From Owenia fusiformis (taxonomy: Eukaryota > Annelida > Polychaeta > Sabellida > Oweniidae): DNA of 64,000 bases. How positions within the stretch are numbered: the stretch's first letter is position 1; the number at the start of each line of letters is the position of its first letter. Made by a program: the position numbers and the translations under genes. A model generated the notes under the pieces. The model worked only from the letters and a program-made list of their open reading frames with translations. It was not told the DNA's origin and ran no database searches. The stretch is from NCBI GenBank assembly GCA_903813345.2, contig CAIIXF020000001.1, positions 48,501,885 to 48,565,884 of the forward strand. Direction: 5' to 3'. Below, in pieces: positions 1-64,000 of this stretch.

Positions 1-1019
1 AGTGAGTCTGGGCATCATTCATCAACACTAGACGCTAGTGCTGAAGATGTTCATCGACTTTGAAATAACATAGCTCGAGTTACTTTATTACATACGTAGG
101 CTACAGAAATATAACTGTAACAGCAATTAAGAATTCTCATGAAGGGAATGGGGCACAGTAACCTGGAAACGCCATGGTTTACTTCACCGGCAATGTCAGA
201 TTTTCTGAAATGATTGGCCACCAGTCAGGTACATCCAGGTGAATATAAGCGGTCCTAACAACTAGTCGAGCTTCTTTTTTACAAAATTAAACTTAATCAA
301 ATAACATGAATCATCAAATTTAAAGCTTCTTTTTTATATTTGAGATACGATGGTTCTAAGTAAAAATTGATCAGGAGTCGGAGTCCTTTCGCATATTTTC
401 TGAACTTTCGAAGTTATTCAAAGTAAAGTCAAGGATTTTCATATTTTCCAAAAAGTACTATTTTTTGTTTTCTCACAGTGTATGTCTCTTTATAAGTATC
501 ATTCGGCCTCTCAATTGGATTATTATCGAATTCCTCGTCCTAATAGTTAACTTTATTTGCCGAAAACTCTCTTTTACAACATTGAAAAAGCAACTAATAG
601 TATCAATTTCAAGAGCATCTCTTGTGTGAACGCGGCATTTTGTCGTAGCAGATGACCACATCTCTTAATCGAAGTATTGAATTGGAGACAGGCCATTTAG
701 GTAAACATCGCGACAAGTTACTCAATATAAGTATTGAGATATTGATATGGAAACTACTAGTCCTTGAATCGCTTTCGCGGTGATGTTAATTTCGGCAAAC
801 AGAACTATTAGCGATAAGGCTAGCACTATTTTTGTAACCGATTTCAAATGCTCTTAAACCACTTTGAAAGCAACTAATTTAGTTCTTTGGTTTTCTTGCG
901 AAAGCGGCATTAGTTAGGCCGTGCCGGAGACACCACAATGTTTCTGTAATCAAAATGGGCGACAGGTACTGTCCAGTTGGAAAGAATTGATGCGGCCTCC
1001 AAAACCGCTAAGCCAATTG

Positions 1020-1150
1020 TATTTGCAGTGGTAAACATACTTTTTCGACAAATAGAACTATCAGTGATAGGCTTACCGCTGTTGAACTTATACTGGGCAT
1101 TGATTTTTTGCAGTTCAATATCAATTCAAAAATTCATGCATCATTGACAT
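1020..1150 (+). pseudogene. Possible relic of a retroelement aspartic protease
   Basis: One + frame across about 1065-1130 reads A-V-E-L-I-L-G-I-D-F-L-Q-F-N. This resembles the 'ILGxDFL' motif near the end of the protease domain in LTR-retroelement polyproteins. There is no active-site triad upstream in the same frame, no long open frame, and I could not delimit LTRs. A similar phrase (acagaactattagcgata / atagaactatcagtgata) occurs near 800 and 1050, hinting at local duplication. This is a short-motif inference and could be chance. Confidence 0.2.
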
Positions 1151-4100
1151 TATTCCTTGGCAAAATATATACCTGGGATTAGTCCGTCATGATTAACATG
1201 ACAATATCTCTCCGATCGGTTCGTTGCAAAAGGTATGGGATAACCATCAGAATATGGACTGACGCTAAGACATTTTCTTTCAAAGCGCCGCCCAACTGTA
1301 AATCGATTCGATTCACGAAATTGAGACGGTTTCGAGTTGTTGTCCATTGCATAGTCAATAGCGTAAAGTTTACTGACGACGGAAAGTAAATGACAGTATC
1401 AACTTTAACCTTGTTGTTTCTACACGGAAATAAACAAAATAACCTTAAATATTTACACGTAAATCAACCATGATCGATCTTATTATAGATGAATACACTA
1501 ATTACAGGGTTAATTACGTGGCTCCTACTAATTCCATCTGAAAAAACCAAACCACACCCCGATAATAAATAAATTGCAGAGTAGCATTGCTGATCTTTAT
1601 AATAAGCAATCATTATTTCAGTGTTACGTTGGACACGTTTTACTAGTTAGTTGGATTTTCGTCCATATAGTCAAATAATTTTTCCCCTTTTCCCTATTTT
1701 TACATAAATGACAATCACGATACTAAAATCTAATTTTTATTATAGCACATACCCAAGCCTTCATATGTGGTAAATAAAAAGCAACAGTAGTGTTCAAGTT
1801 AATATTACATCAAAATAAAAAATATTTACTCACCATAGTTGTGGATTACAGAAGAAAAATATCCTGGATATGAAAAGTGAAGCAGACTCCGGGTTGCAAT
1901 AATCGAAGTGAAGGCTGTTCCCAGAGAGTCATAACGTATCATCTTATACAGATTTGGGGCCAGGTTATGGAGCATTATTTTTAGATCGTGGATAGGAATA
2001 AAGCCTTAAACTATACCAGGTTGCAATAGAGATTCTGGTACAATTTTAGCTGGCTATACCTTCCAGGTTTTCAGGTAACTTATAACTATAGTGACCAATG
2101 GAAGACGATTGTATATCACTTTTGATGTAAGTTCACTGGTCAGAAATAGGTAACTTAAAGTACTTATATGTTAAACATAGATCACTGAAATACGGAAGAG
2201 TTTACTCAGGCATCGGTTATCCTCTGGTGTTATCCATTGTTATCCTCTGGGCTGCTGAGACGGTTGTATCACAGTGACAAGTTCAATAGATTTTAAATTA
2301 GATACAATTACAAAAACATAAGAAAGTGTTTGGAGCAATAGGAGCATCATCACATAAATCATATAAATTATAATACCAAGTTATCATTGTGTTACATTTG
2401 ATAGTTTTGAGTAGAGAAAATATTTCAAATTTCAATGAAATCATATAAATATATATTCAAGCAATTGCAATTTAGCAATTGCTAAAAGGTAAGCTGTGGG
2501 TATGGAGTCTCGAGGCCAACTTCAAAACGTCGCGATCCCGAGGGTCAATAACCAAGTACATAGTAGTTGAAGCTATCTTTTAAGAATCAAAAGCAAACTA
2601 TTGAAAAGGGTGAGCGACTCATATGCTTATCCTTGCGGCAAACTTGCAAAGATCTCAAGAGAGCAATTTTAAAGTTGTTTTGCGCTTGTAGATCTATCAT
2701 CTACGAATGCACAGCGGAAAATGTATATTTAGCTGAGGTACAGGAGGAAACGCTGCTGAAGGTTCATGAGCATATATGGTCTCCCAGAATTCTCCATGAG
2801 GGGGTGTGTAAGAATTGAGAGGATATTACTCGCTTGCTGCTGGTATCAGCTCACTTGATTAACCTAAATCAAAACACCGAGCACATTTCTTATTGCTAAA
2901 TACCAAATATCACGTTACTGATCAAAATTACAAAATTCTATCATAATATAGTAGTTTCAATCCCATTAAACTGTTTATATACTATATATGAACGTTTTTC
3001 GTTTGTATAGCTCGATAAGACTAATACGGCAAATCAATTACATTTACAGCTCATATATTTTAATACCATTTTAATTATACAGTTTAGTATAGAGCTGATA
3101 ATAGCAGTTATCAGTCTAATGGGAGTGAATTTATGATTGGGTTAAAGAAGTATGACTTTAAGGGAATAACCATAAGATCTTATTCAGAACCTTCAAAAAG
3201 GTGAGACATATTCTTTGTAAGCAAATATGTAAAGCAATATGGCCTCCTTTAATTTCTTTATTTTAACTATTTATAATATCCATTCTCACATTGAGTAATG
3301 TAAATACTTGTAAATATATTTCTTTCTGTCAAGTAATATGTCCTATGAGTTAGAAAGTTATTTCAAATACGTTCTAAAAACAATTGTTTTTCGAATACTT
3401 GAATTTCCCGCCATTTTAACAACAAACGTAAGAATTTCAGATCATCAAACAATCCACATTTAATAATAATATTATTTTCCGAATAATTGTATTAATACGA
3501 AAAAACATCTGTTGGTGTATGGTTGGTTATTTTAGGTTTTTGTTAATAAGATAAGTTTTGATTTTAATTTTGTTTGAAGACCCTATTCATTTCCGATATA
3601 CATGACAATAACCTGTTAACGATGATAGTATTTGCTCTCCATTTGTGTGCTTTACATTTTTAAGTGATTAACTTTTAAAAAATGCATGTAGCATCGTACG
3701 TCTGGACAAAAGATGAATATATTTTATTGGGCTAGAAACTCTTAGTAAAGGAGAAAAGTAAAGGAGCTTCAAAGAGCCCTTGTTACTGATTTAGCAATGT
3801 TTCCATTTTCCCTGATAAAACGGTATATCACCCAATGCAGACAGATCGCCTAAAATTACATTCGTATGATCCGAACTCTGTCTGAATGGGGTGTATATGA
3901 GGTGTATATAGGTCGCCAAGTAGAATGCCTATTGAATCATTGGTTTCATTGAGAACGAATTTTAAAATGCATTGTCTCAAAATATGTTTTTTTATTTTAA
4001 ACTTTCTGCAGATGTATCAGAAACAGTTTAAATTTATGTCTTCAAAAACTGGATAAATTCAACATTTTGGAAACCAAATGCCGGTGTAAAAGTGTAGGTG

Positions 4101-4739
4101 GTCCTATCAGAGACCTCATATTGATCACTTAAAGTACAGAGTATAGTTCCTTCTTAAAGCCGTGTGGAAAGTTATTGTGATACTACAATAACTTACCACG
4201 CTAACTCTTTAAAAACAAACAATATACTCATGGTAAATAGGTTAGCCTCCTCAAGATCTAATGATTCTCCCCATAATGGAAAACATCTCAATTACATTTA
4301 TTCATTTTCAGGGCCACCCTGATCTTATGCAGTGCAGCAACATGTATTTATATAAGATGTGATCAATATTCACTTTCAAATACAGACCTCTACTTGTTTT
4401 AACTGTGGTGTCTGCTGGCAAGAATTATGTGGTATATATAATATGTATAAATATTTTGATATCTCCTCAAAGGTGAAAGATCTGGACGGGATCTGTGTTT
4501 TTACTCTTGTAGGACAACTGAACGTTTATATTCTAATTTCTAGATCTTTGGGAATACAATCTACTATTTTCACCTGGAGTTATGGTGACTTAAATAAAAA
4601 AGTGATATCATTTCAGCATTATCATTTAACAACAAATACTATTTGTTTTATTCTTTATGATTTTATTCTTATTGAAATTTTTATCTTTTTGATGTTACCC
4701 GCATTTCACATGATGGAAATAATATTCATATTAGTATTA

Positions 4740-5095
4740 ACCCAAATTGAAGAAGTAACCTCAACATTGCTAAACCTCAGCAGTGCCAGACCAACAGTGG
4801 TAGTGACATACTTCTGTAGTGACATTCCAGTTGTGACATATCTCAGCAGTAACTCAACAGTAGTGACATGTCAGTAGGGACATACCTCAGTAGTAATATA
4901 TCTCAGCAGTGACACACCAATAGTGACATACCAGAAGTAGTGACATACTTCAGTAGTGACATTCCAGTTATGACATACCTTAACATTGATTTACCTCAGC
5001 AGTGGCCTACCAGTAGTGACATATTAGTAGTGACACTCCAGCGGTGATATACCTCAGTAGTGACATAACAGTAGTGACAATCATGACACACTAAC
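4740..5095. repeat. Degenerate minisatellite with core 'cagtagtgacata'
   Basis: Roughly 350 bp of imperfect tandem units of about 17-20 bp built from 'agtagtgacata', 'cctcagcagtgacat' and 'acattccag'. It lies downstream of the GTF2H2 stop codon. On the minus strand many units contain CTGAGGTATGTCAC, which resembles a splice donor, but no exon that I can recognise abuts it. Confidence 0.7.
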
Positions 5096-5414
5096 ATCTA
5101 CTATGAGCCATATGTCCGCATTAACACTAGAAGTCCCTTATCTTATTATAAAGATAGACAACAGAAGAGATGAACTTTATAAATGGCACAACTTAAAGTT
5201 ACACCCATTTAGTTGTGACAAATCCCTAGAATTCAAGCAATCTGATAAAATGTGGTCTATTAAAACTTCAATGAGACAATTCCAAAATAAATTTGTTCCA
5301 ACTTTGAACTTAGTCCAACTTCTCATACACAAGCCCTGATTTCCTCTTGCAACTTGAAACTATAAGGTGGAGAATCCTGCACAAACTTTCTGGAAATATA
5401 CACACAAGCTGGTG

Positions 5415-8400
5415 TCAGGAAACAGATGCATCATGTCCATTTGTAGGGCGAGTAGTTGTAGAACTGGTGGTTCCAGCACAGCCGGGACAGGTGTGGAGGG
5501 TCTCATGTATGAGTATATCACAGTCAGTACAGTAAAGATGCTTACAGCTTTGACACTGCTGTATCTGGAAAGAATGGGAGTAATGTGATTAATAAAAAGG
5601 TTTTTCAAGTTAGAAAGATGGCGTAGTTGCAAACACTTAAAGGCCATATGAACAATTTATACATTTTCACCAAAAATACAGGATTATTCTCTTGTCTAAA
5701 ATCTAATGCCTGGATTTGTTGAACAGATGAATGAATGGTGTAAATAAAAACAATGTGAAATGCCACCACCTGCCACTTGCTACGGACGCCAGATGCCGAC
5801 ATGTGGAGGTGACATAAAAATGTTATTCTAGACCCCATTTCTATGGTAATGACAGAACTTTACAAGTGTAAATGTTACAAACAAATAACAAGGCATTAAC
5901 ATGCCAGACATGCAAAATGTCACCACCTGCCATTTGTTACAGACACCGAACTCCAGACGCCAACCAATGAATGTGATCACAAAAATTGGAGACCATAACA
6001 ATATGATACCACTTACACAAAAATAATGAACAAACCATGACCATTTGATTGCACAGTATTAAGTACTGGAGTCTGGTAGCAAGTATCAGAAATTGTAAAA
6101 GTGTAACAACTTGACACCACATTATATGCTGGTTACAAAAGACAGTGAAGTGGTGATATAAAAACAGAGAAATCCTAAGTTATTATCATCAGTGAGGAGA
6201 ATACTTACAGTTTGATCTTTGATGGCAACACAACAGGCACTGCAAATTCTAAAATATACAATAATTAACATAGGTAATATAACACAAACAGCTCATACAT
6301 GGAGTAAAATTGTAAGACATTTTTAGGCAAGAGAATCAATGCTGTTAATTTAAAAATATACAGAACACTGAATAGTCTGTTTAACATTGCAATTTACATC
6401 ATGATTTCTGTTTACTTTTTTCATCAGATAGGAAACACATGAATACATGTAAATTATTAATGTTCTAGCTATTGAAAGATGGCGTTATTGTCTGCACTTT
6501 TGAGTTTCACTATACCAATAATATTTCTCACCTTTGTTCTGGAGGTAGTTGCTGTATTGGAATCTCTGTGTAAGCATCCAAGGGGAAGAGATGATGGTAT
6601 GACCTAGCTATATGTGGGGCAGATACCAAAATCAAACCTAATGTAAACAAAATATCATGATTTAGATGCTTTTTGCAAATTAATGTCGATCAAATCCTTC
6701 TAAAAAGTGATTCAACCTTACAAAACCTAAGGGTCAATTTACATTATTATTAAGATTAAAATGAACTCATTGACGGTGCAGAAAATTCTTGAAAAAAGAA
6801 CACCTACCACATGCTTTACACTCTACTGGTAGTTCACAATATTTGCTTTTACAATTTGGGCAGAAATACCCTTCTACACTGAAGCCTTCTTTTGATTTAC
6901 TGTCCAAGTGGCTGCAAAACAAATTAAAAAAAATTACCAAACTTTACACATGTGACGTTAGAAAATATACCATAAGCAAATGCAGGTTTTTGAGTTATGT
7001 ACACTATGGTGTATACCATTCAATGAGATACTGAAAAATTGTACCTAAATTTTGGCAATTTCAGATGTGTGGAACAGCATTTTTTGACATTTCTAATAAT
7101 AAGAACATGTAATTCTCCTTTTCGCGGTTCGGTCTTTGAATCAGAACGTTCGCAAATATGCACTGAAAAGCACTCAAAAGGACAAAATTTGATTGGTCAA
7201 TATTTTCCCACTATGCATTTCGCGTAGCTATTTGCGTGACACGAAAGTTCTAAATCAAACTAATTACTCAATTTTGTTTTTACACCCGCACGCTAAATAA
7301 AACAATGACACCATCGTAAGTATTCTTCTTTGTCATTGCTTTAATAGTCAGTATACCGAGTTTAATCAATAAAAGATTGTACAATGAACAACAAAATTCG
7401 GAAACGAGTGCTTTCGGACCACTGAACAGATTGACCTAGATAATAGCGACGCGTCTTCTTTGATGTCGCAGTTTGTAGTGCGGTAAGATTGGGATGAAAG
7501 TATTGAAAGTCGAATGGAATTGTTTTTTTCCAATATGGCGACTAGTCTACTGATCACGTGACTTTCTCTTCCGGAATATTTTCTCACTTTTCAATCATCG
7601 TTTTCACCACGCTATGAATTAATACAATGAAAAAAATAGCTGTAATATTAAGATTAATGAGAGATCAATCGTTTCTAATAATTTTTTCTGTACTCTCATA
7701 CGGGAATATGAACGAATATATCGTTTGAAAAAAAGGTGTGAAAATCCCCATGTTAAACCTATGAGGGAAAATAAGGAAGTATAAATTTGTTCCTCCGCGA
7801 ACTGCATCATGGGAAATATTTTGCCCTTATAAGGAAAGATTTTCGCGTTTTCTCTTTTGAAGAGGGAACAATGATTTCGAGAATTAAGTGTCAACATTAT
7901 GTCATTCAAAGGATTTACTAGACTCATGAATTCAACTGTTTCTACCCATGTACATATTTCTCTTTCAAAACATGACCAACACTAGTGTGCTGGTACTTAC
8001 AACATGCACTGGAACTTACCACATGCACTGGAACTTACCACATGCACTGGAACTTACCACATGCACTGGAACTTACCACATGCACTGGAACTTACCACAT
8101 GCACTGGAACTTACCACATGCACTGGAACTTACCACATGCACTGGAACTTACCACATGCACTGGAACTTACCACATGCACTGGAACTTACCACATGCACT
8201 GGAACTTACCACATGCACTGGAACTTACCACATGCACTGGAACTTACCACATGCACTGGAACTTACCACATGCACTGGAACTTACCACATGCACTGGAAC
8301 TTACCACATGCACTGGAACTTACCACATGCACATAGAAGGCTTGGTTACACCACCTTCACTTCCTGAGCCCTGGTGAGAAGGAAAACCCATACGGATCAG

Positions 8401-11400
8401 TGATGAATCAGTCTTCACAGTAGCTGGTGGCGGTGTGACGAATTGATGTAACAGATCTTTAAAATGGCTTTCGTCAAGTATTACATTGTATTGTCCATTT
8501 GTTTCTTGGCATATAGTTTTACATATCCTGAGTTCGGCAGATAGTCCTATGACAGAACATCGGATGTTGAGTTCTTTTATATGCTGCAACAGAAATACAA
8601 AGTAATTGGATCATGCACACAAATTTATATACTGGTACAAGTACTTTGTTATATCAAGGTGAAATCATATTCTATTAAAACTAAATTGTCCTTTTTAGGC
8701 ATTTCAAAGACTTCTAACTTCATTTGATTTTCAACTGGATGCAAGGTTAACTGGTAGCTTCAATGCTAGGAAACTCATTAAACTGATTTTAGTTTAGAGA
8801 ATAATTCTGGAAGAAGTAGGTATGTTAACTCTGAACACCTGTGTGGGAGGATGATAGAAAATTTGCATTATATCTCATAAGCCATTTCAGTAATTTGGAA
8901 ACAATACACCCAAATGATGAGAGCTACCTTAATTGTGGCATGTATTCCACTTGGGTCACATGTACTCAGTGCTCCATATATGATCAAAACCTCACGACTC
9001 GTATGACTCGGCATGTGTTGAAGTGTTTGTGCTGCCACCTTGAGACAATTCTGAAGTGATGCTTCACCCTTACATTCCTGTTTGGCTTGTTCCTGTAATT
9101 TGGCAATATGTTTCTTAGGGTTACCTGGAATTAATAATTTAAAAAATTTAATGTTGAATGGGTACAATCTTTAGAATGAAGATAAACATTATTACACTCA
9201 TAATCAAAGTATCAAAATATAAAAACAAGTGTATGTAACTTGTAGAGCAAGCAATTTTTACAGAATGTACGGTCACTTTTTTGCCACAATCTTAGTAACA
9301 TAGCATAGAGAGATGTAAAACATGCAAAGCATTTGATATTGATTGGATAATGGCTAAATTTAAGAAGTATCTATAATTTCGAGAGTGCAGAGGAAATCTT
9401 GCTCTTAGAAAGAGTAAACAATTAATGGTCTTACCTCCAAGTTCTGTTAGTTTATCACAGCGTTTATTCCTGGTTACTAAGATACCAAGTTGGCTTATAG
9501 GGTTTTGGTCAAAATATTCTTCCACAAAGTACTCCAATAACTATAATAATAAAAAATATATATTTTGGAACTCTGTGGAGTTTGTCATTTCACTTAGTTG
9601 AAAGCTTTATTTATTTTGACTGATACCTCCTCAATTAAACATGTAAACCAGAACAACGGCAATGCCAAAGCGTAGCAAATCCCATCGAACAGCCATGGAG
9701 GGGCAGGGTGTCTCAAAAAAATGTACCCAAAACTATATCAATAGCACCGATAAACCAATCAATATTTTTAGACATTTTTTGCATGGTCGTGTAGCCAAAA
9801 CATGAAAGTTTTCTCCCCAATACACCATTTTTATTACAGTCTTGTCTTTTTGATGCTTTAACCCTTTATCTTTTACACCACATAATCGATGTAACCTCGT
9901 ATTTCTATTACAGCCTGTATCCTTACCGCTACATTGTTCATCACATTTGATAATAATTCCAGTGGAATGTTTTGGATTTCTCTTTGGATGTTGCCCTTAA
10001 GTTGTTCTAGATCTTTTTACTTGGAATGAGCATTAAAACACTCCTTTAAATAGCCACAGAGAAAGATGTCTGAGGATGACGATGGCAGAACAAAAACAGA
10101 TAATCAGGTCAATTATCAGCAAATGATTCAGAAGTTACCTTCCAGAGTTAGGCAGGCTAGCCTGGAGACCAAATGATATCCAAATGAAAACACAGTGGTC
10201 TCAAATTGATACACACAACAAAGGCTACATTAGAATCCCAATCAATGCAGTTTCTTTAACCTCTGACCTCTCTGTATAAGGGGGCTATAAGACATTGTGA
10301 AGGCCTCCCTATTCACCATATTTGACCGCCCATAGTTTTTTCTCTGAGGCTATTTGAAGGACCATTTTTATGCTAAACCCAAGCTAAGAGACCTAGAACA
10401 ACTTAAGACCAGGATCCGAACAGAAATCAAAACATTCGACCAGAAATATCAAATGTGATGAACAATGTACTAGTAAGGATGCAGACTGTCATCGAAATAT
10501 GAGGTTACATTGAATATGTGGTGTAAAAGGTAAAGGGTTAAAGAATCAAAAAGGCAAAACTGAATTAAAAACTGTGTATAGGGGAACAAACTTTCATCTT
10601 TTATCTACAAGACCATGCAAAAAGTGTCTGGAAATATTGATTGGTTTGTCTATGCTGTTGATATACTTTTGGGTACATTTTTTTGAGACACCCTATATAG
10701 CAAAAATGGCAGCCATTTTTCAAAATGGGCGCCTTCTACCAAAAGTGTCATTAGACCATGTGCCATACTTATAGTATTCACATACCAAATATGAACAAAA
10801 TCGCTCCACTACTTTTCAAGTTATAGGAAAATACATTAAAATGGTTGCCATTTTTTCGCTTCACTACTTTTCAAGTAATAGTAAAATACGTTAAAATGGT
10901 GGCCGCCTTCTACCAAAAGTGTCATAGGACAGTGTGTCATGCTTATAGTATTCACATACCAAATATGAACAAAATGGCTCCACTACTTTTTGAGTTATAG
11001 TAAAAAACGTTTAAATGGGCGGCCATTTTTTAAAATGGCCGCCTTCTACCAAAAGTGTTTTTAGACAGTGTGCAATGTTTGTAGTATTCACATACCAAAT
11101 ATGAACAAAATCGCTCCACTACTTTTCGAGTTACAGCAAAAATCGTAAAATAACGAGTAAAGGCCGCCATTTTTCAAGATGGCTGCCATGTGCTTCTTTA
11201 ATATCTACACTTCTAGCTTTATTAATGTCCTATATAATTTTTTTACATCTAAAACATATTGCTAATACAATTTTACATATTGCACCTAAATTACTGTAAA
11301 TTCGGCACTAAAATGGCCGCCATTTTGAAATGAGCGGCCATTTTGAAAATCGGCTTTCGAGAAGAACTTCTTCCCCCAATGGGTATATGTGTACAAAATA

Positions 11401-14400
11401 TGAACAAAATCGGGCCAACGGTATTTGAGTTATTGCTCGGACGGACGGACGGAGGCGTTCCCTATATCCCTCCGAATTCGTTCGATGGGATAATAATTTC
11501 TAAGATATTAAGAATGAAAGGGAAGATCAAATAGGTAAACAAAGAAACAAACGGTAAACAAAGAAACAAATCAGGTTGTTTTTGTTTGTTTGTTGTAACA
11601 TTAACAGCATGTTAAGATTTCATTGGTTTTATCAAAATCTTGTGTTACCTTCAAGGAAGATGCAAGTCTAGTTGGCTTTAAATCAGGTATTGACATAGCT
11701 TCAGACATATCAATGATGATGTACAAGTGACGCATCTGGAAAAGTAAAATCATGAATCCTCAATGTAATAATAACCTCTTGTTAACTATTATTTTAGATT
11801 TCTGAATTTTTATTTGTATTCGGAATGGCAGATTCGAGTCCATGCATTAAAGATACCTAAATATACCATATTTAAATCTTTATTCATCTGTCTTTTTGGA
11901 TAACCGTACTCAAAACCTCAGAACAATTAGAACTTCAGTCATTTATGAGAATAAATTGAATTGAATACCAGGTTATTGATTACGGCTTTGAAAGTCAATG
12001 CAAATGTGTACAAAAAAACATAAAGTATTTCAATCTATAAGATAATAACATGAGCTGAACATACCATTCCCAGTTTGGCATTAGATTGTGCTTCCTGTAG
12101 ACGCCGTTTCTTTGCACGATGTATGATGTCATTAACTGATGTTTGCAAAGACCCCGCATCATTTTCTTGTATTGCTTCCCTAAAATGTTACAAAAAAGGT
12201 TTAAAAAGTGTTGGATCTACAAAATTTTATGTATACTTTAAATCCAATTTTCAGCGCTGAACAAGGATGCGAAAGTATGTGCATATATTAATTTACATGA
12301 TGTTATGCTTTACAATAGTCATATACATATAAGCTATCAATACTCCAGGTTTGCTTAGATTGAAGGGTTGGGACACAGAGTTACATTACAGAGGAGTATG
12401 GGTGGGGGTATGGGACACTAAATTAAAGCTCAGATGGATAAACTTGTACTTTAGTATGTTAGGGTTAAGCCTAAAGATATAGCATTTGCTTATGCCATTC
12501 GTGTGCAATATGAATATATTATTCTCTATATTATTGCATATATTCAATAGTCTTTTGATTTCTTATTTTTTAGGTTCAACCGGTTGCCTTGAAGCAGTTT
12601 ACAGACTTTAACAAATGCTCGTTTAGAAATTTAGTGACTGCAGTAAAATTTTAAATGTTTGGAACTACATGTACTTTGAATCTAAAAAATAAGCAATTAA
12701 AGGACCATATTCAAACAGAATATGTAAAAATAGAAACATTTATACATGTCCTAACTTTTGTACATTTTAGTTTATATTTAAGAAATACAGACCGAAAAGG
12801 ATGGGTTATATCGTCGAATACACCCCGCAGGGCTAGGCACAAACGTTTTCTGTGCCCCGAACAACCGAAGGGAGTGAGGGGTTCGAAAGCTTTTGTGCCT
12901 AGCCCCAAGGGGTGTATTCGATGATATTACCCCTGCTCCGAGGTCTATATTACGATTCGAACATGAAAACTCACCAAATTGTTTTGAATATTCATCATGG
13001 TCCGCCATTACTACGACCCACCATTATGACGTCACACATTACACATATTAACTGGGGTATTGATCGCGAATATATCCCAGGTGAAATGTTGACTTTGTTT
13101 ACCGTTTACAGAAGGCGTGAATACAGTCATGTTCGAATGTAGTTTAGCTATCATATCTGTGGCCTCTTATATTTTGATGCTTCTCTGCCATGTTATTTTT
13201 GAAAAAATTAACATGGCTGAAACTCCCTAAATTACAAAAGGCCACAGCTTTGCTGCACATTATATTTACTGTTGCAATATTGTCATTTGATTGCTTATTT
13301 TTTAAATTCAAAGTAATTCCAAACATTTTACTGTAAAGTGGTGAACATACAGGCCTGTAGCCAGGGAACTTAAAAATTTGAACTAGCTCATTGTGACAAC
13401 TTTTATGATTGAGGTTAATTAATGTCTCCGACTGTAGTCTCAAAATTCTACAGTTCTACAGAGCCTACGCCCCTTAAGGGAGCGCTAAAGTTAATCAAAA
13501 GTACAAAAAATGGCAGCCATATTTTTTTGATAAAGTGACAAGATTTTGATCTGTATCAAAATCTTGTGACTTTATCAAAAAAATATGGCTGTTATTTTTT
13601 GTACTTTTGATTAACTTTAGGGGTTTGTAGAAAAAACCGGGTACTGGGTAGTAAATCCTCCATGCTGGGTTCAAACTTGGTAAAAAACAGGTACCCAAAA
13701 AACGAAAATACGCATATATAACATAATTAGATCATTAGAAAATGTGTAAGATTTGTTTTGAATTTACAAAAACGTATGTAACTTCCTTCAAAATTGAGCT
13801 AGACGCTTCAAATATAAAAAGCATTTTAAGGCTCTTTTCTTCCTCTATCTATTATGGGGGGTGGGGGGGGGGGGTGCGATCGCACCATCACACCCCCTCC
13901 TGGCTACGCCTATGACATTGTAAGACGTAACAATTTACACTTCAGTGGACGTTTCGTCGAAAATTGGGATAACTTAAATTATGATTAATAATCACGTTGC
14001 ATCATGTAAATTAACACAAGTCACCTCTCTGCTAAAGTAACGTTAGCTATTCACAGATTTAAATCATAATCAAAACAATTCACGTACCAACATACGAACT
14101 ATATATTGAAAATAGAGTAAGATCGATTTGTCATGTTTTTCAAACCGTCTTACAATGTCATAGGCGTAGCCAGGAGGGGGGTGGGATGGTGCGATCGCAG
14201 CCCCCCCCCCATAACCAATGAAAATATGACCATGATGATAGAGAAAGAAAAGAGCCTTAAAATGCTTTTTATTTGAAGCTTCTAGCTCAATTTTGAAGGT
14301 TACATATATTTTTGTAAATTCAAAACTAATCTTACACGTTTTCTAACGATCTAATTATGTTATATATTCGTATTTTTCGTTTTTTTTGGGTACCCGTTTT

Positions 14401-15052
14401 TTTTGACCAGCTACTGGGTACCAAGTTTGAACCCAGCATGGAGGATTTACTACCCGGTACCCAGTTTTTTCTACAAACCCTTAACTTTAGCGCTACCTTA
14501 CACTTAAGATACCTACCTCAATGTATTAAATAACTCAAAATGTAACTTCTAATATATTGGAACCGCCGATTGTCTGGGTATATCGGCAGAACAGGAACAT
14601 TTTTCTTTTTCATCGAGAGAGATTCCATCACTTTTCAAGATGGCAGTTGGATTTAAAAGGGGATTCCCCGTTTGACTGTCCCGGATGTGACCCGGAAGTA
14701 CCAATAAATGGAGGAATTTGACGGTTAAAATAAGTTAAATATTACACGCAAATATTGCGATCAAAAACGAAAATTACTTCGTTCTGCCGATAAACCCAGA
14801 CAATTGTGGATTTGTCACCTACACGAAAAGAATGCTAAATTACCAAGGAATCTGTTGAAGTAGGTATCTGAAGTGTAAGAAGCGTAAAAAAATTCTCCCA
14901 TGTTGTAATCGCACAGGCAAAAGATTGAGATGTTCTCAGGACTGTAGTCCTGGTACCGGGATAACCTACAGTAAAACCAAATGAAGATATCCTTACCATG
15001 TACGTTCATATTCTGTCTCCCACTTGTAGCCCTTTTCTTGTTCATCATCCAT
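5415..15052 (-). CDS. GTF2H2: TFIIH core subunit p44 (GTF2H2/Ssl1 homologue), 10 exons
   Basis: p44 is the TFIIH subunit that binds and stimulates the XPD helicase in transcription initiation and nucleotide excision repair. Coding exons (minus): 15052-14997, 12179-12065, 11735-11649, 9540-9435, 9124-8928, 8583-8324, 6911-6808, 6637-6532, 6248-6209, 5564-5415. Phases agree at every junction; total 1221 nt, 406 residues (human about 395). A vWA-like domain begins near residue 58 ([15 protein letters not shown], with the D-x-S start). [14 protein letters not shown] and [13 protein letters not shown] are hallmark segments. A C4 zinc cluster has C291, C294, C305 and C308, and the C-terminal RING-like cluster runs from C346 to C386, ending CPGC. 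Start choice: the ATG at 15050-15052 leads directly into [19 protein letters not shown], matching the family's N-terminus. It is head-to-head with OPA1. Exon 6 ends at a large array of copied donor sites. The family assignment is secure; the 5' UTR was not mapped. Confidence 0.95.
5735..5970 (-). repeat. Dispersed repeat ('GGCGTCTGTAACAAATGGCAG' family), two units
   Basis: In the last intron of GTF2H2, two related stretches (about 5755-5815 and 5905-5965) contain the reverse complement of 'tgtaacaaatggcaggtggtgacatttt'. The same phrase recurs near 31680-31735, 39755-39885 and 58690-58760, and in part at 57830-58045. This identifies a dispersed repeat. I cannot assign it to a class. Confidence 0.6.
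8001..8324 (-). repeat. 19-bp tandem array, every unit a splice-donor copy (GTF2H2 exon 6)
   Basis: Seventeen perfect 19-bp units, plus one diverged unit at the far end. Read on the minus strand, each unit is TGCATGTG followed by GTAAGTTCCAG. The first unit is the real end of GTF2H2 exon 6 (last exon base 8324) and its donor; the others repeat the same junction at 8305, 8286 and so on down to 8020. Each unit therefore carries a near-consensus donor and a TTCCAG acceptor-like hexamer. Because exon 6 ends in phase 2, splicing at any later copy would read TGG TAA and terminate at once. Confidence 0.95.
9653..11496 (-). mobile_element. 'TTATCCCATCGAACGAAG'-type repeat element, interrupted by a transposon
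   Basis: The element lies in reverse orientation in the GTF2H2 intron between exons 3 and 4. One end reads 'acaacggcaatgccaaagcg' at about 9653 and the other 'ttcgttcgatgggataat' at about 11476-11494. The termini carry CCCATCGAAC in inverted form. Inside are units of about 125 bp built on 'aaaatggcggccatttt', 'aacaaaatcgctccactac' and 'accaaaagtgt', and a (GGAC)n-rich stretch near 11437-11452. At about 9704-10694 it is split by a foldback transposon, listed separately. Other copies in the window are at 19.2, 29.1, 36.5, 36.8 and 54.8 kb. Confidence 0.75.
9705..10694 (+). mobile_element. Foldback Tc1/mariner-like transposon remnant
   Basis: Long terminal inverted repeats: 9705 onward begins agggtgtctcaaaaaaatgt and matches the reverse complement of the sequence ending at 10694, with similarity reaching inward for 250 bp or more. 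Between them a + frame at about 10323-10459 reads [12 protein letters not shown], followed by a basic helical segment ending KTFDQKYQM and a stop. This resembles the C-terminal region after the catalytic core of some DDE transposases of the mariner type, with in-frame stops upstream. It is inactive. It sits inside another repeat element, so it inserted later. Confidence 0.65.
12803..12933. mobile_element. Small foldback element, GC-rich arms
   Basis: Left arm 'tcgaatacaccccgcagggc' followed by 'taggcacaaacgtttt' pairs with right arm 'aaagcttttgtgcctagccc' followed by 'caaggggtgtattcgatgat'. The arms are about 50 bp with a short central spacer. It lies in the first GTF2H2 intron. Its base composition is visibly more GC-rich than its surroundings, which suggests a separate origin. 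No coding potential. Confidence 0.7.
13478..14502. mobile_element. Large foldback element, arms about 310 bp
   Basis: The left arm (about 13617-13925) and right arm (about 14153-14490) are near-perfect inverted copies. Shared landmarks are 'gggtttgtagaaaaaa', 'tactgggtagtaaatcctcc', 'cattttaaggctcttttctt', a run of G next to 'tgcgatcgcacc', and 'ggctacgcctatgacattgt'. The spacer is about 230 bp. A single-arm relative sits at about 47270-47445. No transposase frame is visible, so it looks non-autonomous. A smaller hairpin element is inserted at the outer end of the left arm. Confidence 0.8.
13486..13619. mobile_element. Near-perfect 134-bp hairpin (MITE-like) inside the larger foldback
   Basis: 'taaagttaatcaaaagtac' on the left pairs with 'gtacttttgattaacttta' on the right. 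The arms are about 63 bp, contain 'tatttttttgataaagt' and 'caagattttgat', and have only a few mismatches and a loop of about 4 nt. The right arm of the surrounding foldback runs straight from 'gcgctaaagttaa' to 'gggtttgtag' without it, so the hairpin is an insertion. The length would also suit a hairpin small-RNA precursor, but nothing further supports that. Confidence 0.75.
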
Positions 15053-15575
15053 CTTTCTGAACTATTTTCACAATGTACTTTCACTGAGAGCAGCAAATTT
15101 ATCAAAATTAGTCAAAATCAACGAAAATGTGAGTTTTTCAGATTTTACTCGTTCAAAGCTAGGCGCTATATTCAAGATATTGATGAAGTCAATTTTAATT
15201 AATTGATTTTTATAGTACATTTATCTATTTTGGTAATCTACATATTTAGTTATATCGAATAATTATAAGTCATATTGAGATATTGAATACATATAAGTAA
15301 ACCTTTAGTTAATATTAGTTCCTTTAATTTCTCATCATACTAAAGCAACAGCGAATAAAGCTGATAGCTTCGCTGCCATCTTTGAAAATTTTAAGAAAAT
15401 TACAAATTTCGAAAGTTCACTTCATCAACCTACTACTTATAACGTTGAAAACAAACGTAAACGCACTTCATATCTACATTCGGGAGAATGAGTCCTATTT
15501 AGCAATAGTGACTGATGATGCTGGTGAAATTCTGTCTCCCAGAATTATTAGAAGCAGAAGAAATTTGATTTCAAA
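15053..15575. promoter_or_regulatory. Shared head-to-head promoter interval of GTF2H2 and OPA1
   Basis: The two start codons face away from each other with 523 bp between them (GTF2H2 ATG at 15050-15052 on minus, OPA1 ATG at 15576-15578 on plus). Both genes are housekeeping genes and I see no clear TATA box at a suitable place for either. This fits a bidirectional promoter, though transcription starts cannot be placed by eye. The interval also holds the 5' UTRs of both genes. Confidence 0.6.
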
Positions 15576-18500
15576 ATGTTGAGGTGAGCTAGACTATGAA
15601 TCATTGAATTATTTAGAGATACTTTTTAATATGTTGATGTACATTATTGGCCTTTTACTTTGAGTGTCTATGGTTGGTTATAAAAGAATTAGAGTGGCAC
15701 AAGTGCCAAATTTTCAACTTTCGGATAAACAGACCAGTAATTCACTAATTGTCCAATATGTGAGTTACATCATTCTTTTTATTAGAATTATTAGACTATA
15801 CTTATATACATGATGTCATATTACAATTGTTTCTGTTTTCAGTTCTTCATGCCAGAGATGTGTACAGCTGGCCTTACGCAAACAGGTCAAACATGCTTCC
15901 ACCTTCAATGTCATACTGCCATACACGACATCCAGAACACTGCCAAAATATGGCTCGCTCAAACCAATGTCCTCTAAAAACATTGCATTGCTATATCAAT
16001 TGCGCAGATATCATGTATTTAACACTAGAATTCCTAGATCTTTGACAAGGCCAAATCTAAAATATCATCAACAGTATAGAAATATAGGAGTTTTCAGACC
16101 AATGGCACGACTATTGAAGTTGCGTTATATCTTATTCACATCAGCTGTTGGAGGAGGGGTTGCCATAAATAATGTAAGTCACAGTGTTTTTAATGTCATT
16201 GTCCTAAATCATTTTATTTATTTGGAGTACAAAGTGTTCTCCCCAGGAGTATTAACTTTAATTATATTCCATAGTTGCAAAAAATAACGAGGGACATACA
16301 GCTAGCCGTATTCAAGAACTTATCAAACGAAAAAGTCAATTGTTTTAACATAATGCAAATATTTTCTTATGAATTATTTTTCAGACTTATGAATCATGGA
16401 AAGACAAACTTCCAGACTTGACATGGATGAAGGATATATTCCCAGATCAAAGCAAAGTTGATAAATGGAATGAAACCTTCAAGAAATTCACATCAAAGAT
16501 GTCACTACCAGAAAAGGTATTTGAATAAAATAATTTTATTTTTCAAATTGATAATAACGTACGCAATAAATTCAGTAATAAAAAATTATGAAACAACGAA
16601 ACACTGTGCATGAAAAGAAAAATCTTGCTTAGAAAGATTCCTCAACATGTAATTATATTACAAAAAAGATGTATTACTATGTATTTTGAATTGAAATGTG
16701 TACAATATTATGAAAATTGACTTGTTTTAGGGCTGGCTCAGAAATAATGTTCCCGCAGTAAAGTCCATAAAAGACTGGTTTGATGATGTGACTGGAGGGG
16801 ACTCAAAGTCCCTCTTCACTGAAGGTAAGTTCACTGAGGCTAAGGAATCGGATGTCACATGAAAAAAAGTTTACACATCTCCTATGGTATTTTGCAAAGT
16901 CTGTTCAGTGAAAATACCACTGACTAAAATCTACTTCTACATTCATTCAATAGTAATGAAGCCTTCCCCACAAACGAAGCAGGTCATCGTTAAATCTGCT
17001 CACGTTTTCAGTGGGTCCTCCTCAATCCTCATGCTTTCAGCGGGTCCTCATCCTGTTTTCACTGGGTCTACTAGAACACCTTTATTGATGTATTTTGCTT
17101 CCCACAGTAGATGTACTTGTACATTAATTTTGGATCATACCCATATACAGGGTGAGGTAAAAAAGGTAACCCAAACAAATCATAATGACTCTGCCATCAG
17201 GTTTGGGTTTTTAATCATATTTGATACAATTAAACCATGTTCAATGTTCTTTCATTCCACCAAGTATGATTGTCTATTTTAAATGGTCACTATTTTCTGA
17301 CCATTTTACAAAACATGCACAAAATGCCGATATTGTCTTTAGAGGGAGACTTGAACGCATCATGTGAAGTTTTCTGACTACACATTCAGATATCTTGTGT
17401 CTTGATTTTGGTATGTTTTGGCATTTTGACCATGTTTTGTAAAATGGCCATAAAATTCTGACCATTTTGAATATGAAACTTACTAGAATGAAAGATCATT
17501 GAACAAGGTCCAGTTGTACCAAATATGCCTTAAAACCCATCCTGGATTACTGTGCTATTAAGATTTATTTGGGTTACCTTTTTTGGCTTATCCTGTATGA
17601 GATCATCTCTAAATTCTGAGGGTTTCCCTTCTTTTGCTAATTAGAAGCTATTTTGTAAAATGGTGGCCATTTTTATTTGTGTTATTGTATTATGTTAGTA
17701 TTACACATTTTCTATTAAGAATTTACCTATATGGTGCGCATTTAAAAAAAATTTCATGAAGGCCTGATCAGAAAGTAACGATGTCCCATTCAGCTAGATA
17801 ATCATACACCAAAAGTAGTGACACTTTAAGCTAATGCAATTTAGGGAAACAACACTATAACACATGTATATTGAAAGAACAATTTTATTGTCAGACCTAC
17901 ACTGTACTCACTCTTATAGATACAAGATCACTAAGAAAACATGTTCCAAACTATATATACAGTACATACGTACATGTTTTGCTGATTTTTCAGGTGTACC
18001 ATTGATTGCGAGCAGCTCTGGCCATGTAATAGGTGTGTAGAGTAGAATACAAGATATAATATACTCAAGTCACTTTACAAGATTCAATACTCAAGTCAGA
18101 TAAATAATAAAATACTCAAGCCACAATGCAATACTAAATCTAAAGCCATGATACCAGAAATACCACAAGAATAACACTTTTTACATTCATAACAAAGTGG
18201 GGAGGCATAATATAGAATGAAAGAAATATAAGTACTTGAGTTACTCTATTTTACATAATGTAATGCTAACCATTAGTTAAACATCCCCATCCTTGGTGTT
18301 ACCCTAAACTCATTAGATCTTGCTATACCCAATATCCTCTTACTTAGAATTGATAATTTTACACCTTGGCTTTCAACCAATCAGAGAGCCTACAAAGCAA
18401 TGTCAAACACAAACACAATCAAAACAGAGAAATATTATTGAAAATCAAACATGTAAATGAGTTTTATGGAAATGGTAGCTGAACATTTACCAGCTCTGAT

Positions 18501-21500
18501 TGGCTGAAGTGAGTTCAAACATCTTTTCCTAATGTTAAGAGTGTTAGAAGTGTATAACTTATAATGGGTCATTAAACGTGTATATAAGAGTATTACTCTT
18601 GAATTCTGCACCAGATACACAAAACTCTGATCTCACCGTATCATTGTTTTGTAACATCATTGTGCCAGAGCTGCTCAGTTATAATATAGACTGGAGCTAG
18701 TCTGTTATTCTTAAGGATATACATAGCTATAACAATTGAATATACTGTATACCAAAAAATGAGGGAATTTTTTTCTTGTTGATCTAAATGGTGGCATTAT
18801 ATTTATAGATGGCAGCATTAATGAAGTTGTGAGGGATGTAGCTGATCCCCATGGCAACAACAGAGACGGTGGATCATGGGTGCCCCCAGATACTCGTGCG
18901 GTATGTTGTATTCTCAATTTTCATCCTTAACCTACTATACATGTGAGGAATAAGCTTAAATTTTGTGATGTACCATTATTTGATTTTATTTAATGGTAAG
19001 AAACATCATGTGACTTGTATTTTACTATGCAAGGTATATAAATTACATTATCGAAAGGCTGACTATTCACAAATGTTTTAAGCCAGTTTTGAGGAGAAGT
19101 TAGACAAAGGAGACTGATATATGTACATGTATGGCTACTTACATGATGAATGGTCTTAAAATTTTCATATCTCCTATTTTTTTTTTCAATGTGATGGGGT
19201 CATTCCCACAAGTTATTATCCCAACGAACGAAGTTCGGTAGGGATATAGTGAAGCCCTCCGTCCTTCAGTCCGTCAGTCTGTCCGTCTGTCCGTCCGGAA
19301 GATAACTCAAATACGAGTTGACGGATTTTCTTCATATTTAGTGGAAAGATGTATATTGGTGAATAGTTGTACGCAAAAAAAACATTTTTTTCAAGATGGC
19401 CGCCACTTTAAAAATGACGGGACTTTTTCGCAAAAACCATAAATTTTTCATTCTAAACCAAAGTAATTAATATTATTGTTTCAAATTTTGGTAGTATATT
19501 CGCAACAACTATCTTTTTCACATATATTCCGTGTTTTTCATCGATGTAAAATTCAAAATGGCCGTCTAATGTACGATTTCGCAATAATGTTTTGATCCCT
19601 TCAAAGTATGGCTATATTATACTCAAATTGAAGGAATTTTTGAGTAGATCACAATTATGGTATTATTCTTCAGATTTGTACCTCAGAAAATTCAAAATGG
19701 CTGCTTTGCAGGAATTCGCAATTCTAAAATCTAAATTTTTCAATTTTAACCAAAGTAATGAGTATAATTGATTGGAATTCGGTAATTGATATTTTGTTCG
19801 TTGGGATTTGCTACTCCGCGGAGTTGCCATTGTCTAGTTTATCTGGTCTGGGTCCTTTGCATTTTGGTAACTATGTCAACCATACCTGATTATTTTTGGT
19901 GTACTTTATGTTTTTTTCCTGGATTCATGTTTCCAAAAATGGAAATGTCTGTTGCATCACCTCTCATACTCTTAACTCACTATAGCTGACAAACAATGCA
20001 TTTTAATCAAAGGCACATGATCATGTCTATTTACAATGAACATTCTAATTGATCTAATTGTGAAATTGAGGATGAATATTGACCCGAAGAAAGACTGAAG
20101 TGATGAAGTAAGGTGCGCTACTTGGTAACAGTTGCACATAACAATGAAAATTGTGGGAAGTTGTCACTCATGTCGCTAATGCAGCTTTGAAACCTGTTTT
20201 GGTGTGACAAAAATAAGAGTTAAAATGAAAGAAACAGAGGTTATGTTATCAAGAACAAAAATAACTTCTAATATACATACAGGATATTAAGCATAGGCAA
20301 AACATTTATTTGCATCATCATATAATATTTTTGCAAACTAAATTAGATAATATTTTTGTTATGTATTTAAATGAACTCTCTGTTGTGTCTTTCAGCCAAG
20401 AAATGACAAGGAAAAGATTGACCAGCTGCAAGATGAAATACTTCATACACAAGTAAGTAGATTTTGTGTTTGTTCATTCAAGACTCTGTAAAATTTTATC
20501 AAGTTGTGTTTAGATTATTTTTGAGATTTTTGAAACAGTAACTTTTCTATTTCACATGATTCTATTTTACATGATGATGAACATTGTAAGTCATGTTTAT
20601 TGTTTATGCAGATTCGTTACCAGAAGGAGATAGAACGCTTAGAAAAAGAAAATAAGGATCTACGAAAAACAATCTTGCTGAAAGATTCAAGGAAAGGTGG
20701 AAAAGTCAGACAAATGAAGGTAATATTCTCTATTTGTAAAATATAACCAAGTTCACTATTTTTTATTGGTATTTGCAAGCATGAAAATTCTCATCATACA
20801 TATCCACCATAATTTATGGAGTATGTTCGATTAAATTAAATATCTTCGTGTCGATAAAAAAATGTGTTACAGATTTGTGCAAAGAAGCTATATGTTTTCT
20901 AACTGTCTTCTTTGAAACACTTGTCCATAGCAAAGTCAACTACTCTTCTTTACTTACACTAGTATCAGCTGTCATGTGAATTGAAATTGTCAATGCTTGC
21001 CATGTTTCAGAAGTCGCTTATTGACATGTACTCTGATGCACTTGATGAACTGAGTGACTATGACTCCAGTTATAACACACAGGATCAATTACCAAGAGTG
21101 AGTGTTCTTTCATATTAGCATGTGTATACAAATTGTAACTATGAGTTGTCAATATTTGTTATTTAAAAGGAAGGGTATGCAATATCAGGAACTCTTTGAC
21201 TCAAAATGTCCGTTTAGTTGGATAATACAGTCTAGAAAATTCTAATTCAGCCTTTTACATGTCTTTTATCACATTACTGCTATGAAATTGTCCTGAAATC
21301 TGTTTGGATGTTTTTCATATGAGGACATTACATATTCACTGGTGCTTCATTAGTGGCAATCTCATTCACAATGTGTCTTGATTTAGGTTGTAGTTGTCGG
21401 AGATCAAAGTTCTGGAAAGACCAGTGTGCTAGAGATGATAGCCCAAGCTAGGATATTTCCTAGGTAAGCCAGACAACAGGTTGTCAATCTTTATAATGTA

Positions 21501-24500
21501 ATGTGAAAATTATTGCTAAATAAATAAAAACAGAGTGCAGCATTTATGCTTGGAAGTTCTCTGATAATTTTTTTTTCATGAATTTCCAATAAACTTGCTT
21601 AAAGTTAGATTATGGCGACAATCTCATATTTCCACATTGTTCAAATCGCTCCTGAAACAACTCTGTCTGAATGTATTGAATTGATTAAAAGTTTGATCGT
21701 ATATTCTTATCTAACGAAGTTCTACTTGTTTAAGTAGGTTTGCGTATTGAAATCTGTTCCAGAACTTACTTATAGCATCATATTTTTCTATCGTCTTTTC
21801 ATTTCACTGAGATATTTATTTCATATTTCAGAGGTTCGGGTGAGATGATGACACGGTCCCCAGTAAAAGTTACACTTAGTGAGGGACCGTATCATATAGC
21901 AAAGTTCAAGGACAGTACTCGTGAATTTGACCTCACTAAGGAATCAGACCTATCAGCTTTGAGGAAAGAAGTGGAAATTCGCATGAAAGCAAGCTGCACT
22001 GATGGACAGACCATTAGTAGTGAGGTACAAAAAACTTTGTCCTGGGAAAATCTCAAGTGGTATTCAAGATCTGAATAATACTGTAGAACAAAGTATGTCA
22101 AGCAAGGCCAAATACAATTTGTTCTTTGTTTAGCATAGGTACTCTGATCAAATAGATAAGTGCTTAAAAGAAATATTTAATTAAATTGTCATGGAACATT
22201 GTAATTTAAAGATGACCTTGTATGATTTGATTACAGACAATTTCCATGAGTGTGCAAGGGCCAGGATTACAAAGAATTGTCCTCGTTGATTTACCTGGCA
22301 TCATCAGTGTAAGTACATCTAATAAAAACAAGTGTTTTATAGTTCAATGAAAGTGTGAGTAACATGGAAGCGTAATTCTAAGTATAAATCCTATGTATTA
22401 AATAATTAAATAAAGATATCCATATCTTAAATGTGTTCATTTATCTATTGCTTAATTTGTGTTTTTAGACAGTTACCAAGGATATGACTGGTGATACAAA
22501 AGATAAAATCCGAGGACTTTGCAGCACATATATGGAAAACCCAAATGCCATCATTTTATGCATTCAGGGTAAGATATGTTATGTATGTGATTGCAAATGA
22601 TAGCAAATCAAAATAATAAAAAAATTTCACAAAATATTTCCTTTTTTCGTTAAATACGGTTTTTTGAGGTTGGGTTGATTCCATCTTCATATCTTTGTTG
22701 TTGACACAATATTATAATTAAGTTTGTGTTTAGCTTTCTGATAAAGTGAAATTTCCTTTTGTAGATGGATCAATAGATGCAGAGAGAAGCAATGTTACAG
22801 ACTTGGTTAGCTCAATGGACCCCAGTGGAAAGCGTACCATCTTTGTGCTCACTAAAGTCGACATGGCAGAGAGCAGTCTCTATAACCCAGAGAGGGTGAG
22901 CTTTTATGTTATACATCAGAGGCGTAGCGTGGATATTTTGTGAGTGTACGCCAGCTCCCCCCAAGAAAACTTGAAAATGATATTGCATTTGAGGCATTCT
23001 TGGGCGTTTTAAAACACAAATGTTCAACTGATATGGACTAATAACATGCAAATTATTGGCCATTTTTATCCATTTTTAAAGTGAAGCGCAATTCAATATA
23101 TAAAATCAACTTTTCTCTTAATTATGAGAGTACGCCATGGCATTTTATGCGTGTATGACGGTATGCCATTGTACATAAACAAATACTGTAACCAGGTTTA
23201 TAGATTTGAATTGGAATTAAAATATCAATTTTTTCACTTTTATAAATATTTTGTCATCATCTCTATTGGGTGCAAATTTGTTAATGAAAACACAGAATGA
23301 AGTTCTGCGCTTAGGGCTGGTGTGAAAAAGTCAGTCTACCTTAGTGGGGATCGAACTCGCTCAATATCTATTTTCTTTTGCCCCATGATCGAACCCGCTC
23401 AATATCTATTTTGTCTTTGACCCATGCTCAAATCCCTTTTATTTGGTCTATGTTTGAATTTATGCCTTCATTCTGAAGTTGAATCTAGTTCATGCCCTAG
23501 TTCATGAATCTAGTTCAACAATCCCTGTGCACTATCAGAAATAGATTGCCAAATGGTTCAACTACAGATAAAAAACTGGTCATAGAAGGCTTCCTTGTCA
23601 ACTTGTACCCAAGACAAGTCGTACCCAAGACAACTGGTACCCAAGTTATAATGTGGCTCAAATAAGCCTCAATGTTTTTTTGAATTTAGAAGACATTTTT
23701 TTCTTAATGGATTAAGTAAAGCATTTTGATTTAACTTGAATCCCTTTTTTATTAATAAAAAAAGTGCTTGTTCTCAACAATTTTTGTCAAACATATATTT
23801 AAATAAATATAATTACAACAATGACTTTTCTACAAATGAATCAAACAATTAATTTAGTGTGTTTCGAGAAAGTTTAAAGGAAGTTTAATCTGTTATTTTA
23901 TTCCAATTGGAACTAAATTGGATTATGTTTGAGTACATGCGTGTCAAAATATATCAAGTATGAATAAGTACCAAAATGATATTTGATATTATATTATTAT
24001 ATATATTATATTATTCAAAATATATTATTGCTACATGAATATAACTTCTGATAATATGAAATCCTAGACAAATAGATTATCTGTTTAATAAGAAATTAGG
24101 CCCAAGATTTGATAAATCAATACATTTATAATGATACCATCTTTCAAGATGAATTAAATCTGTCACTTGTTCCAAACACTCATAAACATACAATATTTTG
24201 AAAAATGATTATGAATGTGTAGAATAAATATATGTCTCTTCACTCGAACATCCAATATAAAATAATAGTTACAATAAATTGACACTCAAAGCTCAAAATG
24301 TCACAAAATTAAATCAATTTCTTCTGAAAATTCTTCAGACTTCTTAACAGTATATTACAATTATAATATGTATATCTATACACAAGTCATTCCCAGTCCA
24401 ACTCTTGATTCAAAACAAAATATATACTAAGGTACGAGTTGTCTTGGGTACCAGTTGTCTTGGGTACAACTTGTCTTGGGTACAAGTTGACCAATTACCC

Positions 24501-27500
24501 ATAGAATGATACCACTTGACTTGCATTGTGCATTGCAAACTTTGTCTTATTTCAGATCAAAAAGATTCTTGATGGCCGACTGTTTCCAATGAAAGCTATG
24601 GGATACTTTGCAGTTGTCACAGGCAAAGGCAATACCAATGACAGCATCCAAACTATCAAAGATTATGAGGAAGGATTTTTCAGGAACTCTAAACTATTTC
24701 GGTATGTGTTCCATTTTTGCTTTGATTGTTGGCTACGGTTGGATTGCTATAGGGATGACTTAGCTGGAGTTTGGTTTCTATAGTGATAAGTTGACTATTG
24801 TTGGGTTGTTATAGAGATACGTCATGATAAGATGTAACAGGAAGTCAATGTTTTGTGAAAGATAAAGCTAATTTATTTACATTGAAGATACGGTATTGCT
24901 ATATACGAGTGCAGTAATCATTTTCCTATTGGTGTGATACAAGAAAAGTAATAATATACAATATATTTTATATAAGATTTGGTTGCTTTAATCTGCAGCA
25001 GTCACATGTTTGTGGATTTTGTAATATTTGTTATTAAATACAAGAAGTAATTCTAGCAGTTTGTATGTCATTTTACTTGGGAAGAACCTTCCTTTTTTAT
25101 CCTTTTTTGCCTTTCATATTTGCTATAAGGAATCTAGCAAATTTGAACAACTTAAACTCTGTATATTTTCAAGGCTGCTTTTTCGAAAGAGTAGTAAAAG
25201 TTACTACCACGGTTTGTTAGCTTTGTTGGCCACGTGTACCATGACATACATGCCATGTGGGGACAGTATGGTCCACCTTGATAATGACCAAAAAGATTGG
25301 CAATTTGACAATAATCATACCACCAGGCACCTTTGAAGAGCTGTGCACAGTTGGTTGTTTCAACTCTATCATTGTCTTGGTCATATGTTGAAAATTTCTG
25401 TCCATTATGGTATCTCATAGAGTCTCCAGCAGTGCCAGAATATCCAGTGATATTAAGACGGTATTTATCACTCTCATCGGCTATTGAAAATGTGGAATAT
25501 TCCGCAAACCTAGAAGCTGGAGTTGTAGGAGGCCAGGCTGTTAGTTCAAATCTAGCTTTAAAGCGACGCTCCTGTAATAAACTTGCAAGATTATCTAATC
25601 CTATAAAATGTTCAGCATCTATGTCCCCAAAGCCATGTTTGCAATCTGCCCATGGGCGAGTGAAATTAACGCTCCCATCAAATCTCTTGAAAATGTAAGT
25701 CCAACCTTGGTCACAGTAGACACTAAAGATTCTTCGAGCTGTAGTTCTTATTGTTTGCACACCAGTTATGGAAGTGTCTTCTCCACAATCAGTCATATAT
25801 GCTACAAGAAAATATAGGCAAATGCAGATTCAATGGCTTGTGTTGCAAATGACACATACGAGAGGCAAAAAAAGAATGGAAAATAGTATAATGATTTTTA
25901 TTATATAAAGCAGTAAGAAACCAAATTTTTTTCTATTTTGTAACTGGTAATTGATAAACACATAAAAAACCATGTGCAGTATGGCAAGTGATTTTAGACG
26001 GTCACATCTTTCACCATGAGTACTTTCTGGGCATAAATACAGTGGTTTTCATTAAAACAATATGTTTTCTTTCAAGTGAAGTATCCATGATGATAAAAAT
26101 ATAAATCAAACAATTCGAAAAACTATGAATGGGGACCCCATGTCAACATTTTTTTCAAAATATTGAACCTGTTTACTCAAAAGAGGATCTTCTTTTTCTG
26201 ATTTTTATTGCACGAAAACATTATTCAACAAGGGGTCTAAGACATGTTCAAAAATAGAATGGTATTAAAAGTCTAGTTTTGAAGATATCAATTTTTGATG
26301 ACCAAAATTATGCTGAAAACAATGGATAGCACGAGTTTGCCCTATGGGAAAATAACATGGGATATGTGGTTTTTAACTTTAACTCATTTCAATACCCACC
26401 TCCTTTTCAGAAATTGTTAATATAGTGTTGAGGAGACTTTTGATATAAATTAAGAAAAACAAGATCCTCTTTTTAGAAAATAAGCCTAACATTTTTCAAA
26501 AAGTGCCAAGGTGGGGCCCTAATCCATAATTTTTCAGAGAGTTGGATATTTTACTATCATGGGAACTTCACTTGAAAAAAAAACATATTGTTTCAATAAA
26601 AGCCACTGTATTTATGGCCAGAAAATACTCATGGTGAAAGATATGACTGTCTGAAATCACTTGCCATACTGCACATGGATCTTTACTTGTAGAAACACTT
26701 CCAACTTTCTCAAATCTCTTTAAACATCATAAAGCATCATTCATTCTCTGAATTCATATGTTCTCTAAGTATGATATGTGGGATTCTCTCCTATGCCTGT
26801 AATGCTAAATATAAACACTTTGAATCACCATTTTTAACCTCTTGACTACCCAGAGTGACGAGATTTCTCGTCACCTCAGAAATGACCTTGAAACCCAGAG
26901 TGACAAGATAATCTGTCACAAAATTTTTCACTAAAATTGCTCTTATTTGAACAATTTTTATCCAATTTACACAAAAATTGTTTTAAAATGTCTAGAAATG
27001 ATCTCTGCCATCTAATTTTACTAAATTGAACATCATCTGTTGTATATGTATGTAGTAAAATGTCAAAAGCTGGCAAAAATGAAAAATTATCTGGTTTCAA
27101 CCTATTTTAGTACCTGGGATTCAAGAGGTTAATGGAAGTAGGTCAATATGACAATTAATATTTAATCAGTTCACCTATCACAAATACAAATGAGCCAAGC
27201 CACAGGAAAAGGGGTCTTATCACAGATTTTTTCAATATTCTTATTTTTTGTTTATCTTAAAAAGCACAAAGAGACCTTTCAAATGAGCCATGACTTGTGT
27301 TTTAACAATTTTTCCTTGCATATGTAGACCAAAAGACAGATTTGAATTAAGCACATTTCCCTCTTAATCTTGGGCACATTTTTGGCTCTGTAGAACAATT
27401 TTAATTTTTGTGATAAGACCGGTTTTCCTATGGTCAGGCTCAAATATTCCATTAAATTGGTCCATATGAAAGCAAGTAATATGCATTAGGTAAAGGAGTA

Positions 27501-30500
27501 TCAAAGTATTTGGGTATGACCTCCCTTTTAATGCTTATATTGTTCTAGATGCTAATTGTTATTAGTGTTACCAACAGGTGGCTGAGTTCCCATTTTCTAT
27601 TGAAATATATATGTATGTATAAAAGATGTTTAATCATCTCTCAATTGTCTCACCTTTAGGTCTTTGGCTGCCTTTTTCCCCTTTAGGTCCACTAGTACCC
27701 TGGTCACCTTTAGGTCCAGCAGTACCCTTGTCACCTTTAGGTCCAGCAGTGCCCTGGTTACCTTTTGGTCCAGCAGTGCCCTGGTCACCTTTAGGACCAG
27801 CAGTGCCCTGGTCACCTTTAGGACCACCTTTGCCCTGGTCACCTTTAGGTCCAGCTACGCCCTGGTCACCTTTAGGTCCAGCATTGCCCTGGTCACCTTT
27901 AGGTCCAGCAATGCCCTGGTCACCTTCAGGTCCAGCAGTGCCCTGGTCACCTTTGGGTCCAGCAGTGCCCTGGTCACCTTTAGGTCCACCTTTACCCTGG
28001 TCACCTTTAGGTCCAGCAATGCCCTGGTCACCTTTAGGTCCAGCAGTGCCCTGGTCACCTTTGGGTCCAGCAGTGCCCTGGTCACCTTTAGGTCCAGCAG
28101 TGCCCTGGTCACCTGTAGGTCCAGCTATGCCCTGGTCACCTTTAGGTCCAGCTATGCCCTGGTCACCTTTAGGTCCAGCAGTGCCCTGGTCACCTTTGGG
28201 TCCAGCAGTGCCCTGTTCACCTTTAAGTGCAGCAGTGCCCTGGTCACCTTTAGGTCCAGCAGTGCCCTGGTCACCTTTGGGTCCAGCAGTGCCCTGGTCA
28301 CCTTTAGGTCCAGCAATGCCCTGGTCGCCTTCAGGTCCAGCAGTGCCCTGGTCACCTTTGGGTCCAGCTATGCCCTGGTCACCTTTAGGTCCAGCAGTGC
28401 CCTGGTCACCTTTAGGTCCAGCTATGCCCTGGTCACCTTTAGGTCCAGCAGTGCCCTGGTCACCTTTGGGTCCAGCAGTGCCCTGGTCACCTTTAGGTCC
28501 AGCAGTGCCCTGGTCACCTTTAGGTCCAGCAGTGCCCTGGTCACCTTTAGGTCTAGCTATGCCCTGGTTCTGTAGATGAAATATTTGCAAATTATTGTTA
28601 TGTTATAGTTATTTTTGTAAATCATGTTCTTGTTTCCGTGATACTAGAAATAATTCAAAATCAAATAATCAGAATAATTATGAAATAATATGATACTCAA
28701 GTGATACTCACTGCTTGTATTTGACTGTAATTGGTCTGTAAATCCTGAACAGTTTTCTCAAGTTCAGATACCCTATGTGCATGTTCCTCTAATCTGTGTA
28801 TTTGTTCTTTCATTTGTATATTTTCGTGTCTCCATGTTATGACATCATCGCAAGCTGGCATCAAGCTTTGGATCGCTGAGAATTTTGTGCAGTTTGATGA
28901 GATTTTTGAAGTAGTTTGCTGACAACTAGATAAGCTAACCATTAGCCATAAACCTAAGATATGTTTTAACCCCATGTTGAATTGTTAATCCTTTTTAGGC
29001 TTCACAACAATGGTTTATATTCTGCTGTTCAGTATCACATGATCAGAAATTATTAGGAGTTCCCTTTTACTTTTATAGGTACAATCATGTATTAGCATTT
29101 TTCATGATTTTGTCAATATTGTTATTATCATTATCCCATCGAACGAAGTTCGGAGGGATATAGGGAACGCCTCCGTCCGTCCGTCCGTCCGTACGTACGT
29201 CCGTCCGTCCGTCTGTCCGTCCGTCCGGGCATTAACTCAAATACCGTTGACCCGATTTTGTTCATATTTTGTACACATATACCCTATGGGGGTAGAAATT
29301 CTGCTCGAAAGCCGATTTTCAAAATGGTCGCTCATTTCAAAATGGCGGCCATTTTAGTGCCGATTTTACAGTAATTAAGGTGTAATATGTAAAACTGTAA
29401 TAGCAATATGTTTTAAATGTAAAAAAATTATAAAGGACATTAATAATGCTACAAATGTAGATATTAAAGAAGCACATGGCAGCCATCTTGAAAAATGGCG
29501 GCCTTTACTCGTCATTTTACGATTTTTGCTATAACTCAAAAAATAGTGAAGCGATTTTGTTCATATTTGGTATGTGAATACTATAAGCATTGCACACTGT
29601 CTAAAGACACTTTTGGTAGAAGGCGGCCATTTTGAAAAATGGCCGCCATTTTAACATATTTTACTATAACTCGAAAAGTAGTGGAGCGATTTTGTTCATA
29701 TTTGGTATGTGAATACTTTAAGCATGGCACACTGTCCTATGACACTTTTGGTAGAAGGCGGCCATTTTGAAAAAAAATTGAAAAATGGCCGCCATTTTAA
29801 CGTATTTTACTATAACTCGAAAAGTAGTGGAGCGATTTTGTTCATATTTGGTATGTGGATACTATAAGCATGGCACACTGTCCTATGACACTTTTGGTAG
29901 AAGGCGGCCATTTTGAAAAAAATTTTGAAAAATGGCCGCCATTTTAATGTATTTTACTATAACTCGAAAAGTAGTGGAGTGATTTTGTTCATATTTGGTA
30001 TGTGAATACTATAAGCATGGCACACTGTCTATTTCTAATGACGCTTTTGGTAGACAGTGGCCATTTTGAAAAATGGCCACCATTTTAACGTATTTTACTA
30101 TAACTCGTAAAGTAGTGGAGCGATTTTGTTCATATTTGATATGTGAATACTTTAAGCATGGCACATTGTCTAATAAAACTTTGGGGAGTAGTCGGCCATT
30201 TTGAAAAATGGCCACCATTTTTATGTGTGTTATTTTGCAAGTACGTGTGCGATTTTTCAAAAATTTTAGAGGTGGCTACTTTAAAGCATATTATTTCTTC
30301 TGATGACAACTTGGCTAGTGAGCAACAATTTTGAAAATGGTGGCCTTTCTGGTGTGTTGTTTTATGATATTTGCTATTCGTTTGTAAAAATGCCAGCCAT
30401 TTCTGTTCGATGGGATTCGCTACGCTTTGGCGTTGCCGTTGTTCTTTTTAATTTTTTCCTCTTTCCTTTTTCCTGTTTTTAGCTAGGCATCATCTTTGTC

Positions 30501-33500
30501 ATAATTGGTGTTCAAAACTGAAAAAAGGTCGTATTTCTATTTTTCAAGATCTTGAAAACAATGTTTTAGAAAAATTATCTGCAAGGAGTTATATCTGACA
30601 TTGGATTTGAGATTTGCCCTTTTGACATGCAGTGCCCTTCAAAAGTTCAAAAGTTGATTTTTCAGAATGGTGATTTGGATACAAATCTAGGTCAGTTAGA
30701 TCACAAAATTAGTATGAGGTTTGTTTCTCATAGCTCAGGACTATTAAAATTTGGGGATCTTAGAGTATAAAGTCTAAAAAATATCAAAATCAACATTTTT
30801 CAAGGTCAAATTTTGAATTGCTTCAAATTGAAACAATTATTTTTTTTAAAAATAATATTCAAATTGATGTCAGATTTAACCTTCTGATGACTTTCAGAAA
30901 GTCAAATTCACCATCCGGGCCTCCGTAAGATTGATGTTTTCTTTTTTAAGAAACATTTCCTTGTCATTAGGCTAGCATTTGATGTTGAGTCAGAGTAGTT
31001 TCTTTCCTTGTCCTAGCTACTATGGTGATGGAAGATTAGATTGGAATGATTGGTGTATATCTGGGAATCTGGAAATAAAAGAAAATTGTTTTAGATTGTT
31101 TAGTAGAATAGAATTTCAACTGGCATTGTTCACTCTGATGTATAAAGGATTATAATCCTTGGTTATGAACCCAAAGCATTTTAGGTTATTTTTGTAGATT
31201 TTTTATATCAAGTAGAAAAATACACTTTTATGCATTTTTATGTGATTTTTACCTTAACCCTTTGAGATATTTCTTCTTTGCTTTGAACATATTTGTTGTA
31301 ACAAGACAAGACATATTGTTATAGTCACCATTTTTGTGATTGACTTTCATTGTTCATCATTCAGCATTGTCTGACAAGTTGTTACACGTATTTAACCATT
31401 TGCAATAACTTATACCCGGGGGTGACATCTTGTCATATCAATGCTTAATATATTTGTTTTTATTATTTTTCATTTATTTATTTTCAGTGATGGTGTTATG
31501 AAACCACATCAGATGACGACCCATAATCTTAGCAAGGCAGTCTCAGAGTGTTTCTGGAAGATGGTGAAAGACTCCATAGAACAACAAGGGGATGCATTTA
31601 AAGGTAAAATCAACTACATAGGATATCCTATGATTTTGATTGATAACATTTTTATGTCACCAACTTTTTTATGACTGCATTTGGCATCCAACATTTGGCA
31701 TTGGTAACAAATGCCAGGTGGTGACATTTGAAATGATAATGATGTCTTCCTGAGTTAGCATAGATAAAAGATTTATATATTCCATAGGCCTAGTTCATTA
31801 TTTATAGAATATCATAACATCAAGACTAAAATTCATAATCAATAAGTTTTGTCACACAACTATGCAATTTTCTCCCTAAAATCTGGATACCTTAAATACC
31901 AACCCGACCTCCCAAATAAGTATAATAAAACTTTAATATTGATTTCATGACATAGTGTTATATACCGAATGGATTACCTTTAAAATGATATATAAATCAA
32001 TGTATCATGTAGAACATAGCTATTTTTATTCTGATTTAAAGTTGGGTATTGTTTTTTTGGCCCACCCTGTATATACTGAGTAAAGTGGACCAATGGTGAC
32101 CTCACTTTGTATAGAAAAGTGTAACAGAATGTCTCAAGAAAAAAAGAAAAAATTGTCTTTATTTATGGTGAATGGGAGTTTTAATTGGGAGGTTGTGGGT
32201 TTGTGGATGGAATGACTTTCACATCAACCATTTGCATAGGATTTGATTTGATGTTTCAAATTGATCAATAATTTCCCCATTCAGGAATGGAACCTGGAAA
32301 ATTTTTGGCCTGTAAGACATGGCTGCTATGCTATATATGTAATGTTGATGTGAGAGAGTCAGTTTGCTCTGTAGCTCAAGTGGTTGAGCTCTCTGGCATG
32401 TAATCAGGAGTGTGTTGGTTCGGTGACTTCTCACAAGCTCTTTGACTTTGATTTGATCATATGTTTCAAATTAAAAGTGAAAGGAATCACTTTTTGGTCT
32501 GTGATATAGACTGATATAGGATTTCAAGGAAATTCTGCATCTCGTTTTGGGTTTGAATATCATTTTACAAGTGTGTATTTATTTTTAATTACCCTTTGCA
32601 TTCGTTTGACTTCACTTCTTCAGAGAGAGCTTCGTCTTCACTCTTTCAAACTAAAATAAACCTGTGAACTCACCGCGCCAATCAGTGTTCGTCGGCCAAA
32701 TTTGACCGACGTTCGATATATGGTCATTCCTTCTGACGTCATCGTTGAGCCCAGAATTGACCAATGGCACGCGCATATTTAATTAGAACGCATTTGGCGT
32801 ATGTTTCTTCAAGCTCGCTGATTGGTGGAAGAAAGGTCAGCGCGTAGGTCAGAAGTGATTTATTACCCAAACTGTCACTGGTACCCGTCGTGGGGGCGGG
32901 GCTACTAAACTGTAATATGGTCTCTACTAGGCAGAGTGTAGTTTAACTAGACTCTGCACGCAGGGTAATTTTTAATGATCCCTTGACAGTTTGACATCCA
33001 CTAAAATAAATAAAGTATCTAATTACATCAACAAAATGTGTGGAAATGATTTACAGTACTTTTAGAAGGAAGTTAATGATCTAACTCTTACTATCTTACT
33101 ATCATTTAAAATTTTTTAAAAGACATTCCAGAAAAAAGAGAAACATCTAGTGTTAGAACTTTTTTAATAAAACAAGTCTATTCTAGCTTCTTACAAAATT
33201 CATATTCAGAACCAAGTAACAGTTTATTAAAAGATACACATACATATACGATTCCTTTATTCGACTAAATTAATAGTTTTCCAATAAAAAATTTTACAAT
33301 GGCAGTTTCAAACAAATGGCAGTTTTTGCATTTAGTGAATGGATGCTTAATGCGAACCCTGAATCGATGTGGGTAAATGCTGAAAGAGAGCCAAACAAAC
33401 GTTTGCCTCAATTAATGTCTTTATTATCACCGATGGCATAAATATGGTTCATCCATTGCACTACCAATTCCAAGATTTTCATGCAACTGTAATTGGTACT

Positions 33501-36500
33501 TTAAAATGCTACATGATTGCTTACTGTGTATCTATCAGTAGTCTATTTCTAGTCACACTTTCCTCAAAGTAAAGCTGTTCTAATTCATTGCTGGCCAAAG
33601 CTATTTTTGGCAATTTTCAGCAATGAGTTAAACCATATATACAAATATATATTGGTTACTCAATAAGACAGTAAGGAATATTACAGTAAATAATAAAATA
33701 TTTCATTCTTTGTTTTCTGTCACTTTCACAAACAAACTATTCCCCAATCTTTAGGCTCAATAGAAAGAAATATAGTAGATGAGTAACTAGATAATTAATT
33801 AAATATATACACGTATGTCTTTTCTAAATTGCAGCAACAAGGTTCAATCTGGAAACTGAGTGGAAAAATACATTCCCTAAACTCAGGCAGCTTGATAGAG
33901 TAAGTATTTCATCTTTAAAGCAGTTTGATATGTCATTTTTTCTACTGAATACAAGTAATAGTCTTTTAACTTGGCTATCAAACAAGTATGTCTCATTTTA
34001 ATACAGTAAAGCATGAAATACCTGTAAAAGTGAAACACCTCATAAGTGGAAAACTATTTTGAGGTGCCCACTTAACCATGCTTTGCTTTACTTCGACATT
34101 TGTCAGAGTAATCTAGCATATACTGGTACATCTTGTTTAATATGTATGGCATTTGTACTTTTTTGCATTGTTCTTTCCAGGAGGAATTATTTGAAAAAGC
34201 AAGAGGTGAAATCTTGGATGAAGTGATCAATCTAAGTCAGGTCTCTCCTAAGCAATGGTATGTATACTCTACTCAGACTACTCATATGTATACAGCAGTT
34301 GATTATTAAGTAAAACATTTACGATCAGGCCCGCAGCCAGCTTTTTGTCAAGGGGGATTCACTTTTCAGAAAAATTCATGGGGGGTTCACTTGACAAATT
34401 TTGATTCAAAATCACATGAAAAATGCTCAGAATCATGAAAAACTGCATAATTTTGAAAGAATTTTTAGCCAGCTCAAACCCCCTGGCTACGGGCATGACC
34501 CTGCTTAATAATGCTTTGGAAGAGAAATTCAAAAGATACGCCAATGTTACTCTTTCAATCCTTTTCATATCATATGGAAAAGTATTGTGTTATCTGATCA
34601 TATATGGAGGTTATTCTAGATTTATAAATGATTGTTTTGCACGTTGCATTGTATTTTTTTAACCCTTTCACAACGTGAATATAAAAGGAAAATGTTGGCC
34701 CTGATGATGGATAAGTAAGAGCAGTTTTTAGGGGAAAACTGCAAATTACCTATGCCCGGGGACCTGTACCTTGAATTTTATCACTGAAATACAATTTTTA
34801 GTAAGAATTATTACATTAGAACAACTTGTCAAAATTTGGTGTAAAAATATTGAATAGAACTGGAGATATTGTCATTTCATTGATGTATATAAATAAAAAT
34901 AATGGTGCCAAAAGGAGCTGATTGTCCTGAAAGGTATTACATAATGGGGCTCCATATGGAGCCTATAACACTGAAAGGGTTAAATTGTTGTCCTATGTGT
35001 TTGGCTCTTAGAGGCAGAATCAGAGATATAGGGGATGACAAAATTACAACATGTAGAATTCATCTGTCATGTTGTTCTTTACCATCCCATGAATATTATT
35101 TCTCAAAACATCCTTAATTTCATTTTCATATCAGATATCATATAGTGATGTTATTTAACACATAAACTTTGGGGAGTTTTAGCAAATAGATTAGAATTAT
35201 CAAGCATCCCCACATTTGTTTTGATTGCCGGACTAGGTACTCAGATCACGAAATATTGTATTTCAGTTCGGTTCCGGAACATATTAATCCGACCTTTCAC
35301 ATATATGATTAGTCAGCCTGTAAATTATAGTAGGCAATTGTGTACTGAATTCTACATGTGAATTTAATATAATTTTTCTGATTTTTTCCAGTTGTTTTAA
35401 TACTTTATTCCTGTGGACAATAAGTGGTCCATCCCAGGGGGGGAGATTTTCCAAAGATGCCCTATCATATTAGCACGTTCGAAAACAAATTTTATAAACA
35501 GGCCTCAAATTGCCATTGAAATGGATCTCCAAATGTTCACTGTAGCTTTATGAGTATTCTCTACAAGTATGGATCGAGTAACTATAATAGTATTACCGTA
35601 GGTTTGAAATGATGATGTTGAACTGATGTTAACGCCATTCCCAGGATTTCAAATTTAACTCTGCGCATGCGCAGCACTGAGAGAGCACGTGCTCATGATT
35701 GTTCACGTGATCGAATCCTGCAATTTGATTGGAGATGATATAAGAGATGATGTAATGGGGAATCCCCGAATACGATAGAATATGAAAGAATTATGGGAGC
35801 TACTCACTCCTCCTGGGTCCATCCCTAAATTAAATGCTAGAAACTAACCTGCTCTGGAAAAAATTGTTTCAAAACATTTGTAAGGAATGACATAAGAAAT
35901 TGGATTTAGAATTGAAACTGTTTTTAGGAAGGTTGGTCGCTAGATCTGATTCTGACTTTAATTCCACACAATCATCTTTGCTTAGTGGGGTGTGTGGTAA
36001 AATGTTGTTTCATGAACTAAAATGTATAAAATCATACATTTTATTGTTCAAAAACCCAATTGGCAATTTCAGAAAAGTAGTGCACAATAAGTTTTACATG
36101 TACAGTCTTTTTAAAACCTGTAGTATATTTGTGTTTTATGTTTATAAAGGGAGGAAGCATTCTCTAGGAAACTATGGGACAGAATGTCAGAACACGTGTT
36201 TGAGTCCATATACCTGCCTGCTGCCCAGAGTGAAAATATAGGGTAAGATAACAAACATTGTGCTATAATAGACATTGTAAGATAACAGTTATGTAGGATA
36301 ACAGACATTGTATGATAACAGACATTGTAAGATAACAGATATTACTATTTCTTTTTATAAGGGAATCATGCAACTCCAATTATAATTGAAATACGGTAGC
36401 CATACATAGTGATCCTAAGATAATTCCTTTTTATCCCTTGGTTTTCAACTGTTCCTTTCAGTATTCCATGTAAATTTATCCCATCGAACGAAATTCGAAT

Positions 36501-39500
36501 ATTTTGGCTATTCTGAAAAATTGGTAAAAGGATTTTGTAAAAATGTCAGCCATGGCTGGGCTGATGGGATTTGCTACGCTTTGGCATTGCTGTGATCTAG
36601 TTTCACTAGGTTTCCCTAGATATGATCTTATTTTTAGACAAATGATTTTAATTGTGCATTTGTTTCTAGGACATTCAACACAACAGTTGACATCAAGCTG
36701 AAACAATGGGCAGACAAGGTGCTACCCAAGAAGTGTGTTACAGTAAGTAAATAAAGATAGCCTTGGGCAGTCTTACAGTCTTTTTAAGTTGTATTATTCC
36801 AAATTTCATTTGGGATCTAGTGGAACCCTCTGTCTGGAAAAAAACTCAAATACTAGTGGATGGATTTTTCATATTTGATGGAGAGATGTATATTGGAGAG
36901 TTTTACACAATAGCTGTCACTTTAAAAATGGCACAAAAAGCTAAGGTTTTCATTTCCAACCAGAGTGAGTACTACTGTTTGAAATTTTGGTAGTATATCC
37001 ATAAATTGTGTCTATTTCCTATACATGTATATTTCATGTTTTTCAGCCCAACCCCCAGGAGCTGTGTAGGGGGGTTGAGAAAACATAAGTCTTTGTTAGT
37101 TTTTAGAGCGTAGATCTCACTGTGTCTTTTTATCTGCAAATTGATGGTTTTCACAGACAATAGACATGTCTCTTAAACCCTGCCATCTTTTGGTACATCA
37201 AAGAAAGAATGTCATATTGGCTAGAATGATGATGTGATTGGTTGTACTTTTTCAAAATTAGCCATAAGTTATAACATATTTTTGCTTTGACTTTGCTTGG
37301 AAAGATTGCTACCTATATAACCAATGACATCATCAATCTAGCCAATATGATGTACCAAAAGATGGAAGTTCTGTTGTAAATATTATATTCTGAGTTATTT
37401 CAGATTCATGAATATTTTTTTATGGGACTTGTTACTCCATGGAGCTGCCATTTGCTATTTACATTGCTTCTATTTATATGAACTTATACATCACTCCTAT
37501 CAGGAACAAGGTTGGGGATACAGAGCCATTTATGCCAATGTAATACCCTCAGCTCTGGTGATTTGTAGGCCATTAATGACTACTCTGCAATTATATCATT
37601 TCAACCCCCTCCCTTTCCAAAAGCAACCCCACTGACCTGTATGGTACAATTGCAGTATTCAGTTTTTAAAACATTTATCTAATACTTGATTCAACTCTGG
37701 TGTTTTATAGGTCGGTTGGGAAACATTACAGGAAGAATTCAATAGATTTGTAGTCGAGAACCAGAAAAAGCGAGAGCATGATACAATATTTGATGAGCTC
37801 CAAGTTGCTGTGATAAAAGACGCATTAGCAAAGCATAGGTGGGATCAAAAGGCAGAGGACAGTTTGGTACGTCTAAGTGTTATTATTCTCATAAATAGAG
37901 TAAGCATATAATAGTAGTGGATGGATTTTTCCATATATAAGCAGATATTCAATTTATTTCATCATTTCATGTATCTGATGCCTTGTCAGTTCCCTTAATG
38001 GCATTATAGACAAAGTAGTTTTTTTATGAAAATGTTAAATCTTTAAAACTGTAATCCAGTTAAGTGTCAATTTTGGATTCTTAAGAGTGATTTCCTATGT
38101 TTTTCTTTGTATATTCTACAGCGTGTGATCCAGTTGAATGCTCTTGAAGACAGATCCGTACATGATAAAGTGCAATGGGACTCTGCTGTCACCTTCATGG
38201 AAGACTCCCTCAAAAGGAAACTCTCTGAGAGTGAGTAGTAGATGATTATTCAATTCATGTAGTTAAGACATTTATAAATGAGTCACTAAAAAGAGATAGG
38301 AATCTTGCTGCATTATACAAGTGATAGCCTTTGTGTCAGAATGTCAATGTTATTTTTCTTCATGAAAGTGATTCAGTGAAAAGATGATTCCCCTTTCTTT
38401 TTTGTTTAAGTAATTTGACAATGCAATGGCCATTGCATTCTATTTTCAGTATTTTTTAGCTTCACGGAAAATGACCTTCGCACAAGTGACATAATTTTAG
38501 TAAAAATAAATTCTAGTATTCAGATCATCCCACCTATGGCTTTACAATAAGAGTTGCAGTCACTTTCAGGTTCAGTCAGACTTTTAGTAAAGCATTTATC
38601 TCAATATACATATATATGATAGGGCCTGACATACATTAGGCATCTTGAATTTGCTGAATGCTTGTTTTTATGATACTCTTAAAGAGGGGTAGTTAAAGAT
38701 ACAATATTGGAATGTTTAATTCAATAGATAAATAGGACAATCGATCATTGATCTACTACTATGTGTGTACTTGTTCACATTAATTGATAAATAGTACTGT
38801 ATTTTGTGTTCTTATTTCATAATTGTTCAGCTGATAAAAAGGTTGAGGAGATGGTAGGGCCAAGTACAACTGCCCAATGGGTGCAATGGAAATCGAAAAG
38901 TCAGGAACAGAAATCAAGAACTGCCACAAAGAATGAGCTTGATAAACTATTGGGCACTGGAAATGTAAGATGTTTTTTGTTTTATTAATTTTCATAGTTT
39001 CTAATTGTGATATTATTTTCTAAATGCATATAGGCCCATATGTTTTACTAAATAACATTTTCTGATTTTATCAGGTTTCAAAATAAGCTAAAAGAATGGT
39101 TTTAGTGTTTCTAAGTAATGTACAATTCAGAAATCCATGTACTATAGACACACCTCTTGGTAGCGCCACTGTTATGAATCGTGTAGTTTCTAAATAAATG
39201 ATTAATTTGTATCAGCAAAATGCAAATGATTATGATATAGATAGCTAATTTTGTTTTTTCAATACAAAAATCCAAATGATTATAATTTGTGTCATTTATG
39301 ATACATAACAGATAGATAGCTAATTTTGTGTTTTCTATACTTCTTTTAGCAACGATCACCTGCACTTAGCAATGATGAGATTACAACAGTCAGGAAAAAC
39401 CTAGAAAATAATGCAGTAGATGTCACCAATGACTTTGTAAGTTGATTAAATTATTTTGTCACCACCACAAATATATACTGTAAATGCCCAAATTTTCAAG

Positions 39501-42500
39501 GTACCCTAATTTTCACTATATTCGCTGAAGAGGCTAGACGGTGGAATTAAAGGCACAGTGAATATTTGATTTAACATTGAATTTAACAATTGAATTTTAA
39601 CATTGGATATTCCTTCAAACAGTGGAATTTAATGCCAATGAAACATTTCAGATTGACAAAATAGTGAAAAAATTTTGTCAGCGAAAATTTGGGCTTTTAC
39701 AGTATGTAATTGGTGTTATAAGTGGTGGGATATTGGTAAAATCTCCAACCTATATGTAGACGATGTTCGGCAGTCAGCATCTAGCAGTTGACATTCAGCA
39801 ATTGGTGTTTGGCATTCAGTGACTGTAACAAATGGCAGGTGGTGACATTTTGCATGTTAATACCATGTGTTTAATTTTCAATCAACATGTTATAGTATAT
39901 CTGATTTTGGATTGCATTAAAAGCTTGATCATTTTTTTATTTTCTACTCTGAAAGGCAATGTTAACAATGAGACAAATGTGTCAGTTTCATTGTCTATTT
40001 AACGTCTTTGAAATTTCAGAGAAATGAAAAGCTAAATTTGTCACTGTAAGAATTGGCATTTAATTTGCTCTTTTGTATCTCATTGAGAACTTGATTCATC
40101 TTAAAGCTATTATTTTTATGACTCTCGGAGGTCACATTGTTTGTGTACGTAGTTTACATTTGTAATTTGACATTCATTAATTACTAAGCCCAGGCTGGTA
40201 GCTAGTTTTTTCCAAGGGAGGCTTCACTTTTTAAAAAATTCCAGGGAGGGGTTCACGTCATTTGACCATTCTGAGCCAATGATGAAATTGTGCATGATTT
40301 TGAAAGAATTTTTGGCCAGGGGGAGTGCTTGGACGGTTTGAAGCCCCCTCCCCACCTCCTTTTCCTTGAAGTCAAAATGTTGAATGGTCCATCAAGGAAA
40401 CCTCAGATTTATACTGTCAAGATATGTTAGTCCCTGAGCAAGCATACATCGAAAGGATATGGTCCTGTTGTGCTGCTATCTGGCAATGGTTTGAGAGTAG
40501 GTAATTCGGCACCTTCAGGGAGCGCCAGTGTATACCTCTGTAAGATAGCTGTGGAGAAGAGAAATATTTCCATCCTAGCGAGTGATTCTCCTAGACATTT
40601 TCTTTTCCCTGCAAGTATAGGCCAATCTTTCATATTTTCTCATATGTGCATTCACATCGTGGCAATGAACCTATATATATGACGCTATTGATGTGAAAGG
40701 GTCAATTTTGCTCAGAAGCTCGAAACGGTAGAACATTCAAACATGTCATCAGGAAGTTATAAATTAAACTCCCACCAAAGTGGAGCAACTTTTATGATTG
40801 GATATCCAATGTTCATCACAAGTCTATATATTACATGGCCAGTCTGTGTGGCAATGCCATTACAGCAATTAACATAGGATTTTATCCTGTGTTTGATATT
40901 AACTTGATATAGAGGCTGCATAATTGCCAGATTTGTACCTAGGGATCAGTAATTTGTTTTTTGTTTATGATGCAACCTGGTACAAAGTATTTCTGTGAAT
41001 AAAGTTTGTAAATGACAAACACTCTTCCAGTAGAGCTCATAAAGTTCAGAGATTCAAACTGAATAAAATTATTTTCAATGAAATATAATACTTGACATTT
41101 TACTTGTTAGATATGGAACAATGTAGGGAGCTGTATATGACCCTTTAGTGGCATCAATTAACTTTCATTTGAAAATAACCATGAAGAATTAATTGCAAAA
41201 TGTAGCGAATAAATAAAAATGTATGTACAAGTGCCAAAAAAGGAAAGTGCCAAAGGAAAGGAAAGTGCCAAAAATAGTATAAAAAGAAATGGCACTTGTA
41301 TGGATAGTTATGATAGCTTCAGTCTAGTTGTGAAGTTATAAATGTTTACCTGTAGAAAATGTCAAGATGTGGTCATCTAGGTGAAATTTTCCATTTTCAT
41401 CAAGGAATCTTTCAGGCCTAAACACATGTGGGTCCTTCCAGTAATCTGGATCATGGTGCACTGCGTACATGTTAGCATGGAAGGTTGTTCTTGGTGGATA
41501 AATGTAATTCTGAAATATAACATACACGTTAGCATGGAAGGTTGTTCTTGGTGGATAAATGTAATTCTGAAATATAACATACACATTAGCATGGAAGGTT
41601 GTTCTTGGTGGATAAATGTAATTCTGAAATATAACATACTGTTAGCACGAATGTTGTTCTTAGTGGGTAGATGTACTCCTGAAATAGAACATCACGGATC
41701 GTGGAAGGTTGTTCTTGATGGGTCGATGTAGTCCTGAAATAGAACATCACGGATCATGGAAGGTTGTTCTTGCTGGGTAGATGTACTCCTGAAATAGAAC
41801 ATCATGGATCGTGGTAGGTTGTTCTTGGTGGGTAGATGTACTCCTGAAATAGAACATCACAGATCGTGGAAGGTTGTTCTTGGTAGGTAGATGTACTCCT
41901 GAAATAGAACATCACATATCATGGAAGGTTGTTCTTGGTGGGTAGATGTACTCCTGAAATATAACATCACAGATTGTGGTAGGTTGTTCTTGGTGGGTAG
42001 ATGTAGTCCTGAAATAGAACATCACGGATATATGAAGGTTGTTCTTGGTGGGTAGATGTACTCCTGAAATAGAACATCACGGATATAGGAAGGTTGTTCT
42101 TGGTGGGTAGATGTACTTCTGAAATATAACATCACAGATTGTGGAAGGTTGTTCTTGGTGGGTAGATGTACTCCTGAAATATAACATCACAGATTGTGGA
42201 AGGTTGTTCTTGGTGGGTAGATGTACTACTGAAATATAACATCACAGATTGTGGAAGGTTGTTCTTGGTGGGTAGATGTACTCCTGAAATATAACATCAC
42301 CGATTGTGGAAGGTTGTTCTTGGTGGGTAGATGTACTCCTGAAATATAACATCACCGATTGTGGAAGGTTGTTCTTGGTGGGTAGATGTACTCCTGAAAT
42401 ATAACATCACCGATATTGGAAGTTTGTTCTTGGTGGGTAGATGTACTCCTGAAATAGAACATCACGAATATAGGAAGGTTGTTTTTGGTGGGTAGATGTA

Positions 42501-45500
42501 CTCCTGAAATATAACATCACAGATTGTGGAAGGTTGTTCTTGATGGGTAGATGTACTCCTGAAATATAACATCACAGATTGTGGAAGGTTGTTCTTGGTG
42601 GGTAGATGTACTTCTGAAATATAACATCACAGATTGTGGAAGGTTGTTCTTGGTGGGTAGGTGTACTCCTGAAATATAACATCAAATATTGTGGAAGGTT
42701 GTTCTTGGTGGGTAGATGTACTCCTGAAATATAACATCACAGATTGTGGAAGATTGTTCTTAGTGGGTAGATGTACTCCTGAAATATAACATCACGGATC
42801 GTCGAAGGATGTTCTTGGTGGGTAGATGTACTCCTGAAATAGAACTTACATGATAACATGGAAGCTTGTTTTTTGTGGATAGAAAGTTAGTTACTTCAAA
42901 CAACAATAATAACACATGCACATGTACTTAAAGGAACATTCCTGGCCAAACCTTTTCTATCCTGATGTGATAGCTACAATCATATATATATATACTTTCC
43001 ATATTTAGCAAAACACCAGAAAATGTTTTAACATAGTCAATATTGATAATTTAAAAATATAGTGATCATTTCCAGTAAGCTGCCATCTTTTAAGATTTTA
43101 CTCAGGAAGTGATGTCATCGACTCTCAACTTCCATGACTTTGCATATAACAGTATAAGGAAGTAGCACAAAAACACTTCTAGACAAGTGGTTCTTACTTT
43201 ATGTGCAAACATATTTTCAGAGTTTGTGAGCTTAGAATAATAGAAGAGACTTATAGAAGGATTAAACCATAGACAAAATTGAAAAAAAATGCACAGCTGG
43301 TTTTTGTAATTCTTAATAGCTCCTTATAATGTTATATGCAAAGTTGAGAGTCGATGACATCACTTCCTGAGTGAAATGCTAAAAGATGGCAGCCTACTGG
43401 AATTCAGCACTACATTTTCGAGTGATCAATACTGACTATATTAAAACATTTTTCCCTGTTTTGCTAAATATGGAAAGTATATATATGGTTATAGCTACCA
43501 TATTAGGAGAGAAATGGTCTGGCCAGGAATGTTCCTTTAAAGGATATATTTGAATTATTTTCACAAATGATGCTTCATAAACAAACCCATTGACTTACAC
43601 CAAGTTTTATTGGCACCCTTCCACTGCAGTTGCCTAAAGATATTGGTGTAAGGCTGCACATCCTCTGTGCCTCTGTATAGACAGCCTCTGTGTATGGAAG
43701 TAGTACTCTATCACGCATGGATGGCATACGATCCTGGCCAATCACATCGTGAATTTCCTGGCGTAGTTTTTTCTGGATTTCTGGATGGTGAAGGAGCTGT
43801 AAGAACAGCCACCTAGAAGTAATGAGAAACTTTTGCAGAATAAGTACGCAATGATTGGGTTTATATATTTTGATTTTAAAAGAATAATGCACTGATAATG
43901 TGGCTGCGTTGGAGTAGGAGTAGTTACCTTATGTTCGTAGCAGTTGTATCAGTGCCTGCCTGGAAGAGGTCTCCTATAACATGTAGCAGTTGGTCCTCTG
44001 GAAAGAAATTTTTAGACAACAACATACAGAGTGACCCAAAAACAGAACTGCTCAAAATTGTAATAATTGTAATCAAGCTTATTTTCTATTTTACATTAAT
44101 ACTGTGAGCTCTTCAAAGTACATGTATAGCCTTATCGTCATATTTGGTCACTCTCTGTACTATACCCTTAACAAAACAAATAGAGAAGCAAAATGTCAAA
44201 TGAAGAATGTCGTGAAAGGGTAACTTAACTGTGAAGTATATCAAACTGAAGTATACAATACAATGCTTAATGGTTTTTGAACATGAATTTAAGCAACAGT
44301 CCCAGCTAAATGTTTTTAATGACAGAGTCATGGCAAGTCTTACCATTAAACCAATGCTGTTGTGGGTCATCTTTTCTTTTCTTTATCTCAGCTATATAGG
44401 CATCGATGAAGTCCTCTATATTCTCAGGATCAAACTTTGCAACATGAGCATCATACTCTTTCTTGACAATATTAAAATAGATCTCATCCATATTTTCCTT
44501 AAGGCGTTTCATCTTGAATAGGTCTCCTGGCAGACATTTACTTAGTAGTGTTGCTCCTGGGATAAAGGCAGCTAGACTTGCACGCTTGAAGTTCACGCTG
44601 AAGTTTTCATCCATTAGGTAAAGCATGCGATTCAGTACCGGATCATCATATTCAAATCTATGTCCGAAAACCATTGAGCAGATGACATTAGTGACAGCAT
44701 TAGTTAAGGTGCTAGCTTTCATCTGAAATGCCGACCCGTTATAGCTATCAAACACTTCGAAAAGACTTTCCAGCTCAGATGTGATCATTTTCTCCAGCTT
44801 ATTCTTCCCAAGACCAAAATCTCTGAGTGTACTAAGGGCAAATCGCCGCTGTTCTTTCCAGCGTGGTCCTTCAATCCCTACTAAACCACCTAATACCATC
44901 TCTCTTGTTTCACTATCACTACGCCCAGCAAAATCTTCACTGTTAAACACCTGTTGTATGTCATCATAGTTATGTAATAGCACTGCATACTGTCTCCCAA
45001 AATAAATTCCAAGTGTTTCGCTACCAAATTCTTTTGTCATATCTATAAGTTTCCTTGCAGTTAGATTGCCAATTTTGTCATCTGGGTCAGGCTTGAACAG
45101 ACCCATATTACCGACCAAGAATTTAGGGGGAGGTCCTGGGGGTAAAATCCAAGGACTGGGTTTGAATTTTCGGTAGAGAATTAAGAAGACAATCAGGAAT
45201 ATGAGGAGTGATGTTAAGTTGTTCAGCAGGACCTCAACTAGGGTATCTGTTAACCCCATATTGTCTGGAATGAAAATATTATCTTATCTTATCTATATCG
45301 GGAATTCACAATACTGTCATCTCATCCTGCCTACAATGAACATTATTATCATTTTATCCTGTCTAGAATGAACAATATTATTGTGTCATCCTTTCTAGAA
45401 TGAACATTATTATCATTTCATTTTGTCTGAAATGAACAATATTATTGTGTCATCCTTTCTAGAATGAACATTATTATCATTTCATTTTGTCTGAAATGAA

Positions 45501-48500
45501 CAATATTATTGCGTCACCATGTCTAGAATGAACAATATTATCATTTCATTTGTCTAAAATGAACAATATTATTGTGTCATCCTTTCTAGAATGAACATTA
45601 TTATCATTTCATTTTGTCTGAAATGAACAATATTATTGCGTCACCATGTCTAGAATGAACAATATTATCATTTCATTTGTCTGAAAGGAGCAATATTATT
45701 GCGTCACCCTGTGTAGAATGAACAATATTATCATTTCAATTTGTCTGAAATGAGCAATATTATTGTGTCATCCTATCTAGAATGAACAATTTTATTTCAT
45801 TTTGTCTGAAGTGAGCAATATTATTGTGTCATCCTTTCGAGAATGAACAATATTTTATCATTTCATTTTGAAATAAATAATATTACAATTTCATCTTTGT
45901 TGAATAGATGGCAGATAGATATGTAGATAAATACTCTATATGGTTGAAGTAGTTATGGTCAGTTATACCATTACATATGTATGTAGAAAGATACAACATA
46001 CCAAATTACCTTAATGTAATCCTCTATTTTTGGTATGCAACTAGAAGATCTTAACATGCAGATTGTGTTTTGACCTGTATAAAATTATGATAATCTAGAA
46101 TAGAGTATCAACTGCAAGGGGAGTAAGTCACCACTCCCTCTAATATTGTTATATTCTGTAGCCTTTTATATAGAGAATATTAGAGAGGTGGTAGATGGAC
46201 TGACTTACTCCCTGTGATCAACTGAAAATATTTTTGTCACGAAACCAATGTGTAAATCAGGCTCTCCTAGTGGAAAGAAATGAAGAGAATTCAAATGTTA
46301 TCTAAATGAAATTATAGCATGACACGATTTATGGCTAGATGCATATAGAAATGAATAACTAGAATTAAGATAGACTTAAGACTTACCTTCTACTTTAGTG
46401 GAGCCCTGCTTGTCTTGTGATATCACTTGTATTCAAATATCTTCTGTTTCACAGTTTTTAGACCCTTTGTGAAATCATATCATTGACATTGTATGTTGCC
46501 CGTATGTTAACGGTACTTGACATATATAGATATCAGTTTTACTGCAAACAATTGATAAATGGATTCTATACTATAGTGGATATATTTACCGTGTTTGTAG
46601 TTACAAAAGTTGTAAAACTGTTTAGTGATAAAGTACTTGTTCATTAAATGTTATTCATAATGATGAACCATTGTGCCCGTGCTATGGTTATTTTCATTTC
46701 CGTACAGTTATAGGGCTTTTAGGTTTACTTTTTTCTATTTCAAATATTGCACTAAACTTTATACTAGATATAGAGGTTCTTGTATTAGTACTTGTGCAAG
46801 ATCATTCATTCGTTATGAGCTTTGATGATTCTTTTTATTGAGTTGAAGACGAGAATGTTTTTCTCATTTGACTCTGTATTAGGCCATATTTTCAACTTTT
46901 TAAAATAAAACTGAGTAAAAATAGCTTCAAATTAATGAAACTTCATCTTTTCTTTCAATTGTTATGACGTCGATGAAATATGGCAATATCTTGCATGGGG
47001 TAAAGATGGTTGTATCTTTGTTAGTCATATGAGAAATAGTATTACACCAAAGCCTCTCAAATGAACAGAACTTGAAATGAGGTTGGTAAACAAGCAACAG
47101 AGAGTAACCCAATTGAAGTGTAAAAACTTTCAGAAATGCATAGATTGAAGTCTTTGTTTATGAATAAAATTGTTCGAAAAAATTGTTGCTGTGTCTGGAG
47201 GCCTTTAACACAGTGACAATAAATGATCCATTTTATTTGCGAAATATCTATTTAAGAATACATTTTGCAGTAAGATTGTGCCATAAACAAGCCAAAAAAA
47301 TAAGATTTATTTTGAATTTCTCAAAAATTGATGCTACTTCCTTCCAAATTGAGCTAGAAGCTTCAAATGAATCGCATTTTAAAGCTCTTTTCTTATTGGT
47401 TATGGGGGAGGGTGCGATTGCACCCATCGCTATGCTGATGTAGTGTATATTGATACATGTACCTAGAATTCAATATGTGCTGTACATGTATGTTATATGT
47501 TTTCTAGATCAGGGAGACTTGGCACCCCATATATAGGCAAAACTTTCTCAAGAAATCGCTAGAAAGGACCAGGGAGTGTAAGAAAGGATTCTACTACTAC
47601 CAAAGAGGATTTGGAGATCAGGGGGTACGTTGTCCATTGATTTGTACTTCTAGTCTGTAATCATGGAAAATAAGGAGGTACATGTGCATATATTTACATA
47701 TATTTGCAGATGATAGTCTATGTTTGTCCTCATATTCATGGATATAAGGATTTTACTTCACTATTATAAAGAAAACTGCATTTTTGTATTATAGATGGAA
47801 TGCCATGATGTTGTATTATTCTGGAGGATAGAGCGTATGTTACAAACCACCAGCAATGCTCTCAGACAACAAGTCATGAACAATGAAGGTAAGCAATGCC
47901 CTTAGACATTAAGTCATGAATAATGAAGGTAAGCAATGCCCTCAGACAACAAGTCATGAACAATGAAGATAAGCGGTGCCCTCACACAATAGGCTGTGAA
48001 CATTGAAGGTAAGCAATGCCCTCAGACAATAAGTCATGAACAATGAAGATAAGCAAAGCCCTAAGACAACAAGTCATGAACAATGAAGGTAAGCAATGCC
48101 CTCAGACAATAAGTCATGAACAATGAAGATAAGCAAAGCCCTAAGACAACAAGTCATGAACAATGAAGGTAAGCAATGCCCTCAGCTCAGACAACAAGTC
48201 ATGAACAATGAAGATAAGCGGTGCCCTCACACAATAGGCTGTGAACAATGAAGGTAAGCAATGCCCTCGGACAACAGGTGATAATCAGTGAAAGCAAGCA
48301 TGTTTACACAAAAGATATTCCATTTTATATACAACCATGCAAAATTCTTCCCTCTGAGTCTCTGTAGTATTTTCATCAGAAATGTATAATTGTAATCATA
48401 CATATATCCCAAGTAACATTTGTAACATGTGTGTTTTTCCAGCCAGAAGACTGGAAAAGAATGTAAAAGAAGTCTTAGAGCAGTATGGGGAAGATGATGC

Positions 48501-51500
48501 CAAAGTAAAGAGGTTGTTAAAATGTAGGAGAGTGGAGCTGGCTGATGAACTCAGTAAGTAAATTTGGGCAGTTTGTGTATGAACTGCTGGTGTTACTTAG
48601 AATACAATTTTTTGAACAGTTGGTTTGTAGCTTCTGCACAGTCAAGTCATCCGTTGTACACAGGAAGTCTGGTAACTTTTTTTTTTGATATTGATGGCTT
48701 TTTTCAGTGACATTTTTTGAAATTCAGATTTCTTTGTTACTTGTTGATCGGCCAGTGACATCTTAACATGTTTACCAGGTAATAGTTGTCAAAAAGATAT
48801 ATGTATTTATATATGTATATAAACAATACATACTAGTAAAGCACTTGAATGGCAGTCAATGGAAATGTAGGCCGGGATGTAGGCCAGTTCTACAGGCCTG
48901 TATAGCCCACTTTCATTTCTTACCATGATAACATTATGCGACATCTTGTTTCATTTCTACCTAAATTCTAATTCTAATTGACATCATTTATACAAAGTAA
49001 TAAATAAAATAAAGGTATGTAATGCATCAGGAATGTCACTATGGCATTTGCCTTCATTCTTGCCAAGGTATAGGGCCTTTCAATTAGGTCAACCTATATT
49101 GAGCAGAGAGATAAATCACACCGGAATAGCCTGACTACGGTAAAGTCAGATATCGTTGTCACAAATGGCGGACATAACCGTCGCTTCAACTGTTTAATCA
49201 CTTGGTCCTTATTTCATGGGATTTTATCGTCGCTAATTCTGTGAATGCATTAAGCTCTTGTGATAATGTATCATATGAAATCCCATTTTCGATCAAATTG
49301 AAATCTGGATTTGAGTAATTTAGAAAGACAAATGCATATGGTAATTACAGTGTCCGTTGTCCCGTATCTAATTTTGTTCGGTTAAATTAAAGACTTTATT
49401 TCGATGGTAGAACATTACTAACTGTACAATGAGTATTAAGACGCTTTGATTGATTGTTGTTCCAAAGGAATTTAGTCTAGGTGCTCTATTAAACATACAG
49501 TTCATGAAAATCTAATTGAAGCGATGGTTATGTCCGCCATTTGTGACAACTATATCTGACTTTACCGTTGTCAGGCTATTCCGGGGTGTAAATGAAAACC
49601 GATGTGAAATTCTTGACACGTGATCTTCTTATCAACATTTTCATATTTCTGGGTAATGTAAGTCATAACAAAACTAACTTGGTTTTTCTAAAACAATCAA
49701 CATTTGGACATAGCCCCAAGGAGCAGGTTAGTTGGGATTGATTGAACTTAATGGAGGTAGAGCTATGGTGCTTGCCCATAAAGGGATTTAATAAACTATA
49801 GTTTATGATATGGTAAAATTAAAAGGTTGTCACCACCCTGGCTTAAAACATCAACTCTTTCAGTTATAAGTTAGTGCATACATTGTCTGTTTGTTTTTTT
49901 GTGTTACCAGTATCTACTACCATGCAATTATTTACAAATAATGGAAAAGTCTGACTAAAAATATGTTTACTTCCAATTTGGAAATTGTTCAAATTAATCA
50001 CTGCTAGATGATGATGAAGAGCAAACCAATGGCTGTGTATTGAACCATTCAATTTACTTTCAAGTGAAATGAATAATAGAAGTTGATGGTAGTAATAGAA
50101 ATGATGCATGACTATTTTATTGGCTTAAGGTGAAATTAGTTTGTACTTGATAAAGGTGGTAATTTGTTTCAAACGATAACATGAAACCTCATGGGAATTT
50201 AAAATTAATTCAAATATGTAGATCTCCTGTGTAGGAGATATAGATTGCTAATTATAGGATGTGTTATAAGCACTATATCACCCTTTGCAAGAGGATCAGT
50301 GTCATTTCACACTCTACATTAATGATGAACCTCTGAATCAGAACCTGTTATTTCTCAAAGATATGTAGATATACATGTATTGACATTGCTCTGTGGTGCT
50401 CTGATTGGTTTAATGTCAAATGGTGAATGGATTTGTCATAGTCAGAGTATTGATCGTGTGATATGAACCTATTCCCTTGAAAGTCCTAAATGTCTGTTAG
50501 CAGGGAAAATAAGTCACTAGTACTTTTTATCCTCCCTGCTAGCAGGGATTATAGGAGTGTGAATGGCAAAAAAGGTGTCTGCATTGAATGTTGAAATTGA
50601 TATTTTGTTTTTCTTTATAGAGTAAATATGGGGTGTATGGTATACAAAACAAATAGCAACTGTCACATTTTTAGAAAACAGTAAAAAAAATTCCCCTCAA
50701 GAATATCCTATTCACTGGCATGTTCACATGCCATTGAACAGGATATTCCCTCTGTGAAAATAGTTTGCTCTATTTCCCTGAATGGCAGTCACTATTTGCA
50801 TACTAAAATATAATTTCTAGCATTAATCACTGTTCCACATCTAGTTTCTTTGACGGAACGTCAATGTAACAGAATGGATGAACTTCCTGGTTACGAATTT
50901 TTTATTTTCTTGATTTAAATCTACTCATAAGTCAAGTTGCAGATTATAATTTGGCACAAAGATAGAGAATATAGTCTAGTTTTAATACGTTTCTTCGATT
51001 TGGAATTTGTTTTGTAAATGAAGTTGCAATGCATATATTTAGCCCCTCTCTTTTGTTACAATGATGAAAGTCCGTTATATTACCTATGTATGTTACTTTG
51101 ACGACTAACGTCAATGTTACAAAAGCGGTGGTCTAAATGCATGAATTCAGCTATATTTAATTATCAAATTCCAAACCAACAGCATTTCTAAAAGCTAGAC
51201 TATATTGTCTAATTTTGTGCCAAATCATAATCTGCAACTTGCCTTATAAGTAGGTTTAAATCGAGAAAACAAAAACTCGTATCCAGGAAGTTCATCCATT
51301 TTGTTACATTGACTTTCCATCAAAGTAACTAGTTGTGGAACAGTGATTAATATCCTGAAATGTTTGGCTAGTTTGATGTGCTTGAGAGCAGGATATACCA
51401 TTTTTTATATGATGTTCTGTTCACAAATGTTTTCAGTATTGATAGATTGTTTGAATGATATAAGGATTGATAACACTCATAAGGTTGCAAATCTATTGTC

Positions 51501-54500
51501 TCATAATTAAATAATCCAATATTTGTTTTTTTTAGTATGTGTGTCATAGAAGGTGAGAGTGTATCTTATCTCATTAAACATTTTCGCAATAATTTCTAAG
51601 TTTTATTCTAAAGACCATAAAAACAATGTATTTGTACATCAATAAAACATAATGTTTGAAACATAGCACAAGATGGAATTTAAAAACCAAAAAGTCATCT
51701 TTAAGTTTATTGAAGGAATGTTTGTACTTGATCATTAAAAAAATTCACTATAATTATTTTTTTCCTCAAAAAAGTTGGAATTATAAAACTTTCTTCAAGT
51801 CAGAAGAAGTATGTACAGTTGATATATAGACTAATACTAGTAGCCAATAATGAGCAGGAGCCTGTACTCTGCATCTCAGGGGTGAGAAGAAATGAGATGT
51901 CATGGTTTATCATGATATAATGAGATGTCATGGTTTATCATGATGTGTACTGTGAGTTAACACAGAGATAAATGAATTGAAGTAGCTTTAAAAAGTCTAC
52001 AACTCTGGGTGCATTGGAATGTGGCAATCCTCAAGAAAGTAAGAAAATGATGGCAACAAAACTCTACATACAAGTACAATTAAAGAGATTGTAACTCATT
52101 TATTCTTATCTATCCAGTTTATAATCATTTTATTCATATCTGAAGTCATTTGAGAGTGTGTTTCCCTCCTGGGAGAGTTCTTATCACGCTTCTCTTTGAT
52201 CATGGAAGTGCTATGCTTTATTGAAAGTTTTTATGTTCACTTTATTGTTAATATGCTGTACACATTTGCTCCCTAGATTGATGCGAAACGAATGAGGAAA
52301 GTATCTTCATTTGAGATAAGTTTAAAAATAAGATTCAAAGAGTGTATTTAAACTGATATCTAATGTTAAGAATTGTTAGAAGGAAATCTAATTATCTCAT
52401 TTTAAATTCACTGTCTAATTTCAATTCATCATGGATATGTATGCTTATAAGTTTGAAGTAGTTGTCTCATTGTTTTGCAGCATCAATTGTGGGTGTGTAT
52501 TGTGTTTATATAGGAGGTGGACCAACTGTTGAAGGTGCAGTGCAAGGGTCAGCTGCACACTGGTACCCAACCTCTCCTAATTGACATGTACACCCAGTGC
52601 ATGTTGGGGGAGACTGAGACGCTAGACATGTGTTTAGCTCACTGTCCAGCCCTGCGATTTCTTCATCTTTTGCATTGACCTCCCCTTGCAGTGTAGAGAT
52701 CTGAGCCTCTAAATCATCAGTGTTACATGTTTCACTGTTTTGCAGTGTTGCAATTTCTACATCTTTTGCAGCGACCACATCCTCCAGTGTTGCGATTTCT
52801 TCATTTTTTGCACTGACCTCCCCTTGCAGTGTAGAAATCTGAGCCTCTAAATCGTCAGTGTTACATGTTTCACTGTTTAACAAGTGCTCTTTGATCTGCA
52901 ACAAAGAGCTATAAGAAGTAAAGGTGTTTAAGTAAAAAACAAAGTCAGTGACCCACATTTTTTATGCCTGAATATGGAGCAGAATGATGTTAGGAAGATT
53001 CTAATACAAAAAATACACACTTTCACTTAAAGTGATTTTTAGGCCTAGGTAGCTGCAACCACCTTAATCACTGCAGTATGTGTACTTGTCAAATATATCA
53101 TACTGTACTTATTTTTTAATGACCAAAATTTGCTTGTCAAAGTTATTATTTCAGCTATTAAATATCACAGCCCTTTGAAATATCTGATTGTTAATATTTT
53201 AAAAATTTGTGCATTAGGCTATTAAGTTTGTGCACTTTAAAGATGTTTTACAATATCAAAAAATTTCAAGTATATTTACTGAATTTACCGTTTGGAAAAT
53301 TTTCAGTCCTCGAGGAGTCTTTAAGGAGGCTTCGTTTCCTAACAAATCCCAGATGTCTTTCCTTAATTGTTTTCTCAGTTCCTTTCTTTCGTCTCTGCTT
53401 AATTTTGTCCTAGCAAGGCTTCCATCAATGGCAATTGCCATAGCTACCACGAGGATTACACTGAAACGCATTCTGAAATGATATTTAGTCACATGTTCAT
53501 TCTTGTGATGTCAACAATAGCAGATAAGATTTGTACTTTTGATTGATATTAATTATTTTCATTTTTATTTAATTCAGAACATTAAAGTTAAGTGTAACAA
53601 ACAAATCAGCATGATTAACATGATTTCTTATATAAGTGTTTTATGGAGCGACAAACACGTTGTGTACACACAGCATGAAAAGAACAAATCATTTGGATTT
53701 ATTTTAAATTTTGGCGAATATGAATTTGTGAATTTTTCAAATTAGCCAAAGTAAAGTATGCCTCAATTAACCTGGTACAGAAAATAGCTTAGCTTCCAAA
53801 AAATCAAAAGTTGTTAAAAAGTTTTGCAATAAACTAACTTACCTTGATTATTGATTTGGTTCTCCTGTCAAGATTTAAAATCTTTGATCTCTTATCTTCT
53901 GTCTGTAAGGAATTGTCTCAAAACTCTACTCTTTTTATAGGCAAACTGAACATGTTTGATGTTAAAAAAGATTCATTTGAACTACTTACTTTATTTGTAG
54001 TTCTAATGATTTTTATCTTTTATTTCTTTCTTATTTTGAGAATTGATTATTTGAATATTGGGATAATTTGATCAAATGAAATCAAAACTGTTTCAATTGA
54101 TGAATCATTTATGGTTTAAGTGCTTTAGTATTCACTATTATGAAATCAGGAGTTATCTGATTAAGAATTGTGTAATGTTTCCAAAAATAAATAGACTATT
54201 GATTGTCATTCAATGGGGCATGTTTCTTGTTTTTCTTCAACAATTTGAATTTTTCAGCTTAGTTATTTGAATTAATGACAATCATATTTCAATAATTTGC
54301 TCTTTTTTATATTAACCTGGATTCTTAGTAATTTTGCATGTGAAGCCCATACCAAGAAAAGCAGCTGTATGACTTAAATATCCTATGGGAATTTTAAATG
54401 ATGTTGCCCCTTTAAATTCTGTGGAAACATATCACTTGTGTTTCTTTAGAACTGAGTCACTACATATCATATGCAGTGTTTTAAAGTTTGGGTTACTACA

Positions 54501-55899
54501 TTTCATATGCAGTGTTTTAAAGTTTGGGTTACAACATATCATATGCAGTGTTTTAAAGTTTGGGTTACTACATATCATATGTGGTCTTGGTTTGTTGGTG
54601 ATGAACACAAACATGGTTTATCTTTGTATCGCCAGTTTGATCTATCATGGGCTTTCAACTCTCTTGAAAGCCCATGGTCCTATTTTCATTTCCTAGCATC
54701 CTGATGCACCATACTACAGTATACTTTATATTTTACTCCAGTTCCCTCAGAGAATTTGATGAATGACTCTTCATGAATTATTATCCCACCGAATGAAGTT
54801 CGAGGGGGATATAGAAAAGCCGTCCGTCCGTTCGTCCATCCGTCTGTTTGTCCGTCTGTTTGTCCGTTCGTGTGTCCGGGCAATAACTCAAATACCGGTT
54901 GACGGATTCCATTCAAATTTTATAGGCTTATGCCTTATAGATGTAGGACCTCTGCTCGAGAAGGAATTTTCAATATGGCCGCTAAATTCAAAATGGCGGC
55001 TATTTTTCTGAAAAAATATAATCTTTGATAACTCAAAAACTAGTGGGTTGATTTGGTTCAAATTTTATATGCTGTTACCTGGGTACAAAGGAGCCTTGCT
55101 CAAGAAGACATTTTCAAGATGGCCCCCATATTTTAAAATGGCGGCCATTTTTTGTATAAAAACGTTATGTTTGATAACTCAAATACCATTGAATGGATTT
55201 GGTTCAAATTTTACATGCTGATGCCTAGGGACATTGGAGCTCTGCTTGAGAAGGGATTTTCAAGATGGCAGTTAAATTTCAAAATGCCCTCCATTTTTCA
55301 TAAAAGAATGTAACCTTTGATAACTCAAACACCAGATGGTTTCAGTTCAAATTTTTTTATGCTGATGCCTAGAGACAAAGAAGTTCTACTCAAGAAGATA
55401 TTTTTAAGATGGTCACTGAATTTCAAAATGTCCGCCATTTTTCATAAAAAACATGTAATCCTTTATAACTCAAGTACCAGTTTACGGATTTGGATTAAAT
55501 TGTATATGCTGATGCCTTGGGACAAGCTAAAGAAGAATTCTAAAGATGACAGCTGAATTTCAAAATGGCAACCATGTTTATAAAAACATAATCTTTGATA
55601 ATTCAAATACCAGTGGATGGATTTGGTTCAAATTTTATATGGCCGCTATTTATCAAAACATGTTTTGTTTGGTGGGATTTGCTACTCCGTGGAGTTGCTG
55701 TTTTTCTAGTTACAGAACCCAATAACCTCATTTTTGTTACAACAAAAAATGTTGACCATCATATTTGATTACCCTAGCCTGAACATAATATGTAATATTC
55801 AGAATAATAACATGCTTCTACATTCTATTTCCAGAGAGGGTGCGGCAGATCCAAGAAAAACTAGAGGAATTTATAGATGCACTTAACAAGGAGAAGTAA
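15576..55899 (+). CDS. OPA1: OPA1, mitochondrial dynamin-like GTPase, 28 coding exons
   Basis: Inner-membrane GTPase for mitochondrial fusion and cristae shape. Exons: 15576-15583, 15843-16173, 16385-16516, 16731-16824, 17994-18032 (optional), 18809-18900, 20396-20452, 20612-20719, 21011-21097, 21387-21463, 21832-22024, 22237-22308, 22469-22568, 22765-22895, 24556-24701, 31488-31603, 33835-33899, 34181-34257, 36150-36242, 36670-36742, 37711-37866, 38122-38230, 38831-38964, 39350-39436, 47518-47634, 47795-47888, 48443-48553, 55835-55899. The total is 2964 nt, 987 residues; all phases agree. Order: basic targeting region, membrane segment near residues 95-113 ([16 protein letters not shown]), coiled coil (exons 7-8), then the GTPase domain with G1 GDQSSGKTS 321-329, G2 threonine in MMTRSP, G3 DLPG 424-427 and G4 TKVD 493-496, then the dynamin stalk and a C-terminal coiled coil. 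The 8-nt first coding exon (ATG TTG AG) is inferred from phase and donor GTGAGC and is the least certain part. Confidence 0.95.
17148..17602. mobile_element. Foldback MITE in OPA1 intron 4
   Basis: The left end 'tacagggtgaggtaaaaaag' followed by 'gtaacccaaa' is matched in reverse complement by the right end, near 'tttgggttaccttttttggc' and 'ttatcctgta'. The arms continue inward with 'catgttcaatgttctttcat' against 'atgaaagatcattgaac', and 'tctgaccattttacaaaaca' against 'ttttgtaaaatgg'. It is about 450 bp with no open frame. The 'acagggtg' end resembles Tc1/mariner-type termini. Confidence 0.7.
17994..18032 (+). other. OPA1: Candidate 39-nt cassette exon of OPA1
   Basis: Acceptor 'gctgatttttcag' before 17994 and donor 'ATAG/gtgtgt' after 18032. 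It is exactly 13 codons, phase 1 at both ends, and encodes (G)[13 protein letters not shown] between exons 4 and 6. Those exons also join in frame without it (GAA G + AT), giving 974 residues. Vertebrate OPA1 has alternatively spliced exons in the same part of the protein, between the membrane segment and the coiled coil. The donor is weak, which fits optional use. Confidence 0.55.
19212..19822 (+). mobile_element. 'TTATCCCAACGAACGAAG' repeat element in OPA1 intron 6
   Basis: Starts 'ttatcccaacgaacgaagtt' and 'cggtagggatatag', followed by a (tccg)n stretch. It ends about 19796-19835 with 'cgttgggatttgctactccg' and 'cggagttgcc'. The interior contains 'aagatggccgcca' and 'tcaaaatggc' blocks and 'ataactcaaatac' near the start. 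Inverted CCCAACGAAC/GTTCGTTGGG termini define it. No coding capacity. Confidence 0.7.
23597..24492. mobile_element. Foldback element with triplicated terminal motif, OPA1 intron 14
   Basis: The left end has three tandem near-copies of 'acttgtacccaagacaa' (about 23600-23655). The right end has three in inverted orientation, 'gttgtcttgggtac' (about 24435-24490). The interior is about 780 bp, strongly AT-rich, without open frames. The termini are direct repeats within an inverted repeat, an arrangement typical of foldback elements. Confidence 0.75.
25152..28975 (-). CDS. Ficolin-like secreted lectin: coiled coil, long collagen region, fibrinogen-like domain
   Basis: Exons (minus): 28975-28712, 28569-27654, 25801-25152; phases 0 then 1; 1830 nt, 609 residues. 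Residues 1-20 are a signal peptide ([18 protein letters not shown]). Residues about 45-88 form a heptad-rich coiled coil ([20 protein letters not shown]). Exon 2 is about 300 residues of Gly-X-Y, mostly 9-residue units GDQGTAGPK, with Gly replaced in three places (GIARPK, GTAALK, GSQRPK). Exon 3 is a fibrinogen-related domain (about 398-609): [14 protein letters not shown], then [16 protein letters not shown], then [14 protein letters not shown], the acidic site expected to bind calcium, then GAWWYDYC. Ficolins bind acetylated or carbohydrate ligands and act in innate recognition; that role here is inferred. The gene is nested antisense in OPA1 intron 15. The collagen part is much longer than in vertebrate ficolins. 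Confidence 0.88.
25970..26690. mobile_element. Foldback element in the ficolin-like gene's second intron
   Basis: The left side ('catgtgcagtatggcaagtg', then 'tttcaccatgagtac', then 'acaatatgttttctttcaag') pairs with the right side ('cacttgccatactgcacatg', 'actcatggtgaaagatatga', 'acatattgtttcaataaaag'). The arms are about 130 bp with a middle of about 450 bp. No open frame was seen. Confidence 0.75.
27654..28569 (-). repeat. 27-bp coding minisatellite (collagen Gly-X-Y exon)
   Basis: About 33 tandem units of 27 bp encoding GDQGTAGPK with small changes (T/I/V/K at one position, A/G/S elsewhere). It is contained wholly within one exon of the ficolin-like gene. Long open frames also occur in other frames because the unit has no stop codon on either strand; those are shadows. 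Confidence 0.95.
29014..29019 (-). promoter_or_regulatory. TATA box of the ficolin-like gene
   Basis: TATAAA on the minus strand about 40 bp upstream of the start codon at 28975. A transcription start about 25-30 bp downstream would leave a very short 5' UTR. The distance is right but the motif is common in AT-rich DNA. Confidence 0.45.
29133..30445 (+). mobile_element. 'TTATCCCATCGAACGAAG' repeat element, largest copy
   Basis: Starts 'ttatcccatcgaacgaagtt' and 'cggagggatatag' with a long (tccg)n run, and ends near 30400-30440 with 'gttcgatgggattcgctacg' and 'ctttggcgttgcc'. The interior has about six units of about 125-130 bp: 'aaatggccgccattttaacg', 'actataactcgaaaagtagt', 'gattttgttcatatttggta', 'acacttttggtagaaggcgg'. 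It sits in OPA1 intron 15, just upstream of the nested lectin gene. Terminal inversion CCCATCGAAC/GTTCGATGGG is clear; no coding frame. Confidence 0.8.
32335..32440 (+). repeat. tRNA-like sequence, probable SINE head
   Basis: 'gctctgtagctcaagtggtt' fits a polymerase III A box and 'ggttcggtgac' a B box at tRNA-like spacing, with an anticodon-loop-like 'catgtaa' (threonine-type). The acceptor stem is not convincing, so this is not called a functional tRNA. A diverged relative is at about 40690-40770, in similar flanking sequence (…tatatatg…ttgatgtga…gggtca…). Confidence 0.4.
32588..32968. mobile_element. MITE with TTACCCTTTGC…GCAGGGTAA termini
   Basis: Left end 'ttaccctttgcattcgtttg' and right end 'ctctgcacgcagggtaa' are inverted. 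The interior is GC-richer than the intron around it. A short second copy lies at 63612-63690 with 'catttgcattcgttcgactt' at one end and 'actatgcgcgcggggtaag' at the other, missing most of the middle. Located in OPA1 intron 16. Confidence 0.6.
34328..34500. repeat. Dispersed repeat fragment
   Basis: A stretch with 'gggttcac', 'ttttgaaagaatttttagcc' and 'ccctggctacgggcatgacc' is matched by about 40190-40345, which has 'ggggttcacgtcatttgacc' and 'ttttgaaagaatttttggcc'. Both are in OPA1 introns, in the same orientation. The class is unknown. Confidence 0.45.
36243..36343 (+). repeat. 17-bp tandem array starting at the OPA1 exon 19 donor
   Basis: Six units of 16-17 bp begin exactly at the intron's first base: 'gtaagataacaaacatt', 'gtgctataatagacatt', 'gtaagataacagttat', 'gtaggataacagacatt', 'gtatgataacagacatt', 'gtaagataacagatatt'. 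Every unit begins with GT and four have donor-like starts. Exon 19 ends in phase 2 (GG), so use of any later copy would read GGG TAA and stop. Confidence 0.85.
36480..36597 (+). mobile_element. Short internally deleted copy of the 'TCCCATCGAACGAA' element
   Basis: Begins 'atcccatcgaacgaaattcg' and ends 'gatgggatttgctacgcttt' with 'ggcattgc'. Only about 115 bp remain, so the 'aaaatggcggcc' interior has been lost. In OPA1 intron 19. Confidence 0.65.
36800..37455 (+). mobile_element. Degenerate copy of the same element family
   Basis: Contains 'ggaaaaaaactcaaatacta', 'gtggatggatttttcatatt' and 'tatgggacttgttactccat' followed by 'ggagctgccatt', matching the body and end of the 19.2-kb copy. The start is eroded. 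In OPA1 intron 20. Confidence 0.5.
40427..45259 (-). CDS. Cytochrome P450, clan-2 (CYP2-like)
   Basis: Membrane-bound haem monooxygenase of the endoplasmic reticulum. Exons (minus): 45259-44344, 43997-43928, 43812-43599, 41509-41350, 40608-40427; 1542 nt, 513 residues, all phases consistent. There is an N-terminal membrane anchor (about 13-32) and proline hinge LPPGPPP from residue 39. The C-helix has WKEQR. The I-helix has AGTDTT 319-324 and the ExxR motif is EAQR 376-379. '[13 protein letters not shown]' and '[13 protein letters not shown]' precede the haem loop [11 protein letters not shown], with the ligand at C458. Substrate cannot be told. A 5' UTR exon ends at 46387 (AAG/gtaagt) and joins an acceptor before 45264. 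Two splice acceptors carry large tandem arrays. The gene is nested antisense in OPA1 intron 24. Confidence 0.92.
41484..42880 (-). repeat. 55-57-bp tandem array of the P450 exon 4 acceptor
   Basis: About 26 units. On the minus strand each reads TATATTTCAG followed by (A/G)A(A/G)TACAT(T/C)TA(T/C)CC and ACCAAGAACAACCTTCCA, i.e. the end of the intron, the acceptor AG and about 39 nt of exon 4. The real exon is the last copy (exon starts 41509). The next two acceptors, at 41566 and 41623, are 57 bp apart and in frame without stops. Further copies have a 55-bp period, read FHN-L-stop or shift frame, and would not make protein. Confidence 0.95.
42925..43545. mobile_element. Foldback element in P450 intron 3
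   Basis: Inverted ends 'ttaaaggaacattcctggcc' and 'ggccaggaatgttcctttaa'. The arms continue with 'tatactttccatatttagca' against 'tgctaaatatggaaagtata', and 'gaagtgatgtcatcgactct' against 'agagtcgatgacatcacttc'. The arms are about 240 bp with a short middle. No coding frame. Confidence 0.85.
44022..44165. mobile_element. Short foldback MITE in P450 intron 1
   Basis: Left 'tacagagtgacccaaaaac' is opposed by right 'tttggtcactctctgta'. Only about 140 bp long and weakly paired inside. Confidence 0.45.
45264..45890 (-). repeat. Tandem array derived from the P450 5' UTR intron acceptor
   Basis: About 10 units of about 60 bp. On the minus strand each contains TTCATTTCAG/ACAAAATG and TTCATTCTAG/AAAGGATG. 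The real acceptor reads TTCATTCCAG/ACAATATG, with the start codon four bases into the exon. The array fills the end of the 5' UTR intron next to that acceptor. The true acceptor is the last copy on the transcript. Confidence 0.8.
46077..46222. mobile_element. Small hairpin element
   Basis: 'caactgcaaggggagtaagt' on the left pairs with 'acttactccctgtgatcaac' on the right, and 'cctctaatattgttatattc' with 'agaatattagagagg'. About 145 bp, located in the 5' UTR intron of the P450 gene. Confidence 0.55.
46388..46500 (-). promoter_or_regulatory. Probable 5' UTR exon and promoter of the P450 gene
   Basis: A strong donor (AGAAG/GTAAGT) sits at 46387/46386 on the minus strand and fits the lone acceptor in front of the P450 start codon. 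The exon would extend upstream from 46387. A TCTAAAAACT stretch near 46455-46465 could serve as a weak TATA element. The transcription start itself is not determined. Confidence 0.4.
47270..47445 (-). repeat. Single-arm relative of the 13.5-14.5 kb foldback
   Basis: Shares 'tttgaatttctcaaaaattg', 'aattgagctagaagcttcaa', 'cattttaaagctcttttctt' and 'gggtgcgattgcaccc' with the arms of the large foldback at 13478-14502. Only one arm is present. It lies just upstream of OPA1 exon 25. Confidence 0.6.
47889..48290 (+). repeat. 40-bp tandem array of the OPA1 exon 26 donor junction
   Basis: About ten 40-bp units, each a copy of the last 34 nt of exon 26 plus GTAAGC ('…caagtcatgaacaatgaag/gtaagc'). 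Junction copies fall at 47889 (real), 47929, 47969, 48009, 48049, 48089, 48129, 48169, about 48215 and about 48255. Intact GT and mutated AT donors alternate from the second copy on, an 80-bp higher-order unit. Extending exon 26 to the second donor would read GGT AAG CAA TGC CCT TAG, a stop. Confidence 0.92.
49125..49593. mobile_element. Foldback element in OPA1 intron 27
   Basis: Left 'ccggaatagcctgactacgg', 'taaagtcagatatcgttgtc' and 'acaaatggcggacataacc' pair with right 'ggttatgtccgccatttgtg', 'acaactatatctgactttac' and 'cgttgtcaggctattccgg'. The arms are about 75 bp, the middle about 310 bp, with no open frame. Confidence 0.85.
50815..51355. mobile_element. Foldback element, arms about 200 bp, OPA1 intron 27
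   Basis: Left 'attaatcactgttccacatc', 'gaacttcctggttacgaatt' and 'caagttgcagattataattt' pair with right 'gtggaacagtgattaat', 'cgtatccaggaagttc' and 'aaatcataatctgcaacttg'. A long non-autonomous inverted-repeat element. 'caatgtaacaaaa'-type blocks occur on both sides of the loop. Confidence 0.8.
52506..53471 (-). CDS. Small secreted coiled-coil protein with Cys-rich C-terminus
   Basis: Not recognised. Coding exons (minus): 53471-53289 and 52895-52506, phase 0, 190 residues. Acceptor AG lies one base before the start codon, and a 5' UTR exon ends at 53843 (CAAG/gtaagt). Residues 1-22 form a signal peptide ([20 protein letters not shown]). A basic helical stretch follows ([20 protein letters not shown]). 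Exon 3 encodes two tandem 46-residue units starting [16 protein letters not shown], heptad-like and probably coiled coil. The tail has clustered Cys ([16 protein letters not shown]), then Pro-rich PSTVGPPPI. The one Cys in each repeat suggests disulphide-linked oligomers; that is inference. It is nested antisense in OPA1 intron 27 with its own TATA box. Confidence 0.8.
53931..53939 (-). promoter_or_regulatory. TATA box of the secreted coiled-coil gene
   Basis: TATAAAAAG on the minus strand, placed to start transcription at about 53905. That would give a 5' UTR exon of about 60 nt ending at the donor 53843/53842. Motif, spacing and donor agree with one another. Confidence 0.65.
54466..54592. 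repeat. 36-bp minisatellite, about 3.5 copies
   Basis: Repeats of 'tgcagtgttttaaagtttgg' plus 'gttactacatatcata'. In OPA1 intron 27, not next to a splice site. Confidence 0.85.
54778..55706 (+). mobile_element. 'TTATCCCACCGAATGAAG' repeat element with about 100-bp internal units
   Basis: Starts 'ttatcccaccgaatgaagtt' and 'cgagggggatatag', followed by (tccg)n and 'ataactcaaataccggttga'. It ends 'tttggtgggatttgctactc' and 'cgtggagttgct'. Six internal units contain 'gataactcaaa', 'tggattt(g/a)gttcaaatttt', 'atgctgatgcct' and 'caaaatggcggcca'. In OPA1 intron 27, 130 bp before the last exon. Confidence 0.75.
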
Positions 55900-56475
55900 A
55901 ATCAATTGAGAAGACCTCATGAGCTGCAAGGCAATTTCTGCAAATATACCATTTTACAAATAACAATTTCAGTCTGATTTGTGAGACTCTAAATTAAAGA
56001 AACGGTTAAGTGAAATGTTTAGGAATCATTTACAAGAGGCTTTATCTGGAGGACAAAGGCAAGACTTTTGTTTCTGGTGTCTGTGTTGAGAAAATTTTAA
56101 TTTCCAAATACATAATCATGTATTGTACGAGTATGTGTCGTAAACTTAATGTACTATAAGTAACATGTTTTTCTACTTCAATCAAACCTGAGCAATAGAA
56201 TTCACATTGTGGATGGTCTAACACTTTACATCAAATTATAAATGGTTTTATGCTTTTATTGCATGGGGAATATAGATTGCACCATTTAGTGTTATCCAAT
56301 TAATATTTTCTTTGACAGGATAATAGTTCTAGATTATATTATCCAATTCCAAGCTAAAAATTGGAGTTCTATTGCCTTTTGTTTGAGAAACTATGAATAT
56401 GTTTGAATAACATTAAAGTGGACAGTTTTGAAATTAGTGAATATTTATTGAACGATGACTGGATGTTCTCAGTAG

Positions 56476-56481
56476 AATAAA
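56476..56481 (+). terminator. OPA1: Polyadenylation signal of OPA1
   Basis: AATAAA about 580 nt after the OPA1 stop codon (55897-55899). It is the first canonical hexamer I found in the 3' flank, giving a 3' UTR of roughly 600 nt. Confidence 0.55.
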
Positions 56482-57654
56482 GATTAAATGCTTTATGCAT
56501 AATTAATAACTCAATGAAGTGTTATTACTTGTATGCTGTCACGCAATTAATGAACCAGGCATATAAACTCGCATCGGTGGGCTGTCGTGATTATATACTG
56601 TCTGTATGTTAGTCTGTCTGTCCAGCCATCCATCTATGATAGAAAATCGTATGGTTCGTGCATTATAAAATTCAATTCAATTGAATATTTTCATCTCCCA
56701 AATAGATAATACATGTACAAGGCCATAATTTTGTTTATAAATGGCATCTCAAAAGCCCACTTTGTTCAAAAATGGTGGCAATTTACATTGATATATTTAT
56801 AACTAATCAACCAATATATTTTATACCAAATACATTAATACAATGTCAAAAGGGTCAATGGCATCTTCTCAAATTGTGCAAATCGCGAATATTAATATAC
56901 ATACGCTGTACTTAAAAATGACAAAACAGATGAAACTCTGGCATCAGTAAAATAATCACTAAAATTACAAAATTTGTAAAATCTAAGAACCTTGACCAAT
57001 TGTGCATTAGTTGGGTGTAATCAAGGGTGTTACAATACCCGGGAATTTATCGGTTCGTGCAGTACTTGTTTGTGATAGCACCCTCTGTAGGTCACTTAAT
57101 AGCCTAATAGCCTATAGTAATAATATTGGATAATCACATTTATGCGTGCGCGCTCAGCTCATCCACTGAACGAAACGCCACTTCCCGCTGAAATCACCGG
57201 GTATTGATTTTTCCCTTGGTTTAATATGTTGGTTACTTGAATGTATAAAGAAACACTCATTAATATTGTCACCCTCTTATGAATGAACAAATCAGCTGTA
57301 TAATGACATGAATCCTTGGACGGATGTGAATCCAATCTATCTAGACCAATTAGCTTAATTGGAATACTCAAGAGATAGATAATATTTGATTTAAAGTATC
57401 ATGCGTGCATAATCAAATTAGATTTGTATCAGAATGAAGAGGAATTTTCTAATGTCTATAGTTCTATTCTAACCTACACTTATGAAATATAACATTAACT
57501 AGCATGTGGCTCTGAGGCTGCATGCTGCCATCATGTATATACTTTAAGTTACATGCTGGTTGCCAAAATGTGGCTCTGGGGCTGTGTTGCTGCTGGAAAA
57601 TATACAAAATGTTTATAATGAACAATTGATTTGAACAATTGATATCTCATTTTT

Positions 57655-58340
57655 CAAATATAAAATTTTCCGACCACCTGTAACTTCCAATAACGTAACA
57701 AATACTGTTTAGACTGATTTCAATTTTTTTTCAAAATCATATACAAGTTTCAGAAGTTCAAATCTGACTGAAGATTTAAGATTTGACCTTCATTGACCTT
57801 TTCAAGGTAAAAAAAGGGTTTACGAATGGTGGTTGGCGTCTGTAACAAATTGTAACAAATTCTTACAACTTCCAATAACATTACAAATACTGTTTAGACT
57901 GACTTCAATTTTTTTCAAAATCATCTACATGTTTTCAGAAGTTCAAATCTGACTTTAGATTTAAGATTTGACCTTCATTGACCTTTTCAAGGTAAAAAAA
58001 GGTTTACGAATGGTGGTTGGCGTCTGTAACAAATTCATACAACTTCCAAATCATTTTTCATAATCGTCATCATAATTTTTTCAGAAGTTCAAAGCTGATT
58101 TAATATTTAATATTTGACCTTCAATGACCCTTAGAAGGTCAAAAAGGTTAAAAAAAAGGGTCAAAAAGGTCTTTTTTTTGTTTCAAATTGATTAATTTTT
58201 TTTTCAAAATCATCTACGAGTTCTCAGAAGTTCAAATCTGACTATAGATTTGAGATTTGACCTTCAATGACCTTCTCAAGGTCAAAAAGGTTAAAGAGGT
58301 GTTTTTCAACTTGCTTCAAATTACTAATTTTTTAATAAAT
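57655..58340. repeat. Direct repeats of 120-180 bp
   Basis: Three to four copies sharing 'gaagttcaaatctgact', 'agatttgaccttcattgacc', 'ttttcaaggt' and 'acgaatggtggttggcgtct' with 'gtaacaaatt'. Copies become less alike to the right. No protein frame. The 'ggttggcgtctgtaacaaat' part links them to the dispersed repeat seen at 5.8, 31.7, 39.8 and 58.7 kb. Confidence 0.75.
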
Positions 58341-59687
58341 CACCTACTTCTTTTTGCCAAAAAAAACTTTCAGTGTTGTTAGGTGTTCACTACAGAGAGG
58401 GTAATTTAGAGGTTAGAGGTCTATAGTTGGGGCAACTCAGTAGTCACCACGCTTAAAGTTTCAAAGGGACAATGGCTCTAATTGTCATCCCAAATAAGAC
58501 TTGAATTCTTAACGACACGACACGTCGTAACTTACATGATCAATTGACTTGGACAAAAACCTTTCTTTTCTGCACTTATTGTAGCATGGAAAACCCGTTC
58601 ATGAAGAAACTAAATTGGTTTTTAAATTGAAATATGTCCAATTCGATTTTATGTCACCACTAGAAGTGGAATATTTCACCAACTTTTTTATGGATGGTGT
58701 TCGGCGTTTGGCGTCTGTAACAAATGGCAGATAGTGATGTTTTGCATGTTAATGCCTTGTTTCAAATTTGAACAATTGTACTGCTGACAAGATGACGAAT
58801 TATTTTACTTTGTACAATTTTATTTTTATTTTCATGAACCATCAAATACATGAAAAAGAGTTGAAATAAAGTTTGTGTTTAGTCATATATATATAATAAG
58901 CAATACAGTCTATACATTACAATGCATCATGAATACATCAAGGGAATATCACAGCATTACATCTTTCAGATCTTAAATATCTTATCAGTTAATTTGAAGT
59001 TTGGTCCCTTGTTCCGAGCCAGTCTTCATTACAAAACACTCCATGACTTCAATCAACTACATTCCCGTAGATAGTAACTTTCTCCACAATTAATTGATTA
59101 AATGTACTTTATTTATTCTCTATAATGAAATAAAGCTGCGTTTCCTTACATCCCTCTGGTCCTACTGTAGGAGCCTTTAGTAAAATACATTTTAATGATA
59201 CAGGAAGGATATTTTTCATGTTTTATATTACTAGGTAGTAGGTACCACTAGCATACTAGACTAGTATTTGCAAAAGTACGAATCTAATGATACGAGATAT
59301 GCGGGCTACAATTCTCACTTTGCTTGAGTAACGTTTTGCACCTCTGAAATGTCAATGGTCAAGTTGAGACCGTAACTAATTAAAATTAAAAAATATGTTA
59401 ATTTCAGGGTTCATAAAGCAATCACCAGAGGTCAGTAATATTTCCTCCATATTTTAAAACATTGAACTCCGCTTCTTAAAGGTTATATGTAAGTTTCCTT
59501 CCATAATGCTATGCCCATGAAAAATCTCTGCATTAATTTCTCTTTCAAAGATGAGTACATGATAGTAGTATTTAAGTTATTCATTTTATAGTTGACTAGC
59601 GGGACTATTTTGGGGTCTCAGTGTGGTTCTGTACTAAGATGTTTCACTTGGCGCTTTCTGGTACTTAAGATCAATGGTATATTACAG

Positions 59688-59992
59688 GGGCGGATCCAGG
59701 AACCAACAAGGGGGGGGCCCAAATTTCAGGTCAGTGAAAAAACGCCCCTAAAATCCAAAAGTGGGCCCAAATTTTGAAATTTTGAGGCCCATTTTCTTCA
59801 AAATTTGGCCTGAAATTAACAAATAAGGCCTTAAAAGGCCCAGTAATGACCAAAAAGGCCCACTTTTTGGGGCCTGAAGGCCTTGTTTGGCCCAAAAAAA
59901 TTTTTGGGCCCAATTTTTTTTTTCTGGGCCCACCCAAGGGGGGGGGCCCGGGCCCCTGGCCCCCCCCCCCCTAATCCGCCAGTGTATTATGG
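59688..59992. mobile_element. hAT-like non-autonomous element
   Basis: Left end 'caggggcggatccaggaacc', right end 'ctaatccgccagtg', inverted and imperfect. It has runs of G just inside the left end and G/C runs near the right, with AT-rich 'gggcccaaatttt' inverted blocks in the middle. Ends like CAGGGGCGGATCCAG are common in hAT-type MITEs. The flanks share only 'tatta', so the target duplication is uncertain. Confidence 0.5.
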
Positions 59993-60031
59993 AACAACGC
60001 GTAGGACAATTGTTTACACCATTCGGCGATT

Positions 60032-62934
60032 TTACAAACCTCGAGTTCCAAAGAATGTTTGATCATTTTTATTCATAGCGTTCAATGCAGCTCCCAAGAA
60101 ACGCTTGTCATTTGTGTCTTTTGCATTTCTGTTCATAGCGTTCAATGCGGATCCCAAGAAACGTTTGTCATTTGTTCCTTTTGCGTCCCTACTCATAGCG
60201 TTCAATGCGGATCCCAAGAAACGCTTGTCATTTGTGTCTTTTGCATTTCTGTTCATAGCGTTCAATGCGGATCCTAAGAAACGCTTGTCATTTGTGTCCT
60301 TTGCATCTCTATTCATAGCGTTTAAAGCGGATCCCAAGAAACGCTTGTCATTTGTGTCTTTTGTATTTCTATTCATAGCGTCCAATGCGGATCCCAAGAA
60401 ACGCTTGTCATTTGTGTCTTTTGCATTTCTGTTCATAGCGTTTAATGCGGATCCCAGAAAACGTTTGGCATTTGTGTCTTTTGGATCTCTATTCATAGCG
60501 TTCATTGCGGATCCCAAGAAACGCTTGTCATTTGTGTCTTTTGCATTTCTGTTCATAGCGTTCAATGCGGATCCCAAAAAACGTTTGTCATTTGTGTCCT
60601 TTGGATCTCTATCCATTGCGTTCAATGCGGATCCCAAGAAACGTTTTTCATTTGAGTCTTTTGCATCTCTATTCATAGCGTTTAAAGCGGATCCTAAGAA
60701 ACGCTTGTCATTTGTGTCCTTTGGGTCTCTATTCATTGCGTTCAATGCGGATCCCAAGAAACGTTTTTCATTTGTGTCTTTTGCATCTCTATTCATAGCG
60801 TTTAAAGCAGATCCTAAGAAACGCTTGTCATTTGTGTCTTTTGCATTTCTGTTCATAGCGTTCAATGCGGATCCCAAGAAACGCTTGTCATTTGAGTCTT
60901 TTGCATTTCTATTCATAGCGTTTAAAGCGGATCCTAAGAAACGCTTGTCATTTGTGTCCTTTGGGTCTCTATTCATAGCGTTTAATGCAGATCCCAAGAA
61001 ACGCTTGTCATTTGTGTCTTTTGCATCTCTATTCATAGCGTTTAAAGCAGATCCTAAGAAACGCTTGTCAATTGTGTCCTTTGGATCTCTATTCATAGCG
61101 TTCAATGCGGATCCCAAGAAACGTTTGTCATTTGTGTCCTTTGCATTTCTATTCATAGCGTTCAATGCGGATCCCAAGAAACGCTTGTCATTTGTGTCTT
61201 TTGCATTTCTGTTCATAGCGTTCAATGCGGATCCCAAGAAACGCTTGTCATTTGAGTCTTTTGCATTTCTATTCATAGCGTTCAATGCGGATCCCAAGAA
61301 ACGCTTGTCATTTGTGTCTTTTGCATTTCTGTTCATAGCGTTTAATGCGGATCCTAAAAAACGTTTGTCATTTGTGTCCTTTGCATCTCTATTCATAGCG
61401 TTTAAAGCGGATTCTAAGAAACGCTTGTCATTTGTGTCCTTTGAATCTCTATTCATAGCGTTCAATGCGGATCCCAAGAAACGTTTGTCATTTGTGTCTT
61501 TTGCATTTCTGTTCATAGCGTTTAATGCGGATCCTAAAAAACGTTTGTCATTTGTGTCCTTTGTATCTCTATTCATAGCGTTTAAAGCGGATCCTAAGAA
61601 ACGCTTGTCATTTGTGTCCTTTGAATCTCTATTCATAGCGTTCAATGCGGATCCCAAGAAACGCTTGTCATTTGTGTCTTTTGCATTTCTGTTCATAGCG
61701 TTCAATGCGGATCCCAAGAAACGTTTTTCATTTGTGTCCTTTGCATCTCTATTCATAGCGTTTAAAGCGGATCCTAAGAAACGCTTGTCATTTGTGTCTT
61801 TTGCATTTCTATTCATAGCGTTCAATGCGGATCCCAAGAAACGTTTTTGCTCATTTTTGTTATCATCGAGAACAGATCGTTTGAAACGTTGATTATGATA
61901 ATACGACTCGAACAAACGTTTGCTGTCTGAATCTCCATTATATAGTGCATTGAGAAAACCAGTGTCGTAACGTTGAATATTTTCAGGGTTCGTTTGATAA
62001 AGATCGTTCAGTATCGTTCCTAGATATACATCTTTACTATCATACTGCGGCCGATATGGATATCGCGCGTTAAGCGCCGATCCCAAAAAGCGTTTTAAAC
62101 CATTACTCGACGGTATATAACGATAACGTTCCGAACTATCATATGACGGGGCATTTCGGTATCGTGCGTTCAATGCTGATCCCAAAAACCTCTTCGCCTC
62201 GTTTTCTCGAGAAGATAGGGCAATCTGTAAATAGAAATTCAAACTTTTGAAAAACGGATCTTGTTTTACATATATCAATAAAACAATCAGGGAAATGCTT
62301 GGTCTTTTCTGATTACCAATCTCTAAAATATCTTGCTGTTTGACTTTTTGTAATTTAGGAAACTAACAATCCCATGTCTTCAATAAAAAGGACATCTCTT
62401 AAGATCAACTTCTTATGTTAAGGTTAAAACCATCAAATATAAACACGTATGCACAAGTCACAAAACTGGAAATACCAAAAATGCCAAATACAACTTTAGA
62501 AATCAAGAACACAGCTGGTAATGAGGAATACCCCAACATCCCAAAACAATGATATAAGCATGGAGAAATGTCATTTCCCCGAACCTCTTCGATCAGGTGT
62601 CAATTTCACAATCCAAAACCAGAACACCATGGGACATACTGCACTCATTACAAAACATGTTGAAGGACAAGAAAATCAAATCGAAATAGCCGTCAAAAAT
62701 AATAACAAAAATGTCCATGTTATACAATCAACGGGTTATTTCATTAATGAATTGTCTTTCAAGTACGTAAAAGCTTAAACGAAAGTAATTTGATTTCCAG
62801 ATGGTAGGAATTAAAATTGATCATGAAATAAAAAACAACTTAACGTGAATTACCTTATTTTCAGATTCGGCATGCGCGCATGCTACAATGATTCCTGCTA
62901 GTGTTAATAGTCTCAGCAAGAGCGGAGCCAACAT
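60032..62934 (-). CDS. Secreted multi-copy peptide precursor (32 FLGSALNA-type peptides)
   Basis: Exons (minus): 62934-62854 and 62224-60032, phase 0, 757 residues. Exon 1 is almost exactly the signal peptide (MLAPLLLRLLTLAGIIVACA, then HAESENK). Exon 2 begins with two diverged copies (FLGSALNARYRN, FLGSALNARYPYRP) and a spacer with FLNALY and other KR sites. Thirty 20-residue units follow: K-R-F-L-G-S-A-L-N-A-M-N-R-(D/N)-(A/P/S/T)-K-D-T-N-D. The KR pairs are proprotein-convertase sites, so the layout is that of a neuropeptide or peptide-hormone precursor. Peptides would be 18 residues, or FLGSALNAMN if the Arg at position 11 is also cut. No amidation Gly precedes the KR sites. Unit variants include FLESALNA, FLGSAMNA, FLGSALDA and, in the last copy, FLGAALNA. 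I cannot assign a known family; antimicrobial or structural roles remain possible. Confidence 0.88.
60066..61860 (-). repeat. 60-bp coding tandem array (30 units)
   Basis: Thirty units with no change of length, period exactly 60 bp, encoding one peptide plus its KR site each. Differences are single-base and cluster at the codons after the Arg (D/N, A/P/S/T) and at synonymous sites. The opposite strand is also open for almost 600 codons; that frame is a shadow. Confidence 0.97.
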
Positions 62935-63044
62935 GTTTGCTTTTCTTCTTTCCACTTATTTCCTATAACCAGTTATCCACTTTTTTCAATTACTGATCAA
63001 GTGAAGCAGTAATTTGAGCAAGTTTTTCCTCAATGAGTATTTGC

Positions 63045-63052
63045 TTTATATA
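63045..63052 (-). promoter_or_regulatory. TATA box of the peptide precursor
   Basis: TATATAAA on the minus strand, about 110 bp before the start codon at 62934. A start near 63018 would give a 5' UTR of about 85 nt. Confidence 0.6.
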
Positions 63053-63611
63053 CGATCATAATTGATGAAGAGGCGTTCTTGGATAATATCCTGTATCTAA
63101 GCAGGTCAAAGTTTATCGCGTGCTTGCATTCACTCCTTACGAGACGTTATACGTCAATTGAATGATCTCAGGATTAGAGGGGTTAATTTTGACATCTTCT
63201 ACAGGGTGTCCAAAATGTTGTGATTTTTTCATTAACACATAAAACAATGGCGATATATATTGTTTTTATCACTTGTCTTCCCACAAGATGATATTCCTTG
63301 GAAAATATCCTGTTTAATGAGGTTAAGATTTTACAAACTAAAGAATTTTTAGCAAGGCTTAATGTTCACAGTATAGGTCATTTCTTCACACTAATAGAGT
63401 AAAGGGGAAATCCTATCGGCGGCGCATTCATCAGGCCATTGGTCTCTTTGGTATGGAACAGTTTGAGTGCCCTGCAGTTAACTAATTAATTCAATTAGAA
63501 ATTCTGGTTTACTAGTAAGTATCGGCATCTAATAAAAACCTCATTTACGAGATAATAAAACGTTACATTTCCTAATTGGATTGAGGCAGGGAGAAACTCA
63601 AGCATATAGTA

Positions 63612-63690
63612 CCATTTGCATTCGTTCGACTTCACTTCTTATAAGAGAGCTTCGTCTTAGTTTATAACCAGACTATGCGCGCGGGGTAAG
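63612..63690. mobile_element. Short copy of the 32.6-kb MITE
   Basis: 'catttgcattcgttcgactt' and 'cacttct' followed by 'agagagcttcgtctta', then directly 'actatgcgcgcggggtaag'. The middle of the 32588-32968 element is absent, so this is an internal-deletion derivative. Confidence 0.6.
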
Positions 63691-64000
63691 CATATAGACA
63701 CTAAGAGAAAGATTTATACTCGTTTTTACACCCCTCTTAAAGTTTAGCAACCCCAAGTTCGCCACTAAACTCTGTGATAAAGCTTATATAAAACCATGGA
63801 TAAAAAATCACAAAGCCATAATTTGTGAAAAACTTAATTTCAAACACTAACAAGCTTTAACAGACTATCAAAGGGGAAGTCAGTGTTTCCAAACTTTTGT
63901 AGGGGAGTGCACACGATTTATTGGGTTGTTCAAACTATTCCCTGAATATTATTTGACAGAAAAACATCAATCGTATATCCGATATTTCATGTCAGATCCT

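Follow-up and report, generated by a model that had tools for sequence, protein, structure and literature searches.

The window, the whole 64,000-nt stretch of Owenia fusiformis DNA analysed here, carries tandem arrays beside exons of three genes, encoding GTF2H2 (p44), OPA1 and a P450 protein (Table 1). Gene models rest on tblastn with human OPA1 and GTF2H2 queries and on a splice-site script, which together place the GTF2H2 exon end at 8324 and the OPA1 exon ends at 36242 and 47888; the P450 acceptor is placed at 41509 by the script. The OPA1 exon at the downstream array, spliced by hand to the next exon, matches Pfam OPA1_C at 5.6e-24.

Table 1. Tandem arrays of the window and the exons beside them
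Feature	Position	Strand	Basis
GTF2H2 (p44) exon donor, 19-bp array, 18 copies	7990..8332	-	TRF, sequence, unit anatomy
GTF2H2 exon; terminates inside first array copy	8324..8583	-	tblastn, splice-site script, Pfam Ssl1 1.3e-8
OPA1 exon 5' of 17-bp array	36150..36242	+	tblastn, splice-site script
OPA1 upstream array, 17 bp, 6 copies, first base = intron +1	36243..36343	+	TRF, sequence, anatomy
P450 exon 4 (PPRTT segment), acceptor arrayed	41350..41509	-	Pfam p450 5.1e-14, splice-site script
P450 exon-4 acceptor array, intron side, 55-57 bp, ~25 copies including authentic site	41478..42883	-	TRF, sequence
Array 5' of P450 coding exon 1, 64 bp	45308..45870	.	TRF; link to splice acceptor unproven
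OPA1 exon; terminates inside first copy of downstream array	47795..47888	+	tblastn, splice-site script, Pfam
OPA1 downstream array, 40 bp, 10.5 copies, at donor	47852..48276	+	TRF, sequence, anatomy

Three of these arrays are built from units that span the exon-intron boundary. The GTF2H2 unit joins about 9 nt of exon tail to 10 nt of intron, the unit of the OPA1 downstream array consists of 37 nt of exon tail followed by GTA, and the last unit of the P450 exon-4 array (TRF period 55 bp, 25.5 copies) holds 13 nt of intron and 44 nt of exon. The units of the OPA1 upstream array are purely intronic, with 0 nt of exonic sequence per unit. A first, sequence-only reading had described five junction arrays, each composed of copies of the boundary itself. 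Four of the five do adjoin real splice junctions, and boundary copies are present in the three arrays just named. The fifth, 5' of P450 coding exon 1, is weak as a junction array: TRF returns periods of 32, 64 and 127 bp for it (8.6 copies at 64 bp), it stops 36 bp before a putative 5'-UTR acceptor at 45272, and the script gives no exon-unit alignment with that acceptor (e = 1). By eye, a partial look-alike of about 20 bp can be seen near the putative acceptor.

Junction contacts were compared with random placement of 16 arrays, chosen by hand from the TRF list with coding repeats and many small rows excluded, on 71 junctions, a list that is partly script-made and in which P450 exons 2-3 are poorly resolved. 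With a tolerance of 6 nt, 4 matches were observed against a mean of 0.9 expected (P = 0.010-0.012), and with 40 nt, 5 against 1.5 (P = 0.011). The same reading had put the introns at about 45, in agreement with the 70 splice sites listed for the three genes in order of magnitude only, and had held five chance contacts to be improbable, for which the window alone yields only P ~0.01. Such a value leaves room for ordinary minisatellites in a repeat-rich genome, a few of which touch junctions and were spotted by the reader: the cases were picked after the fact, and arrays remote from junctions are common. Evidence from beyond the window makes this explanation unlikely.

Across the genome, triples of donor words were counted with the reversed word as control. 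CAGGTAAG forms 202 triples and its reversed word 63, with single words at 13,495 against 11,848, and triples of AAGGTAAG number 188 against 89. With long units, CAGGTAAG triples reach 483 against 63, a count dominated, among the matches listed, by one C1 array. Triples of GGTAAGT fall below their control (558 against 909); this word was rejected as a genome-wide count because giant arrays, whose overlapping matches each enter the tally, dominate it, and two of its places (L019 and L020) were fetched.

The position of the arrays was determined in 34 fetched loci, after removal of dispersed word families (8 places of one CAGGTAAG family and 2 of one AAGGTAAG family). Eighteen loci are CAGGTAAG arrays, from C1 to C8 at 19.7 Mb among the matches listed, and 16 are AAGGTAAG arrays, from C1 to C7 at 9.7 Mb among the matches listed; in both cases completeness up to the last place is assumed. 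Twelve CAGGTAAG loci lie on a coding exon end, two lie 44 and 68 bp beyond one, and four have none; the AAGGTAAG loci divide into 11, one (71 bp beyond) and four. Exact donor junctions thus make up 23/34 of the loci, with 3/34 at 44-71 bp beyond an exon end and 8/34 without an exon. Database matches support 11 of the 23, namely EHMT (1.6e-16), SNF symporter (3.4e-14), tRNA_bind (1.9e-12), ARL8 (5.5e-12), NCS-1 (2e-10), PF15874 (7.6e-8), Peptidase_M24 (2.7e-7), RecQ zinc (3.1e-7), kringle (6.6e-6), dynein (9.8e-5) and Ku (0.01). The remaining 12 gave no database match at E <= 0.01, and we take them to be donors from their reading frames and from the protein families recognised in them.

Single words are found on exon ends less often. 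In a random sample of 20 CAGGTAAG words, roughly 3-8 were judged by eye to lie there, which differs from 23/34 at P 2e-4 to 0.045, the weaker value applying if 8/20 are taken as real donors. Pfam alone gives a modest contrast, with matches in 10/34 array loci (25 submitted, peptides trimmed by hand) against 1/19 random loci (P = 0.036; L060 was too short for Pfam and L057 was submitted in two frames). A codon-usage score, tried as a way to recognise coding exons, gave no separation between arrays and random words. Besides this contrast, two observations speak against chance minisatellites. The CAGGTAAG loci off exon ends (6/18, the 2 near and the 4 without an exon) roughly equal in number the loci of the control word over that span (7). 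Moreover, among nine P450 paralogs picked blind to repeats, two carry further junction arrays: L111, a distant paralog, has the same exon-4 acceptor arrayed as the window gene, with a 91-bp unit, and L112 has its exon-3 donor arrayed, with a 64-bp unit.

Acceptors display a similar pattern. The word TTTTCAGG forms 211 triples against 32 in the control, with singles at 55,592 against 23,493, and TTTGCAGG, counted as triples, forms 121 against 37. Of the 32 distinct TTTTCAGG places among the matches listed, 20 were fetched. Exons at acceptor arrays match Nic96 (1.6e-15), TMEM144 (1.5e-11), HMA (2.3e-4), EGF (3.2e-4) and a relative of aryl-alcohol oxidase (1.3e-4); six arrays (L038, L039, L048, L094, L098 and L103) have just 3-7 nt in common with the exon. 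Acceptor enrichment is only suggested, since these words lack a random-word sample. The junction-array observation is thus for the most part real and extends beyond one window, and the local duplication at junctions proposed at the outset is supported in the genome-wide samples for donors, and less fully for acceptors.

Unit anatomy was measured in a set of donor arrays that leaves aside L002, L018 and L083, where the array lies beyond the donor, and also L111 and L112. The exon tail of the array's own gene is present in the units of 28/31 arrays. Boundary-spanning units occur in 26/28 fetched donor loci, as well as in the three window arrays named above, and intron-only units in L019 and the OPA1 upstream array. 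These gene-specific exon tails support the initial view that the arrays are not one mobile element. Nor do the measured units behave like a dispersed mobile element or introner, which would place the same unit at unrelated sites: with the two dispersed word families set aside, their exon parts come from the host gene. The unit length is a multiple of 3 in 8/28 donor arrays. A function as amino acid repeats was considered for the arrays and rejected, as most of their units would not preserve a triplet frame.

The end of the unit is unevenly placed relative to the junction. In 15/28 donor arrays it falls no more than 7 nt into the intron, where a null of uniform breakpoints predicts 5.8 such arrays (P 8e-5) and one filtered for donor retention predicts 3.7 (P 1.6e-7), the lengths in these null models being entered by hand from ungapped-alignment measurements; the OPA1 upstream array and L019, which have no exon part, and L076, in which the unit was not resolved, were excluded. 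This might mean that tandem duplications arise at junctions as mutational hot spots and that their 3' break falls where the 5' splice-site consensus ends, with R-loops, transcription pausing or breaks at the junction as candidate causes. The arraying of one acceptor in two distant P450 paralogs points the same way, as does the estimate, which hinges on the assumed donor fraction, that arrays are ~3-15 times as frequent at donors as at non-donor occurrences of the word. Such an excess would point to a higher birth rate or a longer life of arrays at junctions, beyond mere tolerance. However, differences in array lifetime could imitate a higher birth rate. Donor retention and the choice of search word fix the lower bound of the intronic part, uniform breakpoints make a crude null, and ungapped alignment may overlook diverged exon copies. 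No microhomology or break signature emerged, and nine array ends inspected by eye for microhomology at the duplication edge displayed no consistent pattern. That junctions are true birth hot spots, where splice-site recognition or exon-end transcription sets the break just past the 5' splice-site consensus, is a possibility we entertain with considerable doubt.

The arrays are probably junction minisatellites of the type known as mirages. They lie at junctions and consist of exon-derived copies, they occur at donors and acceptors of many unrelated genes, and their unit length is free of frame constraint. A stretch of ~17-90 bp spanning, or more rarely abutting, the exon-intron boundary would be duplicated in tandem, and the duplicate may then expand through slippage or unequal exchange, with slippage the presumed engine. 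The exon-adjacent copy with a working splice site would keep its function and probably provides the site that is used, and the extra copies would end up intronic. The gene would therefore tolerate the arrays despite their exon-like look.

Selection might instead retain the copies as redundant or decoy splice sites, or they might serve as alternative sites. In the P450 exon-4 array the AG is retained throughout, in the authentic site as well as the 24 extra copies, and the core TATTTCAG, apart from variable neighbours, is identical in 25/25 rows, with many columns of exon origin variable. In this one array, the two exon-nearest copies have the exon's AATTACATTTAT version and the other 22 are without it. 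Copies within an array are not independent, and the P450 pattern may therefore equal recent homogenisation. In the OPA1 downstream array GT is lost in 5/10 extra copies listed, with the authentic donor, the 11th listed junction, intact. Because unit lengths are mostly not divisible by 3 (20/28), splicing at a copy further downstream would in most cases put the reading frame out of register. We consider selection for such sites, raised in the sequence-only reading, very improbable.

The same reading had suggested remnants of intron gain. In the Rogers model, an exonic segment holding AG|GT is duplicated in tandem, with the prediction of a downstream exon that starts like the array. Boundary duplications are what this model starts from. 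The exons after the arrayed introns begin with CCAGAAGAC in OPA1 (downstream array) and CCACTTGGA in GTF2H2, not with GTAAG, and in both genes the arrays are followed by non-repeated intron sequence. Gain of the Rogers type makes a new intron from exon sequence, whereas the Owenia fusiformis arrays lengthen an existing intron. Potato RdRp is reported as a case of intron gain via tandem genomic duplication (PMC4974935), and Rogers-type gain is proposed for amphioxus globins (PMC3087553). For the arrays of the window, the intron-gain explanation is scarcely tenable.

Mirages are known from amphioxus, where PMC3087553 and PMC3902484 describe them in Adh3, the globins BflGb6 and BflGb9 and PGBD5, and cite further cases in retinol dehydrogenase, presenilin and troponin C; units measure 10-72 bp in Adh3 and 150-160 bp in the globins. 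As described there, mirages are boundary-spanning tandem repeats of varied unit length that lie at either the 5' or the 3' splice site and hold splice signals in many copies, and in Owenia fusiformis both kinds of site are likewise arrayed. The amphioxus cases differ in that the hosts are cephalochordates, few genes are involved, RT-PCR results suggest that splicing is regular, and copy numbers are unstable. The Owenia fusiformis data, in contrast, cover many genes, with counts set against a reversed word and the intronic portion of the unit measured, in one assembly and at the DNA level only. Human segmental-duplication paralogs also contain variable internal tandem repeats, according to PMC2812944: these resemble the present arrays as minisatellites with units of ~30 bp, some at exon-intron boundaries, and differ in belonging to recent primate paralogs, in that half of the repeats lie in coding sequence and in the novel introns inferred for them. 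The kind of array is therefore already known, and what is new is another genome, many genes, and the bias of the unit end towards the intron start.

The amphioxus mirages we found published so far have been described gene by gene. If such arrays occur genome-wide in an animal lineage far from amphioxus, the process becomes open to counting and dating, and its contribution to intron length, cryptic splice sites and intron gain can be tested. Rows of near-identical splice sites also confront gene predictors, and the skewed break position renders a mechanism testable. Should junctions prove to be hot spots, the repeated copying of exon tails would lengthen introns and at times yield new splice sites and introns, and would do so in no fewer than two widely separated animal lineages, those of Owenia fusiformis and amphioxus.

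Several short splice-site words recur as tandem triples more often than their reversed counterparts in the Owenia fusiformis genome (498 Mb, 525 contigs), where donor words were sought as three copies at array-like spacing. The donor word CAGGTAAG gave 202 triple matches against 63 for the reversed-word control, while single occurrences were nearly equal (13,495 against 11,848); AAGGTAAG gave 188 against 89. Places were counted instead of matches because matches overlap inside arrays. From contig C1 to C8:19.7 Mb, the CAGGTAAG matches listed fall in 26 places, of which 18 were fetched and eight, belonging to a single dispersed family, were dropped; the control has 7 places in this range and 10 overall (scaled by the ratio of single words, P 0.045 for 18 against 7 and P 0.002 for 26 against 7). 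For AAGGTAAG, 16 places were fetched and two dropped as a dispersed family.

In 12 of the 18 CAGGTAAG loci and 11 of the 16 AAGGTAAG loci, the first array copy contains the donor at which a coding exon terminates (an exact call). Arrays begin 44 and 68 bp downstream of the real donor in the CAGGTAAG loci L002 and L018, and 71 bp past it in the AAGGTAAG locus L083, with copies in between that look degenerate by eye. An exon was not seen at 4/18 CAGGTAAG loci (L001, L005, L008, L015) and 4/16 AAGGTAAG loci (L073, L078, L081, L087). Among five places newly fetched in a search for long units (45-75 bp), three have a junction exon.

Of the 23 exact calls, 11 are backed by Pfam or PDB matches with E <= 0.01 (L003, L007, L011, L013, L014, L016, L074, L075, L080, L082 and L084), and the near cases L002 and L018 have database matches too. 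The other 12 are based on an open frame running to the donor and on the apparent protein families of the exons; PDB searches with the exons of L012, L017 and L086 found no matches. A random sample comprised 20 CAGGTAAG places, each fifth listed, confined to the first 3.8 Mb of C1; between 3 and 8 of these look by eye like possible donors, against exact junctions in 23 of 34 array loci (P 2e-4 to 0.045). A Pfam match at <= 0.01 was obtained for 1 of 19 random words submitted (ERCC4); array loci had such a match in 10 of 34 cases (P 0.036) or 7 of 18 (P 0.017), the 34 having been submitted with the exception of L001, L005, L008, L015, L073, L078, L081, L083 and L087. If donors are assumed to make up 12-40% of the words, an array is 3 to 15 times as frequent at a donor as at other sites; away from donors the array rate is 0.08-0.12%, near the control-word rate of 0.096%. 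In the reversed-word control arrays, read for open frames only, no junction was recognised, and two resemble coding repeats.

Acceptor words may likewise be enriched, as judged against the reversed word, the random sample having been drawn for donors only. Triples of TTTTCAGG number 211 against 32 (singles 55,592 against 23,493), and a coding exon lies at the 3' edge of the array in 4 of 20 places fetched out of at least 32 listed: L038 (TMEM144), L039 (HMA), L043 (Nic96) and, by frame only, L048, whose exon had no match in a PDB search. Triples of TTTGCAGG number 121 against 37; among the 14 places fetched, eight carry a coding exon on that edge, four of them (L095, L099, L101, L103) with a match at about 0.01 or better. 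Unit and exon have only 3-7 nt in common in 6 of 12 acceptor arrays.

TRF recovered all five arrays that the sequence-only reading had placed at junctions of the window (C1:48501885-48565884). Exons were placed by tblastn guided by human OPA1 and GTF2H2 sequences, and 70 splice sites were refined by script (24 OPA1, 9 GTF2H2 and 5 P450 exon pieces), some P450 sites being ill-resolved; Pfam matches back the exons at three of the arrays. Four arrays do lie at junctions, the exception being the upstream P450 array, and three of the five are copies of the boundary as had been proposed. At the second OPA1 array the frame into the next exon is maintained from the first donor. When 16 arrays are placed at random, the four have P = 0.010-0.012, and five under a looser tolerance have P = 0.011, values that are weak alone because the 16 were hand-chosen by us, excluding coding repeats and many small rows, and the window was picked for this feature.

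Junction arrays and other repeat-bearing features (window positions unless a locus or contig is named)
Feature	Position	Unit or content	Remark
GTF2H2 donor array	exon end 8324	~9 exon + 10 intron nt
OPA1 donor array	36242	exon sequence absent	begins at intron +1
OPA1 donor array	47888	37 exon nt + GTA
P450 acceptor array	41509	last unit 13 intron + 44 exon nt
P450 acceptor copies	41478-42883	25 rows
Upstream P450 array	45308-45870		exon copy not measurable in scripted exon-unit comparison; acceptor putative
P450 gene	40430-45283, minus		nested in OPA1 intron, opposite strand
P450 paralog acceptor array	L111 3266-4158	91 bp, ~10 copies	exon 4
Open frames in OPA1 intron	25155-28984, minus	27-bp coding minisatellite (GPKGDQGTA)	collagen-like and fibrinogen-like
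Long open frame	60035-62362, minus	60-bp coding repeat, ~30 copies (KRFLGSALNAMNRxAKDTND)	looks like a neuropeptide precursor
AATGGCCGCCATTTT-like tandem repeats	10801-11146; 29513-30221; 54883-55641; P450 paralog intron, L110 2381-2800	~135-146 bp	probably a dispersed tandem element
Dispersed CAGGTAAG-unit family	C1:38277825; C3:7460328; C4:3454492; C5:12849927		at least 8 places, including these

P450 paralogs offered a sample drawn irrespective of repeats. The family matches listed (106; 92 of 718 candidates scored) are confined to contigs C1 to C12, and nine paralogs sharing the exon-1 layout of the window gene were fetched and annotated using its exons. The L111 array sits at the exon-4 acceptor, where the window gene has its own array, and copies, by eye, about 66 nt of exon; L112 carries a 64-bp unit in eight copies at the exon-3 donor. 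Arrays thus occur at 2 of 54 junctions between mapped exons (2/72 if, as is supposed, each gene has one small exon that was missed), which does not differ from the window's 4 of 71 (P 0.70). TRF arrays off junctions were found in paralog introns, two in L110 and one in L114. In both the distant paralog L111 and the window P450, most inner copies begin with GAG (Glu) in place of the Asn or Asp of the real exon.

The exon tail and first intronic unit were compared in 31 donor arrays, 28 of which entered the breakpoint test (excluded were the upstream OPA1 array and L019, both with no exon part, and L076, whose unit was not resolved). In 15 of 28 the intron contributes at most 7 nt to the unit, against 5.8 expected with uniform breakpoints (P 8e-5) and 3.7 when the donor has to survive as well (P 1.6e-7); we read this skew of the unit end toward the donor edge as real, although the null is simple. 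Unit length is a multiple of 3 in only 8 of 28, and the copies are therefore not kept as coding repeats. In two arrays not selected by motif, GT is absent from 5 of 10 extra copies listed (OPA1, 47888) and AG is intact in 24 of 24 (P450, 41509). The acceptor core columns of the P450 copies are invariant, and many exon-derived columns are variable; the invariant core may reflect recent homogenisation or constraint.

Tandem repeats whose unit spans an exon-intron boundary, named mirages in amphioxus, were reportedly first described by Canestro in 2002. In lancelets, mirages occur at both boundaries, in genes that include Adh3 and the globins, splicing being undisturbed as suggested by RT-PCR and copy number being unstable (PMC3087553), and PGBD5 is a further lancelet gene with a mirage (PMC3902484). 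The junction arrays of the window and of the genome at large are of the same kind. Among the matches listed in openly licensed PubMed Central papers, a report of junction minisatellites outside chordates was not found, which does not prove absence. Earthworm metallothionein has minisatellites in introns, for which the excerpted text gives no splice-junction position (PMC12783039).

The simplest account of the junction arrays is local tandem duplication, expansion and passive tolerance: a local duplication would span a splice junction, the duplicated unit would then expand, and the extra copies would be passively tolerated because they would be spliced out. Tolerance explains the survival of junction arrays, not their excess over the same word elsewhere; for that excess, more births or a longer life of arrays at junctions would be needed.
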